A stretch of 64,000 nucleotides of DNA from Paraphaeosphaeria minitans (taxonomy: Eukaryota > Ascomycota > Dothideomycetes > Pleosporales > Didymosphaeriaceae), in contig WJXW01000015.1 in NCBI GenBank assembly GCA_015832175.1, positions 1,364,001 to 1,428,000 of the forward strand. The letters are read 5' to 3'. Below are positions 1 to 64,000 of the stretch, piece by piece. The notes beneath the pieces are model-generated. The model was not told the DNA's origin and searched no databases. It saw only the letters and a program-made list of their open reading frames with translations. A program made the translations under genes and the position numbers. Position 1 is the first letter of the stretch; each line of letters begins with the position of its first letter.

Positions 1-1270
1 AAATCCAATTAGGATTACAACTTCTATATTTATTAATATAGTAGCTAGTCTTATAGCACTTATAGTACGTAACACTTTTCTTATTATAAGGCTTACTACT
101 ACCTTTAGGTATTTAGTAGTTTAGCGTAGTATCCTTAGATTTCTTTAATCTATAATATAGGTTTAACTTCTACGCTATAAGTGCGCAGCGTAGGTTTTAC
201 TTAAGTATAGAGCCTAAAGCAATAAAGTCTTCCCTAGTTATAGGCACATAATAGTAGTTAGTAATTACCTTTTATAGCTTAGGCTTTAGTTTAGAAAAGA
301 AGTGCTACAACTTTTGCTCTTTAGTGTGAGGTGTAAGCTAATTTTTAAGAATATTAAGATAGGTTATAAAGGAGTAAATAGTTTAGTTCTTCTATTATAC
401 TACCTAAGTATACGCTATAGCTACTTCTAAGCTATAGTTTACTAGATTAGAGAGCAGGTTAAGTATATACTACTTAAAGTACTTCTAGATAAGTGCTTTC
501 TCTTTAGCTTTAAAAGCACACGTATAGTGTGTATACTATAGTTCTCTTAGGTTCCCCCTAAAGTACTACATTGCCTAGATAACCTTATTTCTATCTAGTT
601 TAAATTCTTGTAGCAAGAGGCAAAAGGCTACTTTATAAAAGTAAAAGAATTTATAATATTTCTTAAAGTTCTTACCCTTATATTTAGTAGGGTCTTTAGG
701 TTAAAGCGTACTTATTATAGATTAACGTATACGCTATAGATGCGTCCTACTTATATATATCAGTAGATAGGATTTTAACATCCTTAGTAGCAGCTACTAC
801 GCTAGGGGTTTAGCTTATATTCTGAAGTTAGGAGATTTTATCTTCTAAAGCATAAAGTTAATATATAGCGTAAAGTTTATTATATTTCTTTTCTATAGCT
901 GTAATGCGCTACTTAAGCATTAAAGGTAGGCTTAAGTTATATATTATTAGCTCTCCTCCTATTTACTAGTTAAGAGGGTCTTTACTATCTTTAGGGGCTT
1001 TAAGTAAGGTCTGCCCTCTATTAGTGACTTATATAACTCTAGGAGCTATCCTTAGACTGTTGTAGATAAAGTATTCTTATATAAGGTCTAATTATAGATA
1101 ATAGTATTTACTTTACACTAGGGAGGGCAGTAAAAGAATAACTTAAGAGTATTAAGTAGAATAATACTTAACTTCTATAAGGTTAGGGCGCAGCGTCGGT
1201 TTTACGCAGCTAGATTACTTAGCGTATAGGCCCCTTATAGGGCCTTACCGCCAGATGCCGCAACACTATA
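1..1270. repeat. AT-rich decayed repeat relic
   Basis: This stretch is very rich in TA dinucleotides, has no open frame of useful length on either strand, and has occasional GC islands near its right end. The composition fits an old repeat mutated by RIP (C to T transition in duplicated fungal DNA) or an AT-biased element. No protein motif was recognised, so the original element cannot be named. Confidence 0.45.
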
Positions 1271-1348
1271 ATAATATTGTAATCTACCTATAATAATAGA
1301 AACTTAAATAAACAAATACATAAAATCGATTAAGGAAGAAATGAAGAA

Positions 1349-1598
<250 letters not shown>

Positions 1599-1639
1599 GC
1601 AGAGCATGCCTCTTTAAAGAAATAGTCTATAAGAAGAAC

Positions 1640-2430
1640 TTGTTTAAAGTATTTAATTATAGTTATTTCCCCTGAAATTCTGGAGGAAACATATTGCATA
1701 ATTCTATAAAGTATCTGTGTATAGGTACTAAGACATTAACTAGACTGTAGAATAACCTATAAGGGATCATGACTTCCTTTGAGTAAAATGAGGAGTTATA
1801 AAAGTTCTAAGGGACTACGTAAATTACTAACGTAATAAACTAAATTAATACGTATTTTGTTGGTTTGGCTCAATCTGCAATCAAGCATTTGAGGGTTGAT
1901 AGTATACTATCGTGCAAAGGGTGAGAAGTAGGTTCAATTGATTACGTCTGGTCTATCGTACAAAGGGGCACTGAGGGCTTTATGAAGTCTCCGCCTCTTA
2001 GCGCTGACCTAAGTAGTGGGTCCTTGTGCGGGTCCCTACAGGTAGGCAGGCCCCCACTTCACCCAGTGCTACTTGTACGATAAACTGTACGGACATATTT
2101 TATAGATAACCCCAACTACTGAAAGCACTTAATAGACTATAGGATAGTATTATAATAAACTTTATTACTAGATTACTAAAGTCTAGAAACCCTAATAATG
2201 AAGTTAAATATAATAGAATTATAGTAATAGTTAATATCAAAGGAAGTAGAGCTAGGAAGGTTAATATTTAGTAAACAAATTAATTCAAGTTCTATATAAG
2301 AGAAAATATACTAGATTAGCAGTTTATATACTTTGCTTACTTGAAGGTCTTTACTTATTTTAGTAAAAAGTAAAAAGGGAACTTAGGGATAATTCTCTAG
2401 AAGTTATAAGACCTATTATAGGCTTTCTAT
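1640..2430. other. AT-rich stretch without recognisable genes
   Basis: No open frame with recognisable content is seen. A more GC-balanced patch at about 1870-2100 contains short related phrases built around TATCGTRCAAAGGG, which suggests scraps of a repeat. The stretch ends at the candidate LTR start. Confidence 0.5.
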
Positions 2431-2876
2431 TGTTAAATCCAACAGGGTAGCTAGTCCTAGAGGGTTAAGGTTGGTTCTCGGGCAGGAGTACTTACGAAGG
2501 TGGAAGGTCTTGTTGATACGATAGTATCTTGCGAAGTGTAACGAGTCAACAATATGGTCTGCTAGAATCCAAACGATAGATTGATAAACAGATTGAACAC
2601 GAGTATGGAGAGCCCATCCTCGCGTTCCTATATACTAGGTAATCCCACACGTCCCAGAATCCCATATGTCCCAGAATCCCATATGTCCCAGAGTCCCGTG
2701 CGGGCGAGTCCCATGTGTCCCAGAGCCCCCGTACGGGCGAAGCCCGTGCGGTCCTTGGGACCCGTGGGACTCGTGACCTGTCACCTGACTGCTTAGTCAG
2801 CTGACTCCGGCGGACCGGTGGTCTAGAAGTACAATAAGCTCGTGCCCCGCTGCTCGCGCGCGGCCGGATCCTAACA
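2431..2876 (+). repeat. candidate 5' LTR of a Copia element
   Basis: The interval starts with TGTTA and ends with TAACA, the inverted dinucleotide-type termini expected of a 446-bp LTR. It lies about 280 bp upstream of a Copia gag start. It carries a GC-rich core (about 2640-2870) with short repeats of the phrase GTCCCAGAATCCCATAT inside an otherwise AT-rich element. No second LTR is present because the element is cut at 4122, so the ends could not be confirmed by LTR-LTR comparison. Confidence 0.5.
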
Positions 2877-3155
2877 TCTATCTAGTGGATAATTATTAAG
2901 GGGTTGTTTAGAGAAAAGTTATATATCTCTAGACAAACGACCTAGATCTCCTAAGGATTAAGGAGAAGAAGGCATTTTAGGTTTAATTCTAGATACCTAA
3001 ACAAGGTTTAGTCTAGAAACCTATAAGACCTATAACTTCTAAAGTAAACTAGAAGTATAAGGCAATTAAACCCGTATTTTAACCTAGAATCTTATTAAGA
3101 TCTAGAAGTTAGAGAAATACTTACCCTACTAGTCTATATATTAAGAGTAGACAAA

Positions 3156-4122
3156 ATGGGAGACTCTCTATTTAAAATCCCTAAGTTAAGTGGTTCTAAG
3201 AACTACGAAATTTGGTCTATTAGAATAGAGGCCTACCTTATTAAAGAGGGTTGTCTAGAGGTTATGTCTAGTAATATTCAAGACCTAACTTTAGAACAAC
3301 AAGCCCTTCTACAGGAAAAAGCTTCTAAAGCTACTAGTATTTTAAAACTTTCCTTAGAAGATGGCCCTCTAGTACAAACTAGGTTTATAAAAAATTCCTA
3401 TATACTTTGGAATAAGTTAAAAGAACTCTATGAGCCAAAGGAATTTAGTAGTGAATTTATACTTAGTAAAGACCTTATTAACACTACTTTAACTAGCCAT
3501 AAAAATAATCTAGAAAGCTACGTTAATAACTTTAAAAGGCTAGTAAATAACCTAGAGGCCAAGTCTATTAACCTTCCTAAGAAATTCCTAGTAGCCCTAC
3601 TTCTAAATAATCTAAATAGTAGGGATTATGAGTATATTATTGCAGTTATTACTCAATATATTAGGATAAATAATAAAAAGGGAGAAGACCTAGATTTAGA
3701 TTCTATAGTAAGCCAACTCCTAGACGAATCTAGGAGACTAAGTTCCATAAGAAAAGGCTCTACTAATAGTAATCTACTTCCTAGAGTAAGTAGTGATAAC
3801 TCTAGAGAAAATAAAGACATATAAATGTCTATGCCTACTAGAGGAAATAGTAAAAAAGACTTATGTTCCTACTGTAGTAAAGAGGGACATATAGAGTCTA
3901 ATTGCTGGGTTAAATTCCCTAATAAAAAGCCTAAAAGCTATAAGGCTAGAAAGGGAAAGCTTAATAAAGAAAGTAGTAATAATACTCTTCTAAAAGAAAA
4001 AGAAGGAGAGACTATTCTTACTACTAAAAAACCCCAAAATAAGTCTAAAGAAATAGACTTTATACTAGATTCTGGCGCCACTATACATACTTGTTATATA
4101 AAAGAGTTATTTACTTACTAAA
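3156..4122 (+). pseudogene. Copia gag and protease start, truncated
   Basis: Residues 1-222 read as a Ty1/Copia Gag (UBN2-type): an N-terminal 'LSGSKNYEIWSIRIEAYL' segment precedes a helical domain. After an in-frame TAA at 3822-3824 the same frame continues with a CCHC knuckle (CSYCSKEGHIESNCW) and the aspartic protease active-site segment (DFILDSGATIHTC). Coding then stops at about 4122, and integrase, reverse transcriptase and RNase H are all missing. Codon use is extremely AT-rich yet the frame is almost clean, so this is not heavily RIP-mutated. The TAA may be a suppressible gag stop or a nonsense mutation. The cut coincides with the start of a different compartment led by a tyrosine recombinase. 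Confidence 0.85.
4111..4122 (+). other. TTAC(N7)A-type motif at the Copia junction
   Basis: The last Copia bases contain TTAC, seven bases, then A (TTACTTACTAAA). This matches the TTAC(N7)A pattern reported for target sites of some Starship tyrosine recombinases. Immediately to the right, composition and content change. The motif is degenerate and common by chance, so the call depends on its position next to the inward-facing recombinase gene. Confidence 0.35.
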
Positions 4123-4132
4123 TATGCGTTCC

Positions 4133-4190
4133 GGTGTTGGGGCGTTCGAATGTGGAGGCTCTTGCCGCCGCTTTTGGAGGCCCCAACACC
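4133..4190. repeat. 11-bp inverted repeat at element edge
   Basis: GGTGTTGGGGC at 4133-4143 is matched by its reverse complement GCCCCAACACC at 4180-4190, giving a hairpin with a 36-nt loop. It lies 10 bp inside the Copia junction and 300 bp before the recombinase start. It could be part of an element terminus, or a structure at its edge. No matching copy was found at a right boundary. Confidence 0.5.
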
Positions 4191-4488
4191 TCGTGCACCC
4201 CCTGCCTCGCCTCGCCGCTTTAAAGGGGCGAAGCGAGGGGATCCATGCCGCTCTCTACCGTGCCACCAGAGATGCCCGCAAGCTTACGCCCTCGAAGCGC
4301 TGAGCATGGAGGTGGAAGAGCATAAGTAGGGTCGACGCCGCACCCGTCATCTTTCCTTACATCCTCCAGCACTTCCCTCGCTCCCTCCCTCGCGCCGCCG
4401 CTGCTTCACTCTTAATTTGTGCATCTTTCCATCCAAAGCATTTCGCACGTCACATCAAGCTGGCTCGCCTTCCCGCCATTTCTCAGCG

Positions 4489-6930
4489 ATGACGATACAG
4501 ATGCCAGTTCGCACGATGCGACGTAAGGTCGTTAACCGCCCAGCTGGCTACTACGAGAAGCTGCGCGATCAGTTAGCAGAGCAAGGCCCTACTGAGATAC
4601 CCTATTCGGATACAACGAATCTAAACCTGAGCGGAACCTGGAAGAAGTGGACTCGGTACGTCTGTCTTTCTTTTAGCTTCTCTCTGCACCGCACTAACAT
4701 CGGCTGACCATTGAAAGTTACTCCAAGTACAGGGCTACTAAGAACCCTATCGATCTTCTTAAGTCTGCGACCGTGGCGGATTATAAAACATTCTTCAATT
4801 GGACCCTCGATCACCATCCCGGCGTGCGGAAGAAGTCGAGCCTTCATCAATACTGGCGGCAGCTGAAAATGCACTACAAATGTCATACGAAGAGACGTTT
4901 GCACCAAGATATCGTGGATGATGTAAACAAGGTGCGCCACGGACTTCCGCAGCTTAAGTGACTAGCTGACTACGTAGCGCAGCACATCCAGGCGCTTACA
5001 GAAGAATATAGACTCGATAAGTCGCCCCCAAAGAGACCAGTACTGGACATCGATGGCCTACTTGTACTACTTTTCTATAACATGGTTCAATGCACCAATG
5101 TGTACAAAGAGGAAGAACAACGGCTGCTATTAGATTTGCTCCTTGTGTGGGGCGCTTATACGGGCGCTCGACCCGTCTCATTGGTCGGTACGAGCGTGAG
5201 CATCCCGAGTAAAGAAGCGGTGGCGAAGGTCAGAGACGACGCAATCCGTTTCTACGACTCCGGCGACAAGGACGAGGGTGAAGACGAGGCCGACGACGAC
5301 ACATGCATGGAAGATTCACGGCCAAGTGATTACGATGTTCCTGAAGCTGAGTGCTTGAAGTCAATCCTCTTCGAGCATGTAACAATCGTAACAGTTAGGG
5401 TGGAAGGCCAAGTGAAGGTGGGCATGTACCTTACTCTCATACATACGAAGGGAGAGGGTCGGAAGCCGCAGCCGTGGGTACATACCGCACGTCTTTCTTC
5501 GCGAGCTGACTTTACCTAGAAAGACGTTCAAGATGTATCAGAACAAAAACCCTTTGCTCTGTCCTATCACTCGCATGATCGCAGTTGGACTCCACCGCAA
5601 CGCGTTCGCCGCCTCCTCGATTCGCAGCGCAGAAGCGATATTACGCGCTCGCATTCCTAGACGAAAGACTTGCAGGATATTCCGGTGGAAGGAAACCATG
5701 CTAAAAGAGCCTGTGTTTCGAGAGCCCACGCGTAACAAGGACCGGGCAATGTCAAAAGGTCTAGCTGAACCTTTGCGACCACAAACGGCAGCCCGCTATC
5801 TGAAGCAGCTTGGACGAGATGTTGGCTTAGAGCAATCCTTGACCCAATCATGCATCAGGCGCGGCACTGGAAATGCAGTTGACAGTACGTGTTCCGCCTC
5901 TGCCTCTACGTCCTCCTGACTACGAGCTAATCCATCGGCAGGCGCGGGCACCGTAGGCGAGCGCGATCAGGTTATGGGGCACAGCCATTCGGGCATATTT
6001 CAGTTCTACATCAATCCAAACGTCAAGTGTGACGTCCGAGCGGCATTCCTAGACGAGCCCTCTGACGATGTCCTCGTGAAGATGCTGGGCAACATGTCCT
6101 TGACGCGCGACCCACTCGCACCAACTAGGCTTGGGCTGGAGGATGCTCGGACGATTGAAGAGCACCCTACTGTCGCAAGGCTACGTCAGCGCCGAGATGC
6201 TTTGACGGACACACTGAAAAGGCTACGGCAGGGATCCGAGCGATGTGTCGACGAAGAGGAAAAGGTCGAGAAGCTGGTTGATCTAAGGAAGGGTGCCGAG
6301 GCAGCCCTGCGTCGGAAGAAAAAGCAATTGCGCGATCGCATGTTGAAGAAAGCTAGAGAGCGTTATTTCATGGAGAACGATACAAGAGAACTTGAGGAAG
6401 AGGACGATAAGCTTCTCGAAGATGAAGCTGAGACCAAAACTAGAATCGTCTACGCGCTCGAGGAGCGAGCCCGCATCGCAGATTTGCTCTGTAGTCCTGT
6501 CGTTGATCTCGATGAACCTGGAGCTCTGGATCGGCGGATCGAACTAATCCGAGTCATGAAAGAGTTGTGCGGTCGTCGTGAGGTACGGCGACGTGGCATA
6601 GCTGCCAATCCGGCACAGGCTGAAAAAAAGGAAGAGGAGGTAGCCTTTGCTCCTCCCTTAGAGTGTGATGCTCGCCAATGTCTATTCTGCGTAGGCGATG
6701 AGTCGATGCCTGTCTCGCAGCGGATGTTCTGTTACAGTCGGCCAGCAAAGATGATGGACCACATTGAAAAAGACCACCTCGATCAATTTGAAGCGGACGC
6801 CGAGATCCCGTGCCCTCATCCGACATGTCGAAAAGATCAAGTAGTGTTGAATAGTGTATCTTGTTTCAAGGCGCACGCTCAAGGCATTCACAAAATCAAG
6901 CTTCGGCTCCCCAAGGCCACAGCTTCCTAG
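4489..6930 (+). pseudogene. DUF3435 tyrosine recombinase (Starship captain-like)
   Basis: Four exons (4489-4655, 4718-5473, 5520-5884, 5942-6930) join in phase to 759 codons; the three introns are 62, 46 and 57 nt. The protein matches the fungal DUF3435 / YR family that excises and integrates Starship transposons. Recognisable parts are the first catalytic arginine block (GAYTGARP), the 'HTKGEGRKPQP' and 'NPLLCPIT' segments, the 'CIRRGTGNAV' arginine block, 'ERDQVMGHS', the tyrosine in 'FQFYINPNV', then 'MSLTRDPLAPT'. A charged helical region and cysteine/histidine-rich finger-like motifs follow (CLFC...H..H, CPHPTC...H...H). The frame is intact except for one TGA at 4959-4961, between 'GLPQLK' and 'LADYVAQH'. 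The start was chosen because it precedes the conserved N-terminus and fits the splice phase. It is the first gene inside the junction and points inward, as captains do. Family confidence is high; activity is doubtful. Confidence 0.9.
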
Positions 6931-7282
6931 AGACTGTCTACTTGAGGGTGATACGCCGCGTACGCCTCGATACCTATACTCCAGCCGGCGGTCCTCACAC
7001 CGAGCTCGCTCAGCGACGAATATTTTAGCGCAGAAGATATCCCACTACCGGACGCAGGGCAGATTGGGCGAAGAATCATGAAAGGCCATATTGGGGGAGC
7101 AGGGAATTTTCAAGACGTCGTGATTTGGCTCTGCGAGGGAGGGCTAGGGTGATGTTGGCGAGCTACATTACTACCATGGCTGATCTATGTGGCCTGGAAT
7201 GTGTGCCACAATAGAGACGTTGCATATGGCACCCTTATTGATACTTACAACGTATGAATGCTTGTTGTACGGGTTGCTCATG

Positions 7283-8147
7283 CGCGACCCAGTTGAACGA
7301 AATCAAACCATGGGTCATTCTGGGGATGTGTTCGAGAAATATTACAGACCAACGCATATTGCCCGCGACTTCCAAGCCATCCTCTTTAGAAGCCCCTCAG
7401 AAGATCTCTTGATTCAGTCTATTACGAGGATAGGCTTGTCACGAGATCAACGCACCCCTACGGATCTCGACAATGCTCATCGAGAAGAGGTATGGAACGA
7501 CCCCTTACAGGACCTACGCGCCCTGTACATAAAGCAGCGTCGCAACACTGGTCACTATCCAGCTATAAAAGGCAAAGGTACCGAACCTCAAAGATATACG
7601 AGGCAGCGAAGCGCAAGATTGTTAGCACAAATCAAAGACTGCACAAGTAACGGCTGGACTTGGCCATCCGGGAGTTCCATGACGCGATCGAAACGATCGA
7701 TATCGCCAACCAATTAAGTGGCCAAGCTGCAGAGGAGGTTCTAACACAACCAGTGACTAAATTCGAACTCAGAGAGCGCGCATCTGTTGTCAGTATGCTT
7801 TTTAAGCCCGTTCAAAACGATGGATCGCGCGTAAATTTTTTGCGTCTTCTAATCAGATTGTGCCGCAGACAAGAGACGCGGCGGCCGAAGGCATCCAAGC
7901 GAAAGAACATTGAATGGGTGGTGTACACCAAGGGGACTTGTAAAAGGCGGAACAAGAAGTTCACCGTAGCAGTGGAGGGTCTACGTCAACTAACGGATTC
8001 GCTACGAGACTCTCCAACAGTGCTTCCTCACTCGATATGCCTTATTTGCGACAAGGAGTTCACGGACGAAAGGAGGCTTAAACCTTAGCGAAAGGACAGC
8101 CTTAAAAGGCATATCAAGATACACTTCCAACGAACCTAAGTATCAGG
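7283..8147 (+). pseudogene. second DUF3435 remnant, C-terminal half
   Basis: A second, divergent copy starts with 'ERNQTMGHSGDVFEKYY', the catalytic-tyrosine end of the recombinase, and continues with 'SPSEDLLIQSI' and 'GLSRDQRTPTDL'. A frameshift near 7650 moves the reading to 'LDLAIREFHDAI', and an in-frame TAG at 8086-8088 interrupts a C2H2-like tail (CLICDKEF then SLKRHIKIH). The N-terminal half and first catalytic arginine are missing. It belongs to a different DUF3435 lineage from the neighbour at 4489-6930. This looks like a fossil of an older recombinase rather than a duplicate. Confidence 0.8.
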
Positions 8148-8149
8148 CT

Positions 8150-8617
8150 GAATTTAAATGCCGTCACCCTTCCTGTTCCGAACGGCTAAATAGGATTCTA
8201 CATTTTATAAGGCATACACTAGATGTACACAGTGTATATATTATTAGTTCTATAGCGAGCCACCATGTCCATATCTGTATTCTCTGCTACAGAAAAAGCT
8301 TCCACGAGGTCGCTACGCTGCGGCTCGACGCCGTTTTCGAGCAGCACGGACAGCATCCTCTTGTTATTTTCTGCAATAGCTTTAGAGAGCAGGCTTTACT
8401 GCGGCTCAGCTTCTTGTTGCCCGGGCTGGGTCTGCGGGGTTGTCGACATTGTAAGGATAATCGCGTTCGAGGCACTATATTTCCTAAGAGAGGAGGCCTC
8501 GTACCCTTGACTTGATGTGGGCGCCTAAGGTACTTTGGTCGCGTTTAGAATATTGGCTTAGATTTCATTGAGTTCTTCGGATTTTACATTCGCCATATAT
8601 ACCTAAGCCCAGGGGCC
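8150..8617. other. no gene seen
   Basis: Short open frames occur on both strands here but none has recognisable content or coherent splice structure. The stretch separates the recombinase remnant from the 3' end of the ankyrin gene. Confidence 0.5.
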
Positions 8618-9814
8618 TTATCGACCCTGTGCGCCTGCTGCAAGCAACACAGCTACTATCGTTTTACAAGTTCCGTACGATTCTGCTATGGATAAGGCCG
8701 TGTTCCCAACATTGTCCTGGAGGTCGAGCTTGATGTCTCTCGCTCGTAACAGAACGTCCACGCCGTCCATGAACTCAAATCTCACCGCGCGCATCAACGG
8801 CGTCTCTGAATCATACTTCTGGTCGTTAACGTCAGCACCCGCCGCCATAAGAGCTTCCATCGCCTTCAGATTATTTTTACTTGCAACTTGGAGCGCTGAC
8901 ATTCCTGAACTGTTGTAGGCGTTCGCAGGCACCCCGGCAGCGAGATAAAGTTTCACAAGGGCAGCAGTATCATTACCCAAGTCAAGATCCAAATTAATGC
9001 CCCGGTAGCCCGCAGCTGTGCACATCAGATCCTCCCCATACAAATCGAGATCCGCGTCCCTGATGAGCCTAGCTACAGCTTCGGGGTGATAATTTGATGT
9101 TGCACACAACAATGCGCATTCGATACTGCCGTGCTTCATCCTCAGTAAAGAGTCGATCACGTCGACATGCCCATTTGATGCTGCCCACTGAAATGATACT
9201 GATATGTCTTTAGTAACTAGCACTTCTTTTGCCAGGAGGATTTCCACCATCAAAACGTCTCCTCTTTCGGCTGCAAAAGAAAGTGCAGTGCGGACTCCCT
9301 GCCCAGTCGAGTTCACATTTGCTCCACAACGCAAAGCGAACGAAAAAGTTGCAGATTGCCCGACTTTTACAGCCCAGAGCAGCGCGGAGGATGCTATGGA
9401 AGAGGCTGATATTTCATGCGAAAACACATCGCGAAGATACGTGTTGCGCAGACAGAGTAAAGCCAGGGATTCGTGTGATAAGTAGCTGCCTATCATGAGG
9501 ATGATCTCGACGGGAAGCTTGAAGATATGCACTTCTGATCCGAGGGTTTTGATGGCCGGGCCATTGCGGTATGCCCTCATCTCAGGGGTCATATGGAGAT
9601 CGATGAGCCATAGATGATGATATGTAGGCGCCCGCGGGTGAAGATACCTTGGGTCCGTTAGGTTCGGGGCGGAGTACATATTAGCGCCGAAGATGAAGTA
9701 CTGTATGAATTCGGAAGCGTGGAAGCGGAGTAGACATGTGGCACAGCGCCAACACCGTCGGCATATCACGTGATGGAGATAATTTCCCGCCCAGCAATCG
9801 TGATCCCTGTCCAT
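8618..9814 (-). CDS. F-box-like ankyrin-repeat protein
   Basis: A single-exon 398-residue protein. A short cysteine-containing N-terminus leads to an F-box-like segment at about residues 100-135 (FKLPVEIILMIGSYLSHE, then LRNTYLRDVF). Ankyrin repeats follow from about 145 to the end, seen in 'RTALSFAAERGDVLMVEILL', 'GMSALQVASKNN', 'DSETPLMRAVRFEFMDGVDV' and 'VGNTALSIAESYG'. F-box proteins recruit substrates to SCF ubiquitin ligases, and ankyrin repeats bind partners; substrate and location cannot be told. The ORF is intact. An internal methionine about 50 residues in is an alternative start. Its role in the accessory block is unknown. Confidence 0.75.
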   Translation of the reverse strand: MDRDHDCWAGNYLHHVICRRCWRCATCLLRFHASEFIQYFIFGANMYSAPNLTDPRYLHPRAPTYHHLWLIDLHMTPEMRAYRNGPAIKTLGSEVHIFKLPVEIILMIGSYLSHESLALLCLRNTYLRDVFSHEISASSIASSALLWAVKVGQSATFSFALRCGANVNSTGQGVRTALSFAAERGDVLMVEILLAKEVLVTKDISVSFQWAASNGHVDVIDSLLRMKHGSIECALLCATSNYHPEAVARLIRDADLDLYGEDLMCTAAGYRGINLDLDLGNDTAALVKLYLAAGVPANAYNSSGMSALQVASKNNLKAMEALMAAGADVNDQKYDSETPLMRAVRFEFMDGVDVLLRARDIKLDLQDNVGNTALSIAESYGTCKTIVAVLLAAGAQGR

Positions 9815-10097
9815 CCACGCCCCATACTAGATGAATCCGAAGCGGCTAGGCGGAGACAACACCTTGTGGTTAGCTCTCGCATGACTGGCTATGTTCGACG
9901 GCAAATCATGTGATATGCCGGTAGGAAACCGTGCAATGCGATCGTGGTCGTTGGGGTACATGCATGCTTCCTCACTCGAAAAAGTCTTCTTCAAATAACC
10001 TCATTTCTTCTTTGAGACCACGTTTTGGCGCCAGTCGTTCGGCCACGAAGTCTTCACGGTCCCCATTCGATCGATCATATAGGACTAGGTGGCGCAC

Positions 10098-10715
10098 ATG
10101 GAAGGCTCCCGGAAGAAGGGGTGTTTGAGAAAGAACAGAGCTGCTTCGATCGGAAGAATTGCGACTTGGGATAGACGAGTGCAAGAAGCCGAGGTTCATA
10201 AGCTTGCGACCCTCCATGCTCTCCCAGATGAGCTCCTGCTCCACATCTTCAAACACACGGACCATTGCACGGACTATACTTCGCACCGCCTGGATCCTAG
10301 ATCTAAGCAGGATTATCGCACCTTGAAAGCGCTCTGCTTGACGTCGAGAAAATTCAGAAGGGTTGCTACTGAACTCTTATACAGCACCCCAACGACAGAC
10401 AAAGGTGTGAAGCTGCTGGAAGTCGTCGCAACGCGCGACCATCTATCTCCATACGTGCGGACGATCAACGGCGTTGGTTTCGACTCTTTAAATACCAAAG
10501 ACTGGAAAGACATTGCTACCGCAGCCCGCTGGGAATTCCTAACCCTATTCGACCAACGCGTGTTAATGACAACTGTGGGCCGCTTACAAGCTGCACTATT
10601 AACACATAAGCGCCTTCGTGCTTTACAACTCGACTTCGTCCGAGGGCAGAATCCCTCTGCACTGTTCGATCTCACTGGATTCCGAGAACTTCGCTGGGTG
10701 AACACAGGTGCTTGA
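10098..10715 (+). CDS. F-box protein, possibly 3' truncated
   Basis: The protein of about 205 residues has an F-box near residue 40 ('LHALPDELLLHIFKHTDH', 'TLKALCLTSRKFRRVATELLY'), typical of fungal F-box proteins with a degenerate LRR-like tail ('RLQAALLTHKRLRALQL', 'LTGFRELRWVNTG'). Fungal relatives usually run to 350-500 residues, so the frame probably ends early at 10715 through truncation or a missed intron. Start chosen: the ATG at 10098, since the frame also opens with a non-ATG codon just upstream. Confidence 0.6.
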   Translation: MEGSRKKGCLRKNRAASIGRIATWDRRVQEAEVHKLATLHALPDELLLHIFKHTDHCTDYTSHRLDPRSKQDYRTLKALCLTSRKFRRVATELLYSTPTTDKGVKLLEVVATRDHLSPYVRTINGVGFDSLNTKDWKDIATAARWEFLTLFDQRVLMTTVGRLQAALLTHKRLRALQLDFVRGQNPSALFDLTGFRELRWVNTGA

Positions 10716-11010
10716 CAAAAAGAAAGTTCGTTTCTCCTTGATGAGGGCTTTTTAAGTTTGGACTCAGGAAACGCTGTCTTTGACTATAAAATATAATAAC
10801 GACCTTTCGCACGCAAAAGCATGCATTGGTTCTAGAAGCCTGCTCCTGGATCGTTCAAGGATAATGTGACGATTGCAAGGCTGCCCCAATAGACCTTGGC
10901 AAGCAAGTCCTTTTAGGGCATAGTTCATGCAAGGGTCGATTTATAAGTATGGTAGCCCTGCCCCTACTACCACTTCACGGCGCTCTAGCTAATCCAGCGA
11001 CTTTACCAAG
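10716..11010. promoter_or_regulatory. upstream region of the small secreted protein gene
   Basis: This gap has no coding content. A TATAAG-type box lies at about 10941 (ATTTATAAGTATGG), some 65 bp before the ATG at 11011, and is the likely core promoter of that gene. Confidence 0.35.
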
Positions 11011-11385
11011 ATGCTACTTATATCTCTCCTATTTGCTGCCTTAGGCCAGGCTTGCGCTGTTGGCCCCGATCTGGCTTCGCGTGCCCAATGTCACAAAGGT
11101 GAAGCTGGGTCAGTCTATGTGCAAGTCTCACGTCCAGCTGGCGATACTGCAACCCATCGAGTCCTCTTTAACACGACATACTCTGCAAGGGAAACAGGTA
11201 GTTGCCTTAGCAGAGAGCAGCTTATCGAAGATACAGCTAGTAGCGGCCCAAAGGCTTTTGCTTCGGTCGAGACTATTAATCCATTTGAGGGGGGATACTG
11301 TGAAATATACAAAGACGAGAATTGCAGCGAGAGCCAGGTGTTAGATCTTAAAAACCCTGGATTCTACCTAGCGTATCCCAAGTAG
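11011..11385 (+). CDS. small secreted cysteine-containing protein
   Basis: A single-exon 124-residue protein. The first 16 or so residues form a clear signal peptide (MLLISLLFAALGQACA), and the mature part has four cysteines (in AQCHKG, GSCLSR, GYCEIY and DENCSES) that could form two disulfides. No known domain is recognised. Size, secretion signal, paired cysteines and location in a repeat-rich accessory region are the usual profile of a candidate effector or apoplastic protein, but that is inference only. No intron is needed. Confidence 0.65.
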   Translation: MLLISLLFAALGQACAVGPDLASRAQCHKGEAGSVYVQVSRPAGDTATHRVLFNTTYSARETGSCLSREQLIEDTASSGPKAFASVETINPFEGGYCEIYKDENCSESQVLDLKNPGFYLAYPK

Positions 11386-12830
11386 GTCACATACCCAAAC
11401 AGCGGGCATGAAATACTAACAAAAATTAAGCAAGATCATTTGCCCTGGTATAGGAAGGTATATGATTCCACCTGGTGATGGAGGTCAAGACGGAATTCAA
11501 TCTCTTAGGTGCTTTAATCACTTGCCCTAAGATCCACTCATTTGCCAAGTCTGCGTATGGGACTGCTATGTTAATTACCAACTTCCTCCCTTATCTCTAG
11601 TCAACACAACCACGTTATTCGCAATACCAAATAACTAGAGCATTGTGATTTCGTTATTTATAGCGTCTTGTGACGTCTAGAGTCTAAGAGTCACTCGCAG
11701 GATTTGGCTTCCAAGTTTAAGGATGACTATACTTTAGGACTTCTTTTTAGCTTCATCAACGCTTATTAGATAAGACGTGATATGTCCCGTGACTTTCCAG
11801 ATCCATGAAAGCGCTACCTGTCTGCCCCGCTTATTGAAACTCTCTGAGGTAACGTGCTCCTTCGACATTAGGTCTAATGTTGGTGTCGAGGTCGTACTAA
11901 TTCTGAATCCAAGTCCCAATGCCATTTTATATGTGGAGCTTGAGATTATACATGCCCTTTGCCTATCCGTACGCCTCGATTAAATTCCTACAAGGAACAA
12001 AAAAGAAGGCAAGCGTACGATAGAGTACACCAAAATCTGAGCTGATAACGCATATAGCAATTGGGAACCCACGCACCTAAATAAGGCCACTAACATCATG
12101 TGTCTTGTCATCTTCGTCGGCAAAAAACAGCGCGACGGATCAGCAACTGTCACCCAGCAAAGCGGGTGTAGAGCCTTGTGTCGAAGCATTAGGTACTATA
12201 TAAGTCAAACTATGTTTGACCATGGAGAAGAGGATCAAAACAATCAGTCAACATTATCTCCACCCCCGGCCTACAGTATACTCCAGCAGAGAGGCTAGCG
12301 TGGTGGCCAAGTCAACCAACTGTTTGGCTCTGGCACAGCAACGTCTTTCGTCGATCGCCCCACATCCAAGTATATCAATGGGCCGTTGCTTGTCGTGATC
12401 TATTGCTCTAAAAATTAATAAAATCGGTTCTTGCGCTGCATACGGATCCTTTCTCGTACGCGACTAATGTTGAATGGCTACCTTGAATCTCAAAACTAAG
12501 CACGCTTGACATGGAACCATCGAAAGTTCGGATTCTGCGGATTATATTGACTTGTGAGCACGAAAGGGTACATGACCCTATTGTTCTGAGCTTATGCAGC
12601 GGCCTTACCCGTTTGGCGCTCCTTATAAAACTGCGTGCTGCTTATCCCTTTTTCGACCGTAGGAACCGGAAGACAAGAAATTGTGAGGCGCGGACTGGGT
12701 ATATCTACTACAAGCAGTACCTTGACTGATCCACCTGCGAGGATAGCCTATCATATCATGAAAGTTACATGCTACTTACTTTACGCCGAGGCTGCAGCGG
12801 CGGCCTACCTGAACATTTAAAGCCAACCGT
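11386..12830. other. noncoding or fully decayed stretch
   Basis: Only short unrelated open frames occur on either strand, with no recognisable motif or splice pattern. The stretch ends where a decayed DUF1996 gene begins on the minus strand. Confidence 0.5.
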
Positions 12831-13975
12831 CAAACGGTACAGTATACACCTTGCGCATACCCGACATACAACCATCTCCTGTGGCCTCAGTCGAACTGTT
12901 TCCTACTGCGCCCCCTCTACAAAAACCGAGGCCTGGTAACTTGACGTTCAATGCAACCGGGCCGCCATTGACTTCATCGGGTATGGCTCGCAAGCAAACA
13001 TCTGCAACTTGGCATCAGATCATGCTGTGGGCTTCCTACACTTATATCTATGGTATCATCTAGAAGACGCTGGTGTTGCCACAAAGGACGCATCGAGGTC
13101 CCGCGCAGCTATCTTCGTGGAGTACATGGGGCGCGCTGATTCTGCAAGTTGCTACGGCATCGGCATTTTGTAGCCGGAAAGGGGAGCAGTCCTCTACACG
13201 CCCGGAAAGGCTCGTACATAGCTTGATAGCTTCTTGTAGTACCTTAATGACCATTCAGAAAGTCGCCGTGGTACCCTAGTCCCGTGTGGTCTCCGTTGCT
13301 TAATACAAATCGCCCAGCTATGCCTTCGAATATGGCTGTGTTCCAAATCGTCTCATATTATAGAGCGGGAAGACGATTGTTGAAGCCTAGCGGGCAGGTT
13401 CCCTCCATCAACAGGTTAGGGTAGGCTAAATGGGAGTCATGATCAGTCGAGTCCAAACTCACCCCATTCCAGCAAGACGGAAACATGAGTTCTAGCCGAA
13501 GACCATCCCGACATCGGGAAGTAATAAAACTTTTGTCTGGCAGAGCGTGTCGCAGGAGTGCGCCCTCGTTGGGACCTTCGTAGTTTAGACAGGTAAAACC
13601 TAATGCTCTTTGGGACAGAACATCTTGAGTCTTGTCTTCCTCTGTCCATAAAGACCGAGGAGGATCGTGGGCTGGTAGTCGTGTCTTGCGTCGGGTTGAG
13701 TTTCCAGCTACCATGCGAAAGTCTTCAGGGAATGCAGTGATGTTATCGCCAAAAAGAAAGTAGTATCTAATGCGATGTTAGCGCTTGAAGTCATCGAGAG
13801 GATATACATACATAAGCATTCCATCTATCTGAGGCACGGCGACTATAGTGTCGTTGGGGTAAACAAACATAAGTGGAGGTGTCCAATAGACCGAGAGATC
13901 CTGTGTAACAGCGCATGAAGTGCAATTAGAATGACGGACGCTACTGTACGTTGTATTAAAGCTGATACCTTTTAT
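12830..13975 (-). pseudogene. DUF1996 secreted protein pseudogene
   Basis: Read on the minus strand from about 13975, successive segments line up with the DUF1996 family: 'SNCTSCAVTQDLSVYW', 'VAVPQIDGMLIYY', 'GDNITAFPEDFRMVAGN', 'ALGFTCLNYEG', 'LRLELMFPSCWNG', 'AYPNLLMEGTCPLGF', 'YETIWNTAIFEGIAGRF', 'LSNGDHTGLGYHGDFLNG' and 'VLQEAIKLCTSLSGRVEDC'. A 45-nt intron at 13767-13811 (GTATGT...CTAAC...TTAG) is still perfect. Damage: a stop replaces the aromatic residue before 'YETIW' (just below 13360), and a frameshift follows 'DFLNG' near 13255. The signal-peptide exon was not found. DUF1996 proteins are secreted and of unknown function, often with WSC domains. Confidence 0.75.
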
Positions 13976-14432
13976 TATTTAGCTCATGGAAAGTTTAGTA
14001 ACATGAAGCCTACCCTGAGCCCCGTGAAGGGTATGTGAATGTTGAGAAGGTTGATATGGCGAGACGATAGGGTCTATCCTGTAGATGCCTAAACTGATGT
14101 GATGTTAAATTGTGGGGTTTCCACTACAACAATCGTACCTAGAGTAACATGGCAACCGCCAGAATCCTTTGCTAAGAGGAAGAAGAGTTACTATTGTTAG
14201 TTATATCTGCCTCATTGCTCGTAGGCCATGCTTTGTCTAATCTAGCGAGATTTTATAAGAAACCGTAAGGCGTGCAGAAAAGTAACCTTCGCTTAAAAGG
14301 AAAGAGAGGGAAAAAAAGGAGGGGAAAGGAGGAAAAAAAAGGGCTACACACTTATACCAGTTATGAGCTACCTATTTAAGACAATGAAAATTCTCCTATA
14401 AGGTGACATTGAAACTTGAATAACACTCGAAT
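13976..14432. promoter_or_regulatory. intergenic region with homopurine tract
   Basis: No coding content is seen. A 49-nt uninterrupted purine run (A/G only on the plus strand) lies at about 14295-14343, 90 bp before the next gene. Such tracts are common in fungal promoters, and a TATTTAAG box follows at about 14370. It may serve the gene starting at 14433. Confidence 0.35.
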
Positions 14433-15251
14433 ATGGCCCATAGTTATACAGAGGCAAACAGTGTATTGCAAGGTGTTCAAAAACACCTGAACCGCCTTAT
14501 CAAGTTAGACAAGCAAGGCATCCTTCTTACACTTCCAATCGGAAACCTTCTTAAAAGACCATACGTAGGGCAGATACGCAATAGTTGTCTTGCAGCTCGA
14601 GATTGCAAATTCGATTTCGGACAAAACATCGAAACATGCCCTGAGGCTACGTGCTATAATTCAATCTGCGAGGGCCATTTCGAGAGAGGATGCATGGCAT
14701 GTCAAGTTTCCAAGAAGCGGAACGCCAACGCAGAGGGCAACAGGCCTAGCAGGTCGGAAAATACGCATGAGGAAGAGGGAGACACAGAGTCTGAAGAGGG
14801 AGGCGCAGAGTCTGAAGAGGGAGACGTAGAGTCTGAAGAGGGAGACGCAGAGTCTGAAGAAGGAGATACAAAGTCTGAAGAGGGATATGCTAAAAAGAGG
14901 GATGCTGAAAAGGGAGACGCCGAAAAGGGAGACGCCGAAAAGGGAGATACGAATGTCAGCAAACGCAAAGACGTGCCGCAAAGCACAGCTGAGGTTTCGC
15001 TGGATACCAAAGTCAGGCATATTGATGATAAGCTTATGACTACTCTGGATCTGAACACATTGGGGAAAACAAAAGAAATCTGTCCAATACGGGACACATC
15101 AGGAAATATAATATGGGTTATGATGGAGGAGCTTTTATTGAAGAAGATAGACCTTATAAATTCCCTAGCTGCTGCTGAAGGCGACAGTGATGAGTCAGTC
15201 GATTCGAAAGCGATGGGTTTTGCACACTACAAACACGGAGACTTACAGTAA
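14433..15251 (+). CDS. acidic repeat protein of unknown function
   Basis: A 272-residue single-exon protein. Residues 1-85 hold an unfamiliar domain with a cluster of cysteines and a histidine (SCLAARDC, TCPEATCYNSICEGH, GCMAC), which could bind zinc. Residues 110-150 are six tandem 7-residue units of the type ESEEGDA (21-bp DNA repeat). They are followed by four units of EKGDA type (15-bp repeat) and a basic patch (SKRKDV). The C-terminal 80 residues are folded-looking and helical. No family is recognised. The two repeat periods will vary in copy number. It sits alone between the DUF1996 relic and a coiled-coil gene. Confidence 0.6.
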   Translation: MAHSYTEANSVLQGVQKHLNRLIKLDKQGILLTLPIGNLLKRPYVGQIRNSCLAARDCKFDFGQNIETCPEATCYNSICEGHFERGCMACQVSKKRNANAEGNRPSRSENTHEEEGDTESEEGGAESEEGDVESEEGDAESEEGDTKSEEGYAKKRDAEKGDAEKGDAEKGDTNVSKRKDVPQSTAEVSLDTKVRHIDDKLMTTLDLNTLGKTKEICPIRDTSGNIIWVMMEELLLKKIDLINSLAAAEGDSDESVDSKAMGFAHYKHGDLQ

Positions 15252-15837
15252 CCACAAATAGAATTAACTTAGTAAGTTACTTTAGCAATTTTTCATGCGT
15301 TTTAAAAGTCTTACTAATACCTATATATAATAACGTTAATATAAATACCTTGTGGGTTGTTCTAAGTTTATGTTTTTGCCTAGCTAGACACTGTCCTATA
15401 TACATCTAACGTTACTGGGGAAAAATGCTGTCTATGGACACTAGATAGCTGAAATAAACAACTAAGATTCAAACGGTTAACTACTTCTATCTCGTGTACT
15501 TACCGTTCGCGCTCACAGGTCGCTAGGAACCCAAGCAGTTGATCTCTTTCCATTTCCCCCATTGAGCAATATAATTGATCTGATGTATTTGCTCTAGATT
15601 CTCGTACTTCGTATCTGACGGTAAGCCCATGATCTCCAGGAAGTCTTTATGAAAGCGTTCCCTTCGTGTAGCTGAAGTCCTTTTATGTGGTTCCTTTGGA
15701 CGAGCATCTGGTGGAGGAGTCTGTAGTCCAAGAGGGCCAGAGCTCTCTAAGGTTGAAGTAGGTCGAGCTTGATGGAAAGTTCGTCGGGGAGTCTGCCGTT
15801 GGAGATCCGAAACTTTTAAAGGTTTGTGCGGTTCGGG
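15252..15837. other. intergenic, no gene seen
   Basis: AT-rich in the first 180 bp, then mixed. No open frame or splice pattern worth reporting. It separates the 3' ends of two convergent genes. Confidence 0.5.
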
Positions 15838-16996
15838 TCAACCGTCTTGGTCCTTCATATGTTCTGCTTCAAACTTGTTCTCAAGCTCAACAGAGATATT
15901 ATGAAGTGCTATAAACTTCTCCCGGTCACCTTGTCCTTTCTGCCAGAGCTTTGTTGTCGAAAGAGTCTCGTGACTGTAGCCAGTCCGGTTATCTAAATTA
16001 TATTTCGAATATAAGCTCGGTTCTAGATATGTGTAACATCGCGTGTTTGGTCGTCTCTTGCCGTAGTCTGGACGTAGCACATGAACATTCGCAGCGTGTC
16101 CAATGCCGGTCTTAGATTCCCAATAAATGGACAGTATTATTGCTTGACTGAGTATCTCAATCGGCAGGTGCTCCTTTTTTTTTCTATGAAACTCCACGAT
16201 GTTCTCTATAATGCGGTCGCTGCGTTTTGTGACATCCTTCTCATTCTGATAGGATTCATTAAGCGGGGGCTGAGTCTCAAGTATGGTACTACAAGCTTTT
16301 GATGAACCATACCGAATACAGTAACGCATTCTTGAGTTCTTGGACAGATGCCCGTACGCTAATCGCGGTACATGCTGATACGGCTCAATGCGCTGAGTGG
16401 CCCCACTAATGTCCCACTCGATGTTAAGATCATCTTTTCCAGTCTTGGTAGGCTCATCTTTTTCAGTTTTGGTAGGCTCATCTTTTTCAGTTTTGGTAGG
16501 CTCATCGGAGTCGGCCATTCTAAAGTCTCCATCACGATCTTTTGATGGGTTCATTACGCCGGCAGACTGTTCATATCCTGAATGCCCGTGTGTTCCTAAG
16601 TCTCCGCTTGGAAATGCGGAGGTCTGAGCCCCTGAACTACTTCCTGTAGGAATCTCGGGCCTTGCTGGCTGTGGCGTGATGTTCATCTGGGCTTTAGCCT
16701 TTTCCTCATATTCTGCAATCTTCTTTTTCATATCTTCCAATTCTTGTTGCTTGCTGTGAAGTTTGCTCCTCATCTCCTTCCTTTTGTGCACCCAATGCTA
16801 TTGCAGACTCAATTTCCTGGATCTCGTGCTCTAGCTCTGGATACTGTTTTTTAAGCTTGTCATAGCCAGAAACTTTTGATCTTAAAGTTTTCTTAGGAAC
16901 AGGTTCTTTAACAGTCTTCTTGAATTTGCCCTTGTCCTGGGAACGTGTACCCGAAGATGGAGGCTTCGACGAGGATATCTCAACTGGAGGACTCAT
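15838..16996 (-). pseudogene. coiled-coil repeat protein, frameshifted
   Basis: The first frame (16996 to about 16780) gives a basic N-terminus with a KKTLRSK patch and a heptad-rich helix (YDKLKKQYPELEHEIQEI). The heptads resume one base out of frame (KEMRSKLHSKQQELEDMKKK), so the two open frames are one gene broken by a one-base frameshift near 16780; the overlap is too short for an intron. Downstream are three 8-residue repeats (DEPTKTEK type, 24-bp DNA unit) and a 180-residue C-terminal domain ('RLAYGHLSKNSRMRYCIRYG', 'YLEPSLYSKYNLDN') of no recognised family. A sequencing error at the shift cannot be excluded. Confidence 0.55.
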
Positions 16997-17666
16997 TATG
17001 TTTACAACTAAGCTAGCTATTCTGTTTACTTGCGCCGCTTCTTATAGTAATAACTATCTGGCTCTAGCTAAAACATGTGAAGCCTCCCAATTATCGTCTG
17101 CCTCTGTTATTACAGGCACTTCAAGAGCTCTCGTATCTGAGGCTGATTTCTCATTTCCTGAGGCCGTTTTGGGAAAGACTTCTTTGAGAAAGCATTCCGG
17201 GATTGGCGGGGGAGGAAGAGAGGTTCTCGGAGTCTCAGCCGATGGTAGGCTGCTCAGGCTCTCGAGCTCGAAGCTGTGCGGTGTCTTTATGTCAGGAACG
17301 GGATACGTGTTTTTCTTGTTATAGATGAGTATAGGGTGTTATCGCAATGCGTTAGATCGCTCACAAGTTCTGTATTTGACGGAGGCCAAGTCGGATCGCT
17401 TGGGCTTGAGTTATACACATGGATTTGGCCTTTCCTTTGGATACAAACCTATACTTTCACGTTATATCGGGTCCTAAGCTCATCTCCGCGGCGCATATAA
17501 TTAATCGGCCGCTTGCGAAAAGATTCCAGGTGCACTCGGCGCGTTTTCCTTGAATCCATAACAATAGGGAGGATGTACGTGAAAAAAACGCAGGGTTTAA
17601 GTACTATAACTGGACGCACGGGCCAATATAAAAGCCGGCATCAACCCCCATGGAGCGCGCAAAAGA
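16997..17666. promoter_or_regulatory. upstream region of the ferric reductase with TATA box
   Basis: No coding content is recognised. A TATAAAA box at 17627-17633, directly preceded by a CCAAT element (GGCCAATATAAAA), stands 33 nt before the ATG at 17667. Close placement of TATA and ATG implies a very short 5' leader. Confidence 0.55.
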
Positions 17667-19462
17667 ATGGTCGGCCAATCTAGCCTGACACTGTGGTACT
17701 CTGTTGCCGCGTGCGCCCTTGTTATCTTTCTTGCGCTGCGGTGGCTCACTTACTACGTCTCCCGTTGCGTGACTACTTGGTCTACTTATGTTATCCTGAA
17801 GTACCTGCAATATACGGAAATAAAGCTCCTCAGAAGGCTACGGCTGCGCACTACGATTGGAGATGTCATCTTGTATATCGTGCTCCTTTCGGCCAATGTC
17901 ATTTGCATCAGCTGGAAAGTGCAATCCCTTACCGACTTCAACACGCGGACCGCATCGATGCTATCTACCAATCTGGTACTCCTGCTACCGAGCGCAGACA
18001 CCATTGCAGACAGTTTTAGAATCTCACTTCGCACATATCTTAAAATCCACACTGCTATAGCTTCGTTAGTGATCGTACAAAGTATTCTGCACCCGTGCCT
18101 GGCGGCATACAATAGTGGCCTGTTGTGGAACGTAAGGTTTATTACCGGCATTACAGTAAGCGTACACGTTCCGAGAGTCTTTCCTACTGACAGCGCAGGC
18201 ATCAGTAAGCATTCTGCTAGTTGCACTAACGTCAATCAAGCGATTCCGAACGCGTGCATACGAGCTGTTTCGCCTGATCCACATAGCCGCCTCGGCGGGC
18301 GTGGCCATCGTTCTTTGGTTCCATATACCCCAAAAAGAACTGAAAAATCGTGTTATCGTTATCACAGCAATCGCCGTATGGGGCCTGAGTTTATTCCACA
18401 GGTATAGTCTGTTGCTGTATCGAAACGTTGCGTGGGGCAGAAAGACCACCACCGTGATAGAAACATCAGATAAAGCGTTGAAATTGCAGATAAACCCGGC
18501 TAGGCCCTGGAAAGTGCACCCAGGCCAATATGTGTACTTGACGGTCGCCAAAGCTGGGATGCTCTCCCGTTTCCAGAGACACCCCTTTATGGTAGCGTCA
18601 CCAGTACTGTCAAACAGCATCGAACTACACGTATGGCCACAAAAGGGATTCACGAAGAGGCTGCTTCGCTTGTCAGAACAATACCAGTATTGTGAGGCAT
18701 GGATTGAAGGGCCGTATGGCCGGTCAATCGACTTGCGTGAGTTTGGCACTGTGGTCATCATCGCCAGCGAGATGGGTATCATTGGCCATCTCGCTTATCT
18801 GAGAGATCTGGTCCAGAAGCAAGATGACTTTAATACCAAGATCCGTGACGTGGTCTTCATTTGGTCTATTGAAGAGTGGTCCGACGCTCACCCCGCTCGA
18901 AAGTCCATGGACGAGCTATTAAAGAAAGATAAGGAGCGAGAAACAGCGAGATCTAGTTTAACAAAGGATCAGCGCTACTTACATTCCAAAGAGGAAGATA
19001 GACAGGAGGACCCTGGAGTACGACCAGTCTTGTCCGGCAACAATGTAAGTTTTGCACTTGAAGTCCTGCTACCAAGTTAATCTGACCTCAGCTACTTGAC
19101 ATCTACGTATATGTTCGAAAGTTCCCCTAAGAGATTGCAAATACAACGACGAGAAACGGTAAAAGAATGGTTCTAATCAAAGGACGTCCTGATCATTCCG
19201 CGATAATTGAAAAGATACTCAAAAACCGCACGGGAAACATAGCAATAACCGGTAAGTCAATCACGAAGTCGTGGTATCCACCCCTAACTGTTCAGTGTGT
19301 GCTGAAGAGGAGATCACGGATGTGGTGCGGGCCAAAGTATCAGAAGTTATGCATAAGAACGTAAGGCTCGTAGTATCAGACTTTGAACCCTTTGCTGCGG
19401 TCCCTGCAGACGGCAGACGAAGAGAACGCAGCATGTCTGTGAGATGCCGAGGTATAGAATAG
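17667..19462 (+). pseudogene. ferric reductase (FRE family), one in-frame stop
   Basis: Four exons (17667-18155, 18199-19044, 19092-19251, 19296-19462; introns of 43, 47 and 44 nt) join in phase to 554 codons. It is a membrane ferric/NADPH-oxidase-like reductase that would pass electrons from cytosolic NADPH through FAD and two hemes to Fe3+ or another acceptor. About six membrane segments are visible. Two heme-pair signatures with HX13H spacing are present ('IHTAIASLVIVQSILH' and 'IHIAASAGVAIVLWFH'). Then come the FAD site (HPGQYVYLTV, RHPFMVAS) and the NADPH site (GPYGRSIDL, VVIIASEMGI), and a 'VCAEEEITD' end. One TAA at 19128-19130 breaks exon 3 between 'VRKFP' and 'EIANTT', cutting off the C-terminal NADPH-binding end. 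FREs are standard Starship passengers. Confidence 0.88.
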
Positions 19463-19471
19463 AACTAAGTC

Positions 19472-19945
19472 CTAAATAGATGCCGAAATTTTATCAACTC
19501 CTGGTAATGGTTCCTGTTTGTGGTCATGGTATCGGACCACGTGTGTCTGGAATGCACGATCCCGCCGGTCATGGAATCTTTCTTGACTACTGTCCAGATC
19601 ATTCGATATGGAACGAATCATTTCCATGTCTGGTTCTTGAAAATTGCTTGTGATGCACTCATGGAGCAGATTTTGTGCCTGCTTCTCAACCTCTTCTCTC
19701 AGCTGTTCTGAAATTTCATAACACTGCCGATAGAACAAAGCCTCCGCTCGGAGCGAGCCATTTGTGCGATGAAGATAGTGCAGGTGCTCAATGATGTTCT
19801 CGTTTCTCTTGGATTGAGGCATTCGTGATTCAATCATATCTAGGGCTACAGTTGTTCCATGGTGGCGGCGTATGTACTCATCGACGTCGTTCACTTCCAA
19901 GGAGCTGTGGCGGTGCATAGCCCTGCCATTACTTTTGCGAGGCAT
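19472..19945 (-). CDS. small coiled-coil protein
   Basis: An intact 157-residue single-exon protein rich in Glu, Arg and Leu, with a long amphipathic helix ('LRAEALFYRQCYEISEQLRE', 'EVEKQAQNLLHE'). The N-terminus is basic. No family is recognised with certainty; similar short coiled-coil ORFs recur in this block (21024-21397, 22343-22753). It is divergent with the gene at 20000, with 54 bp between start codons, and convergent with the ferric reductase, with only 9 bp between the stops. Confidence 0.6.
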   Translation of the reverse strand: MPRKSNGRAMHRHSSLEVNDVDEYIRRHHGTTVALDMIESRMPQSKRNENIIEHLHYLHRTNGSLRAEALFYRQCYEISEQLREEVEKQAQNLLHECITSNFQEPDMEMIRSISNDLDSSQERFHDRRDRAFQTHVVRYHDHKQEPLPGVDKISASI

Positions 19946-19999
19946 CTTGTATGTGGGCGTATAAGTAGTGCCTCTTTATGCCGCTTCTTATACCTGCAG
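19946..19999. promoter_or_regulatory. 54-bp bidirectional promoter with two TATA boxes
   Basis: Between the two start codons, TATAAG occurs once on each strand: plus strand at 19960-19965 (34 nt before the ATG at 20000) and minus strand at 19987-19992 (41 nt before the ATG at 19945). The boxes cross over each other, so each core promoter overlaps the other gene's leader. The symmetry suggests co-expression or mutual interference. Confidence 0.55.
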
Positions 20000-21076
20000 A
20001 TGGATTCTGACACAGACATAATATTCGCTCTTGAGCCCAGTGGAAAAGACGGCCTTAGACAGAGCTTGCGCCGTCATGCGTCTGTCCAGTCACGTTCTTC
20101 CATCCGATTAGACGGTCTTGGGCAAAGCCGAGCAGAGATTACCGCTAAGCGCACCTTTCCCCCTCTGCTCAAGCCTAAGGTAGCGCGGCTCTGTGACCCA
20201 GATCAAGAGTATGAATGGTGGTGGAATATTGATTGTGGGAACGGTCGTAGCTATTGTTATGCGTCGTCGCGCAAGAACAACGAAGCATTCATGATACTGC
20301 GGGTTGCGAAAAAAGCTATCTTCGAACAAGAACGCGCTGAGCATTATGCACTGCAGCTTGTGGAGGCTCTCGAATGGGATAACTCGATATTTCTGGTGTA
20401 TCCACGCCCTGGGGTCTCTCTATCACGTATACGTTGGAAAAAATGCTTAGCCCTCCTGGATTTCAAAACCATATGCAAAGAAGTAATTATGCAAGTCGAG
20501 GGCGAAAGCTACCTACTAATGGAGCAGCAGGCGCTCCGTGGTGTACACTAGGTGAACAGGTCCGGCTGCTATTTCCGGAAAGTTTCACCTGAAGACGTGT
20601 ATCTCTCTACCATTGATGGACGTATGAAAATAGGTAAGCGGCTGTGAGCTATCGAGAGATGACATAACAAAGCACAGTAGCCATTCACCGAAACATTCAG
20701 GTTGGACCGCGGACGCGACCTCCTCAAAGCAGAGTTGATGGAAATGCTATCAGGACTTTGTGAAAGCTTGGAAGCGCAGACAGGAAAGCATCTGGACGGT
20801 GAAATTGAAGCCTTTTTGGATGCAGGACGTGATGTTGATGCGGATCTGCAGTCACTCATCAAAGTTCGTTACCATGGATTACACATGATTCGAAACACTG
20901 AGCAGGTACAGCACCCATTTCTAAAAGATTGTCCTCCCAGTAAACGAATGGCTTTGCTAGCCGAAAGCTCAAACATGGTTATGTTTGGTCGTCTTAAGGT
21001 CCATGAAGGTCTCGTCAAGGACACTAAGCAGGAGGCTTGTCCCCATTCTGCCGAAGACGACGAGATCTTCGAGTAA
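20000..21076 (+). pseudogene. protein kinase-like gene, decayed
   Basis: The first frame (20000-20551, 183 residues) ends in segments like a fungal kinase N-lobe and hinge ('EAFMILRVAKKAIFEQE', 'IFLVYPRPGVSLSRIRW', 'FKTICKEVIMQVE'). After a stop at 20549-20551 another frame gives 'CYFRKVSPEDVYLSTIDG', like the strand before the metal-binding loop. A GTAAGC...TTCAG intron then leads to a helical segment (20702-21076, 'LLKAELMEMLSGLCESL', 'LIKVRYHGLHMI'). No HRD or DFG motif was found, so it would be a pseudokinase at best. The frame break near 20550 and the lost motifs argue for a pseudogene. It overlaps the 3' end of the gene at 21024-21397. Confidence 0.45.
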
Positions 21077-21397
21077 CGTTAACCCCCCTTTCCTCTTCAA
21101 GTACTTCTAAACGCTCCTTGACCTTATCGTACATATCTTTGTAATGGAACTTCTCTGCCTCGAGTTCTTGATTCTGATGAAAAAGTCCATTGCACTGAGA
21201 GCTGATTCGAACAATTTCTTTCTGGAGGGCGTCGATATGGTTCATATACGCTGGTATAAGCTGTTGACCTTGTTGATACCATACACCGAGACCGTTGTAG
21301 GCATAACCGGCATGGTTCGCAAAGCCCTGGTCGATTAGTACGGCGCGAGTTGACCATCTACATGTAGACGTACGTCTTGCTGTTGCTGGTTGTTCAT
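21024..21397 (-). CDS. two-exon small coiled-coil protein
   Basis: Exon 1 is 21374-21397 (eight codons, MNNQQQQD). A 47-nt intron with GTACGT donor, TACTAATC branch and CCAG acceptor lies at 21327-21373, and exon 2 is 21024-21326. The joined protein is 108 residues: a Gln/Gly/Tyr-rich N-terminus (GYAYNGLGVWYQQGQQ), a strong coiled coil ('MNHIDALQKEIVRISSQCN', 'NQELEAEKFHYKDMYDKVKE') and a basic tail (TRRSRRLRQ). No family is recognised. The clean splice signals and phase support a real gene that single-ORF calling misses. Its last 53 bp overlap the 3' end of the kinase-like gene on the other strand. Confidence 0.6.
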
Positions 21398-21745
21398 TGA
21401 TGAAAGGCTAGCTGTTTTTGGGTGACGGACATCTGGGGCAGAACACTGCTACTTAATATGCTTCGACCGGTGGAACAGAAAGCGGCGACGTATCGGAATG
21501 GGCGGATTCCCAAAATCACATGAGTCAGGCGTGACGTAGTGACCATGCCTATATGCATGCCATAATCAGATTGTTGATAACCAGCTAGCTAAATGTATCC
21601 TCTGGTTCAGAAACACCTGATCTATGTGATCTCCTGAGACCTAATCCATATACGAATAATCGAGATCACCAGAAAATTTGATATCCCCAGGTACAGTAAC
21701 ACCACTAAGTGAGCGACAGGCCAATTCCAAGTCAGTCAGAGCACG
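21398..21745. other. intergenic, no gene seen
   Basis: No coding content. A TATTAAGTAG box lies about 60 bp upstream of the gene ending at 21397 (minus strand) and resembles the TATAAGTAG box at 19960. Confidence 0.35.
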
Positions 21746-22063
21746 TCACATACCCTGAGGCAAGCTCACGTATGGACTGGGTTTCTTGCGATCGCTAGGG
21801 TCGAGTACGCAATGATCTTCATGCTCCGGTGATGGCGTATGAGGCGCGGGTTTAGGTTCACTTAACCCGACGGTGTCGGAATCACACATGACTGCCCACT
21901 TTTTCTGCAGACCCAAGGCGGTCCTACGTCTACGCCTGTCCACGGTTTCCCTGTTGTATATGGTGCGGATAATCTGCCAATTTGCGGTGGGATTGGCGCT
22001 CTTTGCTGCTTTGAGCCGTCTCTCCTCCTGTGGCGTATACTTGGGGGTTCTTCGGAGAGACAT
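21746..22063 (-). CDS. small Myb/SANT-like protein
   Basis: A 105-residue intact ORF. Residues 8-55 look like a SANT/Myb-type tri-helix: 'YTPQEERRLKAAKSAN', then 'NWQIIRTIYN', then a basic recognition-helix segment 'RRRRRTALGLQKKW'. The rest is Pro/Ser/Asp-rich and disordered. A DNA-binding or regulatory role is inferred. MYB/SANT-like genes have been noted as recurrent companions in some Starship elements, which fits the FRE/PLP neighbourhood, but similarity was judged by eye only. Confidence 0.5.
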   Translation of the reverse strand: MSLRRTPKYTPQEERRLKAAKSANPTANWQIIRTIYNRETVDRRRRRTALGLQKKWAVMCDSDTVGLSEPKPAPHTPSPEHEDHCVLDPSDRKKPSPYVSLPQGM

Positions 22064-22342
22064 TTCGAGGTGGCAGTCGGTCTAGATGGGATATTCACCT
22101 GCATTAGCGGTCCCAGGCAGTTCAAATAATCTTCAGCAGCAGACTAGTGGCTGTGCCGGGAACTGTCTTGCGAATCGGAAGCCGTGGAAATTTTGTCGGC
22201 TGCGTTTCCCGGCCCCTGTTATCTGAGACATGGCCTACCATTCCCTGCTCGGGTCGACGGCATTGGTATCTGGGTGCGCAAGAATAGTACTTAAGTTCCG
22301 AGAGCTACCGTTCCATGACGGCGACAACTGAGCATTCCACCA

Positions 22343-22753
22343 ATGCAACCCTTCCAGCCCATGCCTTCGATACCAGAACTGGACTATGACCCCGCATGGC
22401 TAGACCCAGGAACGTCGGATCACTTCCTCTCGCTAAGTCCATACGAACCTGCGGCATCCCATCACACCTCGGATGCTGATTGCGAGGCACGGGAAGTTGC
22501 CAACATAGCTAGACAGGTGCGGCAGCTCCAAAGTGACGTGCTAGAGATAAGAGAGAAGATGCAGGCTAGCCTAAATGATATGATGGAGAATTTCAATAAA
22601 TGGTCTCTTGACACAGACAAAACGCTAGTTCATTTGGTTAAAGATATCGCAAATTTGGACCGGAACTATCTGAAGTTGATCCCATGGTGTTACCAGGTGC
22701 ATGAGAAAGTGTCAGAATGTATGGCACATGTGGACGCAGGGGTGAAAAAATAG
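22343..22753 (+). CDS. small coiled-coil protein, unknown
   Basis: A 136-residue intact ORF. The Pro/Asp-rich N-terminus ('SIPELDYDPAWLDPGTSDHF') precedes a heptad-rich helical region of about 80 residues ('VANIARQVRQLQSDVLEIRE', 'LVHLVKDIANLDRNYLKLI'). No domain is recognised. It lies divergent from the Myb/SANT-like gene (280 bp between starts), so the two may share regulation. Confidence 0.5.
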   Translation: MQPFQPMPSIPELDYDPAWLDPGTSDHFLSLSPYEPAASHHTSDADCEAREVANIARQVRQLQSDVLEIREKMQASLNDMMENFNKWSLDTDKTLVHLVKDIANLDRNYLKLIPWCYQVHEKVSECMAHVDAGVKK

Positions 22754-22928
22754 TCTGGCGGCAAGGCAAGGCGCATTTGATCTGTGGCGTGGTGAATCTC
22801 GGCGGCGCGGTCAACCGGCGCTTGCGCTGAGGCTCGGTCGAGGCCGCAAGCTTCAATTGTTTTATGGGATTAGTCCATCGTATTGTCTTTTTTAGTTTCC
22901 ACGTTAACAGAAAGTTTGATGGTGCATA

Positions 22929-23514
22929 ATGCTTCAATTTTCCCTGTGCTGTTGTCTCACGTTGTTCGGATGGACTGCGGCTAGAATGTGTGGGTACCGT
23001 ATGATTCCCCGGCTGGCGTATCACGCTAACGATTTGATACCTAGCTGCAGGTCCTTGGCAGAATGCAACCATAACGCGACCAGCTGTGTGCAGTACACAC
23101 TATGTACCGATCGGTACCGCCGTCAATACACGTTCAGTCTCTTGCAACTCATCTGGCGTGTTATCAGAAGCACCAGTCCGGGAGCGCGACGACGTTGTTC
23201 GTTTTGCCCTTCCTGGAGACTCAAGCGCGATGAATTTACCTCGGATGCTGGCGAACAACGCAAGGCTATCAATTGAACGATGTTCAACCGTGGATATCCA
23301 TAGCGATAGCGGAGACATCGTCTCGCTTAGACTTGAAGAGATATATAGCGAAGAGGATATAGGATATAGGCCGGATATGCCACCTGCCTTGTTGTCCGAG
23401 TTTTCTTACGGCGTAGGGAATCGGGTGGCGGGTGTACCTGTTCTTCCAGATGTTGAAGTTGGCGAAAACCTCCTTGACGACTTTGGGAACTGGTGTAGTA
23501 TGAAGCTTTCATAA
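22929..23514 (+). CDS. possible two-exon hypothetical gene
   Basis: A hydrophobic start (MLQFSLCCCLTLFGWTAAR, from 22929) could be a signal or membrane segment. An intron ending in CGCTAAC...CTGCAG near 23050 would join it to a long open frame that runs to 23514. That frame includes 'RERDDVVRFALPGDSSAMNL', 'SLRLEEIYSEEDIGY' and 'PVLPDVEVGENLLDDFGNW', and is low in repeats and protein-like. The exact donor is uncertain. Its stop overlaps the stop of the membrane protein on the opposite strand by six bases. Confidence 0.35.
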
Positions 23515-24166
23515 ATCCACATACACGTAATTAGGACTCGTAATTACGGTTACTATAACCAAACAAGCCGAACAAGCAACTGCTACAAGCGATCTAGGGA
23601 AGAACGATCCAAACTCTACAGACAATGAACTGATCCCACCGAAATACTTGTACATGATCATGATCAAAGCCACTGGGTAGACAAAACATGCGAGCGCAAG
23701 GATAGAGAACAAGACCTGCAGACCACGGATAGAAGGTGCTCTGAGCCCCAGGGAGATCCAATACATCGTCAAAGATGACACACCTGCAGTCAGACCGAAG
23801 GTTAGACTGATGTAAATCAAGGCCGGGTGTAGTAACGTGTTTATGTAGCCAGGCACGGACTGCCCTTTGTCCAGTAGAAGGAGCTTAATTGGAAGTGGAC
23901 CACATTGCACATGCGCGACGTAATGTATGCAATAATCCAAAGTTCCTATGGTCAACATAAACCACGAACTCGAAGAGTGCGAACGCTGTACGGTCAGTAC
24001 ATATTTATTGTCCGAGATGTAAACCAACCCGCAATATTATGAACTCTGAATCGTGACGCGCATCGCTACGGTAAGCAACGAAGACACTGAATGAACTGGC
24101 GGTATAGAAGCAAGTTGCAATCACGACGCAGGCAGCCCGGCTCTTTCTCCTAATGGGGGGAAACAT
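23509..24166 (-). CDS. multi-pass membrane protein, structure uncertain
   Basis: The main frame (24027 to 23509) has at least three strong membrane segments ('ALIYISLTFGLTAGVSSL', 'VLFSILALACFVYPVALIM', 'SLVAVACSACLVIVTVI') after an N-terminal loop. A likely first part on the same strand, starting at 24166 (MFPPIRRKSRAACVVIAT, another hydrophobic segment), is one base out of frame. A short intron or a frameshift near 24035 therefore separates them. No transporter family is recognised. It sits directly downstream of the patatin-like gene on the same strand, with 47 bp between. Confidence 0.45.
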
Positions 24167-24212
24167 TGTTTAGCACTCGTAATAAATGGGGAATGTAAGT
24201 TTAAATATGCCG

Positions 24213-27190
24213 CTACTTCGATCTAATCCGTTTTCGGCTCTGCATCGTGTTCGATTTACGCCGCTTTTTGCTCAAAAGTGGGCAACAACCTCTATGCGGT
24301 GCACCGTGATGAGCACGACCAAAGTCGGCTTCAAGTGACTGCTTATCTACCATGGACCGCACATTCTGCGGGAATCCACTGATTCTGCATTTCCACGAGT
24401 TGTTGAATTGTAGATAAATATTTATAGATCGCTCCATGTCGCGTATGTTGAAGGTAACGTCTTTGCAAAATTTCCCACATACTCTACAGAGGTCTTGGCT
24501 TGTGAGCTCACCAAGAACTTTGCCTCTATCAAGGCTAAAAAAGGCTGCAGGGTACTCGTCGAGAATTCGGTGCACGACGGCACAACCATCCGGACTACGA
24601 CACCGTATCGTACCGGAGCACTTTAATCTCGTGCGCCCAGACTCGGATTGCGGCATATCTAAGTCGAGAAAGAACGAAGCCGAGAATAGGGCTCGGAGTA
24701 TAGGCTGAAAGTCGAACTGCTCTAGTAAAAGAGAGGAGCTGTGTTTCGTCTTTGACATTTCGTTTGAGTCATCCAGTTCTGGTGCGTGGTCTAGGAGCAT
24801 GTTTACACGAAAATACTTCTGACGTTCTTCTTCTGTTTTGCGGTTGATATGTTCGAGCCAGCCGCTTTGTGCATCTATCATCGCATCAAAGATGCGAAAG
24901 AGTCTGAGGAGGAACCTGTCACGAAGTCGAAGCCGATTTGATATCACGGGCGGAGGCGGAGGGACCTGGGTGTAACCTGTTCCAAAGGATACGACGAAGT
25001 CCGCTGCAGCGTTCCAGATGGCCCTTGCCTCCCATTCGGCAGGATCAACGGGATTGTTATGTTTGCCTGCGCCACCATCTTGAGTGAAACCCAGGCCACG
25101 AATGAATTTCGCTGGGAAATACGACGGCGCGGCTGATGTTGCTCGGGCACTATGGTAGATTAGTGGAGACCACACGCTAATGGTGGCGATACGTACGCCT
25201 CGCAGACAAGGACCTCGTCTTCAGCCCGAGCAGGGCGATGGTGGTAATACCCTGCAATGGTCAGTTTCTTTCTTGGGGAATATACAATTCCTGATGTAGT
25301 ACCTTTCCGATCTCCGCTACCGTTGTAGCTTGAAAGCAAGTACAGCTGGGACGTGGACACGCTCATCGTAGTGACTGCAAACTTTGTGCTAGACCTCCCC
25401 GAGTCATGACCGAGGCCACCGAAGAATGGTACGTCCTCTCCATAAGCTTTATTGATACAACTCTCTATTCGCGCGGACCCGTAACGACTGTCTGTAACAA
25501 GGGATGATACGGCTCCATAAACCCAAGACCATAAGCCGTTTCGGGGTCTAAAGAATACTCTGGCTGCGAGCGCTTCAAAGAGTGAGAGACATTTTGACAT
25601 GGTCCGGCGAAGGAACATCATAAGAACGATAAGTCCCCCTAAGAAGTGGTTAGTAGAGTAAGCTCAAGCTTCTGTGAACATACCGGAGCTTGTGCCTATG
25701 GCGAGATCAAAGTCGTCATAGATTGGATAAGGAAGCTTTCTCACGGCCTCCAACGCTCGTATGGCTAAAATAGTGAAGATCCCTCGAATACCTCCCCCAT
25801 CAAGAACAAGTAATCGGGCGCCCGCCGTGGGTGGCTTCAGGTCAACAGCCAGCTTGTTGTTGACGCCGCACAAAGGGCACGTTGTTATAATGTAAGCATA
25901 CTCTTTTTTCTTAACCTGTGTTCCAATCATACATACGCAGTCATCACATAGAGTGTGGCCGCAGTGAAAAGAATGCTCTGGCTTCCGACGTAGGCATCTG
26001 ACACATGACCGCGCCGTCCGGAATCCGGCCCAATCAATCTTGGATGATTTTGTAATGTCCTGATGACTCTTTGATGCGCTGCCTGGCAGAGAAGAATCGT
26101 AAAATCTGCAGAATTTGGCCCTGATGAGCTTGCAGGAGTCCTCAGGAGAGAGGTTTACCTGTGCCAGTGCTTCAAAACAATGGCAAGCGTAAAGCGAATC
26201 AAAAACGATTCCGTCAGGGAAGCCTTGACCTGTTAGCCGCGAATCATAGTCTAAACATGACTCACGGTGCGTTTCGGGCGGAGAGCTGTCCATGACAAGC
26301 GCCGAGGCAACATAGCGAAAGGCAAATTCTTTGCTAGCGTCGTTCTGCATACACAACTCCAAAAACGTTCGGATGTGCGCGATGAGGCTATGGACAATGG
26401 GATTGTGATTTCGAGTTGCGCTGACGAGGTCGAAGTTGTCCAAGCTTTGAGCGAAGTGTTTGAGCCCCGCCTTGAAAAATCCGATCAGGTGCTGCGCTGA
26501 GAATAGTGATTGAGACGACGCTCTCTGCTTGTGTACTGGAGCTACAGCCTGTACAAGTGCTCTCTCGAGAAGCCTAGAGCGTTGTGAGTATGTCTTAACC
26601 GTTTTGATGACGTTGAAAGAGGGTAACGTTAATTTTTCGCGTTGCATTTGAATGGGCGACCTGCGACTGGCTAGAAGGAGTGTTGGCTTCCAAAAAGGGT
26701 TTAGATCGGCGAGAACACGCGACCATCGGGTCACTATTTCAATCGCTTCACCGGGCGATGCGAAATCATCCAAAAAGAGGCAGACCACGTCGCTGAAGAG
26801 CAAAACCAGGCGAATCAGAATGGTGTCTACGATATCGTGCATCGTGCAATCCGCAGAGTTGGCGGCCCATTCTACGCGATGGCTATGAGGGTGGCGATAA
26901 TACTTCCGGAACGGAAAGGTGCTGTATAATTGCTCAAGGTCTACTGAGATCATAAAGGCTGGCTGACGTGCGGACAAGCTAACGAATTGAACATCTGCCA
27001 GTGGGTGTGCATGCCTTCCGGCGGGCTTTGCGGAGGTTCCCTTCCCGACAGTGACAACAAAAGCAGGACATTCCGTGCTAGGGTTAGTGATTTGATCTGC
27101 GGCAAGCTTCAGTCCGTCTCCCAGCATGAGGTAGGGTCTGTCATTGGCAAGAAAAGCGTGAATCAGTCCTGAACTGTCCGAGGTACTCAT
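24213..27190 (-). CDS. patatin-like phospholipase with RING-like finger
   Basis: Exons 27190-25684, 25638-25197 and 25149-24213 (introns of 45 and 47 nt) join to an intact 961-residue protein. Residues 1-400 are of unknown fold. A RING-like zinc finger follows ('SCVRCLRRKPEHSFHCGH', 'LCDDC', 'CPLCG'), then the patatin hydrolase core: oxyanion loop DGGGIRG, nucleophile elbow GTSSG (completed across intron 1) and 'GLIVLMM', 'AARATSAAPSYF' (across intron 2), and the catalytic DGG in 'FTQDGGAGKHNNP'. Both residues of the Ser-Asp dyad are therefore present. Patatins hydrolyse acyl esters of lipids. The N-terminal extension plus finger plus patatin layout resembles the PLP class carried by Starships. 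A TATA box lies 34 nt upstream. This is the best preserved large gene in the block. Confidence 0.9.
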
Positions 27191-27224
27191 AAGGTGCGCA
27201 ATTTTAAGAGTTGTAGAGCTTATC

Positions 27225-27231
27225 TTTTATA
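27225..27231 (-). promoter_or_regulatory. TATA box of the patatin-like gene
   Basis: TATAAAA on the minus strand, 34 nt upstream of the ATG at 27190. The ferric reductase has the same heptamer 33 nt before its ATG, so the two proposed cargo genes share a core promoter layout. Confidence 0.5.
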
Positions 27232-27324
27232 GGAGCCCTTCTTTTCTACCTCAAGAAAATTCCGATGCATCAAGATTATTTGTCTACATATAAACTCTTT
27301 CGCCCTCTGGCTATCATTTCAACA

Positions 27325-27786
27325 ATGGATGCGATAGTGTGCGAATTCTACTTAGGTACGGCACTTGTCCCACTGGGCCACTTGAATTATCTGGACTCGG
27401 AAACCCATGGGGATGGTTGTACGGGCTGCTGCGCCAACGACGTCGATCATAACTTGCCTACCCTGATACGAGCGCTCGATCTAGAAGCACTTCTAGACCA
27501 AAATGGGGTCAGCTTGCAGGCGCTTCATCACGTTGTGGAGCATCCCAGATTGGGTTGTCCACAATCTATGCAGCTTTTCTGCTTGTACCAGTACTTATGC
27601 GGGCAAGCCTCTGGAAGACTTCTCCCACATAGAGGAGATAGCCAAGGCTTTGGAGACCCCCGAATTATGATTGAAGCATTTGTGCTATGTTTACGCGTGG
27701 TAATCTCATTTTCTGTTATGTTACTTATGATACTCAGCATCGGTCTCAGAACGGTGCAACGCATGTTCCATAGGTTGAATCAATAA
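27325..27786 (+). CDS. hypothetical protein with C-terminal membrane segment
   Basis: A 153-residue frame from the ATG at 27325 (an in-frame ATG at 27265 is an alternative). An acidic, cysteine-containing middle ('THGDGCTGCCANDVDH', 'LIRALDLEALLDQNGVSLQ') resembles Zn(2)Cys(6)-adjacent or ankyrin-like regulatory proteins only loosely. The end has one strong membrane helix ('VVISFSVMLLMILSI'). No family is recognised. Head-to-head with the PLP (about 75-135 bp between starts) and convergent with the LRR-like gene, whose 3' end it overlaps slightly. Confidence 0.4.
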   Translation: MDAIVCEFYLGTALVPLGHLNYLDSETHGDGCTGCCANDVDHNLPTLIRALDLEALLDQNGVSLQALHHVVEHPRLGCPQSMQLFCLYQYLCGQASGRLLPHRGDSQGFGDPRIMIEAFVLCLRVVISFSVMLLMILSIGLRTVQRMFHRLNQ

Positions 27787-29443
27787 TGATGAAACTGCCC
27801 TGGCCTACCACCCAACCAACGACACCCCGGATCGTAGTCAAGAATAGTAGTGGCAGGTAGCTCAACTTGCAGTTCCTTCAGTGTCACAGATACTGCAACA
27901 GCTTTCTCGGGGTTGCATCCTACTTTCTGTTTCGCTTTCAAGAAGTAATGCCTTGGAATGCTGTTGTTACTGCGATAACCATGAGAGTAGAACACAGGGG
28001 ATTGCCTCATCCCTATCACGAGACAACGTAGTCTGGGGCAATACCTCTCACGATCTACGAACGCAAAGAGTCCTGAAGCGAATTGCAACAGATCCCAAGC
28101 GACATCTCTTTCACTTCTCTCACCTAGGTGCTGACACACTTCATACTGCCGAAGGTGCAAGATGGTTAGGAACGGCATGTGTTTTAGAGCGCTCTGGTGC
28201 TGTGAGAGAATGTTCATAGTTGCGCGCTGTACGTACCCAGTATGCTGTGTGCTGCGGGAGAAGCGGCGCTTTCCAGACTTGTGGTAGGATAAAGTATTCG
28301 TCAACTTGCACGCCTAGCTGAGAGAGATTGTGAAATTGCCTAAATAAAGGCTCAATTCCCTCTCTGATGTAAAACACTTCTTCTTCTGCTACGTGAACGC
28401 GTTTGCTGTAATGGAGAGAAAAAGACTGTAGACTCTTCGCAAGCAACGGCATAGCCGCTAATGTAGCGTTGGGATGTCCGTTTGGGTGCTCCCATACGAG
28501 GTGAAGTGACTCCAGTTTGCAGGTTCTGAGAACGATTCTAAGGCATGCGTCAATGTCCTGCTGGTCGACATAATTGAGTGTCGCTCCGATATGCCGAAGA
28601 TTTATCATCCGAGGGGCTTTGATCACGATGTTTGTGAGCTTGGAGAAGAACACGGAAGTGAAGCTACAATCCCACAGCGTAATGTGGGTAAGTAGCTGAA
28701 CTTGTGTGAATGAGGAAAGTGACAGATAGAGGTCTCGTAGGTCGAAAACATCTAATGTCAAGTGTTCTAGCTTGAGCGAGTTCCATAGAACATCTTCAAC
28801 CTCCTTTTTGAAAGTTTGAGCAAACACCAATGGACTCGCTGTAGCCGAATGGAATCGGAGGCGGCGTAGGTTCATTACGCAGCGGTCATCGTCCATCCAG
28901 TGGAGCATCCCAATGAAGGTCTCCACGGAGAGGAAAGTAATGTCAACAGTGCGTAGATTGTGGAGGTCTTGGAGTCCGCTCGGTAACTTGTAGAACTCTC
29001 GATATCGTCCGCGATAGTTGTGGTCTGAGCGCACGGAGGCCTGAAGGAGGCGGAGTTCTTGTTGACAAAAAGATAAATGCTCAAAGATCCTGTAGGACAG
29101 TGACCGGGTAGATAAGTGCCTGGAAGGTCAGATAGATCGGGTATGCGTGGGTAATCGCCACATGCCTGAATGTGTCAAGTCGTCCTCGTGGAATTGAGGC
29201 GATAACGAAATAAGGAGTTTGGTCTCTCTCGGCAACGGTGGGTATTTCTCTTCGACTGCCGTGTGGGAATTTGGGGGCAGAAAGTGCTTCAGGGGGAGCG
29301 GGAGTGTCTATGACGGTGAGAGCGCGAGTGTGAAGCCGAATTTGGGATGCGGCCCGCAGGAGGAGTGTATGTACATTGTCCACATCTTCGAACGTTTGGA
29401 GCGAGATCTCGAGGTGTCTGTAGAGCGTACTTCCCGCGACCAC
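27783..29443 (-). pseudogene. F-box/LRR-like protein, N-terminus damaged
   Basis: Three coherent frames on the minus strand form one gene of about 540 residues. The first (29443 to about 29095) ends 'RLDTFRHVAITHAYPIYL'; then, one base out of frame, 'IFEHLSFCQQELRLLQAS' begins the second. That frame runs through 'LPSGLQDLHNLRTVDITFL', 'NSLKLEHLTLDVFDLRDLYL' and 'MINLRHIGATLNYVDQQDI'. A probable 37-nt intron at 28200-28236 (GTACGT...TCACAG) joins in phase to 'ALKHMPFLTILHLRQYEV' and on to 27783. Leucine-rich spacing and layout match the large fungal F-box/LRR family, but no F-box was found upstream. The frameshift near 29095 and the missing F-box suggest a pseudogene. Confidence 0.55.
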
Positions 29444-29803
29444 ATTGCTTCCTACATGATGGGGTTGGCCCTGTTCATTGTTTCTGTTCCCGTTTCCTGC
29501 ATGTCTAGCAGCGTCAATTCCCTGAGCCTAGTGGCGCTCTCTTATTGCTTCGATTTCTCTGAGCCCCGCTTATATAGCTCTGATCCGTTGCCATAAGGTA
29601 CTGTGCTCTCTTGAGTCTGGCGGTTGGGAAATCAAAGATGGGCCGAATCCGGTTTGATCAGGAAGTTGAGTTGATACCTCTTGATTAGGTATAGCCTGTT
29701 CGGGACGGCGCTGGATGGGTGTAATCTGACTAGGACGATCTGATGTATCCGGGTGTTGTTGCAAATTTGTTGCGCCTAATTAATACCGGTTTCGAGCCTC
29801 ATC

Positions 29804-31140
29804 CTATTGCTCCATCCGACCGCTTGATGATGCTAGGTTTCCAAGCCTCCAGGCCTCTGTCTCCCGCGTCTTTCGCTTCATCTTTTTCTGGACTGGGCGA
29901 CCTCGCAAGGGAGCGTCAGGAGGTGGCTTTGTAACGCCGTCAGGTTCGAGATCCTCCGATAAAACCGGTAACAGAGAGTACTTATACTGCTCACGATACT
30001 CAGATATCTTGTAGAACTTGGCGATATAATCCTCGGGTATGACATTGAAGAACCGGCAGACAGCAGTTGCATGACTACATAGGATTTTGTGATCCTGGAA
30101 AGCAAGGCAAGAACATTTCTGTGCTTTGAGCTGAACGAGACGAGTGTTCCGGCCCCCTGGGTTTGCTCGGTATACCAGAGCTACCATGTTCTCGCGCTCT
30201 TGAGGAGTCACAAGGTACTGGCTGCTCTCCTCAAGCTCTTTCTGGAAATATGCCATGACATAGTTAGTATATACTTCATCTCTCTGGGCCTTATAACGTC
30301 TTTCGTAGAACTTCGACATCATATATGTCCATATATGATGGAGTGAATGGAGAATTGGTAAGTTGCGAGCCTCCTATAGATTGATCTTGGTCTGATTAGA
30401 ACAATAGGCTTCTAGCAGGTTTACTTACCATCCATGCGCTATTCATTGACTCAGAAATATTAGAACATGTTTGGCCGAACCGTAGGAAATCGACGAGTGG
30501 CGCATATGGAGTTGCATAGTGCTTTGTATCGATCTGGTCCAAATAGTGACGCGCCGGAGCAGAAAGAGACTCAATCTGGTCGAAACAAGCTTTGAATCTA
30601 GCCTTAGTCTCAACCTGACAAGCCGCTCTAAATATCCTCTCGATCTTTTTTCCAAATTCGTTTCTGACATTCTCAGCAAGATGTTGGGTACAGTGATAAT
30701 GGAACGCTTGCGGGAAAACCTCTACGATAACTGGAACTAGCCCTTTTGCTCAATCGCTGACAATTATGATGCTCAAAATCGTCACGTTCTTTCTCAGTAG
30801 CTCCCATGGCCAGGGGCTTTGCGTAGACACTTCCAATCAGGAAGCTGTTCGCGGTCGAAGGCTTGTTCCTTCTCAAGACGTGGATGGCCAGTGCCAGCTC
30901 TGCAGAAGGGCCCGTTACGATGGGTACGTTGCGGAGCAAGAAAGCCAGAACACCGCTGGAGCCCGAGAGTCGTCTCATACGAAGAGTGAGGATGGATATA
31001 CAGTCCGCCACCAGTCCGATCTTCATCAAGCCTAGCACGAAAGACAGCAAAGGATCGGCGCGACCCGATCTCAGCAGCTCGACAGCCACGAGGAGCATCA
31101 GTAGCTGCGAGATGAGCACGCGGTGGAATGGGGAAATGTC
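29804..31140 (-). pseudogene. MULE (Mutator-like) transposase remnant
   Basis: The C-terminal half is coherent: 'GLVPVIVEVFPQAFHYHCTQ', 'LAENVRNEFGKKI', 'FLRFGQTCSNISESMNSAW', a 55-nt intron at 30374-30428 (GTAAGT...CTATAG), 'LPILHSLHHIWTYMMSKFY' and a SWIM zinc finger (KCSCLAFQDHKILCSHA). Just upstream the 'VSD.AKGL' block with the catalytic-type aspartate is interrupted by TGA at 30750-30752, where an arginine codon (CGA) is expected. Beyond about 30800 the sense is scattered over several frames. It is a dead class II transposon of the MULE superfamily; terminal inverted repeats were not identified. Confidence 0.75.
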
Positions 31141-32429
31141 CTGACACATGGCATCCAGTGCACTCCAAACTGATCTTCCGAGCTTTCCGAGTGAGAGTGT
31201 TGGCGAATGGGCACGATTCGTCAGGAAGGGTGGTGGTGGGGATAGGTATCGACGACGACGGTACGGCATCTTCGCATTCATCGACGGCACAATATGAGCC
31301 TTTGTATCAAGGGTGGATCTCGAATCGAAGCTCTGGATTCTTTTTTGATGGACGCTGCTTTAAGGAAGCGGGATTCATGGGGATAATGAACGCGAATGGC
31401 ACGCGGACTCAGAGGAAATATGAACGCCTCTAAGTACGGCTTCGATGCACGTGCATTTAAGTCGCGGGCATGATCCAAACATGTAAAGTTCCGTTCATTC
31501 AGCTCAACCGTGAACCTTACTCGGACAATGCATCTGACGCGCAGTGACCCGCAAGCTAACACGCTCGCATTACGGTAGTCAATGGTAAGCTCAGAGTCCT
31601 TCGGTCATGCGGCGTGCGACTGACACATTATGCCGCTTCAACATCCGTATTCGACTCACCATATCCACATTTGAAGACACATCATCATATCTCTTACAAT
31701 CACCATAGAAGCATTACCGCAAGTAGGTAACCGAGGGGTAGTATCGTGGGCGTCATAGCGAACATGAAGATGACTAGACGGACTCTAAGGAAGGGGCATA
31801 GCGCTTGTCGATGAATGTACAGCGCACTCGCACGCACTTCCCGTTTCGCGGTTCCTGCAAACTACAAAGCGTTTGGCCCACGCTAGTCCTTGCTAGTCCT
31901 TGATTCACAGGTTTCGAACCTGTCGAACTGGTGAGTTGGGGTACGAGAGAGGCAAGGGCGGCTGCCTAGGGGCCTGTGCTAAACGAGGCCGGAGTGAGCG
32001 TGAGAAGGAAGCCTTGTCGTGTGGGAGATAAGAGATTGGACGTGTATTCAACGTAGGGTGGTATATAGCAGCTGCAGTAATCCTCTACTGGCCGCTAGGT
32101 CCGCGGAGGGAAGAGACCCTCTAAGTGATTACGGCAGTACCACTGTCAACCAGCACGCAGTAGCCTTACCTATGACCCCGATAGAGCGAGGCATTACTGG
32201 CAAAAAGGGAATGGTCAAAGTCGTGGCTACATTTGCAGGAAGGTCCGCTGGTGTACGCTAGGTAACCCGGGGATAGCCGCGCCTAGTGCCGATGGTAAGT
32301 GATTGTCTGCTGAGAGGGCGATGAGGCACAAGCTTACGCTTGCACTTACTGCATTCAGGCATCCGGGCATGCATTACTGTGTTACTGTGAGCTTCTAATG
32401 ATACATGTGTCGTTCCTATGGTAAGCGGT
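31141..32429. other. no gene recognised
   Basis: Short frames only. The left part may be the unrecognisable 5' half of the MULE. A 17-bp hairpin at 31907-31923 resembles an isolated tRNA T-arm but no tRNA can be folded around it. Confidence 0.45.
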
Positions 32430-32790
32430 GTTCACGACACTACGGCCGCCGACCCTGGTGATGCCGCCAATACGCACCAAGTGGGACAACACAAATCTAG
32501 ATAACGCCGATGTTGCTGATACGGCAAAAATCTCGAGAATGCTATATGCTGCTGACACGCACTAAGAGGCGACACAAACGTAGATGACGCCAACGCCGAA
32601 GTTACTCCTGACAAGCATTAAAAGGGGATTACAAGTATCTATATGCAGCTTACCAGTGATCCTGCTCATACGGCTGCTGACGCGCACGAAGTAGAGACGA
32701 AAAAACTTTCAGTAATGCCATGTGCTGCTTACACACTCTCAGTGGTGACATCTAATTTCCACGAATGCTAATTCTTCCAGGCTGCTTACG

Positions 32791-33096
32791 CTTACCGTGC
32801 AGCAAGTGGAGACGGAAAATTTTCACTTGCTGACCCTCACCAAGTGGAGACGTGTAGATGTCACGAATGACATTTCTGCCAAGCTACTTATGCTTACCGT
32901 GCAGCAAGTGGGGACGGAAAGTTTTCACATGCTGACCCCCACCAAGTGGGGACCCATAGATTCCACGAATGACAATTCTTTCATGCTGATGACGCTTACC
33001 GTACACCAAGTGGAGACGGCATAATTTCGAGAAGGCTCTGTGCGCTGATGTTACCAATAAGCACCAGTGGGACCACACGAATCCAGATAACGCCGA
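32791..33096 (+). repeat. 102-bp tandem repeat
   Basis: The phrase CTTACCGTGCAGCAAGTG starts at 32791, recurs at 32893, and a diverged copy (CTTACCGTACACCAAGTG) starts at 32995, which is exactly 102 bp each time. Each unit contains two GTGGAGACG/GTGGGGAC boxes. The third copy is incomplete. Confidence 0.75.
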
Positions 33097-33813
33097 TGCA
33101 GATGATACTGCTGACGAGCCCGAAGTGGACGGCCCACCAACTTTTCTGCAGCTTACTGTTGATGCTGTGCCGCATCGCCGATTATAGCGTTCAAGGTGCC
33201 TGCAGCCACGCCACAACGTCGGCAAACATATGCATCATCCAGCGGGGTCGGCAGTGTCAGCAAGTATTAGCGGTACCGGTACTGGCTTCATCGGCTGCAT
33301 GGGTACCATGACAGGTTCGGCAACATCAGTCTATAGTTTTCTGTGGTCTCCAGCGAGTGCGTCTCTTGACAGCATTAGCAGCGTCAGCAGCACGGAACTT
33401 TTCGGTGGTCACCACGTCATGCGTACCAAAGGCATCAGCGCAGGATTGGCACTATCAGCGGTAATCAGTATCAGGAGCATCAGCCGCATGCAGCATATAG
33501 CATTCGTGGTATCTCTGCCGTCTCCACTTGGTGAGTGTCAGCAGCATGAAACATGTAGCATTGGTGGAACTTCTGCCGTCTCCACCAGGTGGGTACTGTA
33601 AGAATCATCAGCATGGAGCACATATCATTCGTGGAATTGGTGCGGTTCCCCTAATGCGTGTCAGTGGTATAAGCATCATACATCATTATCGTAATGTCTT
33701 CCGTCTCCACTTAGTCTATTGTAAGTGTCAGCAGCGTGCAGCTCATAGAATTCGTGGAATTTCTGTGCTCTCCACTTAAAGCATGTCAGTAGTATAAGCA
33801 GCACATAACGTCA

Positions 33814-34356
33814 CGCACTGAGTAGCGAGACGCACAACGTCGCGAGACACTCCCACTTCCGGACCTTCGCACTCCGCACTCGGAACCTGCATACATATTT
33901 TATCTATGCACAGTAACTCCATAGATATTTTATTCTAAGCAAATCCGCTTCTGACATGCTAAATGTAAATGTTAGTTGCGCTGTTGATCTTGCCGTTCTT
34001 ATTGTCTCTTGGCTATCTATTGCGGACCCCTGTTTGTCGACAGTACCTTTATTATAAGAGATCGGTGGGGTCAGAAGCAAGCTTTAACACCAGATATTAC
34101 GATAAGATGCTATGAAGGTTCGCTGAATCTAGAAATGTACCTTGCGGCAGTTTCTCCGTGGACTCGACACATGCGAGATAAGCTGTGACCCTTGGGAAAT
34201 TCACTTTCTACAGGACCGGAATATAGCCTATAGAAAGCAAGTCAGGGAATGATTGCAGGGGTATCAAATTTATTGCTAGATGAATACTCTGGTGCGAGTG
34301 CGAAGGTCCGGAAGTGGGAGTGTCTCGCGACGTTGTGCGTCTCGCTACTCAGTGCG
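33814..34356. mobile_element. 543-bp element with 61-bp perfect inverted repeats
   Basis: The 61 bases at 33814-33874 (starting CGCACTGAGTAGCGAGACGC) are repeated exactly in reverse complement at 34296-34356. The 421-bp middle is AT-richer, non-coding and free of the satellite phrase. This is the profile of a MITE or solo foldback element inserted in the satellite field. No obvious target duplication was seen, so it could also be a hairpin formed by inverted duplication. Confidence 0.65.
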
Positions 34357-34660
34357 GCATGTTAGCACTATCGAAATTTCTGCCGTTTACATGGTGCGTA
34401 GTGGCAGCATCAGCAGCATCAGTCAGCTGCATATAGATTTATGGGGGCTCCACATAGTACATATCTACAGGATTGACAGTATGAGCAGCATCCAGCATAG
34501 CATTCGTGGCATTTCTGCGGTCTCCACTTAGTGCGTGTGAGCAGCATCTCGAGGTTTCTCCCGTCTCCACTTGGTGCGTATCAGCAGGATGAGCAGCATC
34601 GGCGTTGTCTACATCTGGGTGGTCACACCTGGTGCGTAATGGCAGCATCAGCAGCATATA

Positions 34661-35569
34661 GATGTTTGGAACCACTTAGTACCTGGGTCTCACGAAACTT
34701 GGCTCAGCGACACAGCGGCTGGCATGGGATCAAAGGTAGCATGCAAAAACAGGCAGCTGGAAGTGTACACGAATGTGGTCGTCCTCGGCGAGAATCCAAG
34801 TAAAAAGCCCGAGATTGAGTCGCTTAGAACACCTAAAGAGGTCCATTGCTGCTGAGAAGAACGACCTAACGTAGCTTTGGTAGCTTAATGTTTACAAAGT
34901 CTACTAACTTAGAGCCCTCCTTCGCAATACCGTTATGGTGTCGAGACGAGGGCGCATTTCTAGCCAAGTGGCCTTGCACATTCACGAACTGTTCTCTCAG
35001 TCCGTGCACGAGCTGATAAAGTACCTTGGCATTACTATGAACACACGGGAGGTGTACAAGGCGATCGATAGGAGCTCCAGTCGAATGAAGTCAGCGTTGA
35101 GTTGCTTCGGCAATATCAGTACACAGTGCCCTCCGATCCCGTAGAAACTGTCCAAGCACCAGGCATTAACCAATCGGAGCCAGGCACGGAGATGGAGAGG
35201 GCATCGTGCGCAATTCTACTGTCCAGTAGTAGCTACGTCTTCGAAGAAAGCGCAAGTCGTGCTTTGAAATCTTCCAGCACAGTCTTCCGTAGTGCATCTG
35301 AATCCTTCCATGTCCCGTCCGGCGCATGCGGTCGCATTCACAGTGAGTTGCCCTGTTCGTCATGCATCTGTATCGTAAGCTGATGATGTATGCGTTTGAT
35401 ATGCTCGAGGGCCTCTAACATCCCACGCATGGAGTTCTAGAATTCAACGTCGTGAGCGGCAAGTTGCGGTACTGGGTGGCAGACCGCCCACGGAGGTACT
35501 TTTCTCACTTCCTGGCGGCTCCAGGGATAGGCTTGGCCATCGATGAGCCTCCTTCGCGATCACGGTAGG
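34661..35569. other. possible decayed exons, unresolved
   Basis: Coding-like phrases occur on both strands without a consistent structure: plus strand 34935-35144 ('SQVALHIHELFSQSVHELIK') and minus strand about 35470-35180 ('MLEALEHIKRIHHQL', 'DALRKTVLEDFKARLAL', interrupted by stops). The minus-strand text could be a decayed 3' part of the gene at 35570-36274. Nothing can be named. Confidence 0.3.
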
Positions 35570-36274
35570 CTATGGGGAAGGGGAAAGCATTGTTGCGAGG
35601 AGAGCGGATTGTATGTCACTTTCATCGACGTGCGTGCCGCCGGTACTCCTGAGATCATCTTCTTGCCCCGATGGACTTCGCGGCAGCCGGCCTCCAGTGG
35701 ACTTTGAACGATTTTCGATGTATCGAAGTGCGTTACGAAATTGCTTGCAGAATGTTTGCAGGGATTGGGGCGAACACAGCTTTGTTAGCCCGGTAGCGAT
35801 GAAATACCATCTTACCACAATCGCAAGTCGTGCTTTATCCGCTCGGCCGAGACACCGGCCGTCCTGGGGAAAGGTCTCGTTGAATGGATACAGAATGCGC
35901 TGCCTGGCAACATCTCCATGACTGATGCCGACGTTGGGCTGGCCGCGGCTGTCTTGGGCAGAAAATACGACTTTTTGAGAGCCACCAGACTGCAGGATGT
36001 ATGCATAGACTGCGTCGCCTGTTTCCGCATGGCGGCCGATGAGCAGGCCCTGTGGTGGAGCATTGTGGAGGATGTCCTGGTCGTCAAACCGAACCTGGTC
36101 CGGGGAAGGTATGTTCTCCAGAAGATATTTGGCGCCACTAGCCTCTAGATACTCGCGCACTCTGTCTTGATCGGAGTGCTGATTGGGTTCCGTAATAGGT
36201 GACTGAGCGTTTGTTGTTACCAAGTGGTCGTGGGATGCACGGGGTGTCGTGCTACAGGCAGTGTGTAAGTTCAC
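35570..36274 (-). CDS. hypothetical protein
   Basis: A 234-residue open frame with balanced composition: an N-terminal Ser/Thr/Gln-rich 40 residues, then 'DRVREYLEASGAKYLLENIP', 'PPQGLLIGRHAETGDAVYAY' and 'LAIVVRWYFIATGLTKL'. The end is Ser/Gly-rich and disordered. No family is recognised. A decayed continuation may lie downstream on the same strand. It is the last gene of the accessory block before the core-like genes. Confidence 0.45.
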   Translation of the reverse strand: MNLHTACSTTPRASHDHLVTTNAQSPITEPNQHSDQDRVREYLEASGAKYLLENIPSPDQVRFDDQDILHNAPPQGLLIGRHAETGDAVYAYILQSGGSQKVVFSAQDSRGQPNVGISHGDVARQRILYPFNETFPQDGRCLGRADKARLAIVVRWYFIATGLTKLCSPQSLQTFCKQFRNALRYIENRSKSTGGRLPRSPSGQEDDLRSTGGTHVDESDIQSALLATMLSPSP

Positions 36275-36718
36275 GTGTTATGATGATGCGGATACACGCT
36301 GTTGACGAGTGGACTTCCTTACGCATCCTCGGGACGAGGAACCAAACTGGCAGCAGAGTGAACCTTGGTGCTAAGAGAGGCTGCCCGCTGACGCATGGTC
36401 CTTGTCAGTTTCGAAATCCGGCTTCGTAGTGCTTCTTCATCAGCCTTCATCAGCACATCAAGTAGCGGAACGCACAACTGGGTGTAGGAAGTGTCATCCT
36501 ACAGTGGTTGCGGTGCCTTACCTAGGCTAGTGTATACCACAGCGATAAGAGAATGCAGATAAACGACTTCCGCGGGAAGCGCAGGAATCGAGGAAAAGTG
36601 CCCGCGGTCATCGAACGACTCATCAATGTTGCTAGCAGACACACAGACGTGCAGCTCGACACTGAAATAGTGGACTGTTGTAGACTCAAGCAGCTCGACC
36701 TAGTGTTCAACTCGTAAC

Positions 36719-37076
36719 ATGGACGAACCTACATTGGTCTTCGCGAGCCACCTCAACAGTTACCACGCTCTCCTTCCCGCCAGTCTCACGGGCGACGTCC
36801 TGAGAAAACTCTTAGAACATCCTCGCAACAAGGTATGGTTTGCATTCGTTGTAGCGGTGGCAGCAGCCTCTTTGCTTTTCAACCATCTCCTTCCGCTCAA
36901 CTCGCCCAAGAAAAAGGCAGCTAGGCCCCAGGGCTGCCCATGCTAGGTATACCAACATTTGCCTGCAACTAAATGCGTCTGCTGACCACGCATCAGGCTC
37001 GTTTCTATCGCTGAAGCGCTATCCCGAGCGCACCCTTGACCGATGGGCAAAGTACTATGGGCCCATCTACTCCATG
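36719..37076 (+). pseudogene. cytochrome P450 N-terminal fragment
   Basis: Exon 1 (36719-36946) encodes a luminal start, a membrane anchor (KVWFAFVVAVAAASLLF) and the proline hinge. It is followed by a 50-nt intron (36947-36996) and exon 2 with 'FLSLKRYPERTLDRWAKYYG' and 'PIYSM', the standard start of a microsomal P450. A one-base loss in a C run near 36926 puts the hinge out of frame: 'KAARP' in one frame must continue as 'PGLPMLGS' in the next. P450 similarity ends at about 37076, so the catalytic domain and heme-binding loop are absent. The remaining exon runs in frame into the CFEM-like gene. Confidence 0.75.
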
Positions 37077-37810
37077 ACGACCATTACCAGTTCTGCATCA
37101 CTAGCCTGTGCGACTGGAGAAGCCAAACAGTGCGTCTACACTACCTTGCACGATAGATTGGCTTGTTGCTGACACTCTCGCAGCCAGTGGGATTCCTGCT
37201 CTGCCTCCGTCTCTAGAGAAATCCACAAGTGCGGCGCCGACGACCTGTCCTGCGCCTGCAGCCACGCGAACGTAGGCTTAGAGTACGCTCTCTCATGCCA
37301 TGCCATGCCATCACCTTCTTCTCCCCCCTCCACAACCCCTCTCAAACCCGCCCTCTGACACCCCCCAGCTGCTACACCTCCTTCTGCCCCTCCCACACGC
37401 CCGACATCTGCAAAGCCTCCCTCGCCATCCACGGCCTCTGCGCCCTCGCCAAAGCACCCACCCCCACCCTCACAGGCCTAACCTGCCCCACCCATGTCCC
37501 CGACCTCCTCGCCAGCTTCATCCCCTCGGGCGTGCGTAACCTCATATCCCTCGCACTCACAGATCTCATGCCCTCCAACATCAACAACAACATCCCCACC
37601 GACATTCCCTTCTGGAACGGCCCAAGCGATCCCGTGAGAAAAGGCACGAGCCTTGCGATGGAGAACGGAGTAGGATTGCCTAGCGCAACGGCGACGGCGA
37701 GGGACAGCGGGAGTGGGAACGAGACGGGGCGGATTGGAAGTCTAGATCGCGTGCTGGTGGCGGGGATCGTAGTCAGTGTCGCCGTGGGCGCGCTTTCTGC
37801 GTGGTTGTAG
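37074..37810 (+). CDS. CFEM-like GPI-anchored protein, 5' end replaced
   Basis: Exons ending at 37129, then 37184-37282 and 37369-37810, join in phase through introns at 37130-37183 and 37283-37368. The cysteine pattern ('DSCSASVSREIHKCGADD', 'SCACSHANVGLDCYTSFC', 'ICKASLAIHGLCAL') resembles the CFEM class of fungal cell-surface proteins. The C-terminus is a Ser/Gly spacer plus hydrophobic tail (VLVAGIVVSVAVGALSAWL), as in GPI-anchored proteins. CFEM proteins sit at the wall or membrane and often bind heme. No signal peptide is seen: the first exon is continuous with the P450 fragment, and the ATG at 37074 lies inside it. The native first exon was probably lost in a rearrangement. Confidence 0.6.
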
Positions 37811-38001
37811 ATTTCAAGTTAAGTTCAGCACAGGGTATATCGTCTATCCTATCCCACATGCCCTTCGATACCAGCCCGCCGTCACTGCCCCAGCCGCACC
37901 GCGAGACATGAAGTGAAACAGAACGCCATCGCTTCCAATGCAGCATTAACTCGTGGAAAAGAATGCTCAAGCCGTCCATCAGCCAAGATCCGCGAACGTA
38001 T

Positions 38002-40746
38002 TTACATCACAACACACTCGCGCTCCGGCCGGTCCTTGGCCTTGTGCTTGCCCTTAACTTGCACGCCCTCCGTGCCAGGCGGCACCGGTTCCCTACTCTT
38101 GCTCCTGAAATGCTTTTTGCTCTTGCTACGAGATACGCCGACCTCCTTGAGTAGTTTGCCAGGACTAGCAGGAGGCTGCGCCTGCGGTTTGATTGTCTGA
38201 GTGCTTTCGAGGCTGAGAGGAGCCTCATTCACGACGATGACTGGCTCCTCTGATCCGTTCTCCGAAGTGACGAGTTTATCCTTGCTGCCGCGGCCGGTGA
38301 TCCGAGACAGCGTCATCGACAGTCGATTCTCCCCGCTCTCGCTCGATGGACGACTCTTGTTACCGGATAGCCAAGCTTTTGAGTTGCGCCGGGATGCAGA
38401 CAGGAAGCTCGTTCGTTGTTCATCTGGTGTAGGGGGCGGTCGACCCCGTGCAGTATTTGATACACTATTGTCAAGGTCCTCGATTGCAACACTGCTGCGG
38501 CGATTGCTTGACAAGCTGGTGCGGCCTTGAGCCTCAGAATCCGTGATCGAGCCGACAGTGGACGCGGGCTGTTCAACCAAACTGATCTTCTCCCACTCTC
38601 CAATTTCAGTGTCGGTAGTGGGATCGATCTCGGAGCTAAGGGTCTCTTTTGAAGGCGCCGCAGAAAGTGTTACGGACTGGGCTTCGTCGTAGCTGGGAGG
38701 ATCACCCCTGTTGGCAAGTTCCTCATCTATTGGTTGTACCTGGTAGAAGAGTAGGTATGGGGATTCTTCCTGCAGGGCTTTGTGGATATCGATGTCTGCT
38801 ATACGTGGGTTCGAGAGATCGTCGAAGCGTATCCAGGAATCCTCCTCGTCTTCTTCTTCGGTATGTGATGTGTTGGGACGCTTCTGAGACGGTGGCTTGT
38901 TCGCGCGGACTAGCGATACGTAATGGCCGGAGTCGACAGAAAACCCCCGATGGCAGACGACGGATTGGAGTACCAGCTTGAAGTTCCCAAAAAGAGGACC
39001 TTCTTCCTGCATGCGTTCGTCAGAAATAAAGTGCGGTAACCCGATTTCTAATGGTATATCGACATAAGTGTTCAGCCGTTTTGTCGTGCCGTTGGGTAGC
39101 ATCATGTAGCGTTTCAGGCAGATACCAAGAACAGGACGCTTGGAAGAGAAGTGAGCAGCTACTTGAGCATCCGTCTTTGGGACATTATCCGTGTACCATG
39201 GGATGAGGCTGAAGAATTGCCAGGCGGGCATCATGACTTCTTTTCTAAGGAGAGATGCTGACCGCGGCCGGCCCGAGGAGCTCTTGTCCAGCATTTCTTC
39301 TAGATGCTTCTTTTCATCAAATCGACTGCAATCTTTCGTTTCACCCGAAACAGTATACCGCTCGGTAAATATGCTGTCTCCTCTTCGGCGTCCCGTGGGT
39401 GGTCGAACAGGCGAGATGGGCGATGGTGGGCCATACGTAGTGGGCGTAGCCACTATTGGCGTCTCAGGCCCGGATAGCTCCACTGTTTCGATATGTAATG
39501 TCTCCTTCTTCTCATTGTCCGTGTTGCCCGTACGAAATGAAGTCAAGGTATTCTGGCGTTGTAGATATCGTTTGACTTCGATCCGATTGTTGAAGTAGTT
39601 TTCGAGGCAATCTTCCAGCGTAACGCCTCTGCCCACTTCATCTTCTTCTGGTATAGCCACTTCCAGCAGTCGCTCGTTGACGAATTTGTGGTCATCCTCT
39701 CTGTCCTCTCGCCCAGTGTGATATATATCCATCTTCAGGGTCAACAAAGGCAATTCAAGGGCTCCAGTGATGAAGGTGAAGGCTTCCGAGGCATCTTGCT
39801 GACGGACCTCTGCAGCTTCTTCCCAGCCGCATTGCGCCAAAGCATCCTGAAGACGCTTGGTGAAGTCTACTCTGATGAGTCTGCCAGTCCTGAGCAAGTT
39901 CACCCACAACCGCAATATGGCGGCGAGTTTCTTCCGTGGTTCGTCGTTGAACTCGTCGTACAGCATGGCCTCGAAACTGTCCATGCGGGCAAACATGGCG
40001 AACAGGAGCGCGTCCAAATAGCAAGTCACCATGTTCCGGTTTAGGGCACCGAGCATCGTAACACGGGCGTCAATCTCCTTCAACTCACCCTCCAGTGTTT
40101 AGTTGGCGAGGATAAGTAGGTCGTAGGCTTCGTCGACGTTGTCCGGAGACCACGACAGGGCATAACTGACCTGCTCCTCATGCATGGTGGTGACTCCAGC
40201 GGCCTGTAGGCGCTGAAGAAGGGTCTGGTCCCGTTAGATATGACAGACCATGCGTCTTGGTACACTTGTACACACCTTCCTCTTTTCTGCATCTTTATCC
40301 GCGGGTTTCTCGTCGTTGGTAAAGACTCTGTAGAGCTCTGGGGGTACAGAGGGCGGGGCCTGGCGTGACTGGAATGTCAAATAGTCAGAGGAGGCGTTGG
40401 TCGATACTGGAGCATAGCAAGGGGTGGCATCGGAGAGGAAACTTTTGGGAGACACAAGATGGATGCCGCCGTCTACGAAAGACTTGAAAGCCAAGGCGAG
40501 TAGCTCTAGGCAAGTATAATTGCGCCGACAGTGACCTGGGCCGTCGTGCACATGGCCGCGGGCGGAGGATAGCAGATACTGCGAAGAATAGGAAGAAGAA
40601 GCAGAGGATGGACGTACTTTGCCGAGCGGGTGCTTCAGCGAACGCTTCTCGTGGTGCTTGTCGCGGCGACTGAGGAAGCGCGAGACACCGTTCATGGCTG
40701 GTTGCTGGTTGCTAGAGGAAGGCCCGCTTCCGGTATCTGGGTGCAA
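38002..40746 (-). pseudogene. UBA/USP deubiquitinase, in-frame stop
   Basis: Exon 1 (40746 or ATG 40692 to 40276) and exon 2 (40212-38002) join in phase across a 63-nt intron; a 39-nt in-phase intron near 40600 is also possible. A UBA-like helix bundle ('LQAAGVTTMHEEQVSYALSW', 'DNVDEAYDLLILAN') precedes the USP (C19) core. That core has a Cys box 'NRNMVTCYLDALLFAMFA', 'QQDASEAFTFI', and a His box 'DSGHYVSLVR'. A disordered Ser-rich tail ends in CVVM, a CaaX prenylation motif, so the enzyme would be membrane-attached. The role is removing ubiquitin from substrates. One TAA at 40099-40101 lies in frame between the UBA-like part and the catalytic Cys box. Everything else is intact, so this is a recent nonsense mutation or a base-call error. 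Confidence 0.85.
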
Positions 40747-41270
40747 AGCAGCAAGGGTCGAGAATGCGGCTCGAGGAGGGGTTCAAGCGAGGCTGACGAG
40801 GACGCGCGGGGGCAGCGCTGGGCGTAGGTACGGCAGCCACGCAGGCAACAGTCAGGGCCCGGGCTATGGTGTGCAGGTTGAAGAGGCGAAAGCGCCGGGC
40901 AGCGGCTGCGTTGTGGTGGTGGCAGGCGAGTCCATGGATGGTCGCTGTAGTTGGAGGGTGTTGAAAGCAGCTGCGTCCCGCATGATGGTGCCTACGGGGT
41001 GGGTAGTCTCTGGGCAGTCTCTGGGCAGTCTTTGGCCCGTCTATGGTCGTCTATGGGTATCTACCTAGGCAGGTGCCAGGCAGGTGGGGGGTTCCTGCCT
41101 GCTGGCCACGATTGGGTGGAGCCAAGCACCCGCCCCATCCCTGCACCTGCAGCCCCGGAGGCCCTCGACGCGGCCCCATTGCGAAAGATTTCCTGCCAGA
41201 GCGGCAAGCCAGACCTCCTCCCCATCGCACGCGCTACCGCCCAGCATCGTCGCCGCATCGCCATATCGCC

Positions 41271-42422
41271 ATGGCCCTGCGCACACTGCCCTTCCGCGCG
41301 GCATTAGGCCTGTGCAGAGAGGTGCGGCCTGCTGTGCACACCACCCAACCTTGCCTCCGCCGCCATGCCTCGTCGCCAGCCAGCCCGGAAGTCGAGGACT
41401 CGTCCTCCTTCGCCGTGCCGCCGCCATCGAAAGACGTCGTCCAGAACTTCGACCCCATCGCACGCAGCAGACAGAGGCGCCAGGGCAAGAAGCAGCTCCC
41501 GGCCAGCAGGTAGCGCAGTCACAACGACAGCATCAGGGGCCCGCGTTGACATTGTCTAGATACCAATACCGCTCGCCCAAGTACTACCGTGGTCCTCTCC
41601 ACCCGCACCAGCCGCCGCCGCCGTCAGACCCTGCGTCGCGCGAATTCCAGCCTGGCCCCTTCAGTCTGCCTCGGCTGGAGCAGACCTACCAAACCACCAT
41701 TGCCGCCGATCTTCTCACCCTCACATACCAGCACTACCCCCCGGGCTACAGGCCGCCCAAGGTCGAGAACCGCCTACGACAATGGACCGGAGCCTCGCCG
41801 TACTTTAAGAACCGCCCACTGAGAGGCCCGCGAGGACGCGGTGAGGAGCTGCGGTTGCTGCACGAGCCGCGAACTTTCCGGAACATCCCCAAGATTGCCA
41901 AAATCACCGTCCACTCCTTTGTGCCCGACGCTCAGGAAAACAGCGCGCATTTGCACGTTGCTGGTATGATCCTGCAGGCAGTCAGCAACGTCCGAGCGAC
42001 CGCGCACAAGGCTAGACACAACGTAGTTGGATGGGGACTTCGTGAGGGCAAGTATGTGGCTGTGACATCCAACATGGAGCGCGAGGACGCACACCACTTT
42101 TTGGCCAAGCTCGTGGATGTTGTGCTGCCTCGTATCAAAGAGTGGAAGGGAGTGCCAGGCTCATCTGGAGACGGAGCCGGAAACATGACCTTCGGTCTCA
42201 CGCCTCAACAGGTTGCCCTGTTCCCCGAGGTCGAGGTCAACTACGACGCGTAAGTTCACCTCGTCTGCGCATTCGTGCATCTCACTGACTTTCGCAAGTT
42301 ACCCGCCCAAGATGATCCCGGGTATGCACATCACCATCCAAACCGACGCCACGAACAACAAGGACGCTCGCCTGCTGCTTCAGGCCGTTGGCCTACCATT
42401 CTACGGAAAGCTCAACGACTAG
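41271..42422 (+). CDS. MRPL7: mitochondrial large-subunit ribosomal protein uL5m
   Basis: Three exons (41271-41509, 41560-42249, 42299-42422; introns of 50 and 49 nt) give an intact 350-residue protein. The first 40 residues are an Arg-rich, acid-free mitochondrial targeting sequence (MALRTLPFRAALGLCREVR). The ribosomal L5 domain occupies the C-terminal 200 residues: 'NIPKIAKITVHSFVPDAQEN', 'VVGWGLREGKYVAVTSNM', 'FLAKLVDVVLPRIKEW', 'FGLTPQQVALFPEVEVNY' and 'IPGMHITIQTDATNN'. It works in the mitoribosome central protuberance. The start was chosen because it gives a targeting peptide and correct splice phase; the longer open frame upstream has no such signal. It is a conserved core gene that marks normal chromosome. 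Confidence 0.92.
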
Positions 42423-42846
42423 ACGAGCACCATCTTACTGTAAAAACATGTAAACCTGTAAGACAATCGTGTATAATGGACAAAGAGGGGCGCGCACGCG
42501 CTGTGACAAAGAATGATGCTATCCCAAGCGCCTTTGTCTCCGTTGATTCTTCTTCACATCTTTGTCCATATTTTCGTGTTTTTTTCCAATGCAGCATCGC
42601 TAGACAATGCTATTCATCTCCAGATGACACTTTCAAGTATGGGCGTTCTTTCCCGTGCAAGCCGCAGCTCCCACTCTCTGCCGTTGTGCCTTCCATTAAA
42701 GCACCGTACCTCGCCAACAATCAACACATATCCAACTTTCTCAGTTTGTTCTATTCGCCTCTAATTGCTAGCATCTGGTCGAAATCACAATCAACATATC
42801 TCCTTGCGTCGGTGTACTTGCATCGTACTTCACCTTTGATTTCATC

Positions 42847-43797
42847 ATGGTCATTGCAGCTTCCACGAATAGTAGCCCCACCAAGATGGGAATCGCCAAG
42901 CGTCGCAGCCCTCGCCGCGGCTCGCTCAAGATCAGACGACTTCGCAGCAGGGATCGCTTCTTTTGGTTGTCCGCCTCCGACGGCGTCTCCCGTCTCGTGA
43001 ACTCCAACGACAGCGTTCCCGAGCAAGTCGACGACTACACCTTCGCTCCTTCCAAGTTCCGGCATGAGCCCTACCCCATGACTTTTCCAGCCGGTCGTGT
43101 CTGGCCACCCCGTCAAATCGACGATCTTGTCGGTGCTATCGGCTCTGAGCAAACTGACTGTGTCGGCAATACCTGCTACAATGGCAACATCTGCCAGGAC
43201 CTGGACTGCACGCACACGCTCTCTGGCTGGAGAACCGCCACCTCAGACTGGGAAAAGTACTTCGAGCTGCGGATGACGGAGCATCGGGGCGTTGGTGTAT
43301 ATACCAAGCATGCCTTCCGCCAAGGGACAATACTGGGCTGGTACTCGGGCGAGCTCAAAACGCTTTCCTCGATGGAATGCAGCACAAACGCCTATCTCAT
43401 GGAGATGGAGATTGGTGATGTCGGACCCGATATGCCTGTCGAGTCGATTCCAACTATTTTCATCGATGGCGAGCAGAAGGGGAACTGGACGCGATTCATC
43501 AACCATTCCTGCGCTGCCGATTGCGTGTTTCGCATCATGCGCGTAGGGTGCACGAGGATAATGGTCGTGGAAGCGGTTCGGGATATACCAAGGGGGAAGG
43601 AGTTGAGTGTTGATTATGGGCAGGAGTACTATGGTTTGACGACTGTGAAGATTTGTGCTTGCGGAGCCCCCGGGTGCGTTTCGCGGAAGAGGGCAAGGAT
43701 GGAGAAAGCTATGGAAAAACAAAAGGCCGAAGCGACGGATGTGAGGACGCGGAATGTCAAGAGATGTAGGCGGGTTGCGCCACCGGTCTTGGTCTAG
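42847..43797 (+). CDS. SET-domain protein (putative lysine methyltransferase)
   Basis: A single-exon 316-residue protein. A basic N-terminus (RRSPRRGSLKIRRLRSR) precedes a pre-SET-like segment with cysteines (DCVGNTCYNGNICQDLDC). The SET domain follows: 'HRGVGVYTKHAFRQGTILGW' start, 'WTRFINHSC' (NHSC cofactor motif), 'RIMVVEAVRDIPRGKEL' and 'SVDYGQEYYG' (catalytic tyrosine), then a post-SET cysteine group (CACGAPGC). All core motifs are present, so methyltransferase activity on lysine, probably of histones or other nuclear proteins, is likely. The basic tail is a possible nuclear signal. It lies 424 bp downstream of the uL5m gene on the same strand. Confidence 0.88.
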   Translation: MVIAASTNSSPTKMGIAKRRSPRRGSLKIRRLRSRDRFFWLSASDGVSRLVNSNDSVPEQVDDYTFAPSKFRHEPYPMTFPAGRVWPPRQIDDLVGAIGSEQTDCVGNTCYNGNICQDLDCTHTLSGWRTATSDWEKYFELRMTEHRGVGVYTKHAFRQGTILGWYSGELKTLSSMECSTNAYLMEMEIGDVGPDMPVESIPTIFIDGEQKGNWTRFINHSCAADCVFRIMRVGCTRIMVVEAVRDIPRGKELSVDYGQEYYGLTTVKICACGAPGCVSRKRARMEKAMEKQKAEATDVRTRNVKRCRRVAPPVLV

Positions 43798-45116
43798 CGG
43801 TGTCTGTCGTAGCTAAGAGATTTCGTTTGAAACGACTTGCCTGCCGTCTTTCGCATACGTGCAATACGTGATAAGCAGCAACTAGGCATATGTGCAACTC
43901 GTCAATGATCCTTGAAGCGTTTTACCGCCTAGGCACCTGGGAAGACCAACGTCAAGATTAGTAGCTGGCCCGTCAGATCAGACTGTCCGAACGACGGAGC
44001 ATCGTCATGACCGAGTGAAATCGATTCAGGAGGAAATGAGATGTGCTGGACGACATACCGTAGCCATAGGATGTATCCACATCATCGTCATCAAGGTGCC
44101 TCGATCAATCGCTCTAAAGACCTATACCTTTATTCATGGACCAAGGATATATTTTCGGCTAAGTGATTTATACACTCTGGTCCATTCGATCTCTACAAGC
44201 ATCGTCACATGCGTCGGAAGCAACCGTATGATACGTTTGCACTATAAATGCCTTTGAAAGTCTCTAGGTACCTCATGTGAACATTGCGTTGGGGACGCAA
44301 CCATAGTGTATCAATATATGCAAGGGTTCTGATAAACACTCGAGACCTGTGTTTCTAGAACCGATCCTGCCTCTTCCCCTCGTCATACCCATGGCTGTTT
44401 CTCGAACCCGGGCGGTACGATAATCTCTCCCTGGCTATCGGCCTTGACTACACGTAGTCAGAGGAGTACCTTCCCATGGCGCGCGAGTTGCCGCTTACCA
44501 AAGAGGTCATCGTAACACACCCTCAGCCCTCCTTGTGGCGAAGAATCGAATACCGATACCTCTCTTCGCCATGTTGATGCTTAATGTTAATCCAAAGAGA
44601 GCAAACAATACCCTCTGTCCTACCGTCAAGGTTAAATCTTTTAAATTGCGTTCTGCGTGTGGGCCCCGCTCGCTCGCCTGCAAACACATACCGATGTGCA
44701 TGCTAGAAAAGACTCGACATGTCTACAGCTGTACGTGGAACAGCGCTGTAACCTCGTAGAGATCTCCAGGTGGAAATTATGGAGTACCGAAAGCTAGACG
44801 TATGTTACCCGCAAGTCGACTTTCTGCGCGGACGGATAGGTAGTGGCACAACAGACTACGAAGAACGAAGCATGGCAGTGTGGTCTGCCTATTGCAGAAT
44901 CATGTCAGTAGGTAATGTGTTCAGAAATCCGCCATCAATGCGATGATGGACAGAAGTTGCTAGCGTTTCGTGACTGTCCATACCTACTCGCGCGAAGCCA
45001 CCGTCATGGCTAGGATGCCGCAAAAACGCAACAGAGGAAGTTTGAAGCGCCCAAACGCAAAAAAAGTATGCATCAGCTGGGAATTGGAAAACTAGGGAAA
45101 AAAATAAAGTGACAAT
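43798..45116. other. intergenic, no gene seen
   Basis: Only short frames with no recognisable content. GC balance is like the surrounding core genes. Confidence 0.5.
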
Positions 45117-45215
45117 TGCATCGGCCGGGAATCGAACCCGGGGCTAGCCGACACTGTTGAACTGGTGAACCCAGATCAATGGCAACGGCTAATTTTACCA
45201 CTAAACCACCGATGC
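45117..45215 (-). tRNA. tRNA-Gly(GCC) with intron
   Basis: Read on the minus strand: acceptor GCATCGG pairs with CCGATGC, D-arm TGGTTTAGTGGTAAAA, anticodon stem AGCCG/CGGCT with loop TTGCCAT, and T-arm with a perfect stem around GTTCGATTC. The anticodon loop is split by an intron of about 27 nt starting after the base 3' of the anticodon (position 37/38), the usual place. Discriminator A73. The mature tRNA is about 72 nt. Anticodon GCC reads GGC/GGU. It lies alone between protein genes. Confidence 0.92.
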
Positions 45216-46191
45216 GTATCGCACAACTGATGAACATGGAGCAAAATTAAAAATCAAAGTACCGGAATGTGTAAATCAAGTCTCGAAGAACTGTTTTCCA
45301 CTTTCCAAAACTGAGAAAAGCTTGCTTTCGTGAGACTACGACAGTATCAGTGTCTAGAGCGGAAACGTCGCATTTTGGCTTATCATATCTGTTTTTACTG
45401 TACTGTGAAGTTCGCCGGTTGCGAGCTTGCCAACACGGTAACCCTTCCGACGGATGCTTTGCCCGGAATGTCAGCCCGACCGCAGAGGCTTATCTCACGT
45501 CTACCAATCATGCCTTTGGCTCAAGCCCATGATGACGCACCTTGCTGACGCCAATAGCGCTTAATGTTGGTGGCTGAAACCAGACCCGATCTCGAATTAC
45601 CACTTCTCGAAAGACACAAGGGCTTTTCGATCAAGTGAAATGCCAAACATTTGCGAAAAACGAGAAGTGGTTTCTCGATTCGACCGCGACGCCTGACGCG
45701 CTTTTGGTCATTCACTGTCTTCTTTTCGCTTCTCAATTACATACGATGTCCGCATCAAGGCCACTATCTAGAGGGGACCGCCGCGCGATGCCCGTGCCCG
45801 GCACATGAGGTTTCTCTATGACGAGAATGTGGTAATTGTCGTTACAGTAGCCGTCAGCTGCTTTTACGCACTCCGGACTGTAGGCTGCAAACACGTGCAT
45901 ATGTAACTAGATACCATAGGTCCTAAATTATTGGGTCACTACACAGGCTCCGGTAGACGAGAGGAACCAATACGCATGCCTCGAAGGAATTGGCAGCAAA
46001 CACTACAAACGTTGCTGAAGTCTTTTCCCTCCTAGTTTCGTGAGGTAGACTGAGAATGAGAATAACCCAGCTTGGCGTGGATCACGGGTGCTGAGTCAAA
46101 CTATCCACCGACAAAATCGTACTAGCGTCTCCTAACGATCTATGTGCGTCACAGCTTTCTGCAGCTTCCCGATGCCGTCCAACGCACCGCC
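45216..46191. other. intergenic, no gene seen
   Basis: Short frames on both strands lack recognisable content. The region includes the upstream of the PD-(D/E)XK-like gene. Confidence 0.5.
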
Positions 46192-47266
46192 ATGTCTTCT
46201 TGCCCTACAGTATTCCACTACACCACACCCCCTCTTCGCCCTGCGGGCCCGCCGACGCCTCCGCCGACTGAAAAGCCATACGTCCAAGCGCATCGCGTCG
46301 TCGCGCTAATTCTAAGAAATGAAGCTGGGGAGCTCAGAGTTCAAGAGCCGTTGACTGAGTTCCAGCTCGCCCCAGGGGAGTTCGCCGAAATAGAGCGTTT
46401 GCTAGGGCAGAACGAGACGCTGCAGGGCTATACTAAAGACAAGATACGGTGTGTACGATCGTATGCGACAGATGATGGCTAATGATCGGGCTAGCCAGGT
46501 ATGATTACGTCAGTGAGACTCATCGACTTGTCGTTCGAATGCCCACGGCTGTGCACGAATTATTTATCGCTCGAATCGAGGATGCTATTCCCAACCAACT
46601 GAAACCGATTCGCGACGGATCGGACAACGCCGCAGCCTTCGCTCGGATGCTATATCCAGCTCGGTCCACAGAAATATTCTTTCCAGACGACAACGACCCA
46701 GCCACCACAAAGGCAAAACGTGAACCGGATACCTCTTTTTGGCATGATAATGCACGGTATCCCGGGGTTATCATCGAGGTCGCGTACTCACAAAGAAAAG
46801 AGAGATTGGATCGTCTAGCCGAGTCTTATATCCTGGACTCAGATGCGAGCGTGCAAGCTGTCATAGGTCTGGCTATTGACTACGGCAAGAACGGGTCGCG
46901 CAAAGCAACGCTGTCAGTGTGGTGGCCTAAGCTCCATCAGACTGCTGAGGGCCCTGAACTACTCGTCGTAAGAGAGGTGGCGGATGCGGTATGTGTTCCT
47001 CGAAACGGGAATTTTGAGCTTTTTTGATGCTAACGCCTTATCCAATTCAGGCATTTCGCGACGAAACGGGTAATCCCACAGACCATCCGGGCTTACGACT
47101 TCGACTGTCCGACTTTGCCTGCCAGGAGCTTACGAGCGGAATTTCTGTGGACCAAGAACAAGACATAACAGTATCTACACAAGAGCTCTGTCAACATCTT
47201 GCCACGGCGGAGGAAAAGTCCCGAGGGAAAAAATACTTGTTCAACACTCACTCCGCTCTGGAATAA
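46192..47266 (+). CDS. PD-(D/E)XK nuclease-like (Uma2-like) protein
   Basis: Three exons (46192-46448, 46499-46988, 47051-47266; introns of 50 and 62 nt) give 320 residues. The N-terminus is Pro-rich. The core has the order expected of a restriction-nuclease-like fold: 'PTAVHELFIARIEDAI', 'STEIFFP', then 'REPDTSFWHD' (PD motif), 'YPGVIIEVAYSQ' (the E-x-x strand, with Ala where Lys is usual) and 'RLAESYILDSDASVQAVIGL'. Many fungal genomes carry such genes. Without the lysine they may be inactive as nucleases, so the role is unknown. The frame stops at a seven-A run, but a coding-like basic/acidic tail continues in the next frame to 47415. Confidence 0.7.
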
Positions 47267-47415
47267 AAAAACGCAAACGATCAGAAACACCGTCAGATAG
47301 AATAGCTTCTGCCGATGAAGCCAAGATAGCCACGGATGAAAATAGAGTGGAGAAACGTTTAGCAATCGAAGATTCAGATTATCATGACACATCAATTACT
47401 AGCTTGTCAGAGTAA

Positions 47416-49730
47416 ACATGTCAATCGGACATGGCTGAATGCGCCGAATCCATCAATTAGGTACACTCGCTGATTAGGCCGAAAGCCTGACCACAAGCTC
47501 TAGTGTATGCGAAATTATTCGTGCTGGCCTACCTGATGCGATGATCCGCTCTCTGATGTTTGATGACTAATGATAAGCCAAGCACTCCCCCGCATCAATA
47601 CGTGTTAAGTTAGTAAGAAGGCTGGATCGCGTAGTGGCGTGCCAGATGTGCCGCAAACTCAATTGTTGCATGGAGAGGATGGCCGTTATTGTCGCGCCGT
47701 GTATTGTACTAACGCAGTCGCGTTGCATGCACGGACCATAGCGCTGCCAAACCTCGCGTTTACATGGCAAGCGCTGGACGCGTTGCGGATTCTGCCCTAG
47801 ATCTGATTCCGGGATCTGGTTGCCGCCTCATCAAGCTTACCCTAACCCTAATTCGCAACCCTGACGTCCAAAACCACATGGGTTCTGGGGCTGCAAATTG
47901 GCCCGGACGTGCAGCTTCATGCGCTGATTCTGCAGCCGAAACTTGGGACGAAATGGCCCACGGGGAATATAATTCCAGTCTGGTTTTTATGAATAATTCA
48001 GCGGGCAGCCGTGCTGATATATACACTGAAAATTTTGCCTAGCGCAAATATTCCATCATCAAGCTTTATTCCAGTCAGCCCTCACTGGAATTGCCGCCCT
48101 GGGTTAGAGTCCTGCTCCCCAATATTAGGTCGAATTCAACGATTAGGTAGACGACGACATGCTGTCATTGTCACATCACTGCAGCGCGACCAAAAAAATT
48201 CTCAGTCGTCCGTCGCGCAATCCACGGCGCATCCTTCGCATCCATAGCCAGCACCCTTTGCATCGCCACACGTGCAGTCCACGTTCCCGTTCACGATCAC
48301 GTTCACGATCACGTTCACGCAAACCGCGACCGCAACCACAGCCAGCCGCCTCCGTAATCCCTCCGCAGCGCCGCACCTCCACTCCTGACTCACCAGGCAC
48401 AGCTACCTCCCCCCGGCAGACGTCGCAACGCAGGCGCCAGGCCAATGGTTTTGGCACCTGACTGCGGACTTCGTGGGTGGCCCGTGCGGCTTTGAATCCT
48501 TTGGAGCTTTCCCGCGAGGAGGCTGGAAGCGGTAAGCGTCCCAGGGAGCTTTGCCTTTTCATTTATTTCTTTTCGAGGGGATTTGCGGGTTGCCACGAGA
48601 CGACGTCTGGAGGATGCCGGCGTGGCGATTGTAGGAAGGTAGGGCAGGGCAGGGGAAGATCATCGCCGAGGAGGGAGTCCGGGGCGCAAGAGATCTTCGC
48701 TGCTGGGTTGGGGCGGGATGTGGTGGCGTAGACTGGGATGTTCGAGCTGCTTGGGACGCGACGTGGGTGGACTGTTTCATGGGCCTGCGTTAGGGACTGC
48801 AGGTTCGTGGGCATGTTGGCATGGCATCTGAGGCGGGGTAGGGGTGGCGAGGAGCATGCGGCGTTGTAGAGTGGCTGTTCGTCGTCTGACTAGGTAGCAG
48901 ACTGGCAGACTGTCTGGATGCTCCGAGTGCGCAGCCTTGAGCTGCTCAGGTGATGGCGGTGTGGAATATATAATTTACCATGAGTAACTTCGAAACGCTC
49001 TGCGTATCTAATTGCTAGAAAACATAAGTGCTTTGAAGCATAAAGAACGGTAACTAGGGCCTAAATGATATAGTTTTCAAGATGGCATAAACGTTAAATA
49101 AAATAGGAGAACAAAATTCACAGGCATATACAACTCGTGTGAATTTAGTCTTCCCTCTCGTAGACCTGCATAGATATATGAAGGCAGGCGTACACAAAAC
49201 CAACAAATACATTTGAAGTATATCCTGCAGCTATATCCCCGTCAATAGAGGTCAGTGGTGTCGATAAAGCGTGTCTGGGGAGAATTTATATCATATTGGC
49301 TGGTACTACTGTACTTCTGAGAGCCATAATCGGCCTGTTACATCGCGTCGAAGACTAGCTATGCTTCCTCAATCAATAGCCTGTGACTACTCGTTTCACA
49401 GCCATTCCACCGAGTCGTGTCTGTGTCGACTTTTTTGTCGGCCACTGTTTATACCTGATTTGCATGGTTTGAGGATCGAGGAGATATAAGAAGTGCCGCT
49501 GAACCGTAGCCTAACGACGATCGTTATTGTACCGGCCATTCGAAGAAGATGATCAACGGGTGGAGAAGCATGTGAGTGTGTGTATACATATTTATAAGGT
49601 ACTTTTGCCGCGTCCCTCGGAATCTAAACAATCGTCGAGAATATGCTCCCTCTTCTCTTTACTCTTACGTCGCTAATGGCTGCACTAGTGGCTATGACCT
49701 TCTCGCGACAGACATATTTCCCCGGCGACT
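47416..49730. other. gene-poor stretch
   Basis: No certain gene. A 13-base telomere-like ACCCTAACCCTAA sits at 47839-47851. Around 48280-48325, 12-bp GATCACGTTCAC-type repeats make Arg/Ser and Arg/Asp/Glu frames. On the minus strand an open frame at 48176-48562 has several cysteines ('CDVCRG', 'GCGCGRG', 'WRCKGC'), but composition is skewed by the repeats and no homolog is recognised. From 48950 the sequence is AT-rich with no coding content. Confidence 0.4.
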
Positions 49731-51019
49731 TTAGGCACTTTTCCCAAAGAGTGCTTTTTGAGTGTCGTAGGTGTACTCCAGATCCATGTGCCAGTAATCC
49801 GGTGTGGTAGGCTTCGCAGCCAGCCATCCGTCGTCCAACGCGTCGACCACCTCCTTGGGTAAAGGTCCCTTTTTAATCACGGCTAAGTTGTTGTCTAGCT
49901 GGGAAAGGCTGCTTGCGCCGATGATGAGGCCGCTGTTTGAAGTCAGCTTTGCGTGTACCACTTTCACCACCTCCATATGGGGGGGGGGTCACGTACTCGT
50001 TTCCACCATCAGTCCGCATCTTCAGAGCGCTGTGGTGGATGAGCCATCGCATTGCCACCTCAATGAGCGTGAGGCCGTGAGCCGTGACTATGGGCTCGAT
50101 GATGCTGAGTGCATCGAGATAGCCGTTTTGGATGTACCGTGTGCGGTAAAACTTATCTATTAACGAAGGTTGTGCGGGCGCTTCAGTTTTACCTGCTTTA
50201 TACTTTCCAGTAAAGAGACCGCCGGCCAATCTGCGTGCAAGTCAGTGCTGCGTCTGAGATGAGAGGATGGGTATGGACTTCCCCGTTGTAGATGACGATG
50301 TCCAGGCCGTATCGCCGACACGCAGGTATCAGCTCGTTCTCGATTCCTCGCGCTAAACCGTCAAATTAGACTTTCCGAAGCACCCTTTTCACTAGGTTCG
50401 CTCACTGATGGCGTTGTAGCAGCCCTGGTAGATGGTCGGTCGGACCCAACCCTTCTCACGACAAATCATGACAATCTCGGCTACCTCGAAAGCGGCATAG
50501 TTACTCAACCCAAACTGCTTAAACTTGCCCTCCTTGTACAGCTCGTTGACGGTTTGAAGCGTCTTCTCAAAAGGCACGCTTCTATCCGGTGCATGCAAAT
50601 AAAAGATATTGACACAGTCTGTCTCGAGTTGCTTCAGCGACTCCTCGAGAGCTTCCCGCAGAGCCTTGGGCTCATGTGCTCCAGGCGAGAAAGGATAGAG
50701 CTTAGTCGCGATGCTGAGGTTACGCTTCTTGTAACCGACTGCAGCTGTGAAGCCTTCTTGCGAGCCGTTCTGGTATGTGCGTGCGGTGTCGCCTTCATCG
50801 TAGCCTGCAGCCTGGAAGTAGTCGAGGAAGGTGCCGAATTCCTCAAGCGATGTCGTTTTGGCACCCCATTCGACGTCCTGCCTAAATCAGCTGCGAATAC
50901 GGCGTTCCCAAAAAGGCTAATCACCGGTCCAAAGGTCATGACTTCGTAGGTTAGCCAGACGCTTGTGTCTTTAAGGACCTGCACTTACGCCCCAAAATTA
51001 TCCTGTTCTTGGTCGCCAT
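49731..51019 (-). CDS. aldo-keto reductase (AKR7-like)
   Basis: Six exons (51019-50989, 50941-50925, 50877-50406, 50352-50283, 50230-49997, 49932-49731) join in phase to 341 residues. It should be a cytosolic NADPH-dependent reductase of aldehydes, like aflatoxin-aldehyde reductases. Seen: strand 'LGLMTFGPDVEWGAKTTSL', catalytic Asp and Tyr region 'FDT'-like 'AAGYDEGDTARTYQNGSQEG', Lys in 'NLSIATKLYPF', His in 'VNIFYLHAPDRSVPFEKT', 'FGLSNYAAFEVAEIV', 'LAGGLFTGKY', and the NADPH segment 'DGLIIGASSLSQLDNNL'. Four introns are GT-AG, but the intron at 50231-50282 starts with GG instead of GT, though branch CTGAC and CAG end are normal. The intron at 49933-49996 contains a run of ten C. The gene is divergent from the aldolase gene at 51924. 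Confidence 0.85.
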
Positions 51020-51202
51020 GTTGTGCTTGTTAATGCTGACTTCCAGTGGAGATGTAGCGGTCGGAGTGGGTGTTGTGAAGTTCGTGAAGATGGTAAAGGT
51101 GTACGAAGCCAGATGATGCCAGAATAGCACAAAGCACACTGTGGAGCAACGCAAGAAAGAAACTTGGGCGGGACAATTTGGACAGATCGCAGTAGGTTGT
51201 GT

Positions 51203-51660
51203 TTGTGCTATTTACCTACCGAACGAAGCTTAGCTGTCATTGTTTTTGATTATTTAGCTCGAAATGCTAGGTAGGTATCGGACACACCAACATGAGTATC
51301 TGTCATCTCCGATTCCTCTCTGTCCGTGATATCTATTAATAAATATAGTGTGCTATTCACCTACCGAACGAAGCTTAGCGGTCATTGTTTTTGATTATTT
51401 AGCTCGAAATGCTAGGTAGGTATCGGACACACCAACATGAGTATCTGTCATCTCCGATTCCTCTGTCCGTGATATCTATTAATAAATATAGTGTGCTATT
51501 CACCTACCGAACGAAGCTTAGCGGTCATTGTTTTTGATTATTTAGCTCGAAATGCTAGGTAGGTATCGGACACAAGGCATCTTAGATTACCTATAAGCCG
51601 ACATGAGTATTTGTCATCTCCGATTCCTCTCCGTCCGTGATATCTGTCGACAAACACAGC
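51203..51660. repeat. three-copy 143-145-bp minisatellite
   Basis: The block beginning CCTACCGAACGAAGCTTAGC starts at 51215, 51360 and 51503 (spacing 145 and 143). Copies 1 and 2 are nearly identical, ending in the AT-rich CTATTAATAAATATAG. Copy 3 has a 20-bp-scale insertion and a diverged end. It fills the shared upstream region of two divergent metabolic genes, so copy number could alter their regulation. Confidence 0.9.
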
Positions 51661-51923
51661 TGTCTCTTTACACAGTTCACGTTGTGGTCGTGTGAAGTTG
51701 TGCGGATGATTCAAGCGAGGCACATAAGTACCTATCTATAGCTTATCCCCCGCTTACGTCCCGAGATCCGTCCAACCGCCTACCCTACCAAGCAATAGAT
51801 ACCTACGGTCTCGCTCTCGTGCTTGTTCATTTTTGTTTCTGTTTTCAACATTTTACCTTTCAAAACCTCACGTCACGTCTGTCGTATCCATCCACACAAC
51901 TTGAGAGTGCCTCTTATCCAATC

Positions 51924-52960
51924 ATGTCGCCTCCGTCGGCCACCTTTGAACCCCACTCAAAGGATGGCAACAAGCCCTCCAATGCAGCGCCCCTCGGACC
52001 TGGAATCACAGAGACTGAAGCTTCAGTGCAAAAGACCAAGATTAAGTTTGATGATCCCTACAAGGAGCGTGCATACTTGAAAGGTCGATTGGCTGGTAAG
52101 CGCACCCTAGCACCCTACCTACGAAAGCATTAACGACTCACATGGCAACAGCCGCCTTCCGCATTTTCGGGAAATTTGGATTCGATGAAGGCGTCGCAGG
52201 CCACATCACGCTCCGTGATCCCGTCGATCCCGCGACATTCTGGGTCAACCCGTTGGGCGTTGCATTCAGTCTGATGAAGACGTCCGACCTGATCCACGTG
52301 AACAAGGAAGGCGAAGTCATCGGCGGCGGAGAGTGCAGGCTATTGAACACTGCTGCGTACATGATCCATTCCGCCATCCATCAAGCGAGACCTGATGTCA
52401 TCGCTGCTTGCCATTCGCATTCGATATACGGCCGATCGTTTTGCACCCTAGGGAGGAAGTTGGACACGATCACGCAGGATTCGTGCGCGTTTCACAATGC
52501 GAGTTCCCTGCAGACTGAATTGAGGATTACCCATAGTGGCTAACGATTACAGGACCACGTGCTCTACACTTCCTACAAAGGCGTCGTACTTGCAAAAGAA
52601 GAGGGAGAAAACATTGCAAAGGAGCTTGGCCCCCACAAAGCGGCACTCTTGCAAAACCACGGCTTGCTAACTGTTGGACACACCATCGAGGAGGCGGTGT
52701 TTTGGTTCGTTAGCATGGAGAAGGCAAGTCTTCATCTTCTGAAATGACATGCTGACATGCTAACTTCGCTCAAGTGCTGCCATGCGCAACTTGTAGCTGA
52801 TGCTGCGGCTGCAGGACGGGGCGGCCAAACAAAAAAAATTGCGGAAGAAGATGCGGTGTTCACGGGTAAGGCGGTGGGCACTCACATCGCGGGCTGGTTC
52901 TCTGCAAAGCCGTTGTTTGACGTGATCCACAAGGAAACGGGAGGCGATTATCTGGAGTAG
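51924..52960 (+). CDS. class II aldolase/adducin-domain protein
   Basis: Four exons (51924-52095, 52152-52498, 52553-52723, 52775-52960) join in phase to an intact 291-residue protein. It is the fungal adducin-like/class II aldolase family, metal-dependent enzymes for C-C bond cleavage or epimerisation of phosphosugars. Zinc ligands are visible: 'EGVAGHITLRDP' loop, His pair in 'IAACHSHSIYGRSF', and a third His in 'ALLQNHGLLTVG'. Fold landmarks are 'TFWVNPLGVAFSLMKTSDLI' and 'EEAVFWFVSMEK'. Intron 1 is GT-AG, but introns 2 (GCGAGT, 52499-52552) and 3 (GCAAGT, 52724-52774) use GC donors. The exact substrate is unknown. Confidence 0.9.
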
Positions 52961-53305
52961 GCGACTGGTACATGGGAATTAGACTAGTCCCTTCCTGTAC
53001 ATGGCAAGAGATACCTGAATAGCACAATGAGTTTAGTGCGTGAATATAACATCTCCGATAAATTCCATCGGCTCCAATTTATCAGTGTAGAGGACCGCGA
53101 CTACTCCATCGGACTTACTCTAGCCACTGATGATTGGGTGAAATGTTTAGTTATCGATAGGAGTGGATTCTTAGAAGGAACCTCCACCGACCGGCATCCC
53201 TAACTTGTACAAGTACGCCCTCTATGTCATTTCTCCTCAATGCCTTCTCCCAGCCATCCCGCGCGGGCAACGCCTGGTGAGTCGATGCTGAAACGCGGCG
53301 TCGCC
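52961..53305. other. intergenic, no gene seen
   Basis: Short gap between the aldolase gene and the HET pseudogene with no recognisable signal. Accessory-type sequence starts again to the right. Confidence 0.4.
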
Positions 53306-54455
53306 ATGCACCCTCTCAAGTGCTTCCAGGACGGCGGCTTTGGGCTAACCTCTTTTGACGATGACTCCATCCCTCCCTACGCTATTCTCTCGCACACCTG
53401 GACAGAGGGCCAGGAAGTCACATACACCGAGCTGTTGGCGGGAACGGGTGCAGAGAAGGACGGATATTCCAAGATAAGCTTCTGTGGCGAGCGCGCTGCA
53501 AAGATGGCCTCGAATACTTCTGGATCGACACTTGCTGTATCGATAAGTCTAACAGCATCGAGCTGAACACGGCGATCAACTCTATGTTCAGGTGGTATCG
53601 GCGCGCATCCAGATGCTACGTATATCTATCCGACGTCTCAGTGCCTGAGCCGGTTACCGACGCCTCAACAGTTCGGATAGCCTGGGTGAACGCCTTTCAG
53701 CGCAGCCGATGGTTCACGCGAGGCTGGACATTACAAGAGCTTCTAGCGCCCCTTCCGGTTGAATTCTTCTCGCGAGATGGCAAACTTTTAGGCAGCAAAA
53801 TCTCCCTGAAACACGAGATTTGCCGTATCACCAAGATACCACTTAACGCTTTGATCTCGTCGACTTCAGTATTAAGGAACGGATGAGCTGGATGGATCTG
53901 CGCACAACAACAGTGGAAGAGGACCGTGTGTACTGTTTGCTAGGCCTCTTCGGAGTATTCCTGCCACTCATATATGGGGAAGGGGAGGCACATGCAAGAA
54001 CGCGCCTAGAAGAGGAGATTGAGAAGCGCCACGGCCAGAATGACAAAATCAGCACGAAAGACGTCGAACGATCTCTACAGCGCCGATCGAGCCGCCGCCA
54101 ACGCCCGACTTCAAGCAGTGTACCAAGCAAGGACGATATAATCAGGAAAAGTTGGGGGCCTCGAGCAAATTTCGAGGCATCGTATGGGTTGAAGCCCGGC
54201 GAACGTGAAGAAGGCGAAGCAATATTGGAAGCAATGCGGAACCAGGATAGTTCCATGCGTCTTAAAAAGAGTAGAGAAAGCCGAACGCGCCTGGGTGACA
54301 TATGCTACTTATGTAGGAAACCTGGTCATTGGTCACGATATTGCCCGGAAACTTGCAATACATGTGGCAAGAGAGGACATTGGTCGGAAAATTGCCCATA
54401 AATTTGCTATACATGTGGCGAGAGAGGGCACTGGTCGAAGGATTGTTTTGACTAG
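53306..54455 (+). pseudogene. HET-domain protein with CCHC knuckles, broken
   Basis: Start at the ATG of 'MHPLKCFQDGGFGLTSF'. HET landmarks follow: 'PPYAILSHTW', 'YFWIDTCCIDKSNS', 'INSMFRWYRRASRCYVYLSD', 'RGWTLQELLAP', 'SWMDLRTTTVEEDRVYCLLG' and 'LPLIYGEGEAHARTRL'. HET proteins trigger fungal allorecognition cell death. A frameshift near 53501 (between 'GERAAK' and 'DGLEYFW'), a second near 53860 (before 'DFSIKERMSW'), and a TAA at 54399-54401 inactivate it. The C-terminus holds three CCHC knuckles: 'CYLCRKPGHWSRYC', 'CNTCGKRGHWSENC' and, after the TAA in the same frame, 'CYTCGERGHWSKDC'. A knuckle tail implies nucleic-acid or protein binding. Confidence 0.85.
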
Positions 54456-55028
54456 CCTCAGAGTCGGAATTCGCAGATGCATTATAAATACTCGGTTCGG
54501 AGGAGCCCTATGTCTAATTATGTTCTGCCTTCTTTGGCTTTATGTGATCGACTTCCGAACAGAGGAACAATTGGGGTGGCTCGTACTGTTGTTCATGCCG
54601 CCCCGAGTGATTGCCTTCCCAGTATGCCAACATTCGTGGACACGATTATCTGGACTGAAATACCCCTATTCAACACGCCTCGCATTCGCTGGCGGCGTTA
54701 TGAAGCTCTGTACGAATCTTCCACGTCGTTGCTAGATATCGTAGCCTTTTCACCTTTCAAGTCAGTGTTATGCAAAGAATCAGAGTAGTCTCCTATGTAT
54801 AGATACTCGAAAACCCTCCAGTAGGCAGCACCACTCCCTTGGTCACAATTCAGTTTTCTCTCGCCTCTGCTAAAGGCTTGATGGCACGATTCCTCAAGTT
54901 ACGTGCTCTGCGGACAGACGACAAATCGGTGAGCAGGTAAGGAAATGTTTTGGATCAACATCGTCATATCTGCGTGTGCTGTCTGATTGAACATGCGAAA
55001 ATGATGACCGGGACAACAGTGAATGTAC
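54456..55028. other. no gene recognised
   Basis: Short frames only; nothing matches a family. Confidence 0.4.
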
Positions 55029-55430
55029 CTAGATATACGGCTTAAAAGCTCTTGCTGATGATAATCTAGGAGTCTCCAAGGCATTGTCTGTAGCAACGTC
55101 TTCCTTCTTGACATCCTCCAGATATCTCCAAGCATCCTTGGAATCCCCAACTGATCGTACGCTTGCAGCAGCCGAAGAGGTCTGGTAGCCACGGGCCCAG
55201 TGACCAACGGCCGTCATGTGTTGCTCTTGGGCATGCTGCGAACCGAATTCTTTTGTGCATGTCGCATTCAAAGTTCCAATATTTCGTATCGTCCTGTGCT
55301 GATTACGGGATCGGCGAGTGTGAAAGGTACGTGTGCAGCAAACGCACTTGTGCATCTTCGCTGATGGTTTCGCGTTCGTTGCGCGGCCTGCAGAGGATCT
55401 GAAACCTTGAAAAGGATGCGTGGAATACAT
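55029..55430 (-). pseudogene. C2H2 zinc-finger protein fragment
   Basis: The 133-residue frame has two C2H2-like units: 'HKCVCCTRTFHTRRSRNQH' and 'CTKEFGSQHAQEQHMTAVGH', the latter being the common fungal finger that precedes 'HW'. The tail is low in structure. Relatives are several hundred residues long, so this is a fragment, or one exon of a decayed gene. Function unknown. Confidence 0.4.
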
Positions 55431-55565
55431 AACCAGCAGATGCTGTCAGGGCACGAATTCAGCCGTCGATCAACGAAAGTTCCGTGGACCCTGGTTTTGT
55501 AGTTAGCCCCAGCCGGGGGTTGCTGAGTCAACTGTTCCGAAAAATAGCCGGCTCATCTCCAAGCC

Positions 55566-55803
55566 TCAAGCATCAACACTTTCGCATAGCAGGTCAGCGC
55601 ACCCTTCGCATACAGCATCTGGGAGTCTGACCATGCACCCTCCCGTGCTCGTCCCACCGATCATGTCGAAGTAGTCGCACGGCTTGAGCGGCGCGTCTGG
55701 GTCGACAGCTTCCATGAGTGAGCTGCTTGAGGATCATGAGGGCGGACAGACCGCGCACGCCGCCGCCGTCGAGGGCGAGCAGGCGCAGGTCGTTACCAGG
55801 CAT
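55566..55803 (-). pseudogene. patatin N-terminal fragment (NLR-type)
   Basis: It starts at an ATG (MPGNDLRLLALDGGGVRG), with the oxyanion loop DGGGVRG and 'LSALMILKQL'. After a one-base frameshift the second frame gives 'DPDAPLKPCDYFDMIGGTST', with the GTSTG nucleophile elbow. Right after the elbow the similarity ends and an unrelated 25 codons lead to a stop. Patatin domains of this type head many fungal NLR-like receptors (patatin, NB-ARC, TPR/ankyrin). The rest of such a receptor is absent. This patatin differs from the large PLP at 24213-27190. Confidence 0.7.
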
Positions 55804-56195
55804 GCTGTAGTCGGTAGCGGCGTGCACGTGCAAGTGCTCAGCATGCTAAGTCGGAAGGTAGAAGTGTTTTGGTGTCTTTGTCCATGGTTGCTATCGTGGG
55901 TAGCACAGCTGAGGCAGCCTTTCGGCCCCCAGCGCGTGCGGCCAAGCCAGCTAAATGGGCGGCTAAATGTAGTGGATGGGTATGGCAAGTGGTTGGCTGA
56001 AGCTGCATCATGCAGCGCGTCTGCTGCCGTCGTCTGCTGCCGTCGTCTGAGTGGTTGCAGAGACAGGCGCGCGCTGCTGCAGGTTGCAGGATGGTCTGCC
56101 GTAGGTACCGTATCTTGGCAGCCCGTGCACGCCCGCAGCCCATGCACGCCCCGCCATGAAACACCATAACTTCAACACCTTGCATCTCTACCAAT
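55804..56195. other. gap before transposase; possible Fot1 terminal sequence
   Basis: No coding content. GC-rich, with CTGCTGCCGTCGT and GCACGCCCGCAGCCCATGC short repeats near 56020-56150. The sequence TATCTTGGCAG at about 56110 resembles, on the other strand, TATCTTAGCGG near 63950, and could be the terminal sequence of the Fot1-like element. Not proven. Confidence 0.3.
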
Positions 56196-57311
56196 ATGGA
56201 TCCAATCCAGACTGCGATTACGGCAATCGAATCGCGAGAACCAGGAGAACAACTTGTATACCAGAAATATGCTGATTTGTTTAGTGTTGACCGAACTACA
56301 CTTAGCCGGAGGCACCGAGGCGTCACCTCAACACGTGAAGATGGGCAGGCAAAACAACGCAACCTCACCCACGATCAGGAGATAGAGCTTCTACAATACA
56401 TTAAGAAACTTACTAAGCGTGACCTTGCACCTACACGCCAGATGATACAGAGCTTTGCCTCTACGATAGCTGGAAAGCAGGTCTCTATTTGGTGGGTTGA
56501 TCGATTCACCCAACGGAACAAGGAATCCTTGATATCTCGATGGACGGCCGGCATCGATCGTAATCGCCACCAAGCTGATTCCCTATACAAATATGAGCTC
56601 TACTTTGGCCTCCTACGTGATAAGATAGCGGAGTATCTGATTGAGGCCCGGGATACGTACAATATGGATGAGAAAGGCTTCCTGATTGGTATCACCTCTC
56701 GCACAAAGAGGATCTTCGACAGGCCTCTGTATGAGGCCCACGCTGTGAGGCAGACTATCCAGGATGGTAACCGTGAGTGGATATCTCTCATCGCATGTAT
56801 CTGCGCGGATGGGACTGCCCTAGACCTAGCCCTGATCTACCCGGCCACCTCTGGCAACATACAATCGACGTGGGTGGAGGATTTGGATCCTGATCACTAT
56901 CGCGCCTTTTTCACCTTATCTGAATCTGGCTGGAGCAACAATCAGATTGGGCTGGCATGGCTAGAGCAGGTGTTTGATCGCCTTACCAAGGATAAGGCAA
57001 GGCGATTATACCGGCTATTGCTAGTAGATGGCCATGGATCTCATGTTACTATGGATTTCATTGATTACTGCGATCGCAATCGGATCCTACTCGCCATATA
57101 TCCACCGCATGCGACGCATACGCTGCAACCTCTCGATGTCTGTATCTTCAAGCCTTCATCAAACAGATGAGCTCACCTCCTTCATCAATAACAGCCAAGG
57201 ACTAGCGATGATCACCAAACGCGACTTCTTCTACCTGTTCTGGAAGGCCTGGGGCAATACTATGAGGCAGGCGTTGATTATGCGGGCATTTGAAGCTACT
57301 GGCATCTAACC
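56196..57311 (+). pseudogene. Fot1/pogo DDE transposase, frameshifted
   Basis: The N-terminus is a helix-turn-helix/CENP-B-like DNA-binding part ('YQKYADLFSVDRTTLSRRHR', 'LLQYIKKLTKRDLAPT'). The DDE_1 catalytic core follows with D in 'YNMDEKGFLIG', 'LYRLLLVDGHGSHVT' and the third D in 'THTLQPLDV' after 'ILLAIYPPHA'. The frame shifts by one base after 'LDVCIFKP' (about 57155) and continues 'ELTSFINNSQGLAMITKRDF' to 57309. All three catalytic residues survive, but the C-terminus is lost by the shift. Tc1/mariner-superfamily Fot1-like elements insert at TA. Confidence 0.9.
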
Positions 57312-57321
57312 TCTCCAGCCA
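57308..57321 (+). repeat. left candidate target-site duplication of the LINE
   Basis: AACCTCTCCAGCCA here is repeated at 63333-63346. The two copies bracket the 6-kb LINE. The 14-bp length fits target-primed reverse transcription. The same phrase also occurs naturally at the 3' end of the Fot1 gene (CACCTCTCCAGCCA at about 63702), so part of the match is host sequence. Confidence 0.5.
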
Positions 57322-57469
57322 ACACCGAACACCAAACTTTCGATTTTTGGACTTCCTTCACAGAGGCCCCAAAAATCCCAGCAACTGATCCGGCTCGCTG
57401 CGGCCACTCTGGGAGTACCTCTAGCATCCGCCTAGGTCCCCCGCGCGACGCGTAAGGGAGCTTAATAGG

Positions 57470-59125
57470 ATGGTAGAGTCTCCCTCCTCCCACCACACGG
57501 GGTCCCCAGACCCCGAGTCCCCTCAGCAGCTCAATACCAGCGCCTCAAGACGGCTCCAGAAGGACGTGCACCACCCGGCACCCCCGCTGAGCAGTCAGAA
57601 CCCCGGTGGGGGCGCTCCCAAACCTCGAGTCTCTGACGCCGTCCAACGCCACATCACCGAGACCCAGCAGACCACCCAGCTATGGAACACCATCACTGCC
57701 GCCTTCGCAGCAGCCGTAGATCAACACGCACAAGGCTACACTAATCCTCAAGAAGCCAATATCGCAGAGGAGCTGCAGCAGAGAGTCATCCATGCCCTGA
57801 CCTCCCTCTCCCCAAGCAACTCCCCTCCCAGCTCCCGCTGGAGCAGCGACGCCGGCTACAGCAACTCCAGGAGTCAGGAATCAGGACGCCGCTCCTGGGC
57901 GGACGTAGCCAGAGACCCCCAAAACTCGAATAGGGGCATCAGTCGACCCCTGATCGCTGCTAGGACGCGGCCCGCCCCGCTAGCTAAGCCAAAAGAAGAC
58001 AATCGAATCTTTATAGCCATCTCTAACCCAGCAATGCGACTGCAACAACCATCACCATTTGCAGTAAGGCAGGCAATATGCAAGAGCATAGGAGGAATCA
58101 CCCTCAAGGATATACCTACTGCATCACCTATCAATACAGGCTGGGCAATTACCCCAGCTAACCAGAATATCCGGGAACAACTCCTAACGCAAGAGAACCA
58201 GGTACTTATAGTACAAGCGCTAGACGGAGACGCGATCAGGATCCCAGAACGCTGGATCAACTACGCAGTGCAAGGAGTACCCAGCTCTTTTCGGACCCTA
58301 GACGGCACAGAAATACCAACTACTACCCAGCTGGTCGAGGAAGAGGTATGCTCACAAACAGGCAAGCAGCCCGTCAGCTGCAGGACCTCACGGCACGGGG
58401 TGAACCAGAATGGCCTCACTACCTGGATTATCTCATACAAGCAGCCAGTCCGCTCATTCCAGCTTTTTGGCACGAGCCAATTCTCAAAGGAAATCCACAA
58501 ACGTCCAACTATACAGCGACATGACCCAGGCTGCCAGGGATACTGCAACGCTGCACGCTGTACCCGAGTAGCCCGCTGTGCGCACTGCGGTGACCGTACG
58601 GACCGACACCAAGGACAGCACGGAGACAGTTGCCCCCACAAAGCTATGTGTGCCAACTGCCACGGCCCTCACCCAGCCAGCCACTCCAACTGCCCTGCAG
58701 CCCCTCGTCGGGTACACGGACACATAAGCAAGCCTACAAAGACTGAGCTAAAAGCCATCCGCCGCGCAGGCAGGATAGCACACAAGCACCTCTACGGAAC
58801 AGTCGAAGAGACCCTGAGACAGGCCACACTTCAGCCTGATTCCACTCCACCAGAGGCTCCTCAGGAGACAACGACACCCCAACCTACTACTCAGGAGCAA
58901 GCAGCACAAGCTACACGTACCAGAACAATCAGTGCCTCCCACGTACCTTCATCCGCTACCAGCGGAGAAAAGAGACCAAGGCGGGCAGCCACGGGCAATA
59001 GAAACCTCAACGTCAGGCAAATGTCTGCCAAAAGCTTGCAGCCACGACCCACTATCTACACTGACCCGTCTACCTCAGAGAGAGAAGACACCAGCATGAG
59101 CGATGACCCTCCATCGACATGCTAG
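57470..59125 (+). CDS. LINE ORF1 (gag-like, zinc knuckles)
   Basis: An intact 551-residue protein. The N-terminal 170 residues are Ser/Pro/Gln-rich and disordered. Residues about 180-320 form a folded region ('AIRQ'-type 'PFAVRQAICKSIGGITLKDI') typical of LINE ORF1. Residues about 355-410 contain three cysteine knuckles ('CQGYCNAARCTRVARCAHC', 'CPHKAMCANCHGPHPASH', ending 'NCPAAP'). The C-terminal 130 residues are basic and low-complexity. It would bind RNA and form the RNP. The stop overlaps the ORF2 start in ATGCTAG. Confidence 0.88.
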   Translation: MVESPSSHHTGSPDPESPQQLNTSASRRLQKDVHHPAPPLSSQNPGGGAPKPRVSDAVQRHITETQQTTQLWNTITAAFAAAVDQHAQGYTNPQEANIAEELQQRVIHALTSLSPSNSPPSSRWSSDAGYSNSRSQESGRRSWADVARDPQNSNRGISRPLIAARTRPAPLAKPKEDNRIFIAISNPAMRLQQPSPFAVRQAICKSIGGITLKDIPTASPINTGWAITPANQNIREQLLTQENQVLIVQALDGDAIRIPERWINYAVQGVPSSFRTLDGTEIPTTTQLVEEEVCSQTGKQPVSCRTSRHGVNQNGLTTWIISYKQPVRSFQLFGTSQFSKEIHKRPTIQRHDPGCQGYCNAARCTRVARCAHCGDRTDRHQGQHGDSCPHKAMCANCHGPHPASHSNCPAAPRRVHGHISKPTKTELKAIRRAGRIAHKHLYGTVEETLRQATLQPDSTPPEAPQETTTPQPTTQEQAAQATRTRTISASHVPSSATSGEKRPRRAATGNRNLNVRQMSAKSLQPRPTIYTDPSTSEREDTSMSDDPPSTC

Positions 59126-62100
59126 AACACCCCAACAACACCCCAGCCTATAACGGGCAACAACAGCCCAGTCTACCAAGCAAACAGCTACGAGTATGCT
59201 GGGCCAATGTTGGCAGGAGCTCTCCCTGCCATATCACAATACTAGAAGTGGCCTTTCAGAAGGGCCTGGATGTTGTATGCGTGCAAGAGCCCTTCACATG
59301 TGCCAACTCAAGGACCTCTACCCACCCTGGCTTTCGGCACCTCGCACCGATCAGCACTTGGGACACTCCCACCGCATCAGGCTCAGCGCGCCCTCGGGTG
59401 ATGACGTATATCCGGAAAGGGTACCACCTAAGACTCCAGACTAGAGAAAGTCTCAACCATCCAGACCTGCTATGGGTTGTTGTGAACGGAGTAGCAATAC
59501 TCAACTGCTATAGACAGCCACTTACCCCTGACGTACTTCAATACGTCACGCATCTCACGCCTCCCCAACACTGCCTTGTGGGAGGTGACTTCAATGTCCG
59601 ACACGAATCCTTTGAACCGGCTGTCACCGCAGCCAACGGCGGCATAGAGCTTGCCAGGTGGGCGGCCGCCGCCTCCATGGACTACATTGGCGTGCCAGGG
59701 CAGCCAACGCACTGCGCTGGTCATGTCCTTGATCTGACCTTCTCTAACATCCCATTCGCCCAGTCGGCTGTCGAGGCCAGCATGCACAGCGGATCAGACC
59801 ACGAGACGATAGTGACCTCTATCCCCACTGCCGCACTAGGTACTCCGCACCTAGCTCAGTACCACTACAGAGTCCCAGAGGCAAGCCTACCAAAGTTTGC
59901 CGGTCTGATAGAGATAGGCGTTCAGGGTATCCCAGACCCGCTTGCGGCGCAAGATACAGCACAACTAGACAACTGTGTGTCGCTACTGACGGAGACAATA
60001 CAACACTCTGTACGAACAGCAGGCAGGCCTGATCGCAAGGAAGGACGCGCCGCACCATGGTGGACTGAGGAGTGCAAGACTGCTTACCAAGCCTACAAGC
60101 GCGCCAGACAGCTCTACCTAGGCAGCCCTCCATCAGAAGAAACACGAGCTTTCAAGACAATAGTTAGACAGGCTAAGAGACAATACTGGAGGCACGTTAT
60201 TGACAACGCCAAGGACGATAAGGACCTGTTCAAGGTCATTGCCTGGCATAAGCTTACGCCGGAGAACCAGGAAACCCCCTTATAGTCAACGATACGACTA
60301 TCTATGACCCCCTGGAGAAGGCAGAGGCACTCAGAGAGGAAGTTCTCAACCGGTACACAGCAGAGGATGACCTCAGACAATGCCCAGACCAGGAGGCCGC
60401 AGCCACTCTCCCCTGGAGCACATATATCTCACTTGAGGAAGCAGAACGAAACACAATAGGGGTCTCTAGCACCTCACCAGGTACTGACCGGTCCACTGTT
60501 CGGCTGCTCCGCGCCTGCAGGGCTCATGTTGGAGAGCTTATACGAAGGATCTTCCAGCAGTGCCTAGAACTCAACCACTTCCCAGCATATTGGAAGCTCG
60601 CGGAGGTGGCAATGATACCCAAAGTAGGGAAGACAGACCGGACGTCATCCCGATCCTGGAGACCAATAGCACTCCTATCCTGCATTGGGAAAGGCCTTGA
60701 ACGAACAGTGGCCAGAAGAATTGCATGGACTGCTATGACGCACAAGATCCTTAGTCCCCAACATGGCGGCGCCCTCCCAAAACGCTCTGCAGCCGATCTG
60801 ACCGCAGCGTTCACCCATGACACAGAAGCCGCGTGGGCACTGAATCAGCACGTTACAATGGTTACCCTAGATGTGCAGGGCGCCTTTGACGCTCTCCTGA
60901 AGAACCGTCTGCTGCACCGAATGGTTGAACAGGGATGGCCGCAAAGGACTATCCTCTTCATAGACTCCTTCCTTACTGCTCGAAGGGTCCAAGTTCGCCT
61001 TGGCCAGGTCACCACCCCAGCTACCCTGTCGCCTGCGGGACGCCCCAAGGGTCGCCTCTCTCCCCGGTCCTGTACACGCTGTACCTGGCAGAGCTGCTAT
61101 CCATGGACATAGAACGGAGATTTGGATACGCCGATGACATATGCCTATACCGGGCCTCGCACTCCCTAGATAACAACGTTGAGCTCCTAGCAGCAGATCT
61201 AAGGCAGATCAGAACGTGGGGCGCAATCAACAAAGTCACCTTTGCCCCAGAAAAGCAGGAGATGATACACCTAACGAGACAGCGAAGCAGCTATGCCCCA
61301 CTCTGTGTCGTAGACGAGCACCTCACGATCCACCCTATCCTCCCAGGTGGAGAACACTGCCAGCCAGCCCTGCGGTGGCTAGGAATCTGGTTCGACCGCA
61401 GACTAACTTTCAGACGACACGTAGCTATGCGCGCCGCAAAAGCCGCCAAGGTAGCCCACCACATCCGAAGTCTAGCAAGGACCACTTGCGGACCACCAGC
61501 CAGCTCTCTCCGCAAGGCTACCATTGCCTGCGTATACCCGTCCCTTCTGCATGGGACAGAGTGCTGGTACAGGGGCCGCACCAAACCGCCGCGAACACTC
61601 AAGCCTGGCAGACCGCCAGAGGTGAGCGCCTATGTTGGCTGGCATATAGCCGCTATAGATAAGACAATCGCTATAGCAGCAAGAGGTATCCTACCAGTGT
61701 GGAGGACGACCCCAACAGCCACACTATTTCGAGACGCTGGATTACCCTCCGCCGCAGTGGCGCTGGAGGAAGCCAAACTCAGATATGCAACCCATCTTCG
61801 TGCTATAGACTCAGATCACCTCCTTACCAACCGTGCGGTAGTCCCTATAGTAAATAGAGGCAAGGGAGCCGGAAAACCTCAGAGAATCCAGACAAAAGTC
61901 CAGCAGCTAGGGTCTCTTCTACCAGAGATTCCTAGGACTGAACTGATAGCCCCTCACTACTCGCCTGGATGCCGAACCGACCCAACACTCGGCATAGACA
62001 AGAAGACTGCAGCCAAATCCTTCAAAGAATGGTGGGCTCAGCTCCCACCATTAGATGTCACTATCTTCTCAGATGGCTCTGAACAGTACACAAAGGAAGG

Positions 62101-62953
62101 AGAAAAGCGGGTCACCTACGGCTACGCAGTGTATCAGAATGGAAGACAACTACAGAGCGGCCGCGGGTCACTACATCCTACCTCGCATGTGTTTGACGCG
62201 GAGGTAGTCGGAGCGTGGAGAGGCCTCCAGCACACGATAAGACAACCAGCGCTTAGTACCCGCCGAATCTGGATGTGCGTAGACAGCACTTCAGTAATAT
62301 GGGGCCTTAGAGGCGTCGCGCCTTCTACCTCTCAATGGGCCTTCCTAGCATGCCACGGCGCTATGGAGACACACGACGTCTCTATCAAATGGGCCCCTGG
62401 ACACCTGGGTGTCGAGGGGAACGAGACGGCTGACAGACTAGCTAATCAGGAAGCCCAGCACCCATCGCCACCAACCGGGAAAGCTGCTGTGCCCACACTC
62501 TCAGGCATCAAGTCAGTTGCTCGCAAAGTACTACGAAGCATACAACAGATTTGGTGGGCAGACAAGAAGACAAAACTCTCTAGATGGTATAAAAGCTGGG
62601 AGCTGGACTACGCACCACGCCGCGGACCAGGAGAACTAGACCTACCCAGAGCTGTATTGGCTAGATTCCTATCTATCCGCTCTATGCACGGAGACTTTGC
62701 CTGGTACCATCGGAAGTTCAATCACAACGACGCGAACCTCACCTGCTCATGCGGACGCGATAAGACGCCAGAGCACCTTGCGCTCTGCCGCAAGACCCTA
62801 GGGGCCTTTGGCCGATGGCCGCTTCGACCACCCGCACTACCATCCAGCCGGGCTGACGGCCTGGCGTATACCGCGGCGCTGATAGGAGATCCAGAGGCCT
62901 TCGAAGCCTTTACCCAGCTCACACAGTACTATACTAAGGTTTGTCCTCGGTAG
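59119..62953 (+). pseudogene. LINE ORF2 (EN-RT-RNase H), two frameshifts
   Basis: The apurinic-type endonuclease (59119-60285) shows 'VCVQEPF', 'CLVGGDFNVRHESF' and 'SGSDHETIVTSIP'. A one-base shift in a C run at about 60275 leads to the RT: 'EVAMIPKVGKTDRTSSRSWR', 'PIALLSCIGKGLE' and 'VTLDVQGAFDALL'. A second shift at about 61025 leads to 'CGTPQGSPLSPVLYTLYLAE' and the catalytic 'GYADDICLYR'. RNase H follows with acidic residues in 'FSDGSEQ', 'DAEVVGAWRGL', 'CVDSTSVIWGL' and 'HLGVEGNETADRLAN', then a CCHC (CSCGRDKTPEHLALC). EN plus RNase H plus this order is the Tad clade. Each shift lies in or beside a short C run. The start is the ATG overlapping the ORF1 stop. Confidence 0.9.
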
Positions 62954-63332
62954 TCCTGCCCTGCACTAGCAACAACAACCCCACTGCACTTAGCCTAGCT
63001 GCATAATAGCTGCGACACTTCTTATCTTTCTACTTCTCTCTCCACCCTCTCCTTCTCACCCTCTTACTCTCTTCTCTACTGTAACGGCATAATAATGCCT
63101 TATAATATAAGGGACTCTCCCTGATGCACATACACGGCCTAGTCTCCCTAACTGGAAGGGGAGCTACAGCTTGAAATGGTAGCAATACCCGCATAGGCAA
63201 GAAATGCTTTCTAAGGTAGCGCGCTGGCACTGTAAATCCATAGCTTAGCACGTCTTATATGCCCCTCGGGAGGCGATATGGTGGACTTACTCCTCATCAT
63301 ACGGACGAAAAATGAATACCAACCAACCAACC

Positions 63333-63346
63333 AACCTCTCCAGCCA
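63333..63346 (+). repeat. right candidate target-site duplication of the LINE
   Basis: AACCTCTCCAGCCA, identical to 57308-57321, directly after the CCAA-repeat tail of the LINE. Confidence 0.5.
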
Positions 63347-63351
63347 GCAAA

Positions 63352-63798
63352 CAAGTGTTTGATCGATCTACGAAGGAGAAGGCAGGACGGAGCTATCGAT
63401 TACTCATCCTTGATGGCCATGGATCTCATCTCACGATGGATTTTATCGAATACTGCGATCGGAATAGAATCCTCCTTGCAGTATACCCCCCTCATTCAAC
63501 TCACACCCTCCAGCCGCTTGACGTCGTCATGTTCAAGCCATTCTCATCAGCCTACTCAAACCAGGTAGTTGTATTCATGGAGAGATGCCAGGGGCTCACA
63601 TCTATGAGCAAAAGAGACTTATATCCCATGTTTATAGCTGCCTGGGAGGCCTCGTTCAAGAAGGATACTATACTCAAGGCCTTTAAGGCCACTGGCCTCT
63701 CACCTCTCCAGCCAGCACCGAACATCAACTTTTCCAGGTCAGCGAAAGGTCGATTTCCATCGATTTTTCGTTCAAACACGACTCAAATGCCTTCTTAA
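63352..63798 (+). pseudogene. second Fot1/pogo transposase fragment
   Basis: Only the C-terminal part is present: 'FDRSTKEKAGRSYRLLILDG' with 'DGHGSHLTMDFIEYCDRNRI' (second catalytic Asp), 'THTLQPLDVVMFKP' (third Asp), 'GLTSMSKRDLYPMF' and a tail 'GLSPLQPAPN'. It is about three quarters identical by eye to the copy at 56196-57311 over the shared part, and its reading frame is cleaner. The N-terminal DNA-binding half is missing, so the copy is dead. Confidence 0.85.
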
Positions 63799-64000
63799 AT
63801 CTGTTTCCCAACGTCCTCTCTCCGCTGCGGGCGTTGTGGTAGGCGCGCTGCCCTATTTTGTCTTTTAGCTCTTTGTTGAGCTGAAATCTTTTTAAAATGG
63901 CCTGTGCGCTACTTAGATTATCACGTTTGGTTGAAGGCCACAACCACCGCTAAGATAAGGAGACAGCATTGCTACTCCCTGTTCTTGTAAGATATGGGCA
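63799..64000. other. window end, transposon-derived
   Basis: Probably the 3' flank of the Fot1-like copy. TATCTTAGCGG on the minus strand near 63950 may be its terminal repeat. A short minus-strand frame (to 63943) is an antisense shadow. Confidence 0.35.

Follow-up and report, generated by a model that had tools for sequence, protein, structure and literature searches.

Genes and features at the locus

The window is a stretch of 64,000 nucleotides from Paraphaeosphaeria minitans and lies on contig C15 of the assembly; positions without a contig name are those of the window. Starships are a known type of giant fungal transposon, and an earlier note had placed a single element of this type at 4,111-27,190. 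The following features were identified.

2355-4115, forward strand: 5′ part of a RIP-affected Copia (gag and the start of the protease; PF14223, E 7e-18; start taken from the match to a copy on C6)
2431-2876: solo LTR of another element, 446 bases, nested in the Copia (TG...CA ends, TCTAT on both sides)
4111-4115, forward strand: TTACT, left copy of a putative 5-base direct repeat (target site), placed by aligning three empty sites and the right edge on C19
4116-4247, forward strand: Starship left terminus (sequence match and alignment)
4489-6930, forward strand: captain, a DUF3435 protein of 741 aa predicted to be a tyrosine recombinase (Pfam match and protein comparison)
7184-8085, forward strand: decayed remains of another DUF3435 captain of a different type, "type B" (PF11917, E 7e-14 on 7184-7714; far end by eye)
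8621-9826, reverse strand: ankyrin-repeat protein that also gives a weak F-box-like match (profile search)
10089-10712, forward strand: F-box protein or fragment (profile search)
10993-11382, forward strand: small ORF without Pfam match, candidate secreted protein with a hydrophobic leader by eye
13361-13777, reverse strand: DUF1996 protein, one exon (E 2e-29)
17610-19470, forward strand: ferric reductase (FRE), coding in several frames (Pfam; end by eye)
21749-22081, reverse strand: Myb-like match (E 0.0026, under the cut-off)
24213-27190, reverse strand: patatin-like phospholipase (PLP) with two introns, apparently complete (Pfam and motifs; model by eye)
29459-37075, no strand assigned: repeat found on the accessory contigs (two pieces, 95% to C20:30991-38550)
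37076-42401, forward strand: duplicated contig C8 sequence, which sets the upper limit for the element (identity and a shared L5 gene)

The captain is encoded by five exons (4489-4655, 4718-4931, 4983-5473, 5520-5884 and 5942-6930) with no inner stop. Its inward-facing DUF3435 gene had been described earlier from the sequence, and this was borne out by profile matches on two exons; since their E values are 1e-23 and 2e-25, chance does not account for the captain. The protein matches P. minitans protein P0001 at 731 of 732 residues, and its likeness to P0002, a DUF3435 protein of Pyrenophora tritici-repentis, amounts to 63% identity over the full captain in a comparison at the protein level only. 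By eye, CIRRG (R396), MGH (417) and Y426 are invariant in 9/9 relatives. The residue matching Sanctuary Y424 would be a cysteine in the window captain, as judged by motif spacing rather than structural alignment. The Phage_integrase profile matched two of nine members, with the best E value of 0.0017 under the cut-off. The structure model of the captain had a pLDDT of 42.8, a confidence too low for use, and the comparison of the captain with solved structures gave no match.

The type B remnant was absent from the earlier account, as was the switch to C8 DNA at 37,076; stretches resembling the remnant occur elsewhere on C15. The presence of the two claimed cargo genes was confirmed. The FRE at 17.6-19.5 kb showed FAD_binding_8 (E 1e-12) and NAD_binding_6 (5e-6) above the cut-offs and Ferric_reduct (6e-5) under it, and the gene may be decayed. 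The PLP translation shows GGGIRG, GTSSG and DGG by eye, and two exons match Pfam Patatin at 27.5 and 20.2 bits, scores that fall short of the 27.7 cut-off. PLP and FRE are both named as Starship accessory families in PMC12506042. Two further genes in the earlier account were recovered in part: the Myb/SANT-like gene corresponds to a match that is weak and below the cut-off, and the candidate secreted effector to the small ORF, whose leader-like N terminus was recognized by eye. NLR and DUF3723 gave no match among the 50 single-frame ORFs scanned.

The left edge and empty Copia sites

Comparison with uninterrupted Copia copies placed the left edge of the Starship at 4115/4116, where the insertion breaks the gag-protease frame of the Copia. 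The junction reported in the earlier note was accurate to within a few bases, and chance does not account for it. The Copia has a RIP index (TA/AT) of 1.9 over 2878-4115. The captain is the first gene inside the edge, with its ATG 373 bases in, and it faces inward. Positions 4112-4247 are 74% like the left ends preceding the sister captains at C20:53180 and C15:763050, indicating that the left terminus is conserved at another captain insertion, which is found in these two duplicate loci.

Copia halves reaching the site were tabulated by hand across the genome with all first-look candidates scored (37/37 and 36/36), leaving out copies that stop short of the site or start beyond it. There were 25 left and 25 right halves, and 24 pairs were contiguous, constituting empty sites; these are paralogous Copia copies within one assembly rather than one locus compared between strains. 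The unpaired halves are one left half, in the window, and one right half, at C19:268370 on the minus strand. Among the copies left out are six diverged ones on C15; their match breaks off at query base 1206, six bases before the site, and they show no right half.

These observations bear on whether there is a mobile unit here at all. The captain could be a relic whose neighbors are ordinary accessory genes, PLP and FRE being there by coincidence; the second captain remnant adjoining the first, the possible decay of FRE and a contig on which no right edge was found would all fit. However, the edge is clean and matched by 24 uninterrupted copies, the left terminus is conserved, and the captain is open across all five exons, and we consider this explanation very unlikely. 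With a DUF3435 captain that comes first and points inward, an edge within Copia, the empty sites, and PLP and FRE, the claim of a Starship-type object is upheld. We propose that the DNA from 4116 to 37,075 at most is probably the left part of a Starship, with its captain, lodged in an old Copia retrotransposon, and that the element would have been mobile.

The right limit and the fusion to C8 DNA

No mark of a right boundary was seen at 27,190, and a right end there was rejected. The single bounded element of 4,111-27,190 is not supported, and the grouping of its genes into one element was not confirmed. The repeat at 29459-37075 holds the remains of a MULE-like transposase (by eye), with a SWIM domain at 29807-30373 on the reverse strand. 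Several copies of this repeat stop at 37,073-37,075. A right end was considered at these positions for that reason, and it was dismissed since what follows is C8 DNA and no Copia resumes.

From 37,076, 300 of 300 tested bases are identical to contig C8, and the ribosomal L5 gene at 42,056-42,401, 5 kb beyond 37,076, has an equal-scoring copy on C8 at the same distance; the comparison covers these first 300 bases and the L5 gene. Because of the C8 sequence and the L5 copy at the same distance, the element cannot pass 37,075. It follows that the element does not stop near 27.2 kb; what is present is a Starship truncated either by a rearrangement or by a mis-join in the assembly. We class it as a left part only, since a complete element needs a right boundary on the same molecule and none was found.

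The earlier account implied that Copia should resume at the right edge, but a search with about the first kb of the continuation (E up to 1e-5) did not find it on C15:1368116-1558000; the sole orphan copy of this continuation in the whole genome begins at C19:268370. The right-end motif, allowing up to 5 mismatches, was not found right of the element on C15 up to 1558000; the one C15 hit lies on its left side, at 1325527. The whole-genome search with this motif returned five matches including the query, none of them right of the element on C15. A further reason against a right end at 37,073-37,075 is that 301 C8 bases from the other side of the fusion had no match in C15:1294001-1558000.

A mis-assembled contig would give an identical picture on C15. 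The Starship might be complete in the fungus, with C15 mis-joined at the repeat end at 37,075 to the C8 copy and C19 mis-joined likewise, a possibility to which we give some weight while doubting it. The fusion point does coincide with the repeat end (37,073-37,075), five other copies end at 37,073 among the matches listed, and the C8 copy is as identical over the bases tested as a false duplication would be. On the other hand, C8 differs on the other side of this point, where the 301 bases read are unrelated, and so a plain repeat-induced mis-join of C15 and C8 would have had no shared sequence to act on. We suggest instead that the break may be a real rearrangement.

The orphan right edge on C19

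On C19, a Starship-type right end and then TTACT come before the Copia half, and the edge reads AAATAGA-TTACT-ACTTTAAAACC. The same TTACT is present at the left edge in the window, on a different contig. The 1,030 bases on the inner side of the C19 edge are similar to four other candidate right ends, to a stretch of C8, and to DNA lying 14 kb behind the captain's sister at C15:763050. C19:336740-337318 matches window positions 2300-2878 at 99%, including the nested-LTR junction, and therefore part of this particular Copia is present on both C15 and C19. The right edge and part of the interrupted Copia most likely sit at C19:268370.

Pairing of the two Copia halves by LTR and target repeat failed, because the C19 match stops after 949 bases and no Copia was seen in C19:264000-266200, the interval examined. 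Among the matches listed for window 8.6-48.4 kb, none falls within C19:268-336 kb. The two DNA searches behind these lists scored 4 of 5 and 38 of 47 candidates and the window itself is missing from the matches listed, so absence from them is weak evidence. Terminal inverted repeats are frequent but not universal in Starships (18/20 in PMC12153272). They do not tie the left end in the window to the right end on C19, a pair that is itself putative: 113 of 1000 shuffles were as good, and among 12 left-right end pairs tested, the better ones belong to other elements. Within 1,030 bases of the C19 edge, on its inner side, the RIP indices are 0.75 and 1.47 and indicate no RIP, yet the last 150 bases have a TA/AT of 1.3, and RIP was not used as an age test.

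The two orphan halves could also derive from two independent Starship insertions at one Copia site, that on C19 perhaps of another type, each now minus its other half. TTACT is not rare in the Copia (2,234 bases hold 7 sites on the same strand and 14 on the opposite one), and two insertions at one site are therefore possible. The C19 right end is 81% (135 bases) like right ends pairing with a type B left end at C15:1343844, which pairs by terminal repeat with C15:253083 (0/1000 shuffles) and C15:1281788 (7/1000), and the window left end has nothing comparable to offer C19. However, one of those right ends pairs also with the left end of the captain's sister at C20 (2/1000), and right ends are thus not cleanly sorted by captain type. 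In addition, this scenario requires that two insertions struck the same one of at least 7 same-strand TTACT sites, and that complementary losses occurred twice among the 25 copies. We regard two insertions as conceivable but doubtful, and favor the view that both halves came from one insertion.

Proposed history and relation to known Starships

Our explanation, which we think likely as a whole, is that a Starship inserted at TTACT inside a Copia on the captain-rich contig C15 and was later broken. The predicted tyrosine recombinase encoded by the left-end captain would act at short direct repeats, cutting and rejoining the element, whose cargo would include PLP and FRE. After the break, C15 would have retained the left edge, the captain and up to 33 kb of the interior, and in the assembly this remainder is joined at 37,076 to a second copy of C8 sequence; the right edge and its part of the Copia would now lie on C19.

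The element resembles the Starships of Pezizomycotina, with their DUF3435 captain, in the captain being first and facing inward, the putative short direct repeat, the empty sites and the presence of PLP and FRE. It differs from them in that it is cut and fused to duplicated C8 DNA, and in that no right edge was found on the same contig. The target core TTACTA, which occurs at the empty Copia site, is shared with the Janus Starships of Aspergillus fumigatus (Phoenix family), whose predicted target is given as A(N3)TTACTA(N2)A(N15)CT in PMC12153272; the outer A(N3) and (N2)A misfit the Copia site in both copies tested (2/2), so the likeness is that of the core only.

An association of Starships with rearrangements has been reported for Verticillium and, as cited there, for Macrophomina (PMC12289983). 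In Verticillium dahliae, fragmented Starships lie at breakpoints, and 60% of the inter-chromosomal breakpoints between two strains fall in Starship regions. That link comes from strain comparison, whereas the present case is inferred from one assembly. If the fusion of C15, C19 and C8 is real, it would add an example, from one genome, of a Starship sitting at a rearrangement breakpoint. We think it unlikely that the break was not only real but also driven by Starship activity, in an exchange between C15, C19 and C8 that copied the C8 segment with its L5 gene beside a still open captain; if true, Starships would help build accessory chromosomes from core DNA.

Starships, their PLP and FRE cargo and their link to rearrangements are all already known. 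In a literature search that left subscription papers and preprints aside, no paper was found that treats Paraphaeosphaeria and Starships together. What is new here is a further Starship in a mycoparasite, as P. minitans, an antagonist of Sclerotinia, has been described, and the analysis yields for it a base-exact left edge, the TTACTA target core and a list of empty sites.

Left edge of the element and its captain

We conclude that the stretch is very likely the left part of a Starship, an already known kind of element to which the window copy adds a member. Plain positions are those of the window, which lies on contig C15; C8, C19, C20 and C29 are further contigs of the same P. minitans genome. 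The features are as follows.

2431-2876: solo LTR nested in Copia, with TG...CA ends and TCTAT on both sides
3099-3821: Copia gag (PF14223, E 7e-18), the protease beginning in the next frame (by eye)
4115/4116: left edge of the element
4489-6930 (+): captain, a DUF3435 tyrosine recombinase gene
7184-8085: behind the captain, decayed fragment of a second captain type (type B)
29,459-37,075: accessory repeat
33806-34364: within this repeat, an inverted repeat whose two arms are 69 bases long, 421 bases apart and 96% complementary
42.06-42.40 kb: ribosomal L5 gene (PF00281, PF00673)
38005-40098 and 42772-43794: core-like genes near L5, for ubiquitin hydrolase and a SET-domain protein, on a captain-rich contig
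51204-51574: tandem repeat, unit of 143 bases, 2.6 copies, 98%
56160-63795: DDE transposase gene (PF03184, Tc5-type HTH) interrupted by a LINE-like element carrying an endonuclease, a reverse transcriptase and an RNase H

The left edge lies at a TTACT site inside a Copia retrotransposon. Three other Copia copies match the window to 4115 and then continue with ACTTTAGAACC, whereas the window continues with TACTAAATATGCG. Genome-wide matches to the Copia parts before and after the site were tabulated by hand, and 25 left and 25 right halves reached it; six diverged C15 copies, whose match ends 6 bases before the site, were excluded. Twenty-four pairs are contiguous or nearly so (one lacks 46 query bases, another a single base), and the sole orphans, halves without a contiguous partner, are the left half in the window and a right half at C19:268370 (minus). 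The TA/AT index is 1.9 in Copia, which bears marks of repeat-induced point mutation, and 0.84 in the unmarked sequence inside the edge. Positions 4112-4247 are found again, at 74% identity, ahead of sister captains at C20:53180 and C15:763050. Since the outer flanks of these two loci are identical to each other (198/198 bases), they represent a single insertion within a segmental duplicate and not two independent insertions. The captain loci themselves (C15:763050-765785 and C20:53180-55994) are near-identical, in a segmental duplication common to both contigs.

The DUF3435 captain proposed in the earlier note proved to be an open gene of five exons encoding 741 amino acids, with no inner stops and four introns, all GT...AG; it is identical at 731/732 residues to the P. 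minitans protein P0001 (PMIN04_011770). Nine relatives were found, the nearest besides P. minitans being from Paraphaeosphaeria sporulosa (72% over three quarters), followed by Pyrenophora tritici-repentis (63%) and Zopfia rhizophila (60% and 58%). R396, H417 and Y426 are unchanged in all nine and, by eye, resemble recombinase motifs. At P0001 residue 378 the window copy has Gln where 9/9 relatives have Arg. Across the genome (47.45 Mb, 30 contigs), 20 exon-level DUF3435 matches were located, on C15, C8 and C20; type B occurs also at C15:1341324, at C15:392602 and on C8. The captain is described as necessary and sufficient for Starship transposition in PMC12153272. By analogy with characterised Starships, it would act at TTACT direct repeats.

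Cargo genes

The cargo comprises an Ankyrin/F-box gene, an F-box gene, a DUF1996 exon and ORFs of coiled-coil appearance (by eye). The ferric reductase (FRE) and patatin-like phospholipase (PLP) noted earlier were recovered, there is a small leader-bearing ORF, and the Myb match is weak. A search with the first 520 residues of PLP returned 19 relatives at 26-74%, including Alternaria, Pyrenophora and Fusarium proteins. FRE has three Pfam domains spread over several frames and an in-frame stop near its 3' side, which may reflect an intron or decay. Among the matches listed, 8.6-28.5 kb has four partial matches (141-676 bases) elsewhere in the genome.

Interruption of the element on the right in the assembly

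The accessory repeat is 95% identical to C20:30991-38550, with pieces also on C15, C19 and C29; among the matches listed, five further copies stop at 37,073. From 37,076 on, 300/300 bases are identical to C8:1388950-1389249 in reverse orientation, and the C8 sequence across the fusion point from this match is unrelated. The L5 gene, which we take to be mitochondrial ribosomal L5, is matched by a C8 gene lying equally far away, with an identical pair of scores. The contig has therefore left the element by 37,075. The span to 27190 drawn previously is not borne out. In the assembly the element is interrupted before 37,076; this is probably a real break rather than a mis-join. PMC12289983 describes Starships in fragments at breakpoints in Verticillium and cites, for Macrophomina, a share of 30% for translocations, inversions and putative fusions that lie near Starship insertions.

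AT-rich blocks flank the element at C15:1342-1366 kb and C15:1428-1442 kb, and parts of them match mutually in reverse at 84-86%.

A candidate right half on C19

Copia had been predicted to resume at the right edge; roughly the first kilobase of its continuation gave no match in C15:1368116-1558000 (E up to 1e-5), and the one orphan right half is that on C19. There, AAATAGATTACT precedes the right Copia part, and the sequence ahead of it is like further right ends, located on C15 and C19. Of these, C15:872067 and C19:491312 lack the last ~40 bases. In addition, C19:336740-337318 is a 99% copy of window 2300-2878, including the same nested LTR junction, after which C19 has an apparent retrotransposon interior and the window a solo LTR. 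C19 thus holds part of the very Copia copy struck by the window Starship, which makes a common origin of both orphan halves the better guess. We lean slightly towards C19 holding the right half of the element. If the right edge is truly there, the window copy is no longer mobile as one piece.

Twelve left-right pairs were compared for terminal repeats by shuffling. The window left end and the C19 right end gave no support in this test (113/1000 shuffles as good). The type B left end gave 0/1000 and 7/1000 with related C15 right ends near C15:253083 and C15:1281788, respectively, and one of these right ends also pairs with the C20 left end of the window captain's sister (2/1000).

Other Starship-like sequences on C15

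Left of the window, C15 ~1281788-1343844 (minus) is a candidate complete Starship of ~62 kb with a type B captain, its left terminal repeat GTGGTTGTGGAAACGCATCC lying near C15:1343844 and the matching right end near its other limit. At C15:1325527 (+), ~42 kb to the left of the element in the window, a right-end-like 25-mer within 5 mismatches of the pattern may mark where another Starship ends.
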